Part shown: one piece after another, positions 1 to 64,000 of the stretch
Layout: every line of letters starts with the position of its first letter
Position numbering within the stretch: the stretch's first letter is position 1
Origin: Eutreptiella sp. 'Long Island Sound 2002'
Lineage: Eukaryota > Euglenozoa > Euglenophyceae > Eutreptiales > Eutreptiaceae
Assembly (NCBI GenBank): GCA_964036045.1
Contig: OZ038382.1
Coordinates: forward strand, 108,460,578-108,524,577
Direction of reading: 5' to 3'
DNA: 64,000 bases
The notes under the pieces: model-generated
Databases searched by the model: none
The model's input: the letters and a program-made list of their open reading frames with translations, nothing else
What the model was told of the DNA's origin: nothing
Program-made: the position numbers and the translations under genes

Positions 1-1580
1 CAAGAAACGCGCAAAGGATGCCATTCGGCAGGTTTACACACTTACGGAGGCTGTCCGCCTCGTTTTGGAGCTTGAAATGCCAAAAAAAAGGTGATGTTTC
101 TTGCTATGTCGCTTTTCTGCGTTATTGATGCATTGTGCAACCGCTCCTTGTGGTGTACAAGAGACCACTTGCACACTTTCGAAGCCATATCATTCTCATA
201 CATCGTCTAATGAGGTCATTCACTCCGGTCGGGATACCTACATACTCTAACTTGCACACTAGGACATCGTATAACACCACATTTATAAACAAAGTGCGAT
301 GATGGCAATGTTACGCTTTGTGCAAACATGTGTGCAAGTAGTTTATTGCATCGTTTGCACACGGTTGCACTCGTGCAACTACCAATATATGCCTCCCCTC
401 TTCTAGGTACAAGAACCTTATCTGTTGGGTATCTAAGCTTCGCAATGATGGGAAGGGGCGCCTCCCTGCTAATTGGGAGCACTCCTTTCTATCGTTTGAG
501 GCTTTCAAGATTGCTTGGCGGGAGCTTGGGAGCAAGCAAATCCTAGTCCCAAGCGATTACAATGGGAAGGTAGGTGTCCGTCGGGATCTTGATGAGTTTT
601 TTAAGTATATCTCAACTCAAGACGATATACTTGATACAATGTCATTCCCGCTTTTGGATGGGGAACGACCATATGTTTTGATCGTTCGGGGTGATGGATT
701 CCTTTGTGGATCTTGCCCCTGGGTGCAATTGGCCATTGAGTTCGCCAACCATGGTCAGAAGGCGCGCACCCTAGCTTATGATTGGACCATCGATGTCGCC
801 CTCACAAGTGAGCACGACATTGATGCTCTACGTGCAATTTTTTCAAAGACTTTGGAGGCAATCCAAAGTATTATAAATACTGGATGGATCCTCATTCGTG
901 CCCGAGTCATGTTGGGTGGTGACTCCCCATGGCTCCGTAAAGTGCTAGGAATTTCAAGCTATTTTTGCATTGGGAGTATTAATACTTACACGACGTGGTG
1001 CGAGGTCAAGGGAAAGTGGGAGGACCGGGAGTGGTGGTGTTCACCCAAGAGCGACAAAAAATTATATAAAGTTCATAAGAAGGGGTTGGATTGTACCACC
1101 GGCAAAGGATGTGTGAGTGAACCCTTGTTGCATATAGAGGAACGGTTCAAATTTGTGGTTATGTGCATATTGCATCTTGTTATTCGGGTTGGTGACTACC
1201 TCACCAAATTCATTAGGAGGAAGTGCAAGCACCTTCCGCCGGCCACTAGGGATCGTGTTCAAGATCACCTCAATTGTGCCAAGACCAAACATAGTCTCAA
1301 GGGCCATGCTATTCCAGAGGAGACATCGCTCTTGTTGGCAAACTGGCGTCATATTGGCAAGGCCATGAAGCTTCCAAACCATGTCATTGATGTTGTTGTA
1401 CGAATGGCTTACTTACTTGCGGCACTACTGAGTTGGGAGTTCAATTCGAACGCCCTCAATTGCAAATCCATCGGGAAGAAGTTCAAACGAACAATTTGTC
1501 CTACCATTCGATCGCCATATTTTTCTTTTGGGCAACACAAGTCTAAAGTCCATGGCCACACGTCGGTGGCTAGGGGTTAG
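1..1580 (+). CDS. Partial gene of unknown function with one intron; possible RNase H-fold transposase-like protein
   Basis: The coding sequence enters from the left edge (frame starting at base 2), leaves at a GT donor after base 90 and resumes at 407. The split codon AG|G joins in phase and the frame stays open to a stop at 1578-1580. The exon 2 protein reads naturally (YKNLICWVSKLRNDGKGRLP..., then MSFPLLDGERPYV at 639). Spaced motifs VRGDGF, MLGGDSPW, TTWCEVKG and MCILHLVIRVGDYL resemble the Asp...Asp...Cys...LH layout of an uncharacterised RNase H-like family, distantly RAG1-like, seen in cnidarians and algae. That link is inference from memory. The last 25 or so residues look less natural, so a further donor near 1500 is possible. 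The coding sequence is well supported; the function is not. Confidence 0.6.
91..406 (+). other. Spliceosomal intron rich in TGTGCAA/TTGCACA motifs
   Basis: GT (GTGATG) at 91 and AG at 405-406 after a pyrimidine-rich tract (CCTCCCCTCTTCTAG). Removing it joins two open frames in phase. At least seven GTGCAA or TTGCAC words, in both orientations, lie inside (about 133, 170, 251, 317, 330, 354 and 364-379). The two other phased introns in this window share this motif. Confidence 0.7.
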
Positions 1581-2962
1581 CCCAATATACAAAGAGCACA
1601 CCCTCATCCCACTCATATATGGTCAGGGTATGCACATTTGCAGTGTTCAACTGAGGATTTACAAAGGCGGCATCAGGGAGGTGGTCGCCCCATACTCCAC
1701 GCCCGGGGGCAGTGGTAGATCACGTGGGGGCACCGCCCATGCGGGCATCTGCCGGAAAGGCTGCAAGAAAGCAATGGAGCCCGTCATACAAACTGTATAT
1801 AGAGGTTATGGGGTGGGGGGGGACTGGAAGCTCGCCATCGGCAGCCGTACTGCAGTGCAGGAGGTCCAGGTAGGCCAGAAAAATAAAAGGCAGCCGTTCC
1901 CAGACCCTGAGTGCACAGCTATGCATAGACTGTCACCACAGGTGAACCGTTGGCGGCAGCCTTTGTGTGGTGTGGGGTATCGGAGGGGAGTGGGGAGCAG
2001 GAAGAGCGCGATACACCACATTCCAGTACACATTCAACTGGGGGTCGTGCGCGGAAAGGCGTCCCGCGTATGTGGGCCCAGAGGTGCCCGGGAGAGACCC
2101 CAGGTGACTGGGTTGCTTGACCGTGAGCGTGGCGAGTGCCAGGTGGAGCAAGTGGGCGACGAGGTAGGTGGGGCACCGACAGGTTCGATGGCATAGGCCT
2201 GGGCGACATCAACATGAACGACGCACGACTAACTGGACAAACAACGAGAACTGAGACATGGGAAGGGACCACAGGATCACTGATCGGGGAGGGTGTACAG
2301 TGCAGCGGCCTCCAAGTAGTGAAGGTGATTGGTACGCCCCCTAGGGGCAGCAAAGGCCAGGCGCCCATGGTACAAGTAGTGCTTGTCTTCAAATCTCCTG
2401 TAGCCAAACTACCACATCGCACTCGGGCAACTCAGCACCAAATTGTAAGGGATGGAAGGTCATAGCATGGCACTTACACTAACTGTCACCACCCCTGTAC
2501 AGTAATTCGAATCTCCCAAGCCAATCCAGGAGTCCAGTCGCAAAGCTGAAAAAAGCCGAAGCATACAAACGTTACAACCACCCAAATGACTAAACAGGCG
2601 TCGTGCTCAGTGCAGTAGTGCTTGTCAACCCAACAGTCCAACCCGAAAAGGGGCAACGGCCAAGCAAAAATTATACGCAGAGGGGAACCCGCGTAGGGGA
2701 GCGCCCTGTCTCCTACGGCAGCTCGGGGCTACCACCATGGATCGGGCCGCCGAGGCGGGGGGTGCGTGGCACACGCTGGGGGCACAATCGTGCCCAAAGA
2801 TCATATCTCACCACCTCCGTACGAAAGAAGACTAACAGTTGGATCATGGCCGACCAGTGGGGTACAGCAAACAGTCACAGCCAGCACAGCGGGAGCAGCG
2901 TTTTCTAAGAAGTGCAATAGGTCGTACCCACCGGCGATCACCAGAGAATGTTTCTCGACATA
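1581..2962. other. Stretch with no recognisable gene
   Basis: Moderately GC-rich unique sequence. Open frames occur on both strands (for example 1528-2196 plus and 1919-2422 minus), but none shows a motif, convincing codon pattern or clear splice structure. I see no repeat, RNA gene or element end here. It may be intronic or intergenic sequence of the flanking loci. Confidence 0.5.
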
Positions 2963-3866
2963 CCCAAGGTACAGCACTCGCCAGGGCGATAGGGGAAGAT
3001 CTCAAGCAGCATAAGGACAGCATTTGGAATTGCCATGCATCACCAGTTGTAGCCCAACGTTGTCAGCCATATCCGCGGGCACAGTCAAATAGCAGCACCA
3101 GCATCCCAATCCCGTCCAAAACGTGGCCAGCGAGAAGCTTGCGCTCGGCATTAGCTCCCACCGTTTCCCCAGTTCCCCGGGAACTCTGGGTACTCGGGAC
3201 AGCACTGCTCAGGAGCAAGGGGCCAGAATGCCTCCGGTTGTCATGGGATAGTAGCCGGGCATGGGATGGTACGGGTACGTTGCAGCCAGGCAAATGTGAA
3301 GCCATTCCAGATAGGGGGCGAGAATGACTCAACTGGGTCGTGCACCAGCCAAGAGTAGACAGGCATCCAGCTTGAGGCAACAAGCCAAAGGGTAGCCAGG
3401 TCCAGGGGTTCCTGTCGGTTGACACGCCGATGCCAAGGTACAGCACTCGCCAGGGCGATAGAGGAAGATCTCAAGCAGCATAAGGACAGCATTTAGAATT
3501 GCCATGCATCACCAGCTGTAGCCCAAAGTCGTCAGCCATATCCGCGGACACAGTCAGATAGCAGCACCAGCAAACCGATCCCGTCGAAGACGTGGGCAGC
3601 AAAAAGCTTGCGCCTGGCATCAGCTCCCACCCTTTCCCGAGTTCTCCGGGAACTCTGGGTACTCGGGACATCACTGCTCAGGAGCAGGGGACCAGAATGC
3701 CTCCGGGCGTCATGGGATAGTAGCCGGGCATGGGATACTACGGGTACGTTGCAGCCAGGCGAAACACGAAGCCATTCCAAATAGCCAAGAATAGACAGGC
3801 ATCCAGCCTGAGGCAGCAAGCCAAAGGGCAGCCAGGTCCAGGAGTTCCTGTCGGTGGGCACGCCGT
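2963..3866. repeat. Two-copy tandem duplication, period about 470 bp
   Basis: Copy 1 starts at about 2963 and copy 2 at about 3433, both with CCAAGGTACAGCACTCGCC. Similarity continues through CATCACCAG and CTCCGGGAACTCTGGGTACT to TTCCTGTCGGT. Copy 2 lacks about 27 bp present near 3330 of copy 1. Both copies keep a minus-strand open frame with the same ending (RGYG stop, at 3063 and 3532) and similar residues, so they may be duplicated exons of the minus-strand gene next door. That reading is tentative. Confidence 0.75.
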
Positions 3867-3869
3867 TGT

Positions 3870-5035
3870 CTAGATTGTTGGTTGAGCAATCCACCAGCCA
3901 TTGGGGTCCTGTGGATACAAGGGCTGGCGCAGCAAGGACAGGGCACATCGCGGCTTGTGCGAGCTGATGAGGGCGAAGAATTGGACCATCGTGTCAGGGC
4001 CATCGAAGTGATTGGCGCAAAGCTGGAGCAGGACATAGTCCATTAAGGAGCTGCTGTACATCACCAACGCTTCAGACCAGGGGAGGACCTCTTGTTCACG
4101 GTGTTGACCATACAAGCAGACCCAAGTATTTCCGGCAAGTTCACGGATCCCATAAAGGCCGAATGGCGGGACGAAACTAAGCGGGTGAGGCCGGTACACA
4201 ACCTCATCAAGCATGGGCAGGTCGCTCGCAGTCAGAAAAGTCAGGCAGATAACTGATGACGTACCATAGAGCCATTCTGCCAGTAGACTGGTGTAATGCT
4301 TGTCCCGGACGTGCTCAGTAGGAAAGGCGAAGCCCCACAGCTGTCCATAGCAATCAAGGATTATCAAGTCGTCAAAGTGCTCGAAGAGAAGATGGATATC
4401 AGCCATGGGTGCGCAGAAGGGGAGCTCCTCGTCCGGTTCCAGCACATCAAGCAGGAGGACAGAGCCATCAAGGACTGCGAAAATACCCGCATGTACGGGC
4501 CGTATGGACTCTAGGCATTCGGAGGCAAGTACAATAGCAATTGGTCCAGGTATAACGGCCAGCTCGTGGAGGCGCAGGTGACACTGGTGCCGTACCTCCG
4601 TGTATGCGCTCTGTGTCTCCACAACAACGGTAGACATCCCTGCCATTCAGCCATGGGTATGTGCCCAAAAGTCGTAGAACACTGAGAGAATATCACGATA
4701 TCCCTGTGCATAGGAGTTGGCGGCCGTGGCGTTTCGTAGTGCAGTGCATTTGGCAAGTGCAATCGCCACAGTGGAGCACCATGACGCCGCTAGCGTGAGG
4801 GTTCGCGAGTGGAGTTCCAAAAGGGGAGCGCTCACGCGGTAGTGAAGAGCGTAGGTGGCCTGCATCATGAGAGTAACGGGGTCAGAGGAAGAGGCATCCA
4901 AAAAAGCGCGGTGAGCGGTGACGGCTGAAAGAGCATAGCAGCTAGAAAATCGATAATTCCATTCTACGAAGATATACGCCCGTCGGTAGCGTTCGAGCAA
5001 AGCTAAGTGTTCACGACGCAAGTGACGTGAACAGG
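3870..5035 (-). CDS. Hypothetical protein fragment, interrupted upstream by element A
   Basis: A minus-strand frame with balanced composition runs from the element junction at 5035 down to a stop at 3870. One in-frame TGA at 4647-4649 is followed at once by ATG (4644-4646), so the second part alone is a 258-residue ORF beginning MAGMSTVVVETQ. Residues are natural and mixed, with Trp, Cys and His spread along the chain (AEWLYGTSSVICLTF, PFGLYGIRELAGNTWVCLYG). I recognise no family. In the pre-insertion reading, codons for CSRHL in the 17-bp repeat continue the minus-strand frame found at 28099-28434. The TGA could be decay, a splice matter or a sequence error. Duplicated exon-like blocks lie just downstream on the same strand. 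Confidence 0.45.
5019..5035. repeat. Left copy of 17-bp target site duplication of element A
   Basis: CAAGTGACGTGAACAGG, identical to 28082-28098. The bases just outside the match differ at both ends. It sits exactly where balanced host sequence gives way to the GC-rich element. A chance 17-bp match within about 100 bp of both compositional borders is very unlikely. Confidence 0.85.
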
Positions 5036-7402
5036 TTTGAGGTCTGAGGTTTGATTTTGCGGGTACTAGACGCCTTTCGGCCCCGGGGGGCCACCTGGAT
5101 GGGCCAGGTGATATCCTCCCCACCGGGTCCTAGTGGGGGGCCCTCCAAGACGCACCTCCTGCCTGGTGGCGGAGTCCCCCGGGTTCACAGAGCTCGGAGC
5201 CCCGTCCTTCCCCGACGTCCCCGTTTCGCCACTCGCCGGTCAGTGCATCAATTCGCAGCCGTGGCTGCGGGCGCTTACCCACTGCGTCGGCCCCCTAATG
5301 TGTGGTCGCCCGGGGCGCCGGCGCCGCCGGGACCGTGCTACTGGCTTGTCGCCAGTGGGACCCCCTTGGGCTGGCGCGGAGGCCGCCTAGCCTAGGTGTT
5401 GGGGCGTGGCGCTGTGCGCCACTACTGCCTTGGCGGGCGCAGTGCCCCGTCTGTGTGTGCGCGGCGCTCGCGGCGAGTTCGGGGGGGTTCGGGCCGGCAC
5501 CTGGCGTCGTGTGTCTTTCGTTTCCCTCTCCCCGCCCCGCGTGTTCCGCGCTGCGTGTGGCGGGCCGTCTCGTCCGGGTGTCCCTTACCCTCGCTCGCTG
5601 GTACGCCATTCCATGCGGTCTGTGCGTTCCGCGCGCTCGGTCCGGTTGCCCTCCCGGTAGTCCCCGCGTGTCCCTGTCGTGTGTGTGCGCTCGCGCTCTC
5701 GCGGTGTCCGCTCCCTCCCCCGCTGGGTGGTGTGGCGCGCGCATCTCGCGTGGTCCCGGCACTGGGCGCTGGTAGGGCCGTTCCACGCGGTCCGTGCCCC
5801 TCCGCGTGTCCTGCCCCGGTCCCTTGCTCCGTCTGGCGTGCTTCGGGGGGGGCAGTCCGGTCCCGGTTCCCCCCTACTTGGCTTGGGGTTGTGGGGGCGG
5901 CGGCAGGGCGTCCCCGGGGGGGTGCCTTCGACCGTTGCGTGGGGCGTCTGGGGTCTTGCGCTCCTCCTCCCCCGACTGCCCGTCCACTGGGTGGGCTGTC
6001 GGGGTCCGCGTTGTGGGCGCGGGCGTGCGGGTGTGGGGGCCCTGCTCTGTCCCTGTGGGGGCTGCGCGCCGCGGGGCGGGTCCATGGCGTTCTTATGCTG
6101 GGGGGCGGGCTGGGGGGGGGGGGGGGGGTGCGCCGTTTCCTCTGGCTGTGCGGCCGGGGCGGGGCCTGTAGGGCGGGGGGTCGCTCTGCCTCTTTCCGTC
6201 CCTCTGCCTTCCCTGGGCAGGCAACAAAGCGGGCGTCACTGGCGTTCTGCTGTCCATGGAGGTCGTGGCCCCCCATACCACTCCGGTTCGTGCTCACCCA
6301 GCTTCTCTGGGTACGATCTGTGCGGCGTCCCGGTGCGCAGGCGTGGGCCCGCTTGTTCTTCGCGGCCCCCATGTGAGCCGGCGGCTGGGGCGGGGGGGCG
6401 GGTCACACTCCGGCTCCCCTCTCTGGCGGGGGGGGCCCATCCCCCCTGCCTCGGGGGGTGGGGGCCGGGGCCCCCGCGGCTGGCGGGCTGGTGGGGGGGC
6501 TGGGGGGGGGGGCTGTCGCGCCGCGGCCTCCCTGCTCTCATTCCGGGCGGCGGCCTGCAGTACTCCTTTCTGGCCCTCTCCGTGTCGCCGGCGCGCTCCC
6601 TTCCGGCGCGCGCGTGCGGTCGGGGCTGAAGTGCCGCCCCGGGGTGGGGGGGGGTGAGGAGCGACCCGTGGACCGCTCCCCCGGGGGCCCCAGCTGACCT
6701 GAACCCCCCCTCTGTCACCTCGGAGTGGGCTGTGGTTACGGGAGGGTCATGTGGGGCGCGGCCTCCTTCCTGTTCCGTTGTGCGCGTTGCTCCTGCACGC
6801 CGGTGTGGGTTCGCGGGAGCAGGTCCAGCCGCCGTTGCCCTTACCGCGTCGCCGTTCCTCCTGAGGGGGGGGGCGCCCCCCCGGCCCTGAGGGGGCGGAG
6901 GGCCGCGCCTGTGGCTCCCCAGCTGAGGTGGGTGCGGGGGGGGGGGTCGGGGGGCCGCGCCCCCGCCCGCTCTCGGACCTGTGTGGGAGGGGGGGGGGGG
7001 AATTGGGGGGGGCCCTTCGGTCCCCTGGCGATGCCTCCTGTCGGCCGGGGGGGGGGGGCGGCATGGCAGTCCTGGCCCTGGGGGACAGCCATCGGCGGGG
7101 GGGTCGCGCCCCTCCCCCGCACCCCTCTACCGAGAGCCGGATTCTCGCGCAGGCCCTCGCTGGGGCCCCCCATCCCCCGGCCGTTGTCGCGCGGCGCCGG
7201 CCGGCCGGGGATGGCCGTGAGGGTTAGCGGTCAGTGGTTAGCGGGCTGCGGGGCAGCAGGTTCCCCCCTCGCGCTCGTTGTCTCCGCACTCCCTCCCGCG
7301 GGAGGTGGCGCGCCCTCTTGCGTTGTGCCGTACTGTGGGGGGGGCGTGGGCCGGGGGGCCCAGCCCACCCCCCCAACTCTCCCGTACCCGCCGTCTGGGC
7401 CT
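5036..7402 (-). other. 3' region of element A
   Basis: About 2.4 kb, extremely GC-rich, with few A on the plus strand (few T in the sense strand) and many G runs, the longest 17 G at 6112-6128. Long open frames exist in nearly every frame because stop codons are rare; none looks like a protein. A diverged single copy of the 5' array monomer lies at about 5905-6075. The sense-strand end reads ...CAAACCTCAGACCTCAAA before the target repeat. Confidence 0.6.
5905..6075 (-). repeat. Solitary diverged copy of the 212-bp monomer in the 3' region
   Basis: On the plus strand GGGCGTCCCCGGGGGGGTGCCTT (in pieces of 20 bases or fewer), CGTTG, GGGGCGTCTGG, CCCCCGACTGCCCGTCCAC, then GCGGGCGTGCGGGTGTGGGG follow in the same order as in the array monomers at 20870-26745. 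It is more diverged than the array copies and resembles the outermost array copy at 26700-26800 best. Confidence 0.6.
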
Positions 7403-9555
7403 TCACCTGCGCCGTCGCTTGAGTGGGGGCTGGAGCTGCGGCGGCGGCGGGTTGTGCCGGCAGTAGCGCCAGTGGGCGAGGGCGCTGCGCAAAGCCCGGG
7501 GGAGCCAGTTGTTGGCGTCCGGATCCGTGATGCGGAGCACCGCTCCCCCCTCCAGGAAGGCCGGCCACGTCGGCTCCCTGTCGGGCCACGCCGCCCGGAT
7601 CACTGACCTGAGGACCCTCTCATGGTCCTCTGGAGCTGCCCACCCCCACTGGGGGTACCTCTCGGTTTCCTCCGTCCCTCCGGAGGAGCAGGGCATCGAA
7701 GGGCCGGTTCCTCGACCTCCTGGAGATCCCCTTGTTGGCCCAGCACAACCACCCGTACACCTCCCCCACCAGGGGGAGGGTCTCCTCCCCCAGAGGGTCC
7801 GGGACCGCGCCCCAGTCCCGGTCCCATGGCCGGCCCTCCTCCGCCCCCCGTGCCGGCCTTCCTCGCCTCCCCTGCGCCTGCGGCGCCGATGCCGCGCCCC
7901 GTCCCCCCTCCGCCGAGGCCATCCGCGCCGGCTCCACCCTCGGCGCGGGGGGGGCTTCATGGTGCTGGTGTCGTGGGGGTTGGGGGGGGACGAGCTCGCC
8001 GGCGTCAGGGTCGATGTTGTAGAGGTGGTGGTGGTGGTGGTGGTGGTGGTGGTGGGTGTGGTGTGCCGGCATCTGTTGGATGCCAGGGGGGGATGCACCT
8101 CACCGGCTGCACGTCCGGCTGCGGGGGCGCCCCGCCCTCTGCCCCCCTCCCTTCGCCCCGTCCTCCCCCCTGGGCTCCCATGCCCCGTCCCACCTGTCCC
8201 TTGGGGCCCGCGGCGCCCTTGCCCTTGCCCTTGGGCCCCTTTCCAGCCCCCTGCCCGTGTTGCGGGTCCCGCCTCCCGTCCTCCACGCCCTGGCCCGCTC
8301 GCTCTCCCACCTCCCCTCGCCCTGCCCCCTGCTCCTGGGCTCCCTGCCCGCGCCCCTGCGCGCCCTTCCCGCGCCCTGGCCCCTTTCCGGCCCCCTGCCC
8401 CGAGTCGCGCCGTCTGCTGCCTGCGCTCTGCTCCCCCCCGCTGCTGCGCCCTTCCTGGACCACTCGCCGGGCGTCCCGCTGCCTTTGCAGCTGCGGCAGC
8501 GTGACGCCCGGCGGCGAGCGCTCGCGCGTCGGGGGGCGGACGTGCCGCTCCCGCCCCGGGGGGAAGGGCTTGGGGGGGAACGGCTTGGGGGGGCTGGTGT
8601 GGGTGTGGGTGGGGTTGGCGTGGGCGCGGTACTTCGCGCTCTCCCTGCCCACTGCTGCTGCTGCGGCGGCCGCCGGCGAGGCGTCCGCGGCCCGTGCGGG
8701 GTTCTTCTCCCGCTTGCGCAGCGTGCTGGGGGCCGCGGCGTGGCCGGTCGAGGCGGTGTCGCGGCCCGTCGGGGTTGCGGCCGCAGCCCCTCGCGCGCCC
8801 TCCTCATTCTCCTTCGCTGCCGTGGCGGCCGCCGACGAGGCGCCCTTGGCCGCGGTCGCAACCCCTCGCACGCCCTCCTCATTCTCCTCTGCTGCCGCGG
8901 CGGCCGCCGGCGAGGCGCCCGCGGCCCGTGCGGGGTCCGTCCCCCGCGTTCGCGGCGTGCTGGAGGTCGCGGCGTGGCCGGCCGAGGTGGTGTCGCGGCC
9001 CGCCGGGGTCGCTGCCGCGGCCCCTCGCGCGCCCTCCCCGCTCTCCTTCGCTGCCGCGGCGGCCGCCGACGAGGCGCCCGTGGCCCGTGCGGTCGCAACC
9101 CCTCGCGCGCCCTTCTTGCTCTCCTCTGCGGCTGCGGCAGCCCTCGGCGATGCGCCCGGTTTCTGCGCCGGGGCTGCCCCTCTTGTCGGCGGCGTGCCGG
9201 GGGCCGCGGTCGGGGCCGCGGCGTGGCCCGCTGCGGTCTCCGCTTCCTGCGCGTCTGGGCGGGGCGGGGCGGCGGGGCTGGCTGCTTGGACGGCGGGGGC
9301 GGTGGTCTCGGCTGGCCCAGGCTCCCGGGCTGGCGGCGGCGGCCCGACCAGCACCGCCGCCTCCGCCAGCCTCCGCTCCTCGCGCTCCCCGAGGGTCTCC
9401 CCCGTCCACTCCGGGGAGGAGACGGGGGAGCGGGAGCGGGACCGGCGGTGGTGGCGGTCGTCCCGCTGGGGGGACCCATCGGAGTCTGCCATCACTGTTA
9501 CCCTGGTAGGCATGTGTGGTGGCAGGCGCGCCCTTCCCACTACCTCCTGGTGCAT
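7403..9555 (-). CDS. Element A ORF4: disordered Ala/Arg-rich protein with internal repeats
   Basis: The ATG at 9555 overlaps the ORF3 stop as TGATG. The protein begins MHQEVVGRARLPPHMP; an inner start MADSDGSPQRDD leads an RS-like basic stretch (HHRRSRSRSPVSS). The middle repeats an Ala-rich module about four times (AAAAAAKESGEGARG, ATPAGRDTTSAGHAA and variants). The first frame closes at 8005. Coding then appears to continue through a (GGT)n tract giving a His run, after two frame changes, into a segment with natural composition (VIRAAWPDREPTWPAFLEGG) ending at 7403 in PLKRRRR. No enzyme motif is visible; nucleic-acid binding is an inference from charge. The first 500 residues are well supported and the distal part less so. 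Confidence 0.55.
8024..8054. repeat. (GGT)n microsatellite inside ORF4
   Basis: About ten GGT units on the plus strand, read as His codons on the coding minus strand in one frame. The ORF4 frame is interrupted around this tract, as expected for slippage or a length-calling error. Confidence 0.85.
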
Positions 9556-10787
9556 CAGTGCCCTGCCGTGGGCAGTGCCGTGTGGTGCTCTGCGGGGGGG
9601 AGGGGGGGAGGGGGTGGGGGGCCGGCTGTGGCGTCAGCCCCGCACGACCAGGGGCCTGCGGCCATCCACCGGCATTGGGAGGGGAGGCGGGGGAGCCACG
9701 CGGCCCACGCGTCGCGCCACAGCTCCCAGTCTGGGGCGGGGCCCAGGGCCCTGGGCCCCCGGGGGTCGTCGAGCGGTGTCGGGGGCAGCCGCACCAGGTG
9801 GACCCCCGTAACGGCGGTGACCTCCTGTGTTCGCAGGAAGGTGTGTACTCCGTCCCGCGCCGCAGCCGCCGGGAGGGGGGGGCGGGGTACGGGTGTTGCC
9901 CCATAGAGGTGGGTGGGGGTGATCCCCAGGATCCGCCCCGGGTCCCCGCGGGTCGCGACGACGAGGAGGAGCAGGGGGGTGCCAGGGCACTCCTGCCAGA
10001 GGACCTGCCCCCTGTGGTGGGCACCCCTGGTCCTGGAGAGGGGGGGGAACAGGTCTGGGTTAGCCCAGCCGCGGGGCGCGTGCATCGCCGGCGGGAGGGC
10101 GGGGCACCAAGTGGGCTCCCTGGGGAACGCCTCGTAGACGACGGCGTACGGGAGGGTAGGCCTGATGCCGTCGTACACCGGGTTGGTCGGCCGGGGCTGG
10201 GCGGACGCCTCGTCCGCGCCTTCCACGAACACCGTGACCTCGCCCACCTCCAGGTCCTGGTGCGGTGGGTGTAGAAGGTGGAGCGGCGCATCCAGCTCGG
10301 ACACTCCTCCCGGGTACGTGGCCCACGCCTGGTTCAGGTACGGGGCCGCGTCCCCGGGGTAGCGCGTCCTGAGGGCGTGCAGCAGGGCTGGGGCGCTACT
10401 GCGGAGGGACATGGCAGACCCTGCTCCCGTCAGCCGCAGGGTGTCCCCCATGGACAGGGTCCGGCCCGACCAATTGGACTCGCGCCACTCCATCCAGTGC
10501 CCGTAGAGGGCTGCCTCCGGGCTGATGAGCCCCGGCCGGACTGCGTTCACGATCCGGTGCATTGCCGGGAGCAGCGTAGGGGCCCCCGCTCCGTTCAGGG
10601 TGCGGACGGCCGGGAGGGCGGTCTCGTTGAGGAAAGCCCTCGCACTGCCCTCCAGGTCACACCGTGCGGCAGCGTGCGCTTCGTGTGCCTCCGCCACCGC
10701 GTCCGCCACCAGGCCCCGGACGGCCGCATCCTGGGCTCTGCGGCGGGCCCTGGTGTGCCCCGGCCCATCCCCCCGTCGGCGTGGCAT
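9555..10787 (-). CDS. Element A ORF3: 410-residue protein of unknown function
   Basis: ATG at 10785-10787 (MPRRRGDGPGHTRARRRAQD), 39 nt after the ORF2 stop, intact to its TGA at 9555. The basic N-terminus is followed by a folded-looking body with hydrophobic segments (GHWMEWRESNWSG, EVTVFVEGADEA, LPYAVVYEAFPREPTW, TPLLLLVVATRGDPGRILG). I recognise no domain; it lacks zinc-finger, RT, endonuclease and RNase H motifs. Its last base pairs overlap the ORF4 start (TGATG), a layout known from termination-reinitiation in some LINEs. It may be a structural or nucleic-acid-binding accessory protein, but nothing in the sequence proves that. Being one uninterrupted frame, it is the best-preserved ORF of element A. 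Confidence 0.65.
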   Translation of the reverse strand: MPRRRGDGPGHTRARRRAQDAAVRGLVADAVAEAHEAHAAARCDLEGSARAFLNETALPAVRTLNGAGAPTLLPAMHRIVNAVRPGLISPEAALYGHWMEWRESNWSGRTLSMGDTLRLTGAGSAMSLRSSAPALLHALRTRYPGDAAPYLNQAWATYPGGVSELDAPLHLLHPPHQDLEVGEVTVFVEGADEASAQPRPTNPVYDGIRPTLPYAVVYEAFPREPTWCPALPPAMHAPRGWANPDLFPPLSRTRGAHHRGQVLWQECPGTPLLLLVVATRGDPGRILGITPTHLYGATPVPRPPLPAAAARDGVHTFLRTQEVTAVTGVHLVRLPPTPLDDPRGPRALGPAPDWELWRDAWAAWLPRLPSQCRWMAAGPWSCGADATAGPPPPPPLPPAEHHTALPTAGH

Positions 10788-10826
10788 GGTGCTGCGGGCT
10801 CTGCAAAGGGCGGCGGCGGGTGGGGG

Positions 10827-13800
10827 TTAGGGGGCGAACACGTGCGACAGGTGCGCAACGGAATTGGGGTCCCGCAGGTGCACGTGGATCCACAGAAGGG
10901 CAGCGCCCGCGGGGCCCGCCTGTTCGTGCGAGGGGGTGTGTGCCCCCTCGATGCGTTGGCGCAAGGCCTCCTCCTCTGTGCGCCTGCGCGGGCCTGCGGG
11001 AGGTTCGGGCCAGGGGCACGCGGCTACCTGGGCGCACCGCGCGCACCTGTTGGCGCCTGTCGATGCTGCGGAGGACACCGTGTCACATTCTCCGCAGAGT
11101 CGGCAGGTGTGTGGGAGGTGGGAGGGCGGCGACCAAGGGTCGAGATGGCGGAGCCAGAGGTCGTCCCACCTCTGTCGGAAGGGGTCCCGGATCTCCAGCA
11201 GGCGGGCGCGGACGCGGTGCCGGTAGTCCTTGCCAAGCGTCTTCCGCTGGACCTCCTGCCACGTGTCGTCAGGGAGGATCCCGTGGTCGTGGAAGGCGGC
11301 GCTGAGGTCGTCCCACGCCGGGCGGGGGTGCCCCTGGGGGGGGCTCGCCATGTACACGTGGCGCCCGGTGAGGTGGGGCGTCAGCGCATCCCATTGGCAC
11401 CCGTTCGCGGTGTCTCTGTGGAGGAGGGCCAGCAGGGTGCCGTCCGCGACTGCCTCCCACCCCACTCGCAGCCCTTCGCAGCCGTCTAGCTCCTGGCGCA
11501 GCGCGGCTGCAATGCCGGTTGGGAGCATGAGGAGCAAGGTCCCCTGGGTGTCGCCAAGCCGGGACAGGGCGTCGTTGTATACCGGCCCCCCAGCTTTGAA
11601 GTGCGCCACGGTGAGTTGGGTGGCCCCGTCCTCTGGGGGGTGCCACCGGACGGTGGCCGCAGCGTGTCCCCACGTGCGTATCTCCGTAGCCCGGAGCACG
11701 TTGGCGGCGTGAAGGACGATGCGGGGCGGGACGGGTGTCCTGACGAGTGAGGACACGTCCCCAGTCCATCCCGTTTGCGGCCCCGGGGCCGCCTGCAGTC
11801 ATTCCCCCGTCGCCGCGTCCCACGGGTGGTCAGGCCCCGCCCCGCGGATCATGGTGGGTCTCGGCCGGGTGTCCGGCCCCCACCACCGGAGCGGGATGGC
11901 GGCGTATCGTTGCGCAGGGGTCTCCGGGGCGCGCGTGGCGGCGCACCACCGGCTCCACTCCCGCGCCCACTCCTCCCCCACAATGCGCGCTTCCCATGCG
12001 GTCATGGAGCCGCGCCCGATGATCCACGGTGGGAAGAGGGCGTCTTGTAGGTGCCTCGGGAACCCCCCCGGCAGGTCCCGGTACGGATTGGGGCTCTCTT
12101 GGGGCGGGCACTCCAGAGTGCCATTCACAACACGGAGGGAGGCTACGAAGTCCTTGTCAGTTCGCGGGGGAGGGGGAGGGTGGTCGCCCTCCGCCGCAGT
12201 GAGCCATCGGTGTGCCCGGGCCGCCGCGCTCTGGGGCTCGCGGAGGAGTCGCTCCAGCCGGTGGTTGCAAAGGTCCCACGCGAAGTCCCCCAGCCGGAGC
12301 ATGTGGTGGAGGAAATCGTCCACCGAGGTCCCTCCCGGCGGGTCGTATCGGGTTATGGCGCGGAGCTGCGCCTCCGCGTCCTCGGGCACCAGTCCGGAGC
12401 AGAACACCTCCGTCCACGTGGCGCCTGCGGAGCGCCACGACGCCACCCACAGGGCCTTGTCCCCAGGTGGGAGGTGGCGGGCCGCCTCGTGTACCGCCTG
12501 GCGGTAGTGGGGCCAGAGGAGCCGTGAGTGGGTGCATCCAACGTGCATGTGCACCGGGGTCTCCTCCGTGCCGCCGCAGAAAAGGCACGGTTGTGGGACG
12601 ATGGCGACGCCGGAGAGCCGCTCCTTCCGGACGCGGAGCCTGCGCTGCACCGGCGTGTGGCCGTCTCGGGCCCGCAGCGCCCGGCGGTTGGTGGCCGCTG
12701 CCGTGAGGTCCCGGGCGTGGACGTAGGCCGTGGCGTGGGCCGCGCCCAAAGGTGTGTGTCCCCGGTGCGTCAGCGCATGGTCTGTCTGCGCCCGTTGCGC
12801 GACCTCGCCGGGCACCCGCATCGTGGGGGGCCGTAGATCGAGATGGCCCTCACGGCCGGCGACAATGTGTTGGGCGTGGCCAGGGTCCGGGGGCGTGTTC
12901 TGCAGGACGGTGTCCTGGGACGCCGCCCAGTCCGCCTTGTGCAGTAGGGCGTCACTGTGGTGCGAGGTGGCTCGGACGTACCAGAACGGGTGCCCGGCGT
13001 GTTGCCCTCGCGCGCACAGGCCGTCCTGGAGCCACCTCAGGGGCCTCTGTTGACCACCTTCGCCGCGCCCGCGGGGACCCCCGTGGTTCGTACGCGATCT
13101 GCGTGCCGCAGGAGGTGGAGGATGACTTCGGCGTCCACCTTGTGGACCCATGGTCTGTGGGCACCGTATTGTAGGGGGAGGGAGGCGGCCACCCCCTCCC
13201 CGTCCGGCACCGTGCCCGAGATGGCCACCGCCGACGTGCGGGTGAGGTCGGCAGCGAGAGCGACGCTGGTGGCGTGTTTGCAGGGTCCGCCCCCGGACGC
13301 GTCAGAGGAGGTGTGTCCCCAGGCCTCCGGGATCCAGTAGTATCCGGTGGGGCTCAGCCACCCCGCGTTGAGGTCGGCGGAGCGCCACCGGACGTCGGGG
13401 TGGCTGGGGGTCAGTTGGTCCACGCTCAGCGCCCTGGTGTCGCCTGGGCTGATCGCCGGGTGGTGGTGCAGCCGGATCTCCGCTCTGGCGACCGTGCTTG
13501 CCCAGGACCGTAGTGCCGTCCCATGTTCCTTGAGCCACGCCGGGCCCCCACGCTGGTGCACCACCAGGTGTCCCGTGTCCTCCGGCTGGTCCTCCAGCGC
13601 GTGTACCGGCATGTGTGGGTCGTGCGGCACCCCCGTAGCCACCAGTAGGGCGGTGCCACGGGGGAGCCCACGGGGTTCGGGCTGGCCTGCCCCCACTTGC
13701 ACTATTACCCACTCGGCCCGGAGCTGCGCTTGCCCCGTCGCTTGGGTGCATTGGTCGTCCGTGGTCACCAACCACAACGGCGTCGGCGCGTGGGGCTGGG

Positions 13801-16800
13801 GGCGCAAGGGCTCTGGCCACGCCACGTCCGCGTTAGGCTCTTGGTGCTCGCTTTCCGCGAGTACGTCGCGGAGGATGTACATGAGGGCTGCTGGCGGATG
13901 GTACGCCGCCCCCCGCGTGGGGGGGGATAGGCAGTCCCGGCGGCGGTATCCCCCGACGTGGAGGTGCAGGCCGTCCGGGGTCACCCGTGGGCCGGTGTGG
14001 GCGTCCTGCTTAGCCCTTGTGGGGTGGACGAGTCTCAGGCGGGGGTCCCGTGTGCCGGTGGTGTGGAATAGGTGGGTTAGGGCGTCGCGCCACCCAGAGT
14101 GGTTGGTGCGCTCCTGCTCACGGCGGCAATAGTGGAGGTGTTCATCGGCGCATTGGTTGAGGCACTCCCGCACCGCCGTCGGCCACGGATCGTCGTTGTC
14201 GGGGAAGGGGTGGCGTGGCCCGTGGTGCCCATGCCACGGCGATGCGTGTGGCACCGTCAGGCGGCACGTGTCGCGGTGTCGCAGCTTGGCGGTGCGCAGC
14301 GTGACGATGTTGCCCGGCGGGGACTGTAGTTGGACATAGACCGCCCTGGGGCACGCGATGGGGTTGTACATCCCCACTCCCAGGGCGGCCAGGGCCCGGG
14401 GTATGCGGTGGACCCAGTCGCCTCCCGCCAGAGTTGCGAACTACGGGACGGGGTAGTGCACCTCGGGACATATTCCGTGCGCGCCGGCTATCTCCCAGAA
14501 CATCTTGGTGACCTCGCCGCGCACGGAGGTTGCGCGGTGGTGGACGAGTGTACCCACGAGGGCCACCGCTGCCTGCTGGCACCGCGTGGGCACCCGTGTG
14601 AGCCCCAGGGTCCGGTCATCCTGTACGCTGTCCCGCGAGGCGTCGAAGGCGTACCGCGCCCTGTCCTTCGCGACCTGGACGGTGATGTGGTCCAGGTGGC
14701 GTGCAGTGTCGGAGTCGTCGGCGATGAAAGGGGCGACGTACTGCGTCACCCCCCCGAGGATCGCCAGGATGACGTCCTGCACCACTTTCGGTGGCGCGAG
14801 GGTGTTAAGGCACCAGTGGTGCACCGCTGCCAGGCGTAGCCGGTGCTTGCGCTGCAGGGAGAACTCCCCGTCCGGGTGCAGCTGGAGTCCCAGGTAGGGG
14901 ACGGAGTCCGCCGCTGGTACCCAGTACCACGGGTTTTCCAGGTGGGGGCAGAGGCGCAGCTGCAGGCCCGGGACCCCCTTCGTGGTGGCCATGGCGCACT
15001 TGCGGGGGTTGAGCTCCATGCCCATCATCCCCAGGTACGCGGCCACCGCCTCCAGGCCCTCGACGAAGTGCTGCAGCGTGTGGGCCACCACCAGCAGGTC
15101 GTCGATATAGGCCTGGATGAGGCCGTGCTCGGCCCCTCCCGGCGCGCGCAGGCCGTGCCCCTGTGCCCTGAGCAGGGGCTCAAGGAGGAGCGCGTACAGC
15201 AGGGGGCTCTCGGGGTTGCCCTGCCGGACGCCGCGTAGCATGTAGACGGGCTGCGTTAGCCCGTGTGCTGTGACGATGCGCAGCCTGGCGCACGTGTGGA
15301 GGAAGAGCAGGAGGTCGATGACGTCCGGCGGCACGGAGGGGTGGCGCAGGATGAGGTGGAGGGCGCCGTGTGGGGCGGTGTTGAAGGCCTTGCGGGCGTC
15401 AAAGGAGAAGACGTAGTTGGGCCTTCCCCGCTGGAGCTGCCGCTGCGCCATGAACAGCAGGGGGCCTGTGTTGGAGCCAGGGAGGGCCCCCTGCTGCCAG
15501 TCGCTGACCACTCCGTGCCGTGTGAGCACTTCCGTGATGCGCTGGGTGAGGGGGCCCGTGAGCAGCTTCATGTCCAGCTGGCCCAGGGCTTTGGGCCTGT
15601 AGTCGTCCAGTCCGGCAGAGCCCGGTACCTTGGGGCTGAGCCAGATGTGCGCGTCCCTCCAGTGCATCGGCGGCGGGGCGCCGCGGAGGATGGCCCGGTA
15701 GGAATGGACCCGGAGCCACTGTACGGGTGCTGGGAGGGCCTTGATGAAACGGGCCTCCACGTGGTTAGGACCTGGGGCCTTGCCATCGGCCTTGTCCAGG
15801 GCGGACTTCAGGTCCTGCATAGAGTACTGCTGGACCTGTGTCCAGGCCCCCTCAGGGACCCGGGGGACGTGGCGGCCGAGGACTGCCTGGAAGCCCGGGA
15901 GGTCCACCGGGCGTTTGTCATACAGTTCTCGCCAGAAGGCGCGAACTGCGAACATCACGTCGTGGGCCTCTGTGAGGAGCGTTTGGGTGTTGGGAACCCG
16001 CACGTTCCAGAGGCCTGACGGGCCTGGGGCCTCTACCTCCATGGCTCCCCGCACGGCTTTCCATCGCTGGGCGATGTCGGGGGCGTGGCGGCGCCAGAAG
16101 TCCTTGATGGCGCGCTTGCGGTCTGTCGCCAGGAGGGCGCGGAGCTGGCGAATGTCCTCCTCGAGGGCGGCTGCTTGCCTCTCCAGCTCCTCCTGTAGCT
16201 GGCCCTGCGTGGTCGGGCGGAACCCGGGCGACACACCCTGCAGCTCCCCCGTGAGCCGGAGCGCCGCCTCGGACCGGATGCCATGCCTGGCCGCGTCCGC
16301 CTGGTACGCTGCCGGCGCGCGCGCTGCCAGGGTGTCATAGCGGAAAACCGCTGCCTGGAGCTGCTTTCCGCTCTCCGGGAGGTCCCCCTCCGCCGGGTCC
16401 GTTCCCGCCGGAGACGGCTGCCGGCGTCCCACCACGCGCGCCAGGGCGTCATGCGTCGCGTGGAGGTGTTCGAACACCTTGTCCACCGCGGCCGCGGGCA
16501 TGGACCCGTAGTCGTGCTGCTCTGCGGGACCCAGCCAGGGCGCCAGGGAGGGTTCATCCTGCGCGGCGGTGACCGCCGCCCACAGGCAGTGTTGGACGGG
16601 CGCGGCCTCGGCGTCGTACGGGAGGAGGCGGCCCTCCGTGTGGCTGTAGGGGGTGGGCATCGCCGCGCGCCCCGCTGCGCTGGGGAGACCCGGCAGGGCC
16701 AGGCAGACCGGGAGGTGGTCCGAGCCGACCACCTGGGAGTGTGCCATGCCGCGAGCCCAGACGCTTTCCCGCAGGGACCACGGCAGGAGGGGCTCGTTGA

Positions 16801-17509
16801 CCAGGAAGGTGTCCACCCTGTGCCGGGACGGGTGGAGCGTGGGGATCATGTCCTCCTCGCCGCCTGCCGCGGCCCTTCGGAAACCGCAGGCCTGCCAGCC
16901 CGCTCCGAAATGCTCCGTGACCGGGGTGGCGGGGACATCCATGTAGATGTTGGTGTCGCCGGCGATGACCACCGGGTGCCTCCCGCCGAGGCTGCGTGCC
17001 GTGGCATACATTTGTATGTCGGCCCAGAACGCCGCCCGTCCCGCCGACGGGGAGCAGCCTGCTTGCGGCCCGTGGACGTTGATGAGGGTGAGGCCTCCCC
17101 CGTCCGTGCGGATCTCCAGGGCCGCGGCCTTCCCGGGGACAATTTCCGTGAAGCTGAGCACCTCGTGCTCCGCCACGTACTTGCTGCTGACCGCGGTGAG
17201 GAGGCCCCCCCCTCTCGAGGTGGAGGTGGCTCCCTTCTCCTCCAGCCGGCTGCTGAAGAAGGCGGTGTACCCCTTGTCCCGGAGCGCCGCGGCCACGTGC
17301 ATCTCCTGCGCCCTGGTAGCGATCCCCGTTTCCTGGAGCATGATGGCAAAGCCCCCCTCCTGGGGCAGCATGCCGGTGATGAGGTGTTCCTTGTCGGTGC
17401 AGGCCGCCGGCCCCCGGCGCCGCCGGAGTGTGTACCGGAGGGACCGGTCTGGCGGCACGAGGCCGTTGCGCAGGTTCCACGAGAGGAGCCACAGGGCGTC
17501 GCCCGTCAT
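10827..17509 (-). CDS. Element A ORF2: endonuclease-RT-RNase H-like-zinc knuckle polyprotein, with breaks
   Basis: ATG at 17509, 12 nt after the ORF1 stop. Residues about 8-270 form an APE-type endonuclease (LSWNLRNG, MLQETG, NVHGPQ, AGDTNI, HRVDTFL, GSDHLPV). RT spans about 560-900: DDYRPKAL, FDARKAFNTAPH with catalytic Asp at 704, RGVRQGNPESPL, YIDD at 801-804, YLGLQLHPDG. An in-frame TAG (14441-14443) follows. The same frame then continues to 13037 and, after a missing base near 13050, gives an RNase H-like tail (FWYVRATSHHSDALLHKADW) and a C-x2-C-x8-H-x4-C knuckle at 12535-12590. An in-frame TGA (11799-11801) precedes the last 309 codons, which carry a Cys cluster. The degenerate copy at 40035-43935 has sense codons at both stop positions, so these look like lesions. 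Confidence 0.85.
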
Positions 17510-17521
17510 GTCCCCCTGGAG

Positions 17522-20500
17522 TCAGCTATCCCGCATCGGCATCGCCGCCGGGTTCGCCGGTGCAGCCAGGGCATCTGGGTGCGCCGCATCCGCTGAGCCT
17601 GTTCCCAGCGGGGCCCACAGGGAGGCCCGGGCGAATGGGGGAGCCAGGGGGGCCAGGGGGGCCAGCCCCGCGGGGATGGACATGGACCCTGGTGGGGCCG
17701 CACCGCCGGCCCCCGGGGCTGCTCCGGGTGCCTCCTCATCTCCATCTGCATGGTCGGCTGCCTTGGGCGGGGGGCGCCAGGTGTACGGGGCGTGCCATGG
17801 GGACCTCCGTGCTCTCCCCTGCAGGATGTTGGTGGCCGCCTCCTTGTCGTCCGCCGGGGCCGCAGCGTGCACCGCGTGCCACGCCAGGTGTTCCAGCATT
17901 GCCCCGCTGGTGTAGTACTTGTCCGCACACAGGGGGCATTTCGTCGGCTCCGTGGCCCCTCGCGCCGGGGGGAGCGGCACCGACTTCTGAATGGCGCCCT
18001 CCGCCGCTGGTTCGAAGGGCAGGTTGGCCAGCGGCACCGTGTGTGGTGCCAGCGTGCGGCCCGGGGCCGCCCCATCGAGGGCTCGCGTCGCGGGCGCGGG
18101 CCCAAGACCTCGGATGGCATCGCGCTGCTCGTCTGCTTGCAGCCACGTTTGCCAGTGTGTGGAGCCGATTTGGCGGTCGGGCTTGCCCCTCCATCGCAGG
18201 TCGTGGAAGGCCTGTAGCCAGTGGTACACCGCGGTCGGGACCGCCAGCTGGAGCTCCAGGTCGGCGGGGTGCGCCGCTGCCGGCCACACTCCCGGCCTCG
18301 CTGCCCGGGCGTTGTCCTTCAGTTCGCCCTCCCGCAGCGCTTTGATGATCATGCGGGTGCAGTCTGCCACGCAGATCACGGCTTCGGGCCCCGGCAGGCG
18401 TTCGGGGTCGCAGACGACGATGTGCGCGTCCGCCGGGCTGAACATGCAGACCACCCACTGCGGGTTCTGCTGTCCCCGTTGGGCCACCGCCAGGGTAGCT
18501 GCTGGGCGGGCGTGCGTGATTGGCCCCGCGTGGAGGTCCGGGACGTCCGTGGCCCTGATGGCGTCTCCCTGCCACGCGGCCCGTAGATGCTCCTCCTGGT
18601 CGGGGCTCCACACCAGTGTGGGGGGGTTGACCCACCCCGGTTCCTGCCTCTTGTTGGGGGCGCTGACAGTGTGTAGCAGGACCGCCAGCGGCCAGGGGTC
18701 CGCCGACATATAGTAGGCCTGGGTGGGCCCCTGTCGCCAGTCGATGTGGGGCAGGGGCGGGAAAGCCCCTTGCCTGGCGGTGCTGTGCCAGACCGTCCAT
18801 CGGCCTCCGGCCAGGACGTGCGACCGGTACCCGCCGGCGTGGCCGTGTATGATGGCCTGGTAGCCTGCCGTCTGCAGTACCAGTGCCTCCCCCCGCTTAG
18901 GCCCGGGCGGGGGTGTGCCATCGCCCGCACCCCAGACGCGGGTGCGCCCGCGGAGTGTGGTATGCCACGGGTCTTGTGCATCGCACTGAGGCCCTTGCCA
19001 CCGGGCGGGACTGGCTGCGGGTAGTTTTGCGCGCCTCGGCGCTCCGGGTGCGTGTGGTACAGGTTTTGCCGGCGGTGTTCCGGGGCTGCCTGTGGTTGGA
19101 AGAGGAGTTGGTGCAGGTACCAGTGGCCCTCCGCGGTGGACGGGTTGCGGAGCGTTAGCCACTGTTCCACCACGCCTCCTGGGTGCGCGGCCTCGACGCG
19201 GCGCTGCAACCCCAGGCGGCCTAGGCGGTTGGACGTGCCCGCGGGTGGGATGTGGGCTTGCGGGTAGAGCACCCGCAGCGGCTCCAGCGCCAGGTCCAGC
19301 ACTTCGTCGTTGAGCTGCCTCGTGAGGGCCGACGCCCTGTGTAGGGCGTGGAGGACCCCGGGTGTGGGGGCCGTGAGCTGTTCGAGCACCCCCCCGGCGG
19401 GTACCGCGCACCCGGGTTCGTTAGCCACTCCCTGGTGTGGCTCAGTACGGCCTTCCACACGTCCCTTGTAAAGGCGTGCTGGGGGGCCAAAGAGGGGACC
19501 ATCTGTAGGAGGCGGTGGCACGCCGGCGGCGATCGCATGGGCTGTGGGGCGGCCGCCGTGATCCACCCGCACGCCGTGCCGGGCACGATCGCCCCCCTTT
19601 CCACGGTCCCCATGCCCTCGGCGTGGATCAGCGCCTGGCCCTGGACCATGGGGAAATAGGGGCTCGAGCGCCCCTTTCCTTCCTTCCACCGTACCCAGGC
19701 GGCCCCCGCCTGCAGGCTGCGGAGCAGGGCCACGCCAGGGAGGAGCAGCTGCGGGAAAGCCCCCTTGACGGCCTGGGTGGCGTGGGCCAAGGTGCCCATG
19801 GGCAAGTACCACAACGGGAGGGTCCAGGGGCCCGGCAGCGGTTGCGCCACCCCTGCGTCCCATCGCCACTCGGAGTCTGGCGGGGTGGCCGGGACGGTGC
19901 CCGTCTGCAGGAAGTGGCGTGCCTGCTTGTCGGGGTGCCGTTGGAGGGTTGCCGCGAGGCTGAGCCCCTCTGCCGCTGGTGCTACCGGGAGGCCGCCCCG
20001 GGGCCTGCGCCAGGGGCAATACTGGTCGGCCGGCCAGGTGTGGAGGTCCCGGGCGATGTCCTCCGCGGTCCCTGTGGGGGCGTCCTCTGGTGCCAGGTGC
20101 CACCTGACAGCGAGCACCGCCCACGTGGAAAAGGGCCACGCCCGCGGGGGGGTGTACACCTGGATGGTCCACTGTGGGCACGCCCGCCGCACGCGGGACG
20201 CGTGGAGCACCCCTCGGACCATGTCCGCCGCCAGGACCAGCACCATTTCCGAGGGTTCCACAATGATCCCCTCTGCGGGTCCGCCGTGGCGGCCCCGGGT
20301 GTGCAAGGCCACTGCCGCCTGTCCCGCGTGGGTGACTCGGTCTACGGCCTCCTGGATGTTCACGCTGCCGCGCGCGGTCTCATCCAGGATCCAGCCCTGC
20401 ACCACCCTGTAGCGTAGGGCGGCGCGTGCGGCCGCGGGTTTCACCTCGGGCAACGCTCCGTCATCGGGGCCGGGCTGGGGGTGCTGTTTGGGGCACCAGC

Positions 20501-20753
20501 CTTCGCCAGTGCAGTGGCCCTGTTTCCTCGCGGGGCAGATCGCGGGTACGCTGCCCGCCGGCGGCGCAGGTTCCGCGGGCGCGCCTCCCGGGGGGGGCTC
20601 CGGCAATGCCTCCAGGTCGGAGTCCGTGCCCGCGTCCCCTTGTGGAGGGTCTCCTTCGCCGTCTCTGAGTCCCAGTGCCCAGATGACCTCGTGTGCTTCG
20701 TCCAGCGTCGGAGATCGGGGGCGTGTCTGGCGTGGTGCCGCGGGTTCCGCCAT
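17522..20753 (-). CDS. Element A ORF1: CCCH and C2H2 zinc-finger protein, frame broken twice
   Basis: The likely start is the ATG at 20753 (MAEPAAPRQTRPRSP), about 117 nt past the monomer array. Residues 73-91 (CPARKQGHCTGEGWCPKQH) fit the RNA-binding CCCH pattern C-x7-C-x5-C-x3-H. The frame shifts near 19390, at a run of seven C, and again near 18890, at another C run. Both shifts equal one missing base. The last frame runs to 17522 and holds a C2H2 finger (17876-17938, CPLCADKYYTSGAMLEHLAW then H; C-x2-C-x12-H-x3-H). Non-LTR ORF1 proteins typically bind element RNA; that role is inferred. The tail is rich in Ala, Pro and Gly. If the C-run gaps are sequencing errors, the protein is intact at roughly 1,078 residues. 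Confidence 0.7.
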
Positions 20754-20869
20754 TGCTGTCTCGCTGTGTCTAGAAGCAGGGGGGGAGGGTGCGGATGTCC
20801 CGTGGCTGGTGCGTTGGTGCGCTGGTGTGTTGCTCGGTGTGGGGTTGGTGGATGGGCAACCCCGGGGGG

Positions 20870-23800
20870 GCGCTTTCCAGCGTTGCGAGGGGCATCTGGT
20901 GTTAGGCGCTGTCCCTCTCCCGGTCGCCCGTCCTCCGGAGCGGGCAGCCAGGGTTCCGCGACCCGTGTGTCCCGGGTGCGGTCGATGCGGGCGTGTGGAC
21001 CCAGCACCGGCCCCACAGCGTGCGCCCTTGCGGGCTGGCGTTGCTCGCTGTGGGGGTGGCGGAAGGGCGTCCCCGGGGGGGGTGCCTTCCACCGTTGTGA
21101 GGGGCGCCTGGTGTCAGGCGCTGTCCCTCCCCCGACCGCCCGTCCTCTGGAGCGGGCAACCAGGGTTCCGCGACCCGTGTGTCCCGCGTGCGGTCAATGC
21201 ACGCGTGTGGATCCAGCACCGGCCCCACAGCGTGCGCCCTTGCGGGCTGGCGTTGCTCGCTGTGGGGGTGGCGGAAGGGCGTCCCCGGGGGGGTGCCCTC
21301 CATCGTTGTGAGGGGCGCCTGGTGTCAGGCGCTGTCCCTCCCCCGGCTGCCCGTCCTCTGGAGCGGGCAGCCAGGGTTCTGCGACCCGTGTGTCCCAGGT
21401 GCGGTCGATGCGGGCGTGTGGACCCAGCACCGGCCCCACAGCGTGCGCCCTTGCGGGCTGGCGTTGCTCGCTGTGGGGGTGGCGGAAGGGCGTCCCCGGG
21501 GGGGGTGTCTTCCACCGTTGTGAGGGGCGCCCGGCATCAGGCGCTGTCCCTTTCCCGGCCGTCCGTCCTCTGGAGCGGGCAGTCAGGGTTCCACGTCCCG
21601 TGTGTCCCGGGTGCGGTCGGTGCGGGCGTGGGGACCCAGCACTGGCCCCGCAGCGCGCGCCCTTGCGGGCCGGCGTTGCTCTCCTTGGGGGTAACGGAAG
21701 GGCGTCCCCGGGGGGGGTGCCTTCCATCATTGTGAGGGGCGCCTGGTGTCAGGCGCTGTCCCTCCCCCAGCCGCCCGTCCTCTGGAGCGGGCGGCCAGGG
21801 TTCCGCGTCCCGTGTGTCCCGGGTGCGGTCGGTGCGGGCGTGGGGACCCAGCACCGGCCCCACGGCGTGCGCCCTTGCGGGCTGGCGTCGCTCGCCGTGG
21901 GGCTGGCGGAAGGGCGTCCCCGGGGGGTGCCTTCCACCGTTGTGAGGGGCGCCTGGTGTCAGGTGCTGTCCCTCCCCCGGCCGCCCGTCCTCTGGAGCGG
22001 GCAGACGGGGTTCCGCGACCCGTGTGTCCCGGGTGCGGTCGATGCGTGCGTGGGGACCCAGCACTGGCCCCACAGCGTGCGCCCTTGCGGGCCGGCGTTG
22101 CCCGCTGTGGGGGTGGAGGAAGAACGCCGGTCGGTGCGGGCGTGGGGACCCAGCACCGGTCCCACAGCGCGTGCGCCCTTGCGGGCCGGCGTTGCTCGCC
22201 GTGGGGGTGGCGGAAGGGCGTCCCCGGGGGGGGTGCTTTCCACCGTTGTGAGGGGCGCCCGGTGTCAGGCGCTGTCCCTCCCCTGGCCGCCCGTCCTCTG
22301 GAGCGGGCAGCCAGGGTTCCGCGTCCCGTGTGTCCCGGGTGCGGTCGGTGCGGGCGTGGGGACCCAGCACCGGCCCCACAGCGTGCGCCCTTGCGGGCCG
22401 GCGTTGCTCGTTGTGGGGGTGGCGGAAGGGCGTCCTCGGGGGGGGTGCTTTCCACCGTTGCGAGGGGCGCCTGGTGTCAGGCGCTGTCCCTCCCCCCGCC
22501 GCCCGTCCTCTGGAGCGGGCGGCCGGGGTTCCGCATCCCGTGTGTCCCGGGTGACGTCGGTGCGGGTGTGGGGATCCAGCACCGGCCCCGCAGCGTGCGC
22601 CCTTGCGAGCCGGCGTTGCTCGCTGCGAGGGTGGCGGGGGGGCGTCCCCGGGGGGGGGTGCTTTCCACTGTTGTGAGGGGCGCATGGTGTCAGGCGCTGT
22701 CCCTCCCCTGGCTGCCCGTCCTCTGGAGCGGGCAGCCAGGGTTCCGCGTCCCGCGTGTCCCGGGTGCGGTCGGTGCGGGCGTGGGGACTCAGCACCAGCT
22801 CCAAAGCGTGCGCCCTTGCGGGCCGGCGTTGCTCGCTGTGGGTGTGGCGGAAGGGCGTCCCCGGGGGGGGGTGCCTTCCACCGTTGTGAGGGGCGCCTGG
22901 TGTCAGGCGCTGTCCCTTTCCCGGCCGCCCGTCCTCTGGAGCGGGCAGCCAGGGTTCCGCGACCCGTGTGTCCCGGGTGCGGTCGATGCGGGCGTGTGGA
23001 CCCAGCACCGGCCCCACAGCGTGCGCCCTTGCGGGCCGGCGTTGCTCGCTGTGGGGGTGGCGGGAGGGCGTCCCCGAGAAGAGGTGCCTTCCGCCGTTGT
23101 GAGGGGCGCCTGGTGTCAGGCGCTGTCCCTCCCCCAACCGCCCGTCCTCTGGAGCGGGCAGCCAGGGTTCCGCGACCCGTGTGTCCCGGGTGCGATCGAT
23201 GCGGGCGTGTGGACCCAGCACCGGCCCCACAGCGTGCGCCCTTGCGGGCCGGCGTTGCTCGCTGTGGGGGTGGCGGAAGGGCGTCCCCGGGGGGGTGTCT
23301 TCCACCGTTGTGAGGGGCGCCTTGTGTCAGGCGCTGTCCCTCCCCCGGCCGCCCGTCCTCTGGAGCGGGCAGCCAGGGTTCCGCGACCCGTGTGTCCCGG
23401 GTGCGGTCGATTGGGGCATGTGGACCCAGCACCGGCCCCACAGCGTGCGCCCTTGCGGGCCGGCGTTGCTCGCTGTGGGGGAGGCGGAAGGGCGTCCCCG
23501 GGGGGGGTGCCTTCCGCCGTTGTGAGGGGCGCCTGGTGTCAGGCGCTGTCCCTCTCCCGGCCGCCCGTCCTCTGGAGCGGGCGGCCAGGGTTCCGCGACC
23601 CGTGTGTCCCGGGTGCGGTCGATGCGGGCGTGTGAACCCAGCACCGGCCCCCCAGCGTGCGCCCTTGCGGGCCGACGTTGCTCGCTGTGGGGGTGGCGGA
23701 AGGGCGTCCCAAGGGGGGGTGCCTTCCACCGTTGTGAGGGGCGCCTGGTGTCAGGCGCTGTCTGTCCCCTGGCCGCCTGTCCTCTGGAGCGAGCAGCCAG

Positions 23801-26745
23801 GGTTCCGCGACCCGTGTGTCCCGGGTGCGGTCGATGCGGGCGTGTGGACCCAGCACCGGCCCCACACCGTGCGCCCCTGCGGGCCGGTGTTGCTCGCTGT
23901 GGGGTTGGCGGAAGGGCGTCCCCGGGGGGGGTGCCTTCCACCGTTGTGAGGGGCGCCTGGTGTCAGGCGCTGTCCCTCCCCCGACCGCCCGTCCTCTGGA
24001 GCGGGCAGCCGGGGTTCCGCGACCCGTGTGTCCCGGGTGCGGTCGATGCGGGCGTGTGGACCCAGCACCGGCCCCACAGCGTGCGCCCTTGCGGGCCGGC
24101 GTTGCTCGCTGTGGGGGTGGTGGAAGGGCGTCCCCGGGGGGGTGCTTTCCACCGTTGTGAGGGGCGCCTGGTGTCAGGCGCTGTCCCTCCCCCGGCTGCC
24201 CGTCCTCTTGAGCGGGCAGCCAGGGTTCAGCGACCCGTGTGTCCCGGTCGCGGTCGATGCGGGCGTGTGGACCCGGCACCGGCCCCACAGCGTGCGCCCT
24301 TGTGGGCCGGCGTTGCTCGCTGTGGGGGTGGCGGAAGGGCGTCTCCGAGGGGGGTGCCTTCCACCGTTGTGAGGGGCGCCTGGTGTCAGGCGCTGTCCCT
24401 CCCCCGGCCGCCCGTCCTCTGGAGCGGGCAGCCAGGGTTCCGCGACCCACGTGTCCCGGGCGCGGTCGATGCGGGCGTGTGGACCCAGCACCGGCCCCCC
24501 AGCGTGCGCCCTTGCGGGCCAGCGTTGCTCGCTGTGGGGGTGGCGGAAGGGCGTCCCCGGGGGGGTGTCTTCCACCGTTGTGAGGGGCGCCTGGTGTCAG
24601 GCGCTGTCTCTCCCCTGGCCGCCTGTCCTCTGGAGCGAGCAGCCAGGGTTCCGCGACCCGTGTGTCCCGGGTGCGGTCGATGCGGGCGTGTGGACCCAGC
24701 ACCAGCCCCACAGCGTGCGCCCTTGCGGGCCGGCGTTGCTCGCTGTGGGGGTGGCGGAAGGGCGTCCCCGGGGGGGGTGCCTTCCACCGTTGTGAGGGGC
24801 GCCTGGTGTCAGGCGCTGTCCCTCCCCCGACCGCCCGTCCTCTGGAGCGGGCAGCCAGGGTTCCGCGACCCGTGTGTCCCGGGTGCGGTCGATGCGGGCG
24901 TGTGGACCCAGCACCGGCCCCACAGCGTGCGCCCTTGCAGGCCGGCGTTGCTCGCTGTGGGGGTGGCGGAGGGGCGTCCCCGGGGGGGTGCCTTCCACCG
25001 TTGTGAGAGGCGCCTGGTGTCAGGCGCTGTCCCTCCCCCGGCTGCCCGTCCTCTGGAGCGGGCAGCCAGGGTTCCGCGACCCGTGTGTCCCGGGCGCGGT
25101 CGATGCGGGCGTGTGGACCCGGCAGCGGCCCCACAGCGTGCGCCCTTGCGGGCCGGCGTTGCCCGCTGTGGGGGTGGCGGAAGGGCGTCTCCGGGGGGGG
25201 TGCCTTCCACTGTTGTGAGGGGCGCCTGGTGTCAGGCGCTGTCCCTCCCCCGGCCGCCCGTCCTCTGGAGCGGGCAGCCAGGGTTCCGCGACCCGCGTGT
25301 CCCGGGCGCGGTCGATGCGGGCGTGTGGACCCAGCACCGGCCCCACAGCGTGCGCCCTTGCGGGCCAGCGTTGCTCGCTGTGGGGGTGGCGGAAGGGCAT
25401 CCCCGGGGGGGTGTCTTCCACCGTTGTGAGGGGCGCCTGGTGTCAGGCGCTGTCCCTCCCCCGGCCGCCCGTCCTCTGGAGCGGGCAGCCAGGGTTCCGC
25501 GACCCGTGTGTCCCGGTCCGGTCGATTGGGGCGTGTGGACCCAGCACCGGCCCCACAGTGTGCGCCCTTGCGGGCCGGCGTTGCTCGCTGTGGGGGTGAG
25601 GGAAGGGCGTCCCCGGGGGGGGTGCCTTCTGCCGTTGTGAGGGGCGCCTGGTGTCAGGCGCTGTCCCTCCCCCGGCCGCCCGTCCTCTGGAGCGGGCAGC
25701 CAGGGTTCCGCGACCCGTGTGTCCCGGGTGCGGTCGATGCGGGCGTGTGAACCCAGCACCGGCCCCCCAGCATGCGCCCTTGCGGGCCGGCGTTGCTCGC
25801 TGTGGGGGTGGCGGAAGGGCGTCCCCGGGGGGGGTGCCTTCCACCGTTGTGAGGGGCGCCTGGTGTCAGGCGCTGTCCCTCCCCCGGCCGCCCGTCCTCT
25901 GGAGTGAGCAGCCAGGGTTCCGCGACCCGTGTGTCCCGGGTGCGGTCGATGCGGGCGTGTGGACCCAGCACCAGCCCCACAGCGTGCGCCCTTGCGGGCC
26001 GGCGTTGCTCGCTGTGGGGGTGGCGGAAGGGCGTCCCCGGGGGGGGTGCCTTCCACCGTTGTGAGGGGCGGCTGGTGTCAGGCGCTGTCACTCCCCCGAC
26101 CACCCGTCCTCTGGAGCGGGCAGCCAGGGTTCCGCGACACGTGTGTCCCGGGTGCGGTCGATGCGGGCGTGTGGACCCAGCACCAGCCCCACAGCGTGCG
26201 CCCTTGTGGGCCGGCGTTGCTCGCTGTGGGGGTGGCGGAAGGGCGTCCCCGGGGGGGTGCCTTCCACCGTTGCGAGGGGCGCCTGGTGTCAGGCGCTGTC
26301 CCTCCCCCAGCTGCCCGTCCTCTGGAGCGGGCAGCCAGGGTTCCGCGACCCGTGTGTCCCGGGTGCGGTCGATGCGGGCGTGTGGACCCAGCACCGGCCC
26401 CACAGCGTGCGCCCTTGCGGGCCGGCGTTGCTCGCTGTGGGGGTGGCGGAAGGGCGTCCCCGGGGGGGGTGCCTTCCACCGTTGTGAGGGGCGCCTGGTG
26501 TCAGGCGCTGTCCCTCCCCCGGCCGCCCGTCCTCTGGAGCGGGCAGCCAGGGTTCCGCGACCCGCGTGTCCCGGGCGCGGTCGGTGCGGGCGTGGGGACC
26601 CAGCACCGGCCCCACAGCGTGCGCCCTTGCGGGCCGGCGTTGCTGGCTGTGGGGGTGGCGGAAGGGCGTCCCCGGGGGGGGTGCCTTCCACAATTGTGAG
26701 GGGCGCCTGGGGTCAGGCGCTGTCCCTCTCCCGACTGCTCGCTCA
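20870..26745 (-). repeat. Array of about 28 monomers of 212 bp in the 5' region of element A
   Basis: The landmark GCGCTGTCCCT recurs at about 20908, 21119, 21330, 21543 and so on to 26719, giving 28 copies with a period close to 212 bp. One extra partial unit lies at about 22113-22210. Two subtypes alternate in blocks: GATGCGGGCGTGTGGACCC (most) and GGTGCGGGCGTGGGGACCC (21600-22800 and about 26580). Copies are highly similar, with scattered substitutions. The array ends about 120 nt before the ORF1 start, as promoter monomers do in mouse L1. The long open frames that cross it on both strands are by-products of its composition. Confidence 0.95.
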
Positions 26746-28081
26746 CTGCTGGGCGGGTTGCCGGGGTTCGTTGGGTGTGTGCGGTGTGTGTGGTGTCTGT
26801 GCCGTGGGTGTCGTGGTGCGTGGTGCTGCTCTTCGCTTGGTCCTTGGGTGCTCCCCTCTCTGGTGTCTCTGTGCAGTGTTGTGCTCGCCGTGTACCCGCC
26901 GTGTCCCCTCCCCTGTGCGCGCCCCTTGCTCGTCTGCTGGCTACCCCTTGTTCCTTTCGCGGCTTCGTTGCTCTTTACCCTTTCCTCTACCCTTCTCCCT
27001 GACATGGACTTTTTCCCTGCCTCCGCTTTGTTGTGTGTCTCTGTCTTTTTCCTTGTCGGCCCGGGCTTCCTCCTTTGAACCTGCGTAGAGAGAAGAGAGG
27101 GCGTAAACGGGCGTGCGGCGGCGGCGGTTTTGTCGCGACACGGCACCTCGAGCTGGCTGGTACGTCATGCGACATGCGTGTGCGACCGGCGTGTGCGTAG
27201 GTTTATTGTCCCACCTGCTCCTGTCTTGACTCCACACCCCTTTGGCCGCTATCTTTGCTCGTTGCCCGTTCCGCGCGCGCGGCGTGACATGCAACATACC
27301 TGTTTCTTTCCCCACTACCTTAACGTGTCCTAGTCCTCCCGCCTTGCCGGGCGTTCGCTAATGTGAGACGACGGCACGACGCAATACTTGCCTAAGCGTC
27401 TAAGACAACCCTACTTTAACGCCCGGAGAACGCAAACACGAGCATACGCTTCTCCTTGGGACCTGTGAGGGGAAGAGAACGTGGGTGCATGCACGTGTGT
27501 TTGTCGGGACCCGGCATACGACGGCGCTATGCTATTTGTGTGTATGCTCCCCGTGTCTCCCTCCCTGGCTATTTGTGTGTTCTAATCAGCGCAACAAAAA
27601 AGGGTGGTTGTGCTGTCAGAGCAGTTGTCACGGTTGCCCCACATTGCACCGCAGGGCAGGACCGTTAGCCCCCCGTGACAACCACTCCCTGGCCGAAGGC
27701 CATTTCTTTTTTCCCCGTCTCGGTTGGTGGCGCGGGCCGGGCGGTTGGCGACGTTGCACGACATGGTAACATACTTGCGTTCTTGGTGGCGGTGTGTGGC
27801 TTGCCTACCATTTGTTTGCATGCGGCGGCATACCTTTTGTCCCCTTTCGCTCCCTTTCGCCTCCTACATAAGCGGGCGTGCGATTGGGCGGTGGGCACGT
27901 CTCGGTTACGCCTCGTGGTCACCTTTTACTTTTGTTGGCGTGGTTGCCGTTCTCGTCTCGTGTTCGTTGCGTAGCGTAGCGTGGCATGCAACATACTTGG
28001 ACCCGACTAGCCACGTGTGTATGTTTAGTTTTTGTTTGTGTTTTTTTTTTGTGTGTTATGCTTCACCTGAATGACGTTAAC
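26746..28081 (-). promoter_or_regulatory. Outer 5' leader of element A
   Basis: About 1.3 kb between the array and the right target repeat, with no convincing ORF. 26746-27080 continues the T-poor sense composition with diverged monomer-like sequence. 27080-28081 is more balanced and carries a recurring sense-strand motif GTATGTTGCATGYC (near 27286-27300 and 27983-28000, weaker at 27760-27777) that resembles 5' splice donors. An A-rich sense tract (T run at about 28030-28050 on plus) lies near the 5' tip. A transcription start or leader splicing here is inference. Confidence 0.4.
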
Positions 28082-28098
28082 CAAGTGACGTGAACAGG
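28082..28098. repeat. Right copy of 17-bp target site duplication of element A
   Basis: CAAGTGACGTGAACAGG, identical to 5019-5035. It marks the return to balanced host sequence. Confidence 0.85.
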
Positions 28099-28434
28099 GG
28101 GCAGCAGTCGTGCAATGGGAGCCAGAAGAGGGCAGTCCGCATGGAACACCCGCAGAGATAGTTGTCACATGGACGCCCCGCTTACCGATGATAGTTTGGA
28201 ATGGCGTTGGCTTCGCGTTGTAACGCCAAAATAGTTGTATAGGCACGCATTGTGTCATTGGCTCAAGAAGTGCCGGCAAGTCGACCCCTCGGGAACCATC
28301 ACGTATCCGTGGCAAGGCTCCGCCCTCACCGCAACGCGGTGGAGTGATTGGAAAATCTGGAGAATTGGCCTCCAAGGCTACGCAGAAGCATGCATGGTGC
28401 TCAGTGAGGCCGCCTTGTATGCCTTATTCATGGT
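28099..28434 (-). pseudogene. Possible upstream part of the host frame split by element A
   Basis: A minus-strand frame is open from about 28431 to the target repeat and reads CSRHL through the repeat in the same frame as 5035-3870. Joining the flanks at a single repeat would give a continuous minus frame of about 240 codons before the TGA at 4647. Composition is ambiguous (PTPFQTIIGKRGVHVTTI), and the plus strand here also has plausible frames, so it is not certain which strand was coding. Confidence 0.3.
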
Positions 28435-28761
28435 GTGGCAAGAGCATGGGTTGGGAGAGGCCATTGCAGCCAAGTGGTTCAGCGGCGGCAACCCAAGAGC
28501 CCGTGCGGGCGGCCACGGACAAGGGCATGGCCCTCAGCTTTTTCTCCACGATGTCGGAGGCTTTTCGGAAGAAGTATATGAGTTTCACAACAATGGGGCA
28601 TATGGTGCGTCACCCCAATTATTATTGGAGGCGGGACCACCAATTTTGGGAGGCAATCGGCGCACCGCAAAAGCCGTCGGCGCCGTGGCACACTCCAATG
28701 CACCGCCAAAAAAGGGGGTCCTCTCAATGTGATGGCGCCAACGTACACCCCCGTTGAGAAA
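28100..28761 (+). pseudogene. Plus-strand gene fragment with frame breaks
   Basis: A Trp-rich, protein-like frame begins upstream of an in-frame TAG at 28232-28234 (MDAPLTDDSLEWRW before it, HALCHWLKKCRQVDPSGT after) and runs to about 28490. A second frame takes over (ATDKGMALSFFSTMSEAFRK, PNYYWRRDHQFWEA), and a third after an A/G run near 28710 (NVMAPTYTPVEK) reaches a possible donor GAAA|GTGTGC at 28762. A TGTGCAA cluster follows at once, as in the phased introns. The family is not recognised. This could be a decayed gene or exons with unrecognised splicing or sequence errors. Confidence 0.35.
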
Positions 28762-28866
28762 GTGTGCAACCGCTGTGCAAGGGTGTGCAAGTGCCGTCGT
28801 GCCCACACTCCATGTGTCAATGATTGTAGGACGGGTGGGTAAGCGGCCCATGATGCAACTAGGGTG

Positions 28867-30895
28867 ATGTTTAGCATTATTTCCTTTATTGGACATGCAT
28901 CGAATGCCCCATGTACGGTCCCACACATGAATCCGTTCATTTTGGCTATGATGTTTGTCAACGCGGAGGTGTTGTGCAACCAGACCCTTGCACACCTTGC
29001 ACCTGTGCAACCGCCCTTCACAGCTCACCGCGACGGACGTGCTGACCGCCATGTTCGTTTGCGACAAGCGTGGCCCCAGTGTGATCGTGAGTGGAGTGTG
29101 GCCGCCGATCCCCATTGACGAATGGCAGCTCACCATGGATCCGAGAAAGGTGGAGAAATTTAGGAAGAAGTGGAAAAAAGATATAGAGACCGCTCTATGG
29201 GAGTTGGACGGGAGCGTGGGAAGCCCGGATCAAGGGACGAAATCGCAACCACGGATCCAGTCGGAGAAGGCCGCGCCTCGGCTGCCTTCCCCAAGTGAGT
29301 TCCCATTGGATTTTGCCACACCGCAACAACGGGTCCGGGTGGACAAGGCCGCGCCTCACCTCCCTTCCGCAACGGAGTTTCCATTGGATTTGGCAATGAA
29401 GCTCGAGGAAAAATTTGAGAACGATAGTGAGTTGGGCAACCCCATTATGGGTGAGAGTGATTGGGCACCCCGTACGGAACACAAGCAGGAGAAGCCCGCA
29501 CCCCCCCGGCCACCGCCCGTTCCGCAAGGAGGAAGCCAAAAAGCATCCCACGTCTCACCGAAGATGATGTTGCTCAAGGCCCAACACGCATTGAAGGAGC
29601 GTGTGGCCAACGACACGAAGAAGACGGAGATGAAGGAAGACGGGCGTGGGGCAAACTCGAGCAAACAGAAGAGACTTGCGGTGGAACCGGATAGCGATAC
29701 GACTGCCGGAAGTGAGGCATACCAGGGGAAGCCCGCCACGAAAAAAAAGAAAGGAGATGGAGGCAAGAGCGTACAACCGAACGCGCCAAGGAAGAAGAAA
29801 ATCGCAAAGACGAGCGTACCACAACCGCAAGAGGGCCCGATACAAGATCCAAAAGAAAGGGAGAGCCCAAATGAAGCAAGTGACCATGGCACACTGCATG
29901 CAAATGAGGCGGCCGCACCTGAAAAGGCCACATCCGCAGCGGAGGTGTGGCACCGTCGTGTTTACTCGCATTTCATGTTACATAGCTTGTGCAACTAGTG
30001 TGCAACCCTTGTGCAACTCCTGCCAGCACTCACTTTCGCGCGGTTGCACACACTTGCACACCGGTTGCACATCTTACCTTCTTAGGACCTCGCGAGGCAA
30101 CGGCACAAGGAGGTCGCTGACAAGCGTGCGAAGGCGTGCAAGAAGTTCGGCCTTCCGCCCGGTTGTTGTGAACGATGCTGCTTGTTGGAAGGACCAAATG
30201 GTGGCTACCGACTCGCTGTCGGCGGCAAAAGCGAACCGCAAAAAGGCGACAAGAAACCGAAGAAGGGACAAGAGTTGGTCCAAATTCCACCGCAATTAGA
30301 AGATGATGAGGAGGTGGCGGCAGATGTCATGTGGTCCGTATGCGTCGTCCCGGGAAAGACCTCATTTACAAACGAAGACGACGCGGTGCAAGCACTCGGA
30401 AAGATGAACGAGGGGCACGAGGACAAGGGCGTTGACAAGGAGGACAATGCGGAAGTGGCGGTAGCTAATGAGGACAATGACAAAGTGGCGGAAGCCACCG
30501 AGGATAAAGAAAAAGAGACGGGGCCGGATGCCGAGGCCAAGGGTGGTGGCGACGAACCCGATGGGGATGGCATTGCCGTGTCGAGTGGGGCCGGCCAAGG
30601 CGTGATGGAGCCCAATGGTGACGGTGACCGGGACGTGCAAACAATGGACGATGAAGTAATGGTGTGTACCGACGCAAAAGAAGGCACGAAGGAAGAAGAT
30701 GAACCCATGCAAGAGGGAGAGCAAGGAGAGGCAAAGCCAACGGAGAATGTCAATGACAAGCCTGCCACCCGAAGTGACACAAGTGTGGTCATGGCGGAAG
30801 AGGGGAGGAGCGATGAGGCACCCAAGACAAACACGCCGAACAATGAGGGTTCGGACGCAACGCAAAAGCTATGGAGCTCGCCACCTCCGCAATGA
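28867..30895 (+). CDS. Three-exon gene for a charged, repeat-containing protein of about 610 residues
   Basis: Exons 28867-28968, 29024-29944 and 30086-30895 join in phase 0 with GT-AG introns of 55 and 141 bp. Both donors read GCGGAG|GTGT. The product begins MFSIISFIGHASNAPC and continues LTATDVLTAMFVCDKRGP. It has a basic segment (RKVEKFRKKWKKD) and a repeated motif (PRLPSPSEFPLDFA and PHLPSATEFPLDLA), then a long charged, probably disordered tail with an acidic stretch (VDKEDNAEVAVANEDNDKVA) ending WSSPPPQ. Exon 3 opens with a likely helix (DLARQRHKEVADKRAKACKK). No known domain is seen. The start is uncertain, because more exons could lie upstream past the cluster at 28762-28862. Phase agreement at both junctions is the main evidence. 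Confidence 0.6.
28969..29023 (+). other. 55-bp GT-AG intron with TGTGCAAC motifs
   Basis: Starts GTGTTGTGCAACC and ends CCGCCCTTCACAG. Four TGCAC/GTGCA words in both orientations fill most of its length. It is phase 0 on both sides. Confidence 0.6.
29945..30085 (+). other. 141-bp GT-AG intron with TGTGCAAC motifs
   Basis: Donor GCGGAG|GTGTGG; acceptor after CATCTTACCTTCTTAG. At least six motif copies: forward TTGTGCAAC copies first (about 29988-30020), then inverted GGTTGCACA copies (about 30045-30070). Removing it replaces a stop-containing segment with a phase-0 join. Confidence 0.65.
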
Positions 30896-31048
30896 CTAGC
30901 CTACACCCTCGTTCAAAAGCTACGTCATGCAAGGGGTTGAGAGACCATTGAAGGACATGGCACTCACTATCGGAGGCTCCTCCTTGGGGCCGTTAAAGCA
31001 TTTCCAAGCTTTCGCAAGGAGATTGTAATTTCCGCACAGACCTCCAAA

Positions 31049-31489
31049 ATGGAGCCGTTGGTGCGATGTATAAATAATTTTGTGCGACGACACCTCCCCC
31101 ATTTGTCCTACACAAGCATTGCTCTTGTGCATCGCGCGGAGAGTGCCCCCATGAACCTTCATACTCATGGCCACGACAATTGTGCTCTCACCGGGAATAT
31201 CACCATTGGTGATTTCGATGAAGGTTACCTTTTCACGACGGGTTATTTGGGTGGGGGGGAAGTCAAGGCCCGTGCATGCGCACTTTGGGGGGAGTTACTC
31301 GTATGGGGATGCTTGGTCGATGCAAGAGCCGGCGTCCTCTTCAATGCATATCATTTGCATGGACCTACGCGTTGGCGTGGGGAACGCTATGCTATTGTAT
31401 GCTACACGAGTGCATCGTGGGCACGCGTGACGCCCGTGGTGCGACAAGGACTCCTTGAAATGGGGTTCCATTGTGGTGATGACATGTGA
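31049..31489 (+). CDS. 2OG-Fe(II) oxygenase-like domain protein
   Basis: ATG at 31049, 146 residues, intact. The layout fits the double-stranded beta-helix core of small 2OG oxygenases. An N-terminal metal-site region (MNLHTHGHDN) is followed by ITIGDFDEGYLFTTG, then a distal His segment and substrate-binding Arg (VLFNAYHLHGPTRWRGERY and AIVCYT). The expected H-x-D is H-x-H here, so activity is uncertain. Similar domains are common in dinoflagellate and algal genomes (knowledge from memory). A related frame upstream (VERPLKDMALTIGGSSLGPL, about 30937-31028) could be its N-terminal part, separated by a one-base shift or short intron. It follows the three-exon gene on the same strand. Confidence 0.5.
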   Translation: MEPLVRCINNFVRRHLPHLSYTSIALVHRAESAPMNLHTHGHDNCALTGNITIGDFDEGYLFTTGYLGGGEVKARACALWGELLVWGCLVDARAGVLFNAYHLHGPTRWRGERYAIVCYTSASWARVTPVVRQGLLEMGFHCGDDM

Positions 31490-31610
31490 TTCCAATGATG
31501 GAGGATGCGTCTTTGCTTGTATTATGTGTGATTTGTAGTGCATTGTCCACATGTGCTCGCATTGGATGGATTCTTTTTTTTTGTACTACGGCGCGCACCG
31601 CGCGTAGCAT

Positions 31611-31627
31611 GGTGGTTGCACACAGTT
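31611..31627. repeat. Left copy of 17-bp target site duplication of element B
   Basis: GGTGGTTGCACACAGTT, identical to 39537-39553; the bases outside the match differ on both sides. Rejoining the flanks at one copy restores a continuous GTTGCACA/TGTGCAAC cluster. Confidence 0.75.
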
Positions 31628-32395
31628 TTTTGAATGTTCTTAACCGCATCAACTTGTTCTGGGGCTGACGTCCCCCATTGAAGGTATTTACAACAACATA
31701 TTAAGATATGTACACGGTTGCCCTGATGGTCAGGTTAGATGAACGCTGATTTACCCTGTGGGGGAGGGGGGGGGTTCAGGAAGGGGTAGAGGGCTGAAGG
31801 GGTCGAGAGGAGGAGACAGAAGGTCGCAGGATGGGCGGAAAAAATTTCAGATGTCCCGGGAGGCGTTGGAGTGGGGGGGGGCAGGGGCAGACGGACCTGG
31901 GCACCTAGTAGCGGTTGGCCTAGAGGGGAGAGGTAGGCGTGTTTGACGGTAGCGTGCCTTGGAGCGCGGGGGTGGGAGGGGGAGAGCGGTCTTGGCGCGC
32001 TTTGGGGGCGCCCAAACGATTGTGGTCTGATGGGTTTGTGGTGATTGATGGCGTTTTTGTGGTGGCCGTGGGCGTGAGTGCTGAGGGGGGCTGGGAATGG
32101 CCGAAGGGGGGGGGGGCGGGTTGGGTTGGGTTGGGTTGGACTCTCCCGACTTGAAAAACGCGACGGACCCGTCAATTGAAAAATTTGGGTCCCCCGGGAG
32201 CGGCGCAATCATCGGAGTAGTCTGAGCACACTCCGCCACCAGAAAGAGGACGACCGCACGACACATCAGCCTGCTGCACTTGGCGCATACCGCCTGCATC
32301 GCTCCTTGGCCAGCCTCTGCTGGCCCGGGGCAGCCCCACCGCGCCCTGAGGGCGGCGCCCACACGGCTGGGCCGCCGCTCTCGACGCTCGCGGGA
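31628..32395 (-). other. 3' region of element B
   Basis: About 770 bp after the ORF2 stop. The part near ORF2 is GC-rich with G runs (31760-31775 and 32105-32120). The terminal 120 bp is AT-rich and ends, in sense, GGTTAAGAACATTCAAAA before the target repeat. No ORF or RNA gene is recognised. Confidence 0.55.
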
Positions 32396-35300
32396 TCACT
32401 CCGACGCCGCCGGGCCCGAACCCCCGGGAGGGGCATCGGGGTCTCCCCTGGCGCGGACCACTGTGGAGCTGCCTGGCACCACTGCTGACAGGGCCATTAG
32501 CGCCTCCGCCAGCCCCTGCGGCACTGTTCCTTCCGGCGCAGACATCCAGAATCGGTCTCCAACACGAACATGCACATGTTCTGGCTGGGCGTCCAGCCGC
32601 GCCAGGCTCCAGCGGTGTACAGCGGCTCCTTCCCAGGCAGGCGCCTGTCCGCCACCAATCACGACAAGCACTGAACAGTGCTGCCCGTCTGAACCCAGAG
32701 GGAACTCTGGTTCCGCCAGGGCTGCCACGCCCAGGCCTGGGGACTCCGCCAGCGCTGTGACAGCGCGGTCGTACAGGTGCAGCAATGCGGACAGGCACGC
32801 GGCGTGTTGCCACGACAGCCCATGCGTCCACCCGCTCACTGGACCATTGGATGTAGTCCAGAACAGATCCCAGGCTGCTGACCGGGCATATGTGGCCAGT
32901 GCCTCCAGGTAGGCGCTGGCCAGGCTGTCTCTACGAGCTGCCGTAAGCCAGCGTGACGCTTCCGCGCATGTGCCCATGAGCATCCCCGACCACGTGACGT
33001 ATACTGTGTGGGGGCGCGCTGGTGGCCACGTCGCTGTCACCTCATGGTCGGCCCGCAGGACCAGGTGCAGGCTGTCACCACTGGGACGCCCTAGGCGTAC
33101 CCACGTGGTGGTCACCCACTCTGGCACTGTTGCACCGGGCGCTGCCGCGAGTACCAGCGCACGAAAGCCAGCTTGTACGGCCAGAGCCACTTTGCCACAT
33201 GCTGCCAGTAGGTGCTGGCCCCATCCGGCACACGACTGTTCGCAGAACGGGCAGTTGAAGACGTTGTCTGGGGCTGTCGCCATCGTCCGGGCTGCCCGAA
33301 GCCACGTGGCCACGTTGAGGGCGTCCTTGGATAAACGGGCCTCCTGAACCACTCGCTCCCACGACGTCCCAGCCGCCGGGTCGCGGTGCAAGAGGGCATC
33401 CAGGTGCGGCATCGCTGGTGCTAACTGCTCGTACCGGCGCTCCATGGCCACAGAGTGACGCAGATACGGCACGCCCCCCGTCGTGAGTACCGCCACGCCT
33501 CCGACGTCCGCTGCAAATGGCATGGGGCCCTCTTCCACGTCCGACATCCGCGACGTCGCCAGACTGTGCGCCCTGTGCTGAAGGCCGGCTAGCCCCGGCG
33601 CGGGGCTAGGAGCACCGCTCGCGAAGTCCTGCTGAGCTGGCACGTACACTTCGTCTGCTTGCCAGAGGTGCAGTCCGGCCGCGTACTGGACCCGCAGGTT
33701 ATCGACATACGGGCTGTCCGACACGGTGTGATCCTCCCCTTCGGTGGTGACGTGGGTGTTGTCCGCCAGGGCCAGCACTCGCGTGGCTAGAGGAAGGCGC
33801 ATCTCGCGGAGTACAGCGAGCCCCAGGTATCTACCGAACCATTCCGCTGCCCATGGGTACGGGTCCTCTACTGCCACTGCAGACCACGCCTCTGCAAACA
33901 CCCCGCGGGCGTCTGCAAGGACTGCCGCATACGCCAGCGATCGCTGGCCGCATGCCCCATCAGAAGCCACCACGACTTGAGGGCCTTCCGGGGCCCGGTG
34001 CAGGCTCACATGCATGGCTGTTGGCGGCACGTGTGCTGCCGGTAGCAGGACCAGCTGCAGCTGCCACGCCTCGAGGAGTGAGTGCAGCACGTGGGCGTCG
34101 GAGTACGCTTGCGGGACCCACGCCTTATGGCCCAGCTCATGTCGCAGAAGGTCAGCGACATAGCTACTGCGGCAGTTGAGGGCGCCCAACAATGAGGTGG
34201 CTGGTGCTCTGGGATCCACTGCACGCTCACCACGCTGCGCGTGGGCCAATCGGGTTGCCGCGGTGATGTCCGGCCGATCTGACATGCGTGGGCGGTACTG
34301 ATCTGCAAGCCGCCGGAGCCACCCTGCATCTGAGCCAATGTGGCGGCCACAGTGCAGTTCCATCGCTTGACGCAACAACTCCTCCTTGAAGGCATCCGGC
34401 TCGGTCGGGAAGTACTCACCATCAGGGCTGACGGACGACAATTGCTGAAATCGAGCTTTGCGGATCTTCAGGGCCGCGGCGGTGACTGAAGTAACCCCTG
34501 TCCCCTGCAGCTTGCCCTCTGTCAGCTGGACCGCTCTGAGGAACGCCGCGTCCTGCCGGTCTGCCCACCACGCTGTCAGGCGATCCCGGGCGGCCAGCTG
34601 GGTGCCCTCAAACAGCTTGGCGGCTGCTTCTGCGGCCAATCGAAACCCACTGGAGGACGACGGGATAATGCCGCTGATGCACTCCCAGTACCATGTGAAC
34701 GCGCCATCGGGCGACAGGCGGGCACACCAGGCCCACCAGAATGCCAGGCTGGCCATGGCGGCCGCTGTGGCCATGTGCGATGGTTCTGCTCTCCGAAAGC
34801 GGAACAGACGGCCCGCCGGATTGGCCTGCGACAGGTACTCGGAGCGCACGCTGAGGTCGCAGGCCACTGCTAGATGGGTGCTCAAGCCAGGCAGCAGGAA
34901 CTTTTCGCAGGCATGAACCGGTGACTGAGCACTCACGAGGACCCAGTCCAGCTCCCTCCGGGACACCCCTGCTCTGTTGGCGACGATGTTGGTGGCCTCC
35001 CCGGGGCGATAGAGGTGGGTAAAGCCCCCCCAGTATCTGTTGTCAGTGCACGCCTTGCGCAGCCAGGCTCCTGAATCGTCCGCCAGGTCAGCGTTCATGT
35101 CGCCCGCGACTAACTTTACCCCGCCGGGATGCCTGGCCTGGAACGCAGCGCTCCGGAGAATACTGAGCCGCCTGTTTGCGGCCTTCATCCCTGGCGGAAA
35201 GTGCACATTCGTGACCACGACGGGGACCTTCTCTGAGACGGGGATGGCCACACTGAGGGCATGCTCATCCTTGTCGGACTGTAGCGGAGCCCGTGTCTGT

Positions 35301-36514
35301 AGCCGGTGATGGATGAGAATTGCCAGGCCTCCACCCGGCACCACGGGGCCCAGGATGACTCGATAGGGGACCCCTTTGAGACTGTCGTCGACAAATAGGG
35401 GGCCCGCCTCCTGCAGACACACCACGTCCGGCTCGAAATCCACCAAAAGCGCCAGCAACATCCGCATCTTGGAGGCCAGACCTCCTGCATTGATGGTGAA
35501 GACCAGAAGCCGCGCGATGCCGGTGGGCAGGGCGTCGAACTTGGGGATGTAGCTGCCATCGTGCCGAGCACGCAATTGCCGATATAGATTGTCGTCTCCC
35601 GGTGGCTGGAGGTCGCAGACGCCTGGGGAGCACAGGTGGCAGGCCGCTGTGGACAAAGAGAAGGCAGACGCACCGCTGAGGCCGGATACGCGGATGTTGC
35701 TGCACCTCGCCATACGCCGGGTAACGGTGGACCCCTTGGGCAGGGCGCCGCATACTGGCATCACCGGCGGACGAGCTGGGTCACACGGTTGGGTCAGGAC
35801 TAGGCGCTGCAACCGGGGCCGGTCGCAGCGGGGGCAGAGGTCGAAGCTGAGCCAGGGGTCCGCGCACCATTCTTCCTTGAGACGTGGGAGCGGTACCGCT
35901 GCAGCTTCAGGTATGCTGGATTGCCGGGAGCTAAGGAGAACGCCCACGCGACCCGCTGGGACGACTGCTGGGTCCCTGTACGACGTGAGCAGGACCAGCA
36001 GATCACAACCGGTCCATATTGGCGGGGAGACCAGCACGTCATCCTTCAGCCGGTGCTTGTGATCCAGAAGGGCAGACACCCAGAGCTCCACAATGATGAA
36101 GGCTTGCGCTGGGGGCAGTTCGGGCACGGGGTTAAGTAGGCTGGCCTGATCGGGCAGAGCCGCGCACAGCGCCTTCTTGAGGGTGGTCAGTATTACAGGC
36201 ACCTGGCCTGTGACGGGGATTCGAAAGCTGTGGGTCCGGGGGCACTCGACGGAGAGGCACGGGCCAATGGTGCGGCACAGGAGGCAAGCGGTCACCGCCT
36301 CCTCGTCCCCCGGGGGCTCTGCCTGACCCAGGACGTCCTCAATGGCCGAGGTGATGGGGTCTCCGTCTGCTGCCGGATCGCGCAGCCGCCCGCGAATGTG
36401 CTGCAGGTTCCAGTGCAGGTTTCCTACAGCGGCCTGCAGGGCAGAGCCACGCCTGCTGCCCCCCAGCACCGAGTGCAGCATCGCCGCCGGCACTTCGGGA
36501 ACCAGGGCAGGCAC
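32396..36514 (-). CDS. Element B ORF2: endonuclease-RNase H-zinc knuckle protein without reverse transcriptase
   Basis: One open frame; the first ATG is at 36481, although the frame is open from a GTG at 36514, and it begins 18 nt after the ORF1 stop. Cys/His-rich N-terminal segments (ACLLCRTIGPC, LCPRCDRPR) precede an APE-type endonuclease at about residues 335-550 (FTINAGG, CLQEAG, NVHFPPG, AGDMNADL, RRELDWVLV, STHLAV). RNase H starts near 840 (VVASDGACG, AAEWFGRYLG, LALADNTHV, YVPAQQDFASG). A C-x2-C-x9-H-x4-C knuckle (CPFCEQSCAGWGQHLLAAC) lies at 1088-1108. Only about 295 residues separate endonuclease and RNase H. They hold no fingers motif, no RQG, no [FY]xDD and no YLG motif in any frame. 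The RT core therefore looks excised in frame, near 34150-34300. Confidence 0.85.
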   Translation of the reverse strand: MPALVPEVPAAMLHSVLGGSRRGSALQAAVGNLHWNLQHIRGRLRDPAADGDPITSAIEDVLGQAEPPGDEEAVTACLLCRTIGPCLSVECPRTHSFRIPVTGQVPVILTTLKKALCAALPDQASLLNPVPELPPAQAFIIVELWVSALLDHKHRLKDDVLVSPPIWTGCDLLVLLTSYRDPAVVPAGRVGVLLSSRQSSIPEAAAVPLPRLKEEWCADPWLSFDLCPRCDRPRLQRLVLTQPCDPARPPVMPVCGALPKGSTVTRRMARCSNIRVSGLSGASAFSLSTAACHLCSPGVCDLQPPGDDNLYRQLRARHDGSYIPKFDALPTGIARLLVFTINAGGLASKMRMLLALLVDFEPDVVCLQEAGPLFVDDSLKGVPYRVILGPVVPGGGLAILIHHRLQTRAPLQSDKDEHALSVAIPVSEKVPVVVTNVHFPPGMKAANRRLSILRSAAFQARHPGGVKLVAGDMNADLADDSGAWLRKACTDNRYWGGFTHLYRPGEATNIVANRAGVSRRELDWVLVSAQSPVHACEKFLLPGLSTHLAVACDLSVRSEYLSQANPAGRLFRFRRAEPSHMATAAAMASLAFWWAWCARLSPDGAFTWYWECISGIIPSSSSGFRLAAEAAAKLFEGTQLAARDRLTAWWADRQDAAFLRAVQLTEGKLQGTGVTSVTAAALKIRKARFQQLSSVSPDGEYFPTEPDAFKEELLRQAMELHCGRHIGSDAGWLRRLADQYRPRMSDRPDITAATRLAHAQRGERAVDPRAPATSLLGALNCRSSYVADLLRHELGHKAWVPQAYSDAHVLHSLLEAWQLQLVLLPAAHVPPTAMHVSLHRAPEGPQVVVASDGACGQRSLAYAAVLADARGVFAEAWSAVAVEDPYPWAAEWFGRYLGLAVLREMRLPLATRVLALADNTHVTTEGEDHTVSDSPYVDNLRVQYAAGLHLWQADEVYVPAQQDFASGAPSPAPGLAGLQHRAHSLATSRMSDVEEGPMPFAADVGGVAVLTTGGVPYLRHSVAMERRYEQLAPAMPHLDALLHRDPAAGTSWERVVQEARLSKDALNVATWLRAARTMATAPDNVFNCPFCEQSCAGWGQHLLAACGKVALAVQAGFRALVLAAAPGATVPEWVTTTWVRLGRPSGDSLHLVLRADHEVTATWPPARPHTVYVTWSGMLMGTCAEASRWLTAARRDSLASAYLEALATYARSAAWDLFWTTSNGPVSGWTHGLSWQHAACLSALLHLYDRAVTALAESPGLGVAALAEPEFPLGSDGQHCSVLVVIGGGQAPAWEGAAVHRWSLARLDAQPEHVHVRVGDRFWMSAPEGTVPQGLAEALMALSAVVPGSSTVVRARGDPDAPPGGSGPAASE

Positions 36515-36532
36515 GGGGAGGTGCTGGGGCAG

Positions 36533-38791
36533 TCATTGGCTCTTGCCCTTCTTCCCCGGCACGCTTTCGACCCGCACGGCACGCGCTGTGGCCTTATCGG
36601 GGCCTGCCCCCCAAGCTAGCCCCGACGACTCTCGCCGCGGGCCTGGCGCCGCGGTCTCACGCCTGCTGCGGACTGACTGTCCGCTCCGCGAGGCCTTTCT
36701 GCCACGACTCCCCGGACTGATGGCCGCCGTGGTGAGGGGCGGCGTTCCGTCCCTATGCTGCCGTCTTCCGGCGGGAGGTGGCCCGGGGGGCGGCGGCGGG
36801 AAGCCGCCACGAGGTGAGCGCTCCCGGCTTGGCGGGGACCGGTATGCCCGGTCCTGGTACGTGGCATACGGTTGGCGGTGGTAGGTGGTATGCTCGGGGC
36901 TGTCGTATGAGCGCCTTCGACCGAGTTGGCGGTGGTAGCCCGACCTGAGGTCCCTGCTTAGCGACGGGGGCTCGTCGTCGTCGTCTTCGTCGGAGCCGCC
37001 GCGCCAGCGACCCCTATGACGGCTGCCTCCGTACGGCGCGAGTGGTGAGTCGTCGTGTGCCTCACGGCGAATGAGCACGTACGCCCCGGAGGCCGTCTCG
37101 GCCGGGTGAGAGTCTGAGCCGCGGGCTGCGCGCCGCCACGCCTCGTGCGGTACAACCACACTACACGACCCCTCGTGCGGGGCCCAGTCCGGGACCGTCG
37201 TGGGGTGCGCCAGAGCTGCGGACACCGCCGCTGCCACTTCCGCCGGGGGCAGCCCCAGCAAGCCTTCCAGCCGCAGGCTGACATATCGCTCCTCCGGGCT
37301 TGGGCTGGTCCGCTTTCGGTTTGATCGAGATGATGGCCGGTCTCGTTCCCGACTGCCCCTGGCCGTACGCTCTGGCGATGGGCTGCTGTCGCGATGACCT
37401 CGTGGTGCGCCTGGTACCCGATCGTAGTACCGCGCTGCCCAGTGTGGTACGAGATGGGCCCCAGCGTTCGTGCGCAGGTGGTCATTGGTGTCACGGATGG
37501 TGGAGACGTCGGGCACATGAACTACGAACTGAACGTACGCATGCCAGAAGGTGTCCAAGGTATCAGCCTGCATCAGGGCGTCGACAAATGGTCCCGGCAG
37601 GCCTTGTCTCGCTCCAGCCACTGCCACATGCGCACCCAGGGTCTTCCACTCCCAGTCAGCTGACTGCGCCGCCAAGATCTCCTCTGCCTCTTCCAGGAGC
37701 TCCTGCTTGGTGGTGGGCGTTGCCTGCAGCAGGCGCTTGTCCTCCAGATATGCGCGCCACTCTGCTATCGCCGTGGCCGCCGCCCCCGAGTCAGCGCCAA
37801 AGTGCCCGGCCTGCGACGTGAGGATGGTCCCCAGCTGCTTGCCGGTTGAGGCCTGGGCCAGCGTGCGGAGTGCTGCCGCCATGGAGGGGAGGGGGGCCAT
37901 CCGCAGCTGCAGATTCGTCGCCGCTGCCCGGATGTGCTCAGGAGGTATGCCCTGACACGTGTCCCAGGCGGACTGCAGCTCTGACGCGAGTCTCTGGTTG
38001 TCGTCGAAGTGGGGCAGTGCCGTTGGGAGCCTCGTTGGCTGAGCGACCGATCCCGGCCCTGCCATCCGCTTCGCGCGGTCGGGGGCTGAGGGCGGCGGGT
38101 CATCGGCCCTGCGTTCCGGCACTCGAGGGTGTGGCAGCATCGATGGCATGGCAGATTTTATGGCCTGCGACAGCTTGGTGTCGGACACGGGGTTGTCCAG
38201 AGGCAGGCCACTAGCGTCCGCGGGGGAGCTGAGCCACGACACCTTGAGCCCCTTGCGCCTCGCCCAGGCGGCGTCCACTGCCTGCCAGAACCAAAGCCAA
38301 CTCATCATCACTCGGCCGGCCGCCACAGGATTCTGGGCTTGATTCAGCAGGCGCCTGAAGCTGGCTGGCTCCTTGTCGAAGGCTAGACGGAGCTCCTCCT
38401 GGCCTTTGGGCCAGCGGTGTTGCGTGACCACGTCCGCCATCAGCGCAATTTCGTCTTTGCGCGTGCACTTGTCGAGGAAGTCCGACACTTCAGCCAGCAC
38501 TTCCGCGAAAGTATCCCACGAGACAGATGGACATTTGGAGGCCAGAATGCTGCGGTCGACCTCGCCCAGGGTACCTGTCACCCGTGCCAGGTACAGCGCC
38601 ATGGACGACTCCGCGTCTGGGGGCATGGGCCAGCGAGATACTTCTGTGCCCGACGGCCCGTGCTCAGCCACAAGCAGCACGCCATCTGATTCTCGGTCGC
38701 CCATAGCCCTCGTGACATTCCACAGATCTGCGGACTTCAGCTGCGCCTGTTGCTGCGCCAGGCTGAGCTCGGCAAACGACTTGGGGGGCAT
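36533..38791 (-). CDS. Element B ORF1: RNA-binding-like protein with RS/RG-rich tail
   Basis: The preferred start is the ATG at 38791 (MPPKSFAELSLAQQQAQ); the frame is open a little further upstream. About 750 residues, intact, stop TGA at 36533. The first 400 residues look folded and helical (LYLARVTGTLGEVDRSILAS, MMSWLWFWQAVDAAWARR, ELLEEAEEILAAQSADWEWK). The last third is rich in Arg, Ser, Gly and Pro (SRERDRPSSRSNRKRTSPSP, RHRGRWRGG with an acidic DEDDDDE). No zinc finger is visible, unlike element A ORF1. By position it is the ORF1 nucleic-acid-binding partner of a non-LTR element; that role is inferred. The short gap to ORF2 suggests both are read from one mRNA. Confidence 0.7.
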   Translation of the reverse strand: MPPKSFAELSLAQQQAQLKSADLWNVTRAMGDRESDGVLLVAEHGPSGTEVSRWPMPPDAESSMALYLARVTGTLGEVDRSILASKCPSVSWDTFAEVLAEVSDFLDKCTRKDEIALMADVVTQHRWPKGQEELRLAFDKEPASFRRLLNQAQNPVAAGRVMMSWLWFWQAVDAAWARRKGLKVSWLSSPADASGLPLDNPVSDTKLSQAIKSAMPSMLPHPRVPERRADDPPPSAPDRAKRMAGPGSVAQPTRLPTALPHFDDNQRLASELQSAWDTCQGIPPEHIRAAATNLQLRMAPLPSMAAALRTLAQASTGKQLGTILTSQAGHFGADSGAAATAIAEWRAYLEDKRLLQATPTTKQELLEEAEEILAAQSADWEWKTLGAHVAVAGARQGLPGPFVDALMQADTLDTFWHAYVQFVVHVPDVSTIRDTNDHLRTNAGAHLVPHWAARYYDRVPGAPRGHRDSSPSPERTARGSRERDRPSSRSNRKRTSPSPEERYVSLRLEGLLGLPPAEVAAAVSAALAHPTTVPDWAPHEGSCSVVVPHEAWRRAARGSDSHPAETASGAYVLIRREAHDDSPLAPYGGSRHRGRWRGGSDEDDDDEPPSLSRDLRSGYHRQLGRRRSYDSPEHTTYHRQPYATYQDRAYRSPPSRERSPRGGFPPPPPGPPPAGRRQHRDGTPPLTTAAISPGSRGRKASRSGQSVRSRRETAAPGPRRESSGLAWGAGPDKATARAVRVESVPGKKGKSQ

Positions 38792-39054
38792 AGTAGAGCT
38801 GCACACAGGTGAGATGGGGAAGGCAAAGCTCTACCAGCGCACGGGCCATGTGGCCAGCATCATCATGAATGTGTCCAGCTGACCCGGGGTCAGCTCAGCA
38901 CAGCACTTTGTACGCGCCGACAAGACCATCACGACCAGCAGGTAATGCGGCGGTCCGGTGTCTGCACGCAGCATCTCTGGGCACAAACGGCCAGTCTGGC
39001 CGCCAACAGCACACACAGCCCCCTGCTCGATCACGACCGACCGCACAGGGCGAT

Positions 39055-39400
39055 CAGGCACCGCATCCGCAGGCTCCAGCACTGCTCCACGCACCCGGCA
39101 CATGTTCTGGCTGATGACCTCGGGGAGCAGACACATTGGCTGACGCACAAGCGCTCCAACGGCACATCGTCGCCTCCTCGGGATCCTCGGTCAGCACGCA
39201 GGCACTATACTGCGGGCAACTAGGCACTACCCCGTTGGGCTCCAGCACAGTTCCATGCACCAGGCACTCGTTCCGGCGGTTGCCCACGAGGAGTGAACAC
39301 GCTGGCTGGCGCACAGGACATACGCTGCAGCAGCCGCCCCATCAGCACGTCTACACCTCCTCGGGGTTGACGGCCAGCACTCACGCACTGCACTGCGGGC
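39055..39400 (-). repeat. About two 175-bp repeat units upstream of element B ORF1
   Basis: 39055-39225 and 39226-39400 share in order CTCCAGCAC, TTCCATGCACCAGGCAC or its variant, CTGGCTG, GACGCACAAGCG or GGCGCACAGGAC, and CACCTCCTCGGG or CGCCTCCTCGGG. A weaker third unit may lie at 38880-39050. Their position 5' of ORF1 mirrors the monomer array of element A. Confidence 0.55.
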
Positions 39401-39536
39401 GCACTGGGGGCGCTGGTGGCCAGGTCGACAACGCACGATCGAGTGCGGGTACGCGTCGGGGCATTGCTGTGCGGCGGGGGGGCGGGGTGCGGATGCGCGG
39501 CTGGACGGACGTTTGGAGTTTTTTGGCGCGCGGCGA

Positions 39537-39553
39537 GGTGGTTGCACACAGTT
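39537..39553. repeat. Right copy of 17-bp target site duplication of element B
   Basis: GGTGGTTGCACACAGTT, identical to 31611-31627. It begins a longer motif cluster that continues to about 39600. Confidence 0.75.
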
Positions 39554-40034
39554 GCACATGGTTGCACAAGTGCAACCAGTGAAATTTGGGGGTTGCACAC
39601 ACCAATGGGGGTAAACAAGAAGCGGTTTTCATGTGAAATATTGTGGTGTGTGATGGTAAAAAAAATGGTTCACCTCTCTCTACAACCTATTCATTACAAG
39701 CAAACCGTGGAAGCACGGTCCCTTCTGTTAGGATGGCATGTCCAAGGGGGTGGTTGTGCAAGGGGGCGGTTGCACAACCCCCGCATTTGGGAATTTAGGG
39801 GGGGGGTGTTACATGGGTATGGGACACACCTTTGGGGCATGTGAGAGGTTTGGGTCATGGTACACTAATGGAATATCCCATGGGATATTCGGTGGCACCC
39901 CACAACCACCAAAAAAGAGGGTGAAATGAAAGTTTGGGTTGGGTGTGCAAGGGGTGTGCAAGTGGCCTATGTCACAGTTCATCACACGGGTTGCACACTA
40001 GTGCCGCCATCTACATGGGCAAAACGGGTTCCAA
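39554..40034 (+). other. Host sequence with TGTGCAAC/GTTGCACA clusters, no gene recognised
   Basis: Clusters lie at 39554-39610, 39756-39780 and 39945-40005. The motif content is that of the phased introns in this window, so this may be intron or intron remnant. Short open frames are unconvincing. At about 40035 the sequence changes to a decayed element A-type ORF2. Confidence 0.5.
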
Positions 40035-43000
40035 GGGTGGGACTCCAGCTGCAGCCAGACGGGGAATTTTCCCTGCAGAGCAAGCACCCGCTGCGCCTGG
40101 TGGCGGTTCATCACTGGTGCCTCAACACCCTCACGCCGCCCAAGCTGGTACAGGACAACATCCTCGCAATTCTCAGAGGGGGACCCAGTACGTCGCCCCG
40201 TTCATCGCTGACAACTCTGACAGGGCGCGGCACCTGGAACACATCACCGTCCAGGTCGCGGGATAGAGGGCGCGGTAGGCCTTCCACGCCTCCCAGGGCA
40301 GCCTACAGGACGACCGGACCCTGGGTCTCACAAGGGTGCCGACGTGGTGCCAGCAGGCAGCAGTGGCCATTGGGGGCACGCTCTTCCACCACTGCTCGGC
40401 CTCTGTGCGTGCCGAGGCCGCCAAGATATTCTCAGAGACGGCCGGTGCACATGGCATCTGCCCCGAGGTGCACTACCCAGTTCCGGAATTTGCGTCCCGA
40501 GCGGGGGGCGACTGGATCGATAGCATACCCCGGGCCCTGGCCGCCCTAGGTGTCCACCTCTACTACCCCATCAAGTGCCCGGAGGGGGGCCCACGTCAAG
40601 CTGCAGCCTCCCCCGGCCAATGTCATCACGCTGCGTACTGCCACGTAGGGACACCGCGACACATGCCACTGGACGGTGCCGTATGCAACGCCCTGGCTCT
40701 GGCAACACAGCCCGCACCACCCCTTCCTGGACAGCGACTACCCATGGCCACCTGCGGCACGCGAGTGCCTCAACCAGTGCGCGGACCAGCACCTTCATTA
40801 CTGCGGCCGCAAGCAAGAGCCCACCGACCACCCTGGGTGCCGCGACGCCCTGGTCACCTTATTCCACGCAAGTGGCACGCGGGAACCCGGCCCGAGGCTC
40901 ATGCACCCCGGGAGGGCCAAACAGGACGCCCACACTGGCCAGCGGGTGACCCCGGAAGGCCTACACTTCCAGGTAGGGGGCTACCGCCGTAAGGGCAACC
41001 TATGCCCCCCCACGCAGGGGGCGGTGTACCACCTGCCGGCAGCCCATATGTACATCCTCCGCGACGTGCTCGTAGATGGCGAACACCGGGCACCCCACGC
41101 AGATGTGGCGTCGCCAGAGCCCCTCCGCCCGCGACCCCAGGCGCGGACGCCGGTGTGGTTGGTAACGACGGACGAACAGTGCGTCCAGGCGGCGGAGTGC
41201 GCAAAGCTCTCGGCCAAATGGGGGGTTGTACAGGTGGGGGTGGGCCCCTGGAACTACGCTGCTGTACCACCCTGCTAGTGGCTACGGTCGTGCCTGACGA
41301 TCCGCACATGGCGCTGCACGCGCTGGAGGACCAACCCAAAGACGCGGGAAGCCTGGTGGTGCATCAACGCGGGGGCCCAGCAGTGCGGCGGGAGCATCTG
41401 ATGGCGCAATGATCCTGGGCGAGCACCATTGCCGGGACTGAGATCTGGTTCTGCGATTACCCGGCGACCCGTCCAAACGACACATTGGCCCTGAATGTAG
41501 ACCAGCTGGCCCCCAGTGGCACCGCGCCGCCCCCAAGGCCGGATGGCTCAGCCCCACTGGGTACTACTGGGTCCCAGAGGCCTGGGGCCACAGGTCCCCA
41601 GACGCGTCGAGGGGGAATTTCTGCAGACACGACACCAGTGTTGCCCTCGCGACGGACCTCGCCCACAAGTTGGCGGTGGCCATCCCGCGCACCGACAGGG
41701 AAGGGATGGCCGCCTCCCCCGCCCTGCAATACGGCACCCACAGGCCGTGGGTCCATACGGTGGCACCGAGGTCATACTGCACCTTCTGCTGCAGGCGGCC
41801 CACGAACAGACCACAGGGGTCCCTGCGGGTGCGGCAAGGGCAGTCAACCAAATGCCCCTGAAATGGCCTCAGGATGACTTGCGCGTGCACGGGCAGCACA
41901 CCGAGCACCCCTTCTGGTTTGCCCGAGCCACGTCCCACCACAGGGACGCGCTGCTGCACACGGCCCACTGGGCGGCGTCTCGGGACACAATCCTGCACAA
42001 CAGGTCATTGTCGCCGGCAGTGACGGCTACCTTGACCTACGGCCCCCCACCATGTGGACGCTTGGCACAGTAGCCTAGCAGGCGCAACTTGGTCAGGCGT
42101 CAACGCAGCGAGGGCACATGGCCCCGGGCACAGCCCACGCCACGTCCTAAATCCACACCAAGGACCTCACAGCGGCAGCCAACAACCACCGGGCACCGAG
42201 GGCCAGGGACAGCCACACGCCGGTGCAACGCATGCTCCGCACCCAGAAGGAGCGGATCTCCGGCGTATCCGTCCTGCCACAGCCGTGCCTCCTCTGTGGG
42301 GGCAGGAAAGGGACCCCGGTGCACATGCACGTCCGCTGCAGCCAGTCACGGCTCCTCTGGCCACACTACAACCAGGCGGGCAAAGAAGCAGCCCAACATC
42401 TCCCACCCGGGGATAAGGCGCTGTGGGTTGCCTTATGCAGCTCCGCCAGCGCCGAGTGGACGATTATTTGCTGCTATGGGCTGGTATTTGACGCAGCGGA
42501 GCCACAGCACCGCATGACTACCCGCTACGACCCGCGGGGGGGGTACCTCTTTGGACGAGGTCCTCCATCACATGCTCGGGCAGGAGACTTTGTGTGGGAG
42601 CTCCACAACCACCGGCTGGCGCAAGTCCTCCGCAGGCCTCACAGCGCGGCAGCCCGGGTGCACCGGTGCCTGAGAGCGACGAAGGGCGACTATTCCCCTC
42701 CTCCCCCGCGCCCCAGCACGGATTTTGTGGACTTTCTCTGCCTGGTGAACGGCACACTGCAGTGTCCCGCCCGGGAAGATCCCCAGGCGTAACGGGACCT
42801 ACCCTGGGGTTTCTCGAAACATCTCCGAGGCGTGCTCTTCCCACCCTGGATCACCTGACGCACCTCCATGACCGCCTGGGAGGCCCGCATTGTGGGTGCG
42901 GAGTGGGCGCAGGACTGGAGCCTGTGTTGTAAGACAACACGCCCGTCGGGGAGCCCGGCAGCACAGTACGCCGCCGTCTCGCTGGAGGAGTGGGGACCAC

Positions 43001-43935
43001 ACACCCAACTACGACCCACAGTAGTTTGTGGGGCGGGTCCTGAGCGCCTGTAGGACGCAGAGGACGCAGAGAGGCTGCGCAGGGCCCCGGAGCCCCTTAA
43101 GGGGTGGCGTGGCGACGTGTCCTCGCTCTTTTGGTCGCCCAATGCCCCCTGGCTCGTACTACACACCGCCAACATACTCTGGGCCGCGGAAATACATGCA
43201 GAGGGGCGCGATGCAGCCAGCGTGCAGTGGTTTTCCCCAGAAGAGGGTGGTACCCGGCTAACTGTCGCACACTTCAGAAAACCGGGCGCCTATGTACGAT
43301 GACGCCCTGTCCCGGCTAGGCGACCTCCCGGGCCCCCTACTCCTCATGCCCCCCATTGATTTCGGCGTCACGATGTGCAGAGAGCTGGACAGCCAGACGG
43401 GCTGAGGGTGGGTTGGGAGGCGGTCACCGTTGGCGCCCTGCTGGCCTTGTCCCATCGGGGCGACGCAGATGGATGCCCATGGGACGCTCTTGTACCCCAC
43501 CTCACTCGGCGTCACACCTATATGACCACCGCCCAGGGTAACCCCCCCCCCCGGAGTTGGATGCTCTCATAGCAGCCTTCCACCACCACGGGGTACTGCC
43601 TGATGATACATGGGAGGCAGTCGGGCAGAAGACGCTTAGCAGAGACTACTGGCGCCGCGTCGGCGCCCAACTGCTGAAGCTCCGAGGCCCCCTCTGCCAA
43701 TAATGGGATGATGTCTGGCTTAGCAGCCTCGACCCGTGGTCCCCGGCCTCCCACCTCCCACAAACCTGCAACCTCTGCAGGGCGTGTGATACAGTGTCCT
43801 CCACCGCACCGGCTGGCACCAGCAGGTGCATGCAGTGCTCCAGGGTGGCCGCGTGCCCCTGGCCCGAGCCACCCCGAGGCCCTCGCCGAAGCACGGAGGA
43901 CGACACGCTACAACGCCGCCTCGAGGGCAAAGGCC
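40035..43935 (+). pseudogene. Degenerate 5'-truncated copy of an element A-type ORF2
   Basis: Starts inside the RT thumb region (GLQLQPDGEFSLQSKH; element A has GLQLHPDGEFSLQRKH). It follows element A ORF2 colinearly through HYPVPEFASRAGG, an RNase H-like tail (PFWFARATSHHRDALLHTAH), the knuckle CLLCGGRKGTPVHMHVRC (about 42290-42345), GDVSSLFW and the Cys cluster CNLCRACDTVSS to SRCMQCSRVAAC (about 43760-43855). Many frameshifts and stops break it. It stops about 130 bp short of the element A ORF2 end and has no ORF3 or ORF4. It is useful as an outgroup: it carries sense codons where element A has in-frame TAG and TGA. Confidence 0.85.
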
Positions 43936-44421
43936 CCGGACTTCAAAGAGAACTACTCTCAGAGCAACTGCTCAAAAAGCCAACTCCGCCACCAAATCCT
44001 CGTCTCAAACAACGCCCACAAACGAAATCAGTATTGTACTGATGCCACCGTCAATCAATTGCATCTCCACAAACTTGCCGACAAAAGGAGAAAGGCATTC
44101 AACATAATCCCAATGGAGGACATGCAGAGCCATGCGCCAAAGTTTTTATACCCAAAAAACAACACGGACAGACCAACAGCACTCAAAAAAGCATCACATC
44201 AAGGCAAGGTCCCTGAAGTCTATGACTTCGAATCTCAAGGCTCCCAAGTCTACTCAGAACTCATCGCCTCCTTGCCAGTTGAGGACATTCAACACCCATT
44301 CACCAAACAACCACAAGAAATTCACTTCGGGGGTTCAGACATCCAACACTACCTCAACCCCATCTATGAGTACACAGAAACCACCGAAGAACACTTGCCA
44401 TTACAAATTCCAAAGTGTTAA
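43936..44421 (+). pseudogene. AT-richer ORF fragment of unknown origin
   Basis: Open frame (KENYSQSNCSKSQLRHQ to EEHLPLQIPKC) fused by chance to the end of the decayed ORF2. Its composition and codon use resemble the AT-richer LINE remnants at 52.4-58.7 kb. The last 100 residues look protein-like (KVPEVYDFESQGSQVYSELI). No domain is recognised, and it has no start of its own. Confidence 0.35.
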
Positions 44422-44819
44422 TTCCTCAAGACATGTCAGCTTTGATGCTCGTCGCGCGCGCTGGCCTTCTGTGCCAGATCGGAATAAAAAGATAAGTAAA
44501 ACACGACGAAAGAAGTTTTTGAATAGCTGAAAATAAAGCTAATTAGAATAAAAAACGGCTAGGCGAAAAAGCACGCTGCGAAACGCGTTAAAACGCGACG
44601 AAACATTTTTTGGCCTCAAATAGGTGAGGAGTAAACGCCGTAAGCACGGTAACTAACGTACGAGTAGAACGCCATGCCCCATGCCCGCTAACACGCCGTA
44701 TACGTAAAGAAAAACGCTCCGCGAGCAACGCGTAAAAACCGAAAAATATTTCATAAGACACAACGCCCCTGAACTCGCGCCCTCTCGCTTTGTTTTCTTC
44801 TCCATGTACCTCCCCTTCC
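44422..44819. other. Gene-free A-rich stretch
   Basis: About 400 bp rich in AAAA and AACGC words (44500-44760), with no ORF over 100 codons that looks coding. It grades into the T-depleted block. Confidence 0.5.
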
Positions 44820-45904
44820 CTTCTCCGCCCCGTGCTCCGTCTCGCTGCAGGCAAGCCAACACAAGACAAGACCCCAACTCAAGACAAGACAACTCCATCA
44901 AAGACAGCCCCGGAGATCAGCGACGAAGCGGCAAAGGCCGAGACCAGAGCCTTCAACGACGTGACCCAACGACACGGAGACGGGCGCGGGGTAACACAGG
45001 GTCATAATCAATGTTTTTGTGCGTGCCGACAGGGAGGGACAGGGCACCTAAGCACACAGACACCACCACCGGGCACAAAACAGCACAGACAACCAACAGC
45101 ACAACACAGCACGGCACGACAGGCCACGAGAGGGCAAAGCAAGCACAAAAGGCACCGCAAAGCGACAGCCGAACACAGCAGCACAGCACCACGAGACAGC
45201 ACAGCACCACAAAACACGACACAGGGAAGCAGGGCACCACAGCAAACTACACCAGCCACAGGGAACCAGACCACGCGGCCAGACAGGGACACCGACAGCG
45301 AAACACACAGCCCGCAGACAACCACGGGCCGCCAGACCAAGCACTGCACCACAGAACATCAAAGGAAACAGGGCAACACACAGCAGCGCACCACAGCACC
45401 AGGCACCGGCAACAGCACGCACCACACAAACAGCACGACGCAAGTGCACGAGCACAACAGAACACAGCGTCGCACAGAGCGAAGAGGACAGGAAACGCAC
45501 AGCGCGATACCCCAGGACACACACAGCATGCAGCACAGCGGCGAACAACAGCGCGCACCAGCACGCCACGACAAAACACACAAAGCACAGAGCACACAGC
45601 GCGGGGGAACACCCCAAAACACAGCGCAGCAGAGCACAGGGCCCCTGGGCGACGGGCAGCGCCAGAGGACACGGCACAAGAAACAGTGACACCAAACAAG
45701 CGCAACAAAACAACACAGCACACAACAACACAACACCAGGAGGCACGACGCGCAGCAGCGCGGCGCAGCACCGCACCGAGGGACACACAGCACATCACGG
45801 CACACGGCAACGCAGACCAAAACCAGGCAGCAAGCCACACTGCAAACAACCCAACCGGACGGCACAGCCTAAGACACGGCACAACACGCAACCCACTGCC
45901 TACT

Positions 45905-46440
45905 GCCTGAGGGCAGTGAGGCAATGCATTGCAGGAGTTGCACTGCCGACTGCCCCCAGGCAATGCGGCCGTGTATTGCAGGAGTTGCACTGCCCACTGC
46001 CCCGAGGCAGTGGGGCAGTGCATTGAAGGAAGTCCACTGCCCACTGCCCCCAGGCAGTGAGGCAGTGTGTTGCGAGAGGTCCACTGCCCACTGCTCCCAG
46101 GCAGTGGAGCATTGCATTGAAGGAGGTCCACTGCCCACTGCCCCCGGGCAGTGCGGCAGTGTATTGCAGGAGGTCCACCGCCCACTGCCCCCAGGCAGTG
46201 CGGCGGTGTATTGAAGGAGGTCTACTGCCCACTGCCCCAAGGCAGTGGGGCAGTGTATTGCAGGAGTTGCACTGCCCACTGCCCCCGGGCAGTGAGGCAG
46301 TGCATTGCAGGAATTGCACTGCCCACTGCCCCCAGGCAGTGGGGCAGTGCATTGCAGGAGGTCCACTGCCCACTGCCCCCAGGCAGTGCGGCAGTGCATT
46401 GCAGGAGTTCCACTGCCCACTGCCCCCTGCCCACAACAAC
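45905..46440 (+). repeat. About 11 copies of a 47-48-bp repeat with a built-in hairpin
   Basis: Typical unit: CACTGCCCACTGCCCCCAGG, CAGTGAGGCAGTGCATTGCA, GGAGTTG. Starts recur near 45947, 45994, 46042, 46089 and so on to 46420. Each unit contains the inverted repeat CACTGCC-CCCA-GGCAGTG. Copies vary at a few sites (AGTTGC or AGGTCC). Confidence 0.9.
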
Positions 46441-46989
46441 AGTGCAGCAGGGCACACACAGTGCAGTGTGGTGCAGAGCACCAAGCAGTGCGGCACCACG
46501 CAGCAGGCACTGGTGGTGCAGCGCGGCACGCAGGGTGCAGTGGGCAAATGAGACCCTGTGTGACTGCGCGCAGGCGTCGGCAAGGCAGCGTCGGCCAAGT
46601 GCGAGAGTGCACTGGTCCGGTAATGCCACAACACACTTACACACAGCGCGCACACACCACACACAGCCCGGCCCGTTTACCTTTACCCGTGGGTAGACAT
46701 CCCGGCCTTTGCCTTTTGGTAACAGCGCCTTCGGCACAACACGCAGTAGCAACCAACAGCGCAGCACAACACGGAAATGAACACCCCAACAAACACCGCA
46801 CAGCACGCAGCAGCCCACAACACAGCAAGGCGAGGCACCACAGCACAGCACGCAAAACGGAAGGGCACCGCAGCGCGGCAACACCAGACAGCACAAGGCA
46901 CCACGCAAGCACCAGGGGGGAGGGAGGGGAGCAGGCGGCGAAAACCGCCGAAGAGCAGAGAAAACAAAACCAGAGCACCGAACGGCAGC

Positions 46990-48440
46990 GACAAAACACC
47001 ACGAAGCAGCCAAAGGCCAGGCGGGAAACACAAAAGAGGCAAGAGCGCACGGAGAGCCGAGAAGCGGGAGGCCGACAAAACAAACCCACCGCGCCAAGGC
47101 CCACGGCACCCGGGGCCTAACACCAGAGAGAGCCAGAGACAACGGGGGCGCGGAACGAAAAAAACAAAACAGAGCACAAAGCGGCAGCGAGAAAAACAGC
47201 GAGACACAAAAGGGGGGGGGGGGCGGCCACCAGCAAGGAGCAGCCAACAGCCAGGCAGAAACCACAAAAGAGGCGAGAGTGCACGGAGAGCCGAGGAGCG
47301 GGAGGCCAACAAAACAAACAGCAGACAGCACCAAGGCCCAGGGCACCCGGGGCTGGAAGCCAAAGAAAACCAAAGACAACACGGGGGCGCAACAGAAAAA
47401 GAAACAGAGCACAAAGAGGCAGCAAGAGGGACAGCGAGGCACGAAGGGGGGGGGCGAGCAGGAACCACTAAGGAGCAGCCAACGTCCAGGCAGGAACCAC
47501 AAAAGAGGCGAGAGCGCACAGAGAGCCGAGGAGCCAGGGGCCAACAAAACAAACAGCACACAGCGCCAAGGCCCAGGGCACCCAGGGCCGGACCCCAGAG
47601 AAAACCAGAGACAACGGGGGCGCGCAACAGAAAACAAAAAAAAAAGGAGCACAAAGCGGGGGCGACAAAAAGTGCGACACACAAAAGGGGGGGGGGGGCA
47701 GCAACCAGCAAGGAGCAGCCAACGGCCAGGCAGGCACCAAAAAAGAGGCGAGAGCGCACAGAGAGCCGGGGAGGGGGAGGCCAACAAAAGAAACAGCACA
47801 CAGCGCCAAGGCCCAGGGCACCCGGGGCCGGAAACCAAAGAAAACCAGAGACAACGGCGGCACGCAACGGAAAAGAAAAAATTGGAGCAAAAAGCGGCAG
47901 CGAGAAAAAAAAAGTAAGGCACAAAGAGGGGGGGGGGGCAGTAACCACCAACGAGCAGCCAACGGCCGGGCAGAAACCACAAGAGAAGCGAGAGCGCACG
48001 GAGAGCCGAGGAGCGGAAGGCCGGCAAAACAAACAGCACACAGCGCCAAGGCCCAGGGCACCCGGGGCCAGAAACCAGGGAAAACCAGAGACAACGGGGG
48101 CGCGCAACGGAAAAAAAAAAGGAGCACAAAGCAGCAGCGACAAAAAGAGCGAGCCACAAAAGGGAGGAGGGGGAGGGCAGCAACAACCAAGGAGCAGCCA
48201 ACAGCCAGGCAGGAACCACAAATAAGGCGAGAGCGCACGGAGAGCCGGGGAGCGGGAGGCCAACAAAACAAACAGCACACCGCGCCAAGGCCCAGGACAC
48301 CCGGGGCCGGAAACCAAAGAAAGCCAGAGACAACGGGGACGCACGACGAAAAAAAAAAAAAACACAAGGCGAGGGGGAGGAGAAAGGAGAAACAAGGCGC
48401 CAAGGCCCCAGGCACCGAGGGCCGGAAACCAAAGAAAGAA
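46990..48440 (+). repeat. Six copies of a 239-bp repeat
   Basis: The landmark AGGAGCAGCCAAC and variants recurs near 46995, 47235, 47475, 47714, 47953 and 48192. Each copy runs through AGGCGAGAGCGCACGGAGAG, CCAAGGCCCAGGGCACCCGG and GAGACAACGGGGGCGCGC to an A-rich stretch and a G run. The unit is almost T-free. A diverged partial copy follows to about 48480. Confidence 0.9.
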
Positions 48441-49269
48441 AGAGACAAAGGGGGCGCGCGGAAAATGGAAAGCGAGAAGAAAAGAAAAGGGGGGGGGGGC
48501 AGCCAAAGAACCACAAAAGGGTCAAACCCAGCCTGAAGGGGGCCCAGCAAGGCAGAAAGACCAAGCGGCAAAGGGAAAAGGTGAGGCGCACCAAAAGGCG
48601 CCCGGGAGGCCGGCCCGCCCAACCTGGCCACGAAGGACGAGCACACGCACACACACGCACGGGGGCCGGGTGTGGCGTCCTCCGACCCGCAAGGGGAGGT
48701 GACGACATCCACACGAAACAGCCCCGGTGCACTGGCCGAGTCCCTCGACGAACGACGGACGGTACTGGAAACCGGACGCGTCAGTGACCGGATCCACACA
48801 CGGCAAACCACCGCAGCGCACGCAGCCCAAGACAGACGCCAGAGGGACCCGCCAGGGAAAACCCCATCGCGGGGCCCCGAACGTGTACGACGCGGAGCGA
48901 GCCCAGCGCCCCTGCCTCGGCGGGGGCCGGCGGCAGGCACAATGAGCCCGGTTCTCGGCCGGCCTCCACGTGCCCTGCGCAGCCACCCAGTAAAGCCGGG
49001 GGCGCAAGCCCCCGGGGTGGGGAAAGGCACCACGGCGTCAGGAAAGCCGACCGGAGCACAGGGAGCAACCGGACTAGATGAGGCACAGCGCACCAACGCG
49101 AGGCCACGAGGCACACCAGAGAGGCACGCCGCGGGCCACAACCAAGGCACACAGACAGGTGCCAAACAACAGCGGCCACGGTGTGACGCAAACCCGGACA
49201 GCGAGCACAACACGCAACGAACCAAGGCACGGGAACAGGTGCCAGGCAACACCAACTCCGCGCACCACA

Positions 49270-51880
49270 AACCCCAGCAAGGAGTGGCGGGGTACAAGCG
49301 GGCCACGCACACAGGCACACACACACCCCGACACCCCAGCCAGGAGTGGTGGGGCACAGCCATACCCGGAGCCCAAGCACAGACACCCACACCGCACATC
49401 CCAGCCAGGAGTGGCGGGGAACACGCTGAGCGCGCACACAAACACACACAAACCCCAACACCCCAGCCAGGAGAGGCGGGGCGCAGCCAAAACCCGAGCC
49501 CGAGCACACACACCCACACCGTACACTCCAGCCAGAAGTGGCGGGGTACAAGAGGAGAGCGCACACAAACGCGCACAGCCTAACACCCCAGCCAGGAGTG
49601 GCGGGCGCAGCCAAAATCCGAGCCCAAGCACGCACACCCCAGCCAGTAGTGGCGGGGTACAGGCGGAGCGCGCACACGAACACGCACACCCCAACACCGA
49701 AGCCAAGGGAGGCGGGGCCAAGCCCAAACCCGAGCCCAAGCACACACACCCACACCGCACACCCCAGCAAGGAGTGGCCGGGTACAAGCGGAGCGCACAC
49801 ACAAGCACACACACCCCCCAACACCCCAGCCAGGAGTAGCGGGGTACAAGCAGAGCGCGCACACAAACACACACAACCCGACACCCCAGCCAGGAGTGGC
49901 GGGGCGCACCCCAGACCCGAGCCCAAGCACACACACCCACACCGCACACCCCAGCTAGGAGTGGCGAGGTACAAGCGGAGCACGCACACAAGCACACACA
50001 GAACCCCAACACCCCAGCCAAGAGTGGCAGGGCGCAGCCGAAACCCGAGCCCAAGCACACACACCCATACTGCACACCCAAGGCAGAGGTGGCGGGGTAC
50101 AAACGGAGCGCACACACAGGCACACACACAGCCCAAAGCCCTAGCCAGGAGTGGCACGGCACAGCTGAAACCCGAGCCCAAGGACACACACCCACACCGC
50201 AAACCCCAGCCAGGAGTGGCGGGGCGCAGCCGAAACCCGATCCAAAGCACACACGCCCACACCGCACACCCCAGACAGGAGTGGCGGGGTACAAGCGGAG
50301 CGCACACACAAACACGCACACCCCAGCACCCCAGCCAGGGGTGGCGGGGGGCAGCCAAAACCCGAGCCCAAGAACACACAGTCGGATTTACCCGAATAGG
50401 TGAGGAGGAAAGAAGAGATGGCGAAGCAATAGCACTACACAAGACAGTTGGCCCATATATGGGGATTGTGTAGTGCTAGCTGAGCCAGCCCACACCGCAC
50501 ACCCCAGCCAGGAGTGGCTGGGTACAACCGGAGGGCGCACACAAGCACACATAGAACCCCAAGACCCCAGCCAGGAGTGGCGGGGCACAGCCGAACCCCG
50601 AGCCCAAGCACACACGCCCACACCGCACACCCCAGCAAGGAGTGGTGGGGTACAAGCGGAAGGCGCACCCAAACACGCACACCCCAACACCCGAGCCAGG
50701 AGTGGCGGGGCGCAGCCAAAACCCGAGCGCAATCACACACACCCACACCGCACACCCCAGCCAGGAGTGGCGAGGTACAAGCGGAGCACGCACACAAACA
50801 CACACAGAACCCCAACAACCCAGCCAGGAGTGGCGGGGCGCAGCCGAAACCCGGGCCCAAGCACACACGCCCACACCGGACACCCCAGCCAGGAGTGGCG
50901 GGTACAAGCGGAGCGCACACACAAACACGCACCCCCCAACACCCCAGCCAGGAGTCGCGGAGCGCAGCCAAAACCCGACCCCAAGCACACACGCCCACAC
51001 CACACACCCAAGCCAGGAGAGGCCGGGTACAAGCGGAGCGCAACCACAACCGCACACAGAACCCCAACAACAGGGCCAGGAGTGGCGGGGCAGAGCCGAA
51101 ACCCGAGCCCAAGCACACACACCCACGCCGCACACCCCAGTCAGGAGTGGCGGGGCGCAGCCAAAACCCGAGCCCAAGCACACACGCCCACACCGCACGG
51201 GCCAGCCAGGAGTGGCGGGGTACGGGCGGAGCGCGCACACAAACACGCACACGCCAACACCCCGGCCAGGAGTGGCGGGGCGCAGCCGAAACCCGAGCCA
51301 AAGCACACAAACCCACACCGCACAGCCCAGCCAGGAGTGGCGGGGTACGGGCGGAGCGCACACACAAGCACACAGACACCCCAACACCCCAGCTAGGACT
51401 GGCGGGGCGCAGCCGAAACTCGAGCCCCAGCACACATACCCACTCCGCACAGTTCAACCAGGAGTGGCGGGGCGCAGCCGAAACCCGAGCCCATGCACAC
51501 ACGCCCACACCGCACACCCCAGCCAGGAGTGGCAGGGTGCAAGCCAAGGGCGCGCACAAACACGCACACCCCAACACCCCAGCCAAGAGTGGCGGGGCGG
51601 AGCGGAAGACCGAGCCCGAGCACACACATGCACACCGCACACCCCAGCCAGGAGTGGCGGGGTACAAGTGGAGCGCGCACACGAGCACACAGAGACCCAA
51701 CACCCCAGCCAGGAGTGGCGGGGCGCAGCCGAAACCCGAGCCCAAGCACACACACCCACACCGCTCAGCCAAGCCAGGAATGGCGGGGTACGAGCGGAGC
51801 ACGCACGCAAACACACACACACCCCATCACTTCAGCCAGGAGTGGCAGGGTGCAGCCGAAACCCGAGCCGAAACACAACC
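49270..51880 (+). repeat. Two-unit higher-order repeat, period about 126 bp
   Basis: Units sharing CCAGCCAGGAGTGGCGGGG alternate. One continues TACAAGCGGAGCGCACACAC; the other continues CGCAGCCGAAACCCGAGCCC and ACACACCCACACCGCACACC. Together they form a unit of about 126 bp repeated roughly 20 times, interrupted at 50388-50492. Confidence 0.9.
50388..50492. mobile_element. Hairpin-forming insert inside the 126-bp repeat
   Basis: About 105 bp of unrelated sequence interrupts the array. It carries perfect 13-bp inverted arms TAGCACTACACAA (50430-50442) and TTGTGTAGTGCTA (50466-50478), with the palindrome CCCATATATGGG (50452-50463) between them. It could be a small MITE-like insertion or a structured remnant. 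No clear target duplication was seen. Confidence 0.45.
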
Positions 51881-52349
51881 CAGACCCAAAGACAAGCGCC
51901 ACACAACAGTAGGAAACCCATCGTCCATAGCCCGGGCACTGAGGCAGCCGGTGCCATGCAGGTGACCCGGCCAAACGAGATCTGGAGACCGGGGGTAAGG
52001 CTGCATCCTAAGGCCTGCGCTGTCTTGGGACTCGAGGAGGAGCGTGCGACACCCAAGCGCCTCGGAACCCCAGTACCAAGAACATGCATGCATGCCTTGG
52101 GAACGGGATACGCCAGAAAGTCCGGTGAACCTCTAGGGTTCCGACCAAAGGAGGGGACGTGCGCAAGCACGGGGGCACACCCTCCTGGCGAGACAAGCAC
52201 GTCACGCTGGCGGCGATCAGCCCTCCCTGTGCTGCCCGGGGCTGCTTTGTTTGGGGCTACCAGTCAGGTCTAGCGGGATGTAAGCCGCCTCCCGTCTTCA
52301 CGCGCGGAACCTCTTCCTGTTCGTCACAGGGGCGACGCCAAGGGGAACC

Positions 52350-52961
52350 ATGGGGCGCCTCTCCACTACCGAGTGCACCTACCTACCTACCTCAGCTTTG
52401 ACCATCATGGCGGTACTCAGTCAATCAAAAACAAAACCATTCATCTTCAGACCCACATTCAACTATGATTGGGAAAAAGGCCCCGTCAACACCACCACGT
52501 CCCATGTCAACATGGCCTCCCTTGCTGAAGAAAAAATCCAAATGAAAGGAACTGTGATACTACTGATTTCCGATCCAAGGGTGTGTGAAGGGACGATTGG
52601 GGTTTGGGATTACTCTCAAGCATTCGCCAAATCTCAACGCTTCCTAGCCGACCTCACCATCTCCCAAAATTTAGTGCCTTTGAACATGATTGCCAAAGGT
52701 GATTCTAAGGAATTTAATGTTTGCTCCGCTTCCCATCCTGAAGGATATATGCTCTTGTCTCTTGAGAATTTCAAAGAATTCCAGTTTTGCCCCCGAACCT
52801 TTTCACCACACTCCAAACAATTGAAAGGTCACAACCTCCTTCAAGCCAAATCCTTTGTTTTGCCACAACCCAAAACAAAACATGACGAAGAGTCCATTGA
52901 CTATGTGCGTGTCAACATTTGGAAAAAAGGCCAAGTTTTGGATGAAGAGGAGGCTTTCTAA
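52350..52961 (+). CDS. Hypothetical protein of 203 residues, AT-richer
   Basis: ATG at 52350, with a second in-frame ATG at 52407 (MAVLSQSKTKPFIFRPTFNY) that looks like the more natural start because sequence before it encodes a CTAC repeat. Composition is natural and folded-looking (GTVILLISDPRVCEGTIGVW, GYMLLSLENFKEFQFCP), ending KKGQVLDEEEAF. No family is recognised. It lies directly upstream of the LINE C remnants and shares their base composition, so it may be an ORF1-like gene of that element family. The T-depleted block ends just before it. Confidence 0.4.
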   Translation: MGRLSTTECTYLPTSALTIMAVLSQSKTKPFIFRPTFNYDWEKGPVNTTTSHVNMASLAEEKIQMKGTVILLISDPRVCEGTIGVWDYSQAFAKSQRFLADLTISQNLVPLNMIAKGDSKEFNVCSASHPEGYMLLSLENFKEFQFCPRTFSPHSKQLKGHNLLQAKSFVLPQPKTKHDEESIDYVRVNIWKKGQVLDEEEAF

Positions 52962-53290
52962 TTATTTCACAGAAACATCAAACCAGAATTGCAAGGTACC
53001 ACCTCCATCACTGCACGAAATTGCGCCTATTATAGCAGAGATATCAAAAAACGGGGCTCCCCTATAAGCAAAGATTTTGACCACTTCGATATCTTTGCAC
53101 CAACCACTTTGACCCCTCAAATGGCCAAAACTTTGCAACCTGTCCACCCTTTTGAAAGCAACCCCCTGTTGATGAGCTCCCACTTCACTTGTCCACGGAT
53201 CAAAAGTCTTTAATGGTCTCGGCCAAGATATCTGGCCTACCGAACCTCTCAACCGAGTTGTCTCAATTGAAAGAATGTATTCCTTACTTT
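52962..53290 (+). pseudogene. LINE C remnant C0: 3' end of an RT frame
   Basis: 53100-53290 aligns with the RT C-terminal ends at 56570-56760 and 58500-58680: ATGGCCAAAAC, AACCCCCTGTTGATGAGC, CACTTCACTTGTCCA, TCGGCCAAGATAT, GAATGTATTCCTTACT. The RT core is absent. It leads directly into copy C1. Confidence 0.6.
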
Positions 53291-56200
53291 CGCATGCCAT
53301 CTTACGAACAAAATATTCTTGTATTCTATATTGATTCACATTGATTTGCCTGCCATCCCAAGTGCTTCAGAGTCAAGAACTTCTAAGTTGGATTGGTTGA
53401 ATGACAAATGTAAGAAAGGTGGTCCTATACTATTCAATACTGATAATTCATATGCGGTGCGATCCAACACGCCCCTCGCGCCTCGCTCGCCCCCGGTGTA
53501 TGTGCCGACCTCAAGCAAGGCGGCAGCTAGAAAGGCACCACGCTCCGTGAGTTTCCGTGAAATCACGAGAGCAATCTCCCCCTTTGGGTCTTTCTCCGCC
53601 ATTCACCCCTTGGAAAACAACCAAAGTGCAAAAAGCCACCAATACTGAGAGGCTCTTTTTGATAACCTCGGCTCCAGCATCCTTGTCCACGATGAAACCA
53701 TACAAGGAATGAAGTTCATCTCCGGTGAACCGAACCTAATCGAGAAAAACAGCATCCTCAAAGCGGCCAAAAACAAACACGGCGGGAACCAGTCTTTGTC
53801 CCGAAGGGAACTCACCCTCCTGGCGGTTAAAGAATTTGGCTCGGAAGAGCAAATCCAATACACCAACAGTAGAATCCACTTCCCCATGAAACCACCTCTT
53901 ATGTGACTCTCTGCCCTTGTTTTGATTAGCCGTTGCCATGCTACCATTCCATGTGAACTCTCCAGTCCAACTCGGAGAGCCATATCCAATTTTGCAATTT
54001 CGACGATTATATTTTGAAACCGCCGCATCGAAAATGTGATTGGAAATGCGACGACTCGCTTCGATTTTTTTTCCAGAGTCTCCGCATCAATGTGTCCTTG
54101 GAAGTTCACTTGCTTTACCGGCGAAATACTTGTGTCATGTTCGCCGGTGGCATGAAGTATCAAGATGACGCCACCTGATCTTCCTCTTGCCTAGAATTTT
54201 TCTCAACCCCCGAGGTTTCAAAACACACACCACATGTCACAGGACACCACCGCAGACGCCAGTAAATCCATCATCCACTCTCAAACACAACTTACCACCC
54301 ATAATACTGCAAAAAACATCGACTAACCTGAGGCAATCATACCCTATCACATACAGAAGCAAACCGACATCTTTTGTCCTCAAGAAATACCACATGCACC
54401 TAATCTCTCTCACTCCCTCAACACCCACATATACACCAACATCACAGGCGATCACACCAATGGCACCGCCATCATCATCCACTCCTCACCTTCACCTTAC
54501 ACCACCCCTATCAAACATGTCCGGGTACATTGTTGTGTCCTTGCCATTGATATCAGTATTCCTGGTTACCCAACTATCCGTATTATCAATATCTACAAGT
54601 CCCACCTAGCCCACCGAAGAACTCGAATTGAACAAATAGTCTCCCAACCTCAACGCGATCAACCACACCATGTCCTCCTAGGAGTCTTTACCACCTACCT
54701 TCAAACACTCCTTGACACCGAAAACGTTAAACATCCCAGACACTGGCCTTGGCCTCATAACCAGGTCGACCCTCCCTCCCATTCGACGACTCCTACTCTC
54801 ATCGATCTATACGGCAAAGATCACCCTGAAGTTGAGGAATGGACCAGACCAACAAACCCACAATTCCACTGACCAACACACATCGACCGCATCCTCCCCT
54901 CCCCTGCTATCAGCACAATTTTCCAACCATTCAACGCTTACATTGACAGCAATAATTCAACACCGACCAAGGCCTATATCTACCGCTGTAGCCACCCCCA
55001 ACAATCCCCTCCACATATATCACATTCCACAATCCACTATCCACTATTCTCCTTTGAAAAAGAATGAAAAGTCACACTTAACTTCTCTCCTCCAATGACT
55101 AGACACTTGGGTTTCAAGTTACGACTCAATTTGGAATAACCTTGCTCTCCACAACATAGTGCCCATCACCAACTTCATTTTGTCTCAACTTGTCACCACC
55201 TACAAACGAGTCTCTCTACAAGCTCACGCTCACAAACCAACAGGATACGAAAGTAAAATTCGACAAAAACAAATACACAAACTTAACACACAAAAGAAAC
55301 TCAACAAACCATCTTTCACCACACTCCAATCTCTCCTGAATGACTGGAACACAAACAAGGATACACGGAACCACAAGAAACTACACTACTCACTTATTCA
55401 AAACAGACACATAACCAAAACAATTCACAACATCTTACACCCACGCCCTACTACTTCCCCCTCCCTCTATGACACAAATGGCAACCTCACTTCTGACCCG
55501 AACACCATGTGTCAGTCCACGGGCAAATCCCGCATCTCCCTGAGAGGTCCACCCTCCTTCGACATCGACACCTCTTTCATTGACAAGGTAATGACCAACT
55601 CTTCAAAACTCCCAGATAACGCCCCACGCTCCCAATTCACTAGACAATTCTTCGACCACTTAATTTCTAACGCCAAAACCGTACACCACCCCTGGTTATG
55701 ATCACACCTCTCTCTAACTCTGGTCTGTGGTCCCCCATAACATACAAACCTTCGTCTACAGCTTGTGCTCTACCCTCATCACTACTAATATCCCCTTTCA
55801 CTGGCTCAAAACCAAAATCCTTCTCCTTTATAAAAAGGAACACCCACACCTACCCACAAATCGTCGGCCAATGGCTCCCCTCTCCTCAATTTACAAATAC
55901 TTGCTTCTTATGGACCATCTACCCTTACTTACTACTCCACCCCATAGAAGCCGCGCTAACAACACAAAATATGGTGGTCTACCCAACCACTGAACCACCA
56001 ACCACAGCTTCTCCATGATTGCCACTCTCTGCCTCTACCCCAACATCTACCACCTCTACCTGGACCTCAACAAGGCTTTCAACTCCGTCCCTCACAAAGC
56101 TTTCTGGAACATTTTTTCCAATTACAACATACCTACCTACCACATTAACCTCAGTACAAATCTCTACACCGCCCCGTATGACTACCCCATAGTCAAAGGT

Positions 56201-56735
56201 TTTGCTCCCCTTGCTGCGCCTGCATCCTAAAACTCTGCCAAGGGTGCTTTATGTCACCTTTCTCCTTCAACCTTCTTATTGACCGCATCATTCTTCACAT
56301 TAATTCTCTCCTCCCTACACAGGAGTTTAACGCCCTCTTCACCTTTATTGACGACATCGCCCTCGAAACCAAATCACCCCGCACCCTTCACAGATTTTTC
56401 CTGCTTCCTGTTAACCGAAGGACCCCTCTACAGCTACAAAATCTGAGCTTCATGCTCGCAAAAAAGCCCCCCATGTGACCATCCCCATAGCACTTTCGAT
56501 AACAGTGGTAATCCTCGTATCTTTTAGAAATATCTGGGTACTTACTTCTTACACCAAACGCAAAATACCCAGATGTACCAGCAAATGGCCAAAACCTTGC
56601 AAGATGCACATTCTATTGAAAAGAACCCCCTTTTGAAGAGCTTCCACTTCACTTGTCCAGGCAAGAGAGCTCTTTCATGGTCTCGGCAAAGATATAGGGC
56701 GTACTGAACTTCTCAACCGAGTTGCCTCACTTGAA
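53290..56735 (+). mobile_element. LINE C copy C1, degenerate
   Basis: 5' part: conserved stretch ATTGATTTGCCTGCCATCCC onward with frames LDWLNDKCKKGG and KFISGEPNLIEKNSILKAAK. 54440-54900 carries a decayed endonuclease (GTAIIIHSS, IINIYKSH, LLGVFTT where GDFN is expected, HIDRIL). 55159-55701 is a spacer region of basic protein. RT lies at about 55700-56600 with RRPMAPLSSIYKYLLL, YLDLNKAFNSVPH and FIDDIALE. Several stops and shifts break it (for example near 55994 and 56230). Its 3' end matches C0 and C2. Confidence 0.7.
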
Positions 56736-58683
56736 AGAATGTATTCCTTACTTTTGCATGTCATCATATGAACACAACATTCTATATTGATTCAGATTGA
56801 TTTGCCTGCCATCCCAAGTGCTTCAGAGTCAAGAACTTCTAAGTTAGATTGGTTGAATGACAAATGTAAGAAAGGTGGTCTTATACTATTCAATACTGAT
56901 AATTCATGTGCGGTGCGATCCGACACGGCCCTCGTGCCTCGCTCGCCCCCGGTGTATGTGCCGACCTTAAACAGGGCGGCAGTTACAAAGTCACCACGCT
57001 CCGTGAGTTTCCGTGAAATCACGAGAGCAATCTCCCCCTTTGGGTCTTTCTCCGCCAATCACCTCTTGGAAAACAACCAAAGCGCAAAAAGCCACCAATA
57101 CTAAGGGGCTCTCTTTGATAACCTCGGCTCCAGCATCCTTGTCCACAATGAAACCAGACAGGGAATCAAGTTCATCTCCGGTGAACTGAACCGAATCAAG
57201 GAAAACAGCATCCTAAAAGCGGAAAAAGACAAACACGCCGCAAACCATTCTTTGTCGCCATGGGAACTCACCCTCCTGGCAGCTAATAAATTTGGCTCGG
57301 AGGAGCAAATCCAATACGCCAATAGTAGACTACACTTCTCCTTGAAACCACCTCTCATGTGACTCTCTGCCCTTTTTTTTATTATCCCCTGCCATGCTAC
57401 CATTCCGTGTGAACTCTCCAGTCCAACTCGGAGAGCCATATCCAATTTTGGAATTTCTACGAATCTGGATTTGTTGGATTATTCTTTGGAACCGCCTCAT
57501 CAAAAATGTGATCGGAAATGCCACGACTCGCTTTGAATTTTTTTCTGCAGTCTCCGCATCAATCTGTCTTTGGAAGATTACACCCTTTACGGGAGAAATG
57601 CTGGTGTCATGGTCGCCGGTGGCATGAAGTATCAAGATGACGCCACCTGATCTTCCTCTTGCCGAGAATTTTTCTCAACCCCCATAACATACCTTTCACT
57701 GGCCCAAAACCGAAATCCTTCTCCTTTACAAATAATAGAAAACCCACACCTACCCGCAAATTATCGGCCAATGGCTCTCCTCAACCAAATTTACAAATAC
57801 TTGCTTCTTATGGACCATCCACCCTTAATTACTACACCACCCCATAAAAGCCTCGCTAACAACACACAATATGGTGGTCTACCTGGCCACCGAACAACCA
57901 ACCACATCTTCTCCACGATGGCCATCCTCTGCCTCCACCCCGACATCTACCACCTCTACATGGACCTCAACAAGGCTTTCAACTCCGTCCCTCACAACTC
58001 TCTCTGGAAAATCTTTTCCAATTACAACATACTTACCTACCTCATTAACCTCAGTAAAAATATCTACGCCGCCCCGTATGACTACCCCATAGTCAACGGT
58101 TTCGCTCTCTCTGCTGCGCACTGCATCCGGGGACCCTGCGAAGCGTTCTCCATGTCACCCATCTTCTTCAACCTTCTTATTGACCCCATGATTCTTCACA
58201 TTAAATCTCTCCCCCCTACACAGGAGTTTAACGCCCTCTTCCCCTTCACTGATGACATCGCCCTCGAAACGAAATTACCCCGCACCCTTCACAAAATCAT
58301 CCACTTCCTGTTCACCGGAGGACCCCTATACAGCCTCCCCTTCAACGCCACCAAATCTGCGCTTCATGCTCTCAATAACGCCCCCCATGTGACCATCCCC
58401 TTCTCCTCTTCCACACACTTTAGCACTTTCGATAACACTGGTAATCCTCGTAATTTTTATAAATATCTGGGTACTTACTTCTTCAACCAAACGCAAAATA
58501 CCCAGATGTACCAGCAAATGGCCAAAAGCTTACAAGATGTCCAATCTTTTGAAAAGAACCCCCTTTTGATGAGCTTCCACTTCACTTGTCCAGGCAAGAA
58601 AGCTATTTCATGGTCTCAGCCAAGATGTAGGTCGTACCGAAATTCTCATCCGAGTTGCCTCACTTGAAAGAATGTATTCCTTA
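56735..58683 (+). mobile_element. LINE C copy C2, internally deleted, with a partly open RT
   Basis: Repeats the 5' part of C1 closely (56780-57680). It then jumps from CTCAACCCCC to ATAACATAC, losing about 1.5 kb that C1 has at 54212-55732, and loses about 50 bp more a few bases on. The RT frame at 57771-58667 is open for 298 codons: YKYLLLMDHP, YMDLNKAFNSVPH, FSMSPIFFNLLI, FTDDIALE, NATKSALHAL, YKYLGTYF. The expected RQG is RGP. Element D begins after GAATGTATTCCTTACT at 58683. Confidence 0.7.
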
Positions 58684-58864
58684 CTCATCCGACGTGCGCG
58701 CGTGCGATTTTTATGGGCCGATCTTTCTGACGCCTGCTAATCTGACAGGACTTTTCCTTATCCGTGCAGTTTCTGTTTTTTTATACCATTTGTTACGCTT
58801 TCGGAACCTTCCAATTATACTGAGACCTTTGATTTCCGGTTTCACGCACTTTTGAATTTGCATC

Positions 58865-61722
58865 ATGAATCAGCAACCCTCAACGACCAATGCTAGTGGA
58901 AAGGCGCTTCGCAGTTCCCAAGAGCGTAACTCGGTTTCCACCGCCTCAAGGTTCTCACAAAGGTCGGTCCCCCCAAGAGACAATGCCACTCGCTCTCGCT
59001 CTATTTCACCGAGAGAGTCTCTTCCAGTGAGGCCAAAAAAAAAGGTGACCCCACGCTCAAGCTTGCCTAACATAATGGCGCATATGGGCGACGCAATGCA
59101 AGCACATGCCCGCACCGAGAAGGCTCCTTCTCAATCCTCATACGTCTCATATGGAGCACGGAGTCTTGGTGCTAACCCACAAGAGGCCTCCTCTCATGGT
59201 TCCCATTTCATTGCGCCCAAACCGCTTCGTGCCAAAGGCGTCATAGCCCAAGCTCAGGCTCAAAGAAATGTCGGAAGTGAAAAAAAAGATCATGCGCATG
59301 CAACAACTTCTCATCCAAGTGATGACATGAGTCGGGAAAAAAAAGACGGGGAAAAAAAAGACGGGGAAAAAAAAGGCGGGGAAGAAAAAGAAGAGGAAAA
59401 AAAGACACAAGCGTGTTCGTTCGCCCAACACCCACAAAGGGACCTCCCGCCCTCTCTCAAGAGGACGAAGACATGGCCTATGTAGAGAGGATAGACGTGT
59501 CTTTCGATTCGGAACAGGACTCTCTCCTTGGCCACTCTATCGCAGACCCTCATGAATCAATAGCCGCTGCCGCCGGCGAGACCCCGAACTCCAAACGAGT
59601 CCGGCCCTCAAACGGGTATAAAGAATTATATCGATGCGCCTTAGAGAGAAAACCCGACGGTTTGGGCTATGGACCACCTTCTCTCTTGCGTAGTGCCAAC
59701 GAGCAAGTTGATACTCGCCATCATATTCCACCGCGCAATGCGCTAAGCCAAGCTTCGTTTACTCTAGCCTCCGATACCGGTCTGTCCGCTCCCCTTCCCA
59801 TGAACCCCATAAGGTTTGCACGCACCTTTCAATCACAAGGCACCTTGCCAAATGGCTTTCCCGAGGCCAGGGACTTGACCGCCGATGTTCAGTCCGGCAA
59901 AGTGCAAATTCGTGGACAATCAAGATTTTCAAACGTAGACCAGTTTTCGGCCACGCCCCTATTGTACTTGGACACTTCTCCCCTTCCACCCACAGACTTA
60001 CTCAGGGCACTCTCACCACCGCCCCAAATCCTATTGAGTGGGGATGGCCTACAATACCCCGGCTTCCTGCGATCGTTTTCCGTCGCGGACATGCCGGTCT
60101 TTGATTGGGCCAAACTAATCGGCACAGTATCGTTCCTCATGCTTTCCGCCTTCGCCCCCTTTCAGGATGATGGTCCCTTTCTTTCACATAAGACCATCAG
60201 GAAACAATTAGTCAACGTTTTGCGCGAATCGAAAAAGCAAAACAAACAAACAATGTTTTGGCTTGCCTACCCATCCCGCACAAACGTTGCGGACTCTGAA
60301 CTTGCGACCATTTTGGATCGCCGGATAGATCTTATCCCCTCCCTGCCGTACCTAAATTTGTCCGTTGTATGCCCCGTCATCCACCTCGCCCAACGCGCTG
60401 CGGTCACTCGACTGATTGAGGATCTCCCCACTCCAAACGACAACCCATTGATCATTTTCCAATTGACTTCAAAACCTCTGGCTAAGGACCACGTTCCCAA
60501 GGTGGTAGAATATTACCCCCGAGCACAAGAACCTGCCGTTTCCGTCGATGGGCACACCCGGCCGCTTTTCACACCCACCTCGACCAACTTCCAAATCCGC
60601 TTGGATGTGCCCCAAGACATTGTGCGGGACATTGATGGTACGGAGACCCGTTGGCACATCAGCGGTACACTACCCTTGATGTTGCTTATCAACGGTTTAT
60701 CACCGGACGACGGTTCCACCGTCTTGCGCAACATTACAGTACCGCGCATTACCAAAAACCACTGGCCGGTGACCGTTAGTTCGGCTCCCGATGGGTACAA
60801 AGTTTTTGATTTCCATGTCCCTATGGATATCATGGCTAGGTTCTACGAGGAGGAAGAGGCCTTAGCAGATATGGGGGTTGCTTTTGCCCTACTACACTCC
60901 TCCATCAAGAGTTGTAGTATCATAGTTACCCACCAGCCACCATTCAAACCCGATGCGCAGCGGAAGAAAAAAATGCCTGCCAATGAAATCCGCGATGCCA
61001 TAGACATGAATCCTCATTTGAGGAAGAAATTCGAGTTCATCACCTTTTTAAACCAATACGATGTTTCTTGCATGGTGAAGGACGAAATACTCCTGCAACC
61101 AGCGATCCAAGAGATCGAAAACCTTGGTGATCTCCTGGTCATCTCTGCGACTACCCACCAACGCCTACGTGCTAAGGATGTGGTACGCACGGTGCAGCCC
61201 CCTCATGTCTTGGTGCGCTTTTCACCCTCCTTCAGTGTTGCCGATGTGCTGCATGCAGTGTCCGTGTTTGGGCCAGTCACCTCGCACCAACTGTTCCAGC
61301 AAGCTGGATTGCTTTTGGTAAGTTTCCAGGCGCCGCAGTCCGCGACTGCAGCCTACGGCTCCACACTGCCAGGACCAGTTTTCCTCACATCAGGGTCCCT
61401 TGCCACCGACACAGCACTCTCACTTGAGGAAAGGTTGCAGCGTCTTGACCTAAGTAGCTTGCCCACGGCAGCACTGAATGAGTCCAATCTCGCGGCGGTA
61501 CCTAATGCTCTGCCCTCCTTCTCCCTTCCGGACATTAATGTGGGCCTCCCTCCCCCATCTGGTGCACTACCTGTCTCACCCCCCCTGTCGGTTTCCCCTC
61601 CAGCCGCAGAACAGGAGGAGGACGACCGTATGACTGGTCAGAGCAAGAGAACCATCGACGATGTTAGTGCCATGCCGCCAGCTGAGGACGATGCCTCCCC
61701 TCGTACTTTTCCCCCTCACTGA
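58865..61722 (+). CDS. Element D ORF1, one apparent frameshift
   Basis: ATG at 58865 (MNQQPSTTNASGKALRSSQE). The N-terminal 200 residues are basic and Ser-rich, ending in a Lys/Glu stretch encoded by three tandem GGGAAAAAAAAGAC units (59336-59400). The frame then changes by the equivalent of one missing base, and the second frame, open from 59413 but without an early ATG, runs to 61722. Its body looks folded (VFDWAKLIGTVSFLMLSAFA, RIDLIPSLPYLNLSVVCPVI). Residues near 594-650 of that frame (HVLVRFSPSFSVADVLHAVS, FGPVTSHQLF, LLLVSFQAPQSATAAYG) have the strand-helix-strand-strand order of an RRM. RNA binding is inferred. The poly-A break may be a sequencing error. Confidence 0.65.
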
Positions 61723-64000
61723 AACGCAAAACTCCCCTGAGGTGAACGCTGCCCTTGCTTGCTTCACCCCCACTGCCCTCCAACGTCTTCCTGTACCTCT
61801 GCAGACACTCGTACATGATGCCAGGTGGACTGCATCCTCCTATGCAGAGCTGGGGTCGATCCTCAAACAATGGTATGCGAGTTCCCAAATGTGTTTTTAT
61901 TGGTGCCACCTCGCTGCAGTGGTCATCAGCGCCCACCACAATCTCCGAGTAGCACAACAGGTCATCTGCTCCGTCGCGGTTTCCGCGTTGTCGGCCCTTG
62001 CTATGTGCACTATCCTTGGTGTCACACCTCGCGCATGCCACGGAAAACGCCCGCCGGTGCGTCACACAGTGCTGCCCCCACATACCCAGCCCCACCCCAC
62101 TGCCCCCAACCCCACCGCTGCACTTCGTCTGCAGTTGCCACCAGATGGAGCTATAGGAAATAGCCGGGAGCCAACTCACCTGCAAGGTTGTAATTTGGCT
62201 TGTCCCACGGTGACCTCCTTGGCTGTACTAGGCATCTTGCGCATGCTCGCCACCGTCGTTTATCTTTTGTCCCGCTTGACCACCCTCACACTGGTGTGTG
62301 CCACTATAAAACACTGCTCGCCCACAGGGCCTGCCCGGCCGGTCGACTCGACGCGCCACATCCAAGACGACTCAGTCAACCCTGGTTCTGATGCACCCAC
62401 AAGTATGAGCCCACCCCCAACCACCACACACCTCACGCGCACGCTTACACACCCCACACTCACATTTGGCGCCCTCAATGTCGGCGGTGTCGAAATCACA
62501 CCGAACCGCCTATGTCATTTACTGGCCGGTTTTCACCCCCTCCCCCACACATTATCCTTGCAGGAATTCCGGCCCAGTGCCTCGTCCTCCCTGCGGGACC
62601 ACGGGAGAGTGGCTATGTACTGGGGATATCACCTGCTACACAGCTCTCCCTCCAGAAAGGCCGGAGTAGCCTTGCTTGTACATACTTCCATCGCACAACA
62701 CAGGCCCACTATGAAGACCATCATTGACGGGAGGCTCGTTACCACCTCCCTGCAACTACACAACGACCCGTCGATGCCCCCTGTCACTGTAGCGTCCTTT
62801 TACGGTCCCCACACGTCTAGGGAGCGGTCATCCTGTGAGAGACATCTAGATCGCCTTGCCCGCGAGTGCGCTATTATCTTAGGTGATTACAATGCTGTGA
62901 CACATACCGGCCATACCACAGCCCTCCGTGCACCCCTGTGGCCGTGGCTGATTGCCAAAGAACGGGCCGGCTCGCTCTCTGACCTCTTGAGCCCACACAA
63001 GACGTGCACCCCATACACCAGGGTGCGTTGCTATGCGGGCACGCGCAGCTACCTTGACCGCGCATACGGCACGAGGCTGTTCGGTGCACTCTTTCAGACC
63101 TCTGGTGCCCAGGTAGTAGACTTTTCCTCGGTCAAAGGCATTCAGGACCACAACCCCATACTAATCCACACTATACCCTGGGCGCAGCCCCATATCCCTG
63201 AGGCGCGCTGCGCCCAGTGGAACCGTAGGGATGTATCGCGGTTCCGCCGTGACATATCTGCAGCCACAGCTGCATTGCCTCTCCCCACCGTTGCCAGTGA
63301 TACTGCACACACATACCAACAACTGTGCTCACACATGCTCGCTGCCATGCGCCGGGTTAACTCGCAGAGGCCACCTTCCCCGCCAGCCTCTGACGATGTC
63401 AGTGATTGGTCGTCTGTAGTACGCCAACTGGCCAAACAAGCCAAGCGAAGGTCCAAGACCTTCTACCGCCGCATCAAGCATACCCTCCTCACCCCCCCCG
63501 CCCAGTCTACACTCCCCACCCCCACCAGGAAAATACAACGCATATTGCAACGGCGTGGTCCTCTCACGCTTTAGACCTCATACCCCAAAGAGCACGACTG
63601 TGCGACCCCCCCCCCCCCACCTTCAGTGAACTGCGTGCCCTTGCCTGTGCGTCTAGGAAAAAATCTCCCGGACCGGACGGAGTCCCGCCGTACCTACTGC
63701 ACATTCTCCCCGACCCCGTCTTCAAGTTAGTTCACAGCTGTATCTCCCTTTGTTACTCTGAAGGCTTTTTACCACAGCCCTGGCTGGTCTCAGAGACATT
63801 TTGTTTGTTTAAAGGAAAGGGCCAGTGGCAAGACCCTGATCGGTGGAGACCAATTGCCATGAGCAATTCTATCTACCGCCTTTTTATGCGCTGGGTTTAC
63901 TCCAAGCTCTACCCCTTAGTGTCCCCCCACCTGCACCCCAACCAATTCGGCGGCAAACAGGGCACGTCCACAGCACATGCCACACAAATTTTTCTGGATG
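61661..64000 (+). CDS. Element D ORF2: endonuclease and start of RT, cut by window edge
   Basis: The ATG at 61661 overlaps the ORF1 end by 62 nt in the +1 frame. A poorly conserved first 265 residues precede an APE-type endonuclease (62461-63180): LNVGG, LQEF, SFYGPH, LGDYNAV, RSYLDRAY, DHNPIL. The frame stops at 63572-63574, after C runs near 63495. RT continues in the frame one base back, consistent with one missing base: KSPGPDGVPPYLL, TFCLFKGKGQ, DRWRPIAMSNSIYRLF, QFGGKQGTSTAHATQIFLD at the edge. Catalytic YxDD lies beyond the window. The ORF1/ORF2 overlap suggests reinitiation or frameshift translation. Confidence 0.8.

Follow-up and report, generated by a model that had tools for sequence, protein, structure and literature searches.

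The 64,000-nucleotide stretch of Eutreptiella DNA analysed here, called the window (C5:108460578-108524577 in the 2.28-Gb assembly that was searched), almost certainly harbours a giant APE-type LINE that was inserted as one unit by target priming and belongs to a family with paired ends about 20-30 kb apart. The insertion was recognised by both family termini, a 17-bp target-site duplication (TSD), an empty site and other copies of the element, from which we infer the steps of its integration. The following features were identified in the window, all on the minus strand except the TSD, to which no strand is assigned.

3870 to 5018, minus strand: downstream part of the target ORF, with TGA at 4647-4649 where the paralogue reads tryptophan
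5019 to 5035: TSD at the 3' end of the element, an exact 17-mer that is single in the loci L001 and L002
5036 to 28068, minus strand: LINE copy of 23,033 bp, 5'-truncated by ~932 bp relative to other copies, with termini found in other copies and collinear with the copy L085-L087
5036 to 5057, minus strand: 3' tail of TCAAACC-type heptamers, with one variant unit here, by comparison with the tails of other copies
5036 to 10826, minus strand: 3' region of 5.8 kb following the ORF2 stop codon, with a GC content of up to 77% and T-poor on the element sense strand
10827 to 17521, minus strand: ORF2 of ~2,230 codons, broken by stops at 14441 (TAG) and 11799 (TGA) and by a frame change near 13.1 kb
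12513 to 12647, minus strand: zf-RVT-like zinc-binding segment (PF13966, 0.014, below the curated cut-off)
14879 to 15610, minus strand: reverse transcriptase (RT) domain (PF00078, 4.7e-20)
16715 to 17485, minus strand: APE-type endonuclease domain (PF03372, 9.2e-9, residues 13-269)
17522 to 20820, minus strand: ORF1 region, several frames here, compared with L085-L087
20829 to 26733, minus strand: tandem array of 212-bp monomers, 28 by monomer count
26734 to 28068, minus strand: 5' leader, ~1.33 of 2.3 kb present, by comparison with other copies
28069 to 28081, minus strand: 13-bp filler that separates the truncated 5' end from the TSD, with 10 of its 13 positions matching the interior of the TSD
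28082 to 28098: TSD at the 5' end of the element, the same exact 17-mer, single in L001 and L002
28099 to 28158, minus strand: upstream part of the target ORF, up to the end of homology to the empty-site paralogue

The 17-mer CAAGTGACGTGAACAGG is present at 5019-5035 and 28082-28098, on the same strand and with 0 mismatches, and such a pair was absent from 100 out of 100 shuffles of the window. Genome-wide the 17-mer occurs only four times, twice in the window and once each in L001 and L002 on C4. The perfect 17-bp repeat described in an earlier reading made from the sequence only is confirmed. In both C4 loci the left flank, a single 17-mer and the right flank are contiguous, which makes them empty-site paralogues; a paralogue of this kind, proposed as a check in the sequence-only reading, was thus found twice. 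L001 and L002 are 99.97% identical across the 3,017 bp fetched, and each shows 93.2% identity to the joined window flanks over 1,578 bp aligned, with only 60 bp of the alignment beyond the 17-mer on the right side. An open frame of 891 aa in L001 spans the insertion site, and the joined window flanks retain this frame except for the TGA at 4647-4649. Since the right-flank homology stops at 28158, the target locus is a partial paralogue or partial copy, and the right-hand evidence for the empty site consists of these 60 bp and the 17-mer. Because the empty sites carry one 17-mer inside the 891-aa frame, 5036-28081 is strongly supported as a single insertion with a 17-bp TSD. The protein search with the joined target ORF revealed a sole relative, P0086 (21% query coverage), which was rejected as an empty site because visual inspection places its match beyond 28158, in a different repeat.

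The search with a 418-bp query from the 5' end gave 40 matches, with 40 of 967 candidates scored, and the 39 outside the window start at query position 31, corresponding to window position 28068. Upstream of this position, homology among the other fetched copies continues for up to ~932 bp, and most of them diverge at GTCGCGCGATCGCAGCAG. This conserved 5' terminus was present in 21 of the 29 fetched 5' loci, and in the eight lacking it homology begins at various points inside the element. With a 400-bp 3' query 41 matches were obtained, with 40 of 1152 candidates scored, and a TCAAACC-type tail ends all 30 fetched 3' loci, including that of the window. The exact 5' word (21 bp) occurs 688 times in the genome and the exact 3' word (27 bp) 3708 times, a count that may include related subfamilies; the reversed patterns occur 0 times. 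A search of the assembly for copies sharing both ends of the block had been suggested as a further check, and copies were found that end at the same 3' terminus and carry duplications of their own, but their 5' end lies ~932 bp further out. The only copy compared end to end, L085-L087 (C1:23756996), follows the window in collinear order all the way between 28068 and 5033. It differs in array length and in the short tandem repeat at 8.7-9.1 kb, and has additional sequence of ~440 bp at ~19.0 kb and ~450 bp around 7.0-7.3 kb.

As other copies run ~932 bp further 5', the family is slightly larger than first thought. The window copy had been described as apparently full length, which these comparisons contradict: it ends at 28068 where other copies extend, misses the ~440 bp at ~19.0 kb and has a broken ORF2, and judged from these features it is neither full length nor coding-competent. 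The sequence-only reading had also placed the repeats exactly at both compositional borders. This holds fully on the left, where GC rises at ~5.0 kb at the 17-mer, but less so on the right, where GC drops ~1 kb inside the block (0.723 at 26-27 kb versus 0.578 at 27-28 kb) because the 5' leader is less GC-rich.

For end pairing, 24 exact 5' ends on C1, up to ~54 Mb, were compared with the 3' 27-mers. For twelve of the 24, a 3' end on the same strand lies no more than 35 kb away (0.78 expected); for the other twelve none does. The 3' end lies 20.1-30.5 kb off in nine cases (0.28 expected for distances of 19-31 kb; wrong-strand control 1) and 7.1-7.8 kb off in three. Extrapolated to the 688 exact 5' ends, nine in 24 would correspond to roughly 250 copies with a 3' end 20-30 kb away. 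Two further pairs were included, L030/L053 and L018/L094, with ends 22.8 and 21.1 kb apart by coordinates, respectively, so that 14 pairs were compared in all; some pairs at 27-30 kb may contain nested insertions.

An exact TSD run of 10-35 bp, at or a few bases from the tail end, was detected in 10 of the 14 pairs. The longest run, 35 bp in L030, is part of a duplication of ~51 bp with one mismatch. A first control with mismatched pairs was too loose (a shared repeat gave a 25-bp match) and was redone with position required; among 182 mismatched pairs, a run of at least 9 bp was then found in one and a run of 8 bp in two. L090/L091, counted as the eleventh TSD pair, shows 16 bp with two mismatches by eye and an exact run of 8 bp, a length reached by 2 of the 182 mismatched pairs. 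The search for TSDs was negative in three of the 14 pairs, L065/L066 and the short forms L073/L074 and L079/L080. Directly after the tail, T, G, T and T were found in 26, 18, 20 and 19 of 29 3' loci, respectively. An insertion preference for TGTT was rejected as ascertainment bias, because the 3' query included the TSD of the window copy itself; the C1 pairs, found without this TSD in the query, have varied bases after the tail.

The block could also be read as independent insertions of an RT element, a satellite array and a GC-rich 3' block side by side, with the 17-mer a coincidence. The differences in composition along the block and the long tandem array inside it would fit such an origin. 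Nevertheless, the empty sites with one 17-mer, the collinear copy on another chromosome and the paired ends with their own TSDs make it exceedingly improbable, and the earlier claim that the whole block is one insertion stands. It is very unlikely, too, that segmental or DNA-mediated duplication of a large block, and not retrotransposition, explains most copies. Flanks are indeed shared beyond the element in L010/L013, L148/L149 and L077/L100. However, only two pairs among 91 5' flanks have all 60 bp in common, the termini are fixed, exact TSDs stand at a simple-repeat tail in the ten pairs mentioned, and homology starts at various internal points in the eight 5' loci without terminus.

Under the preferred reading of one target-primed insertion, the ORF2 endonuclease would nick the bottom strand of the target ORF, and reverse transcription of an RNA of ~23 kb or longer would begin at the TCAAACC tail and stop before the RNA 5' end, leaving the 5' truncation. 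The second strand would be cut 17 bp away, and joining would leave the 13-bp filler resembling the target. A match to the TSD as good as that of this filler was found for 74 out of 200,000 random flank 13-mers. LINEs are copied by one long run of reverse transcription at the target site, and known LINEs are represented mostly by shortened copies. The pairs at 20-30 kb would imply either an unusually processive machinery or a protected intermediate, and the family offers a natural experiment on the length that target-primed reverse transcription can reach.

By its sequence features, the element is a non-LTR retrotransposon (LINE). It possesses an RT (PF00078) and TSDs of variable length, and has no long terminal repeats, as self-BLAST of the window (E up to 1e-10, at least 60 bp) gave no repeat between leader and 3' end. 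It also shows 5' truncation with a common 3' end, since eight of 29 5' loci lack the terminus and 3708 3' words were counted versus 688 5' words. The apurinic-type endonuclease (PF03372) upstream of the RT is the mark of APE-type LINEs, and the presence of both domains confirms the minus-strand block with endonuclease and RT that had been described between the repeats. LINEs with an APE endonuclease include L1, Tad, I and related groups. The family layout comprises a leader of ~2.3 kb, 212-bp monomers, ORF1, an ORF2 of ~2,230 codons with APE endonuclease and RT, a 3' region of 5.8 kb and the TCAAACC tail. Similar to other APE-type LINEs, the endonuclease precedes the RT in ORF2, ORF2 follows ORF1, TSDs are variable, copies are 5'-truncated and the 3' tail is a simple repeat; the 5.8-kb 3' region, the ~6-kb array of the window copy and the length of ORF2 are different.

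Mouse L1 monomers are ~200 bp long. In the sections of PMC9022269 on these repeats, the monomers lie 5' of ORF1 in numbers that vary between copies, and young mouse L1 subfamilies average 1.5-3.7 monomers. The present family likewise has monomers of ~200 bp upstream of ORF1 in copy-variable number, a likeness of layout. However, it has 18-28 monomers in the four copies counted (28 in the window, 20 in L085-L087, 18 and 19 in two short forms) and a leader of ~2.3 kb 5' of the array. The SLACS/CRE elements of trypanosomatids also carry repeats in the 5' region, of ~185 bp, together with a restriction-like endonuclease and one fixed target. Membership in SLACS/CRE was rejected, as this family has an APE endonuclease and varied flanks.

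In size, the ~23-kb window copy and the paired ends about 20-30 kb apart compare with ~6 kb given for human L1 in a passage of PMC4859970, so the element is several times the usual LINE size, as the sequence-only reading stated. Other unusually large retroelements are known, namely the giant LTR retrotransposons Ogre and Burro, and Terminons (PMC6431247, in part); the family resembles them in being large, whereas here terminal repeats are absent and the mode is non-LTR. The sections of that review that were consulted name no giant LINE, and excerpts of the open-licence literature on giant or long LINEs yielded no described LINE of comparable size. Size, array and 3' region appear to set this family apart from known LINEs.

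The four ORFs listed in the sequence-only reading are present as frames, but are largely fragments of two ORFs, because stop codons are rare here (109 stop-to-stop frames of at least 200 aa on both window strands). A 960-aa open frame of another copy covers ~20.8-18.5 kb of the ORF1 region of the window, and the ~440 bp of L085 absent at ~19.0 kb fall inside the open frame of that other copy. The ORF1 C-terminus gave a weak C2H2 zinc-finger match at about 17,876-17,941 (E 0.3, below cut-off).

Compared with a 74% identical copy at 40038-43903, substitutions in ORF2 are concentrated at third codon positions, those of the ORF2 frame down to ~13.2 kb and those of a second frame between ~12.9 and 10.97 kb. 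In L085-L087 these two form a single frame, and the frame change in the window is therefore damage. At 11799 the window has TGA, L085-L087 TGG and the copy at 43072 AGG; the latter copy shows its own one-base loss nearby. Eleven relatives among the proteins searched, as well as L085-L087, have a frame that continues past the position of the TAG at 14441. The TAA at 10827 has a counterpart at the corresponding position of L085-L087 and probably marks the genuine end of ORF2, ~2,230 codons after the frame start. The protein search revealed 79 relatives among 8000 scored candidates, all of them ENA entries, and the ten solved chains matched by the RT are described as reverse transcriptase-like protein, R2 retrotransposon protein or ORF, RNA-directed DNA polymerase, and LINE-1 ORF2 protein. 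An RNase H domain after the RT is a mark of the LINE clades I, R1 and Tad; Pfam gave no RNase H match after the RT here.

Between the TSD and the conserved 5' start, the 11 TSD pairs carry 7, 15, 16, 18, 19, 21, 26, 26, 27, 28 and 32 nt, with one mismatch allowed in L030 (26 nt) and two in L090. Extra nucleotides at the 5' end are a described type of LINE junction, including zebrafish ZfL2-2, and full-length L1 and Nimb-2_DR inserts are mostly joined directly at the 5' junction (PMC4245944, in the parts on junctions); the Eutreptiella copies with TSD instead carry 7-32 nt. Origin of these tags from the local target was rejected as a general rule, as the 11 tags are no closer to their own targets (mean score 6.27) than to mismatched targets (6.39). 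The 13-bp filler of the window copy, which resembles its target, is an exception.

The 5' flanks of 91 loci were compared, leaving aside L013, which duplicates L010, L075, which is L025 again, and the 8 loci that lack the terminus. Of the nine pairs above the threshold, two match over all 60 bp and resemble larger duplications, two agree over no more than 10-11 nt, which is probably chance, and five share tags. These five locus pairs have ~24-36 nt in common by eye (27-39 nt by the tolerant rule of the script) directly upstream of the conserved start, and their outer flanks differ. Tags common to loci with different outer flanks were therefore in a copied RNA, which suggests a transcription start that lies upstream of the element. 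In two of the shared tags, the 5' terminus itself is partially repeated.

As a check for host-RNA capture, three tags were searched genome-wide with up to 2 mismatches, with mixed results. The tag of L081 is unique, a second tag was found only at the two loci sharing it, and the tag of L067 gave hits at 7 additional places, each with 2 mismatches. Five of these seven places were fetched; they are mutually homologous and none lies beside an element end. In L160, the one of them for which frames were listed, a 993-aa frame runs antisense to the match. Rfam search of L160, L161, L163 and L164 gave no match.

Tentatively, the RNA of the giant LINE may as a rule begin in the local DNA 7-36 nt outside the 5' boundary of the element, so that each new copy would carry a short piece of the flank of its parent in place of its own extreme 5' end, with short satellites lacking ORF2 mobilised in trans via leader, array and 3' end. 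If this is true, copy genealogies would be readable from the 5' tags, and inherited tags would link parent and child copies directly. Human L1 start sites are reportedly variable, with an influence of the upstream flank, in the work of Lavie et al. 2004. It is also conceivable, at somewhat below an even chance, that the 7-32 nt are junction fillers made at integration and not transcribed parental flank. The junctions known from ZfL2-2, the target-like filler of the window and the genome-unique filler of L081 would agree with this. Nonetheless, the five locus pairs with shared bases and different outer flanks indicate that such bases can be inherited, and the 11 fillers are unlike their own targets.

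L088 and L089, short forms of 7.1 and 7.3 kb, possess the leader, some of the array and roughly the final 1.4 kb, and gave no match to the ORF1 and ORF2 regions. They have the deletion junction and a tag of ~24 nt in common, and their flanks are different. TSDs were not found in either, and both look like non-autonomous derivatives. L067/L068 is a third short pair, classed by its end spacing of 7.8 kb with the interior not fetched, and has a 14-bp TSD. Since leader, array and 3' end are what the short forms retain, these parts probably contain the signals required in cis, and mobilisation of the short forms is probably brought about in trans by the ORF proteins of complete copies.

By analogy with mouse L1, whose monomers vary likewise, the 212-bp array and the leader most likely form an internal regulatory or promoter region. 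A promoter inside the ~2.3-kb leader and 4-6-kb array would explain how a non-LTR element of ~23 kb keeps its 5' end. Rfam and tRNA searches of the window gave no match. Monomer-like stretches of ~100-125 bp at 5.9-6.0 kb recur in the 212-bp array, as detected by self-BLAST.

Besides the giant LINE copy, the following features were found in the window:
40038-43903, extending as far as about 52 kb, plus strand: second LINE relative
32396-36532, minus strand: frame of 1378 aa that contains an endonuclease domain (PF03372, 2.3e-14)
53118-58685 and 61634-63571, plus strand: repeated stretches, 82-88% identical in a sequence comparison within the window

The C-terminal part of ORF2 shows about 74% identity between the giant LINE copy and the second relative. 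The latter is adjoined downstream by a T-poor region of about 8 kb, which includes several tandem repeats. Related LINE families may therefore have a long, T-poor stretch at the 3' side in common.

The domain search detected no reverse transcriptase (RT) match in the 1378-aa frame, and its protein had no other match within the window. One of the repeated stretches contains an RT domain, and the frame that comes after it carries an endonuclease domain, whereas EN usually precedes RT. These stretches are probably a mix of broken copies. By eye, window positions 1-1600 and 28600-31500 appear gene-like, with apparent introns containing many TTGCACAC-type words.

Elsewhere in the assembly, the 5' tags shared by pairs of element loci finish, at L132, L134, L131, and L135, with an incomplete second copy of the element 5' terminus (GTCGCGCG-like), which suggests slippage at the 5' end. 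The 26-nt leader, preceding the conserved start of the element at C1:8512160, has a near-match (2 mismatches) in a dispersed repeat (L160-L164); in L160 the match runs antisense to a 993-aa frame.

At G000:C15:46772253-46773033 (L056), two 3' ends of the LINE family lie tail to tail, separated by a few bases, and inverted 3' words occur 2.4 kb apart at both C1:48476157/48478545 and C1:48643089/48645477.
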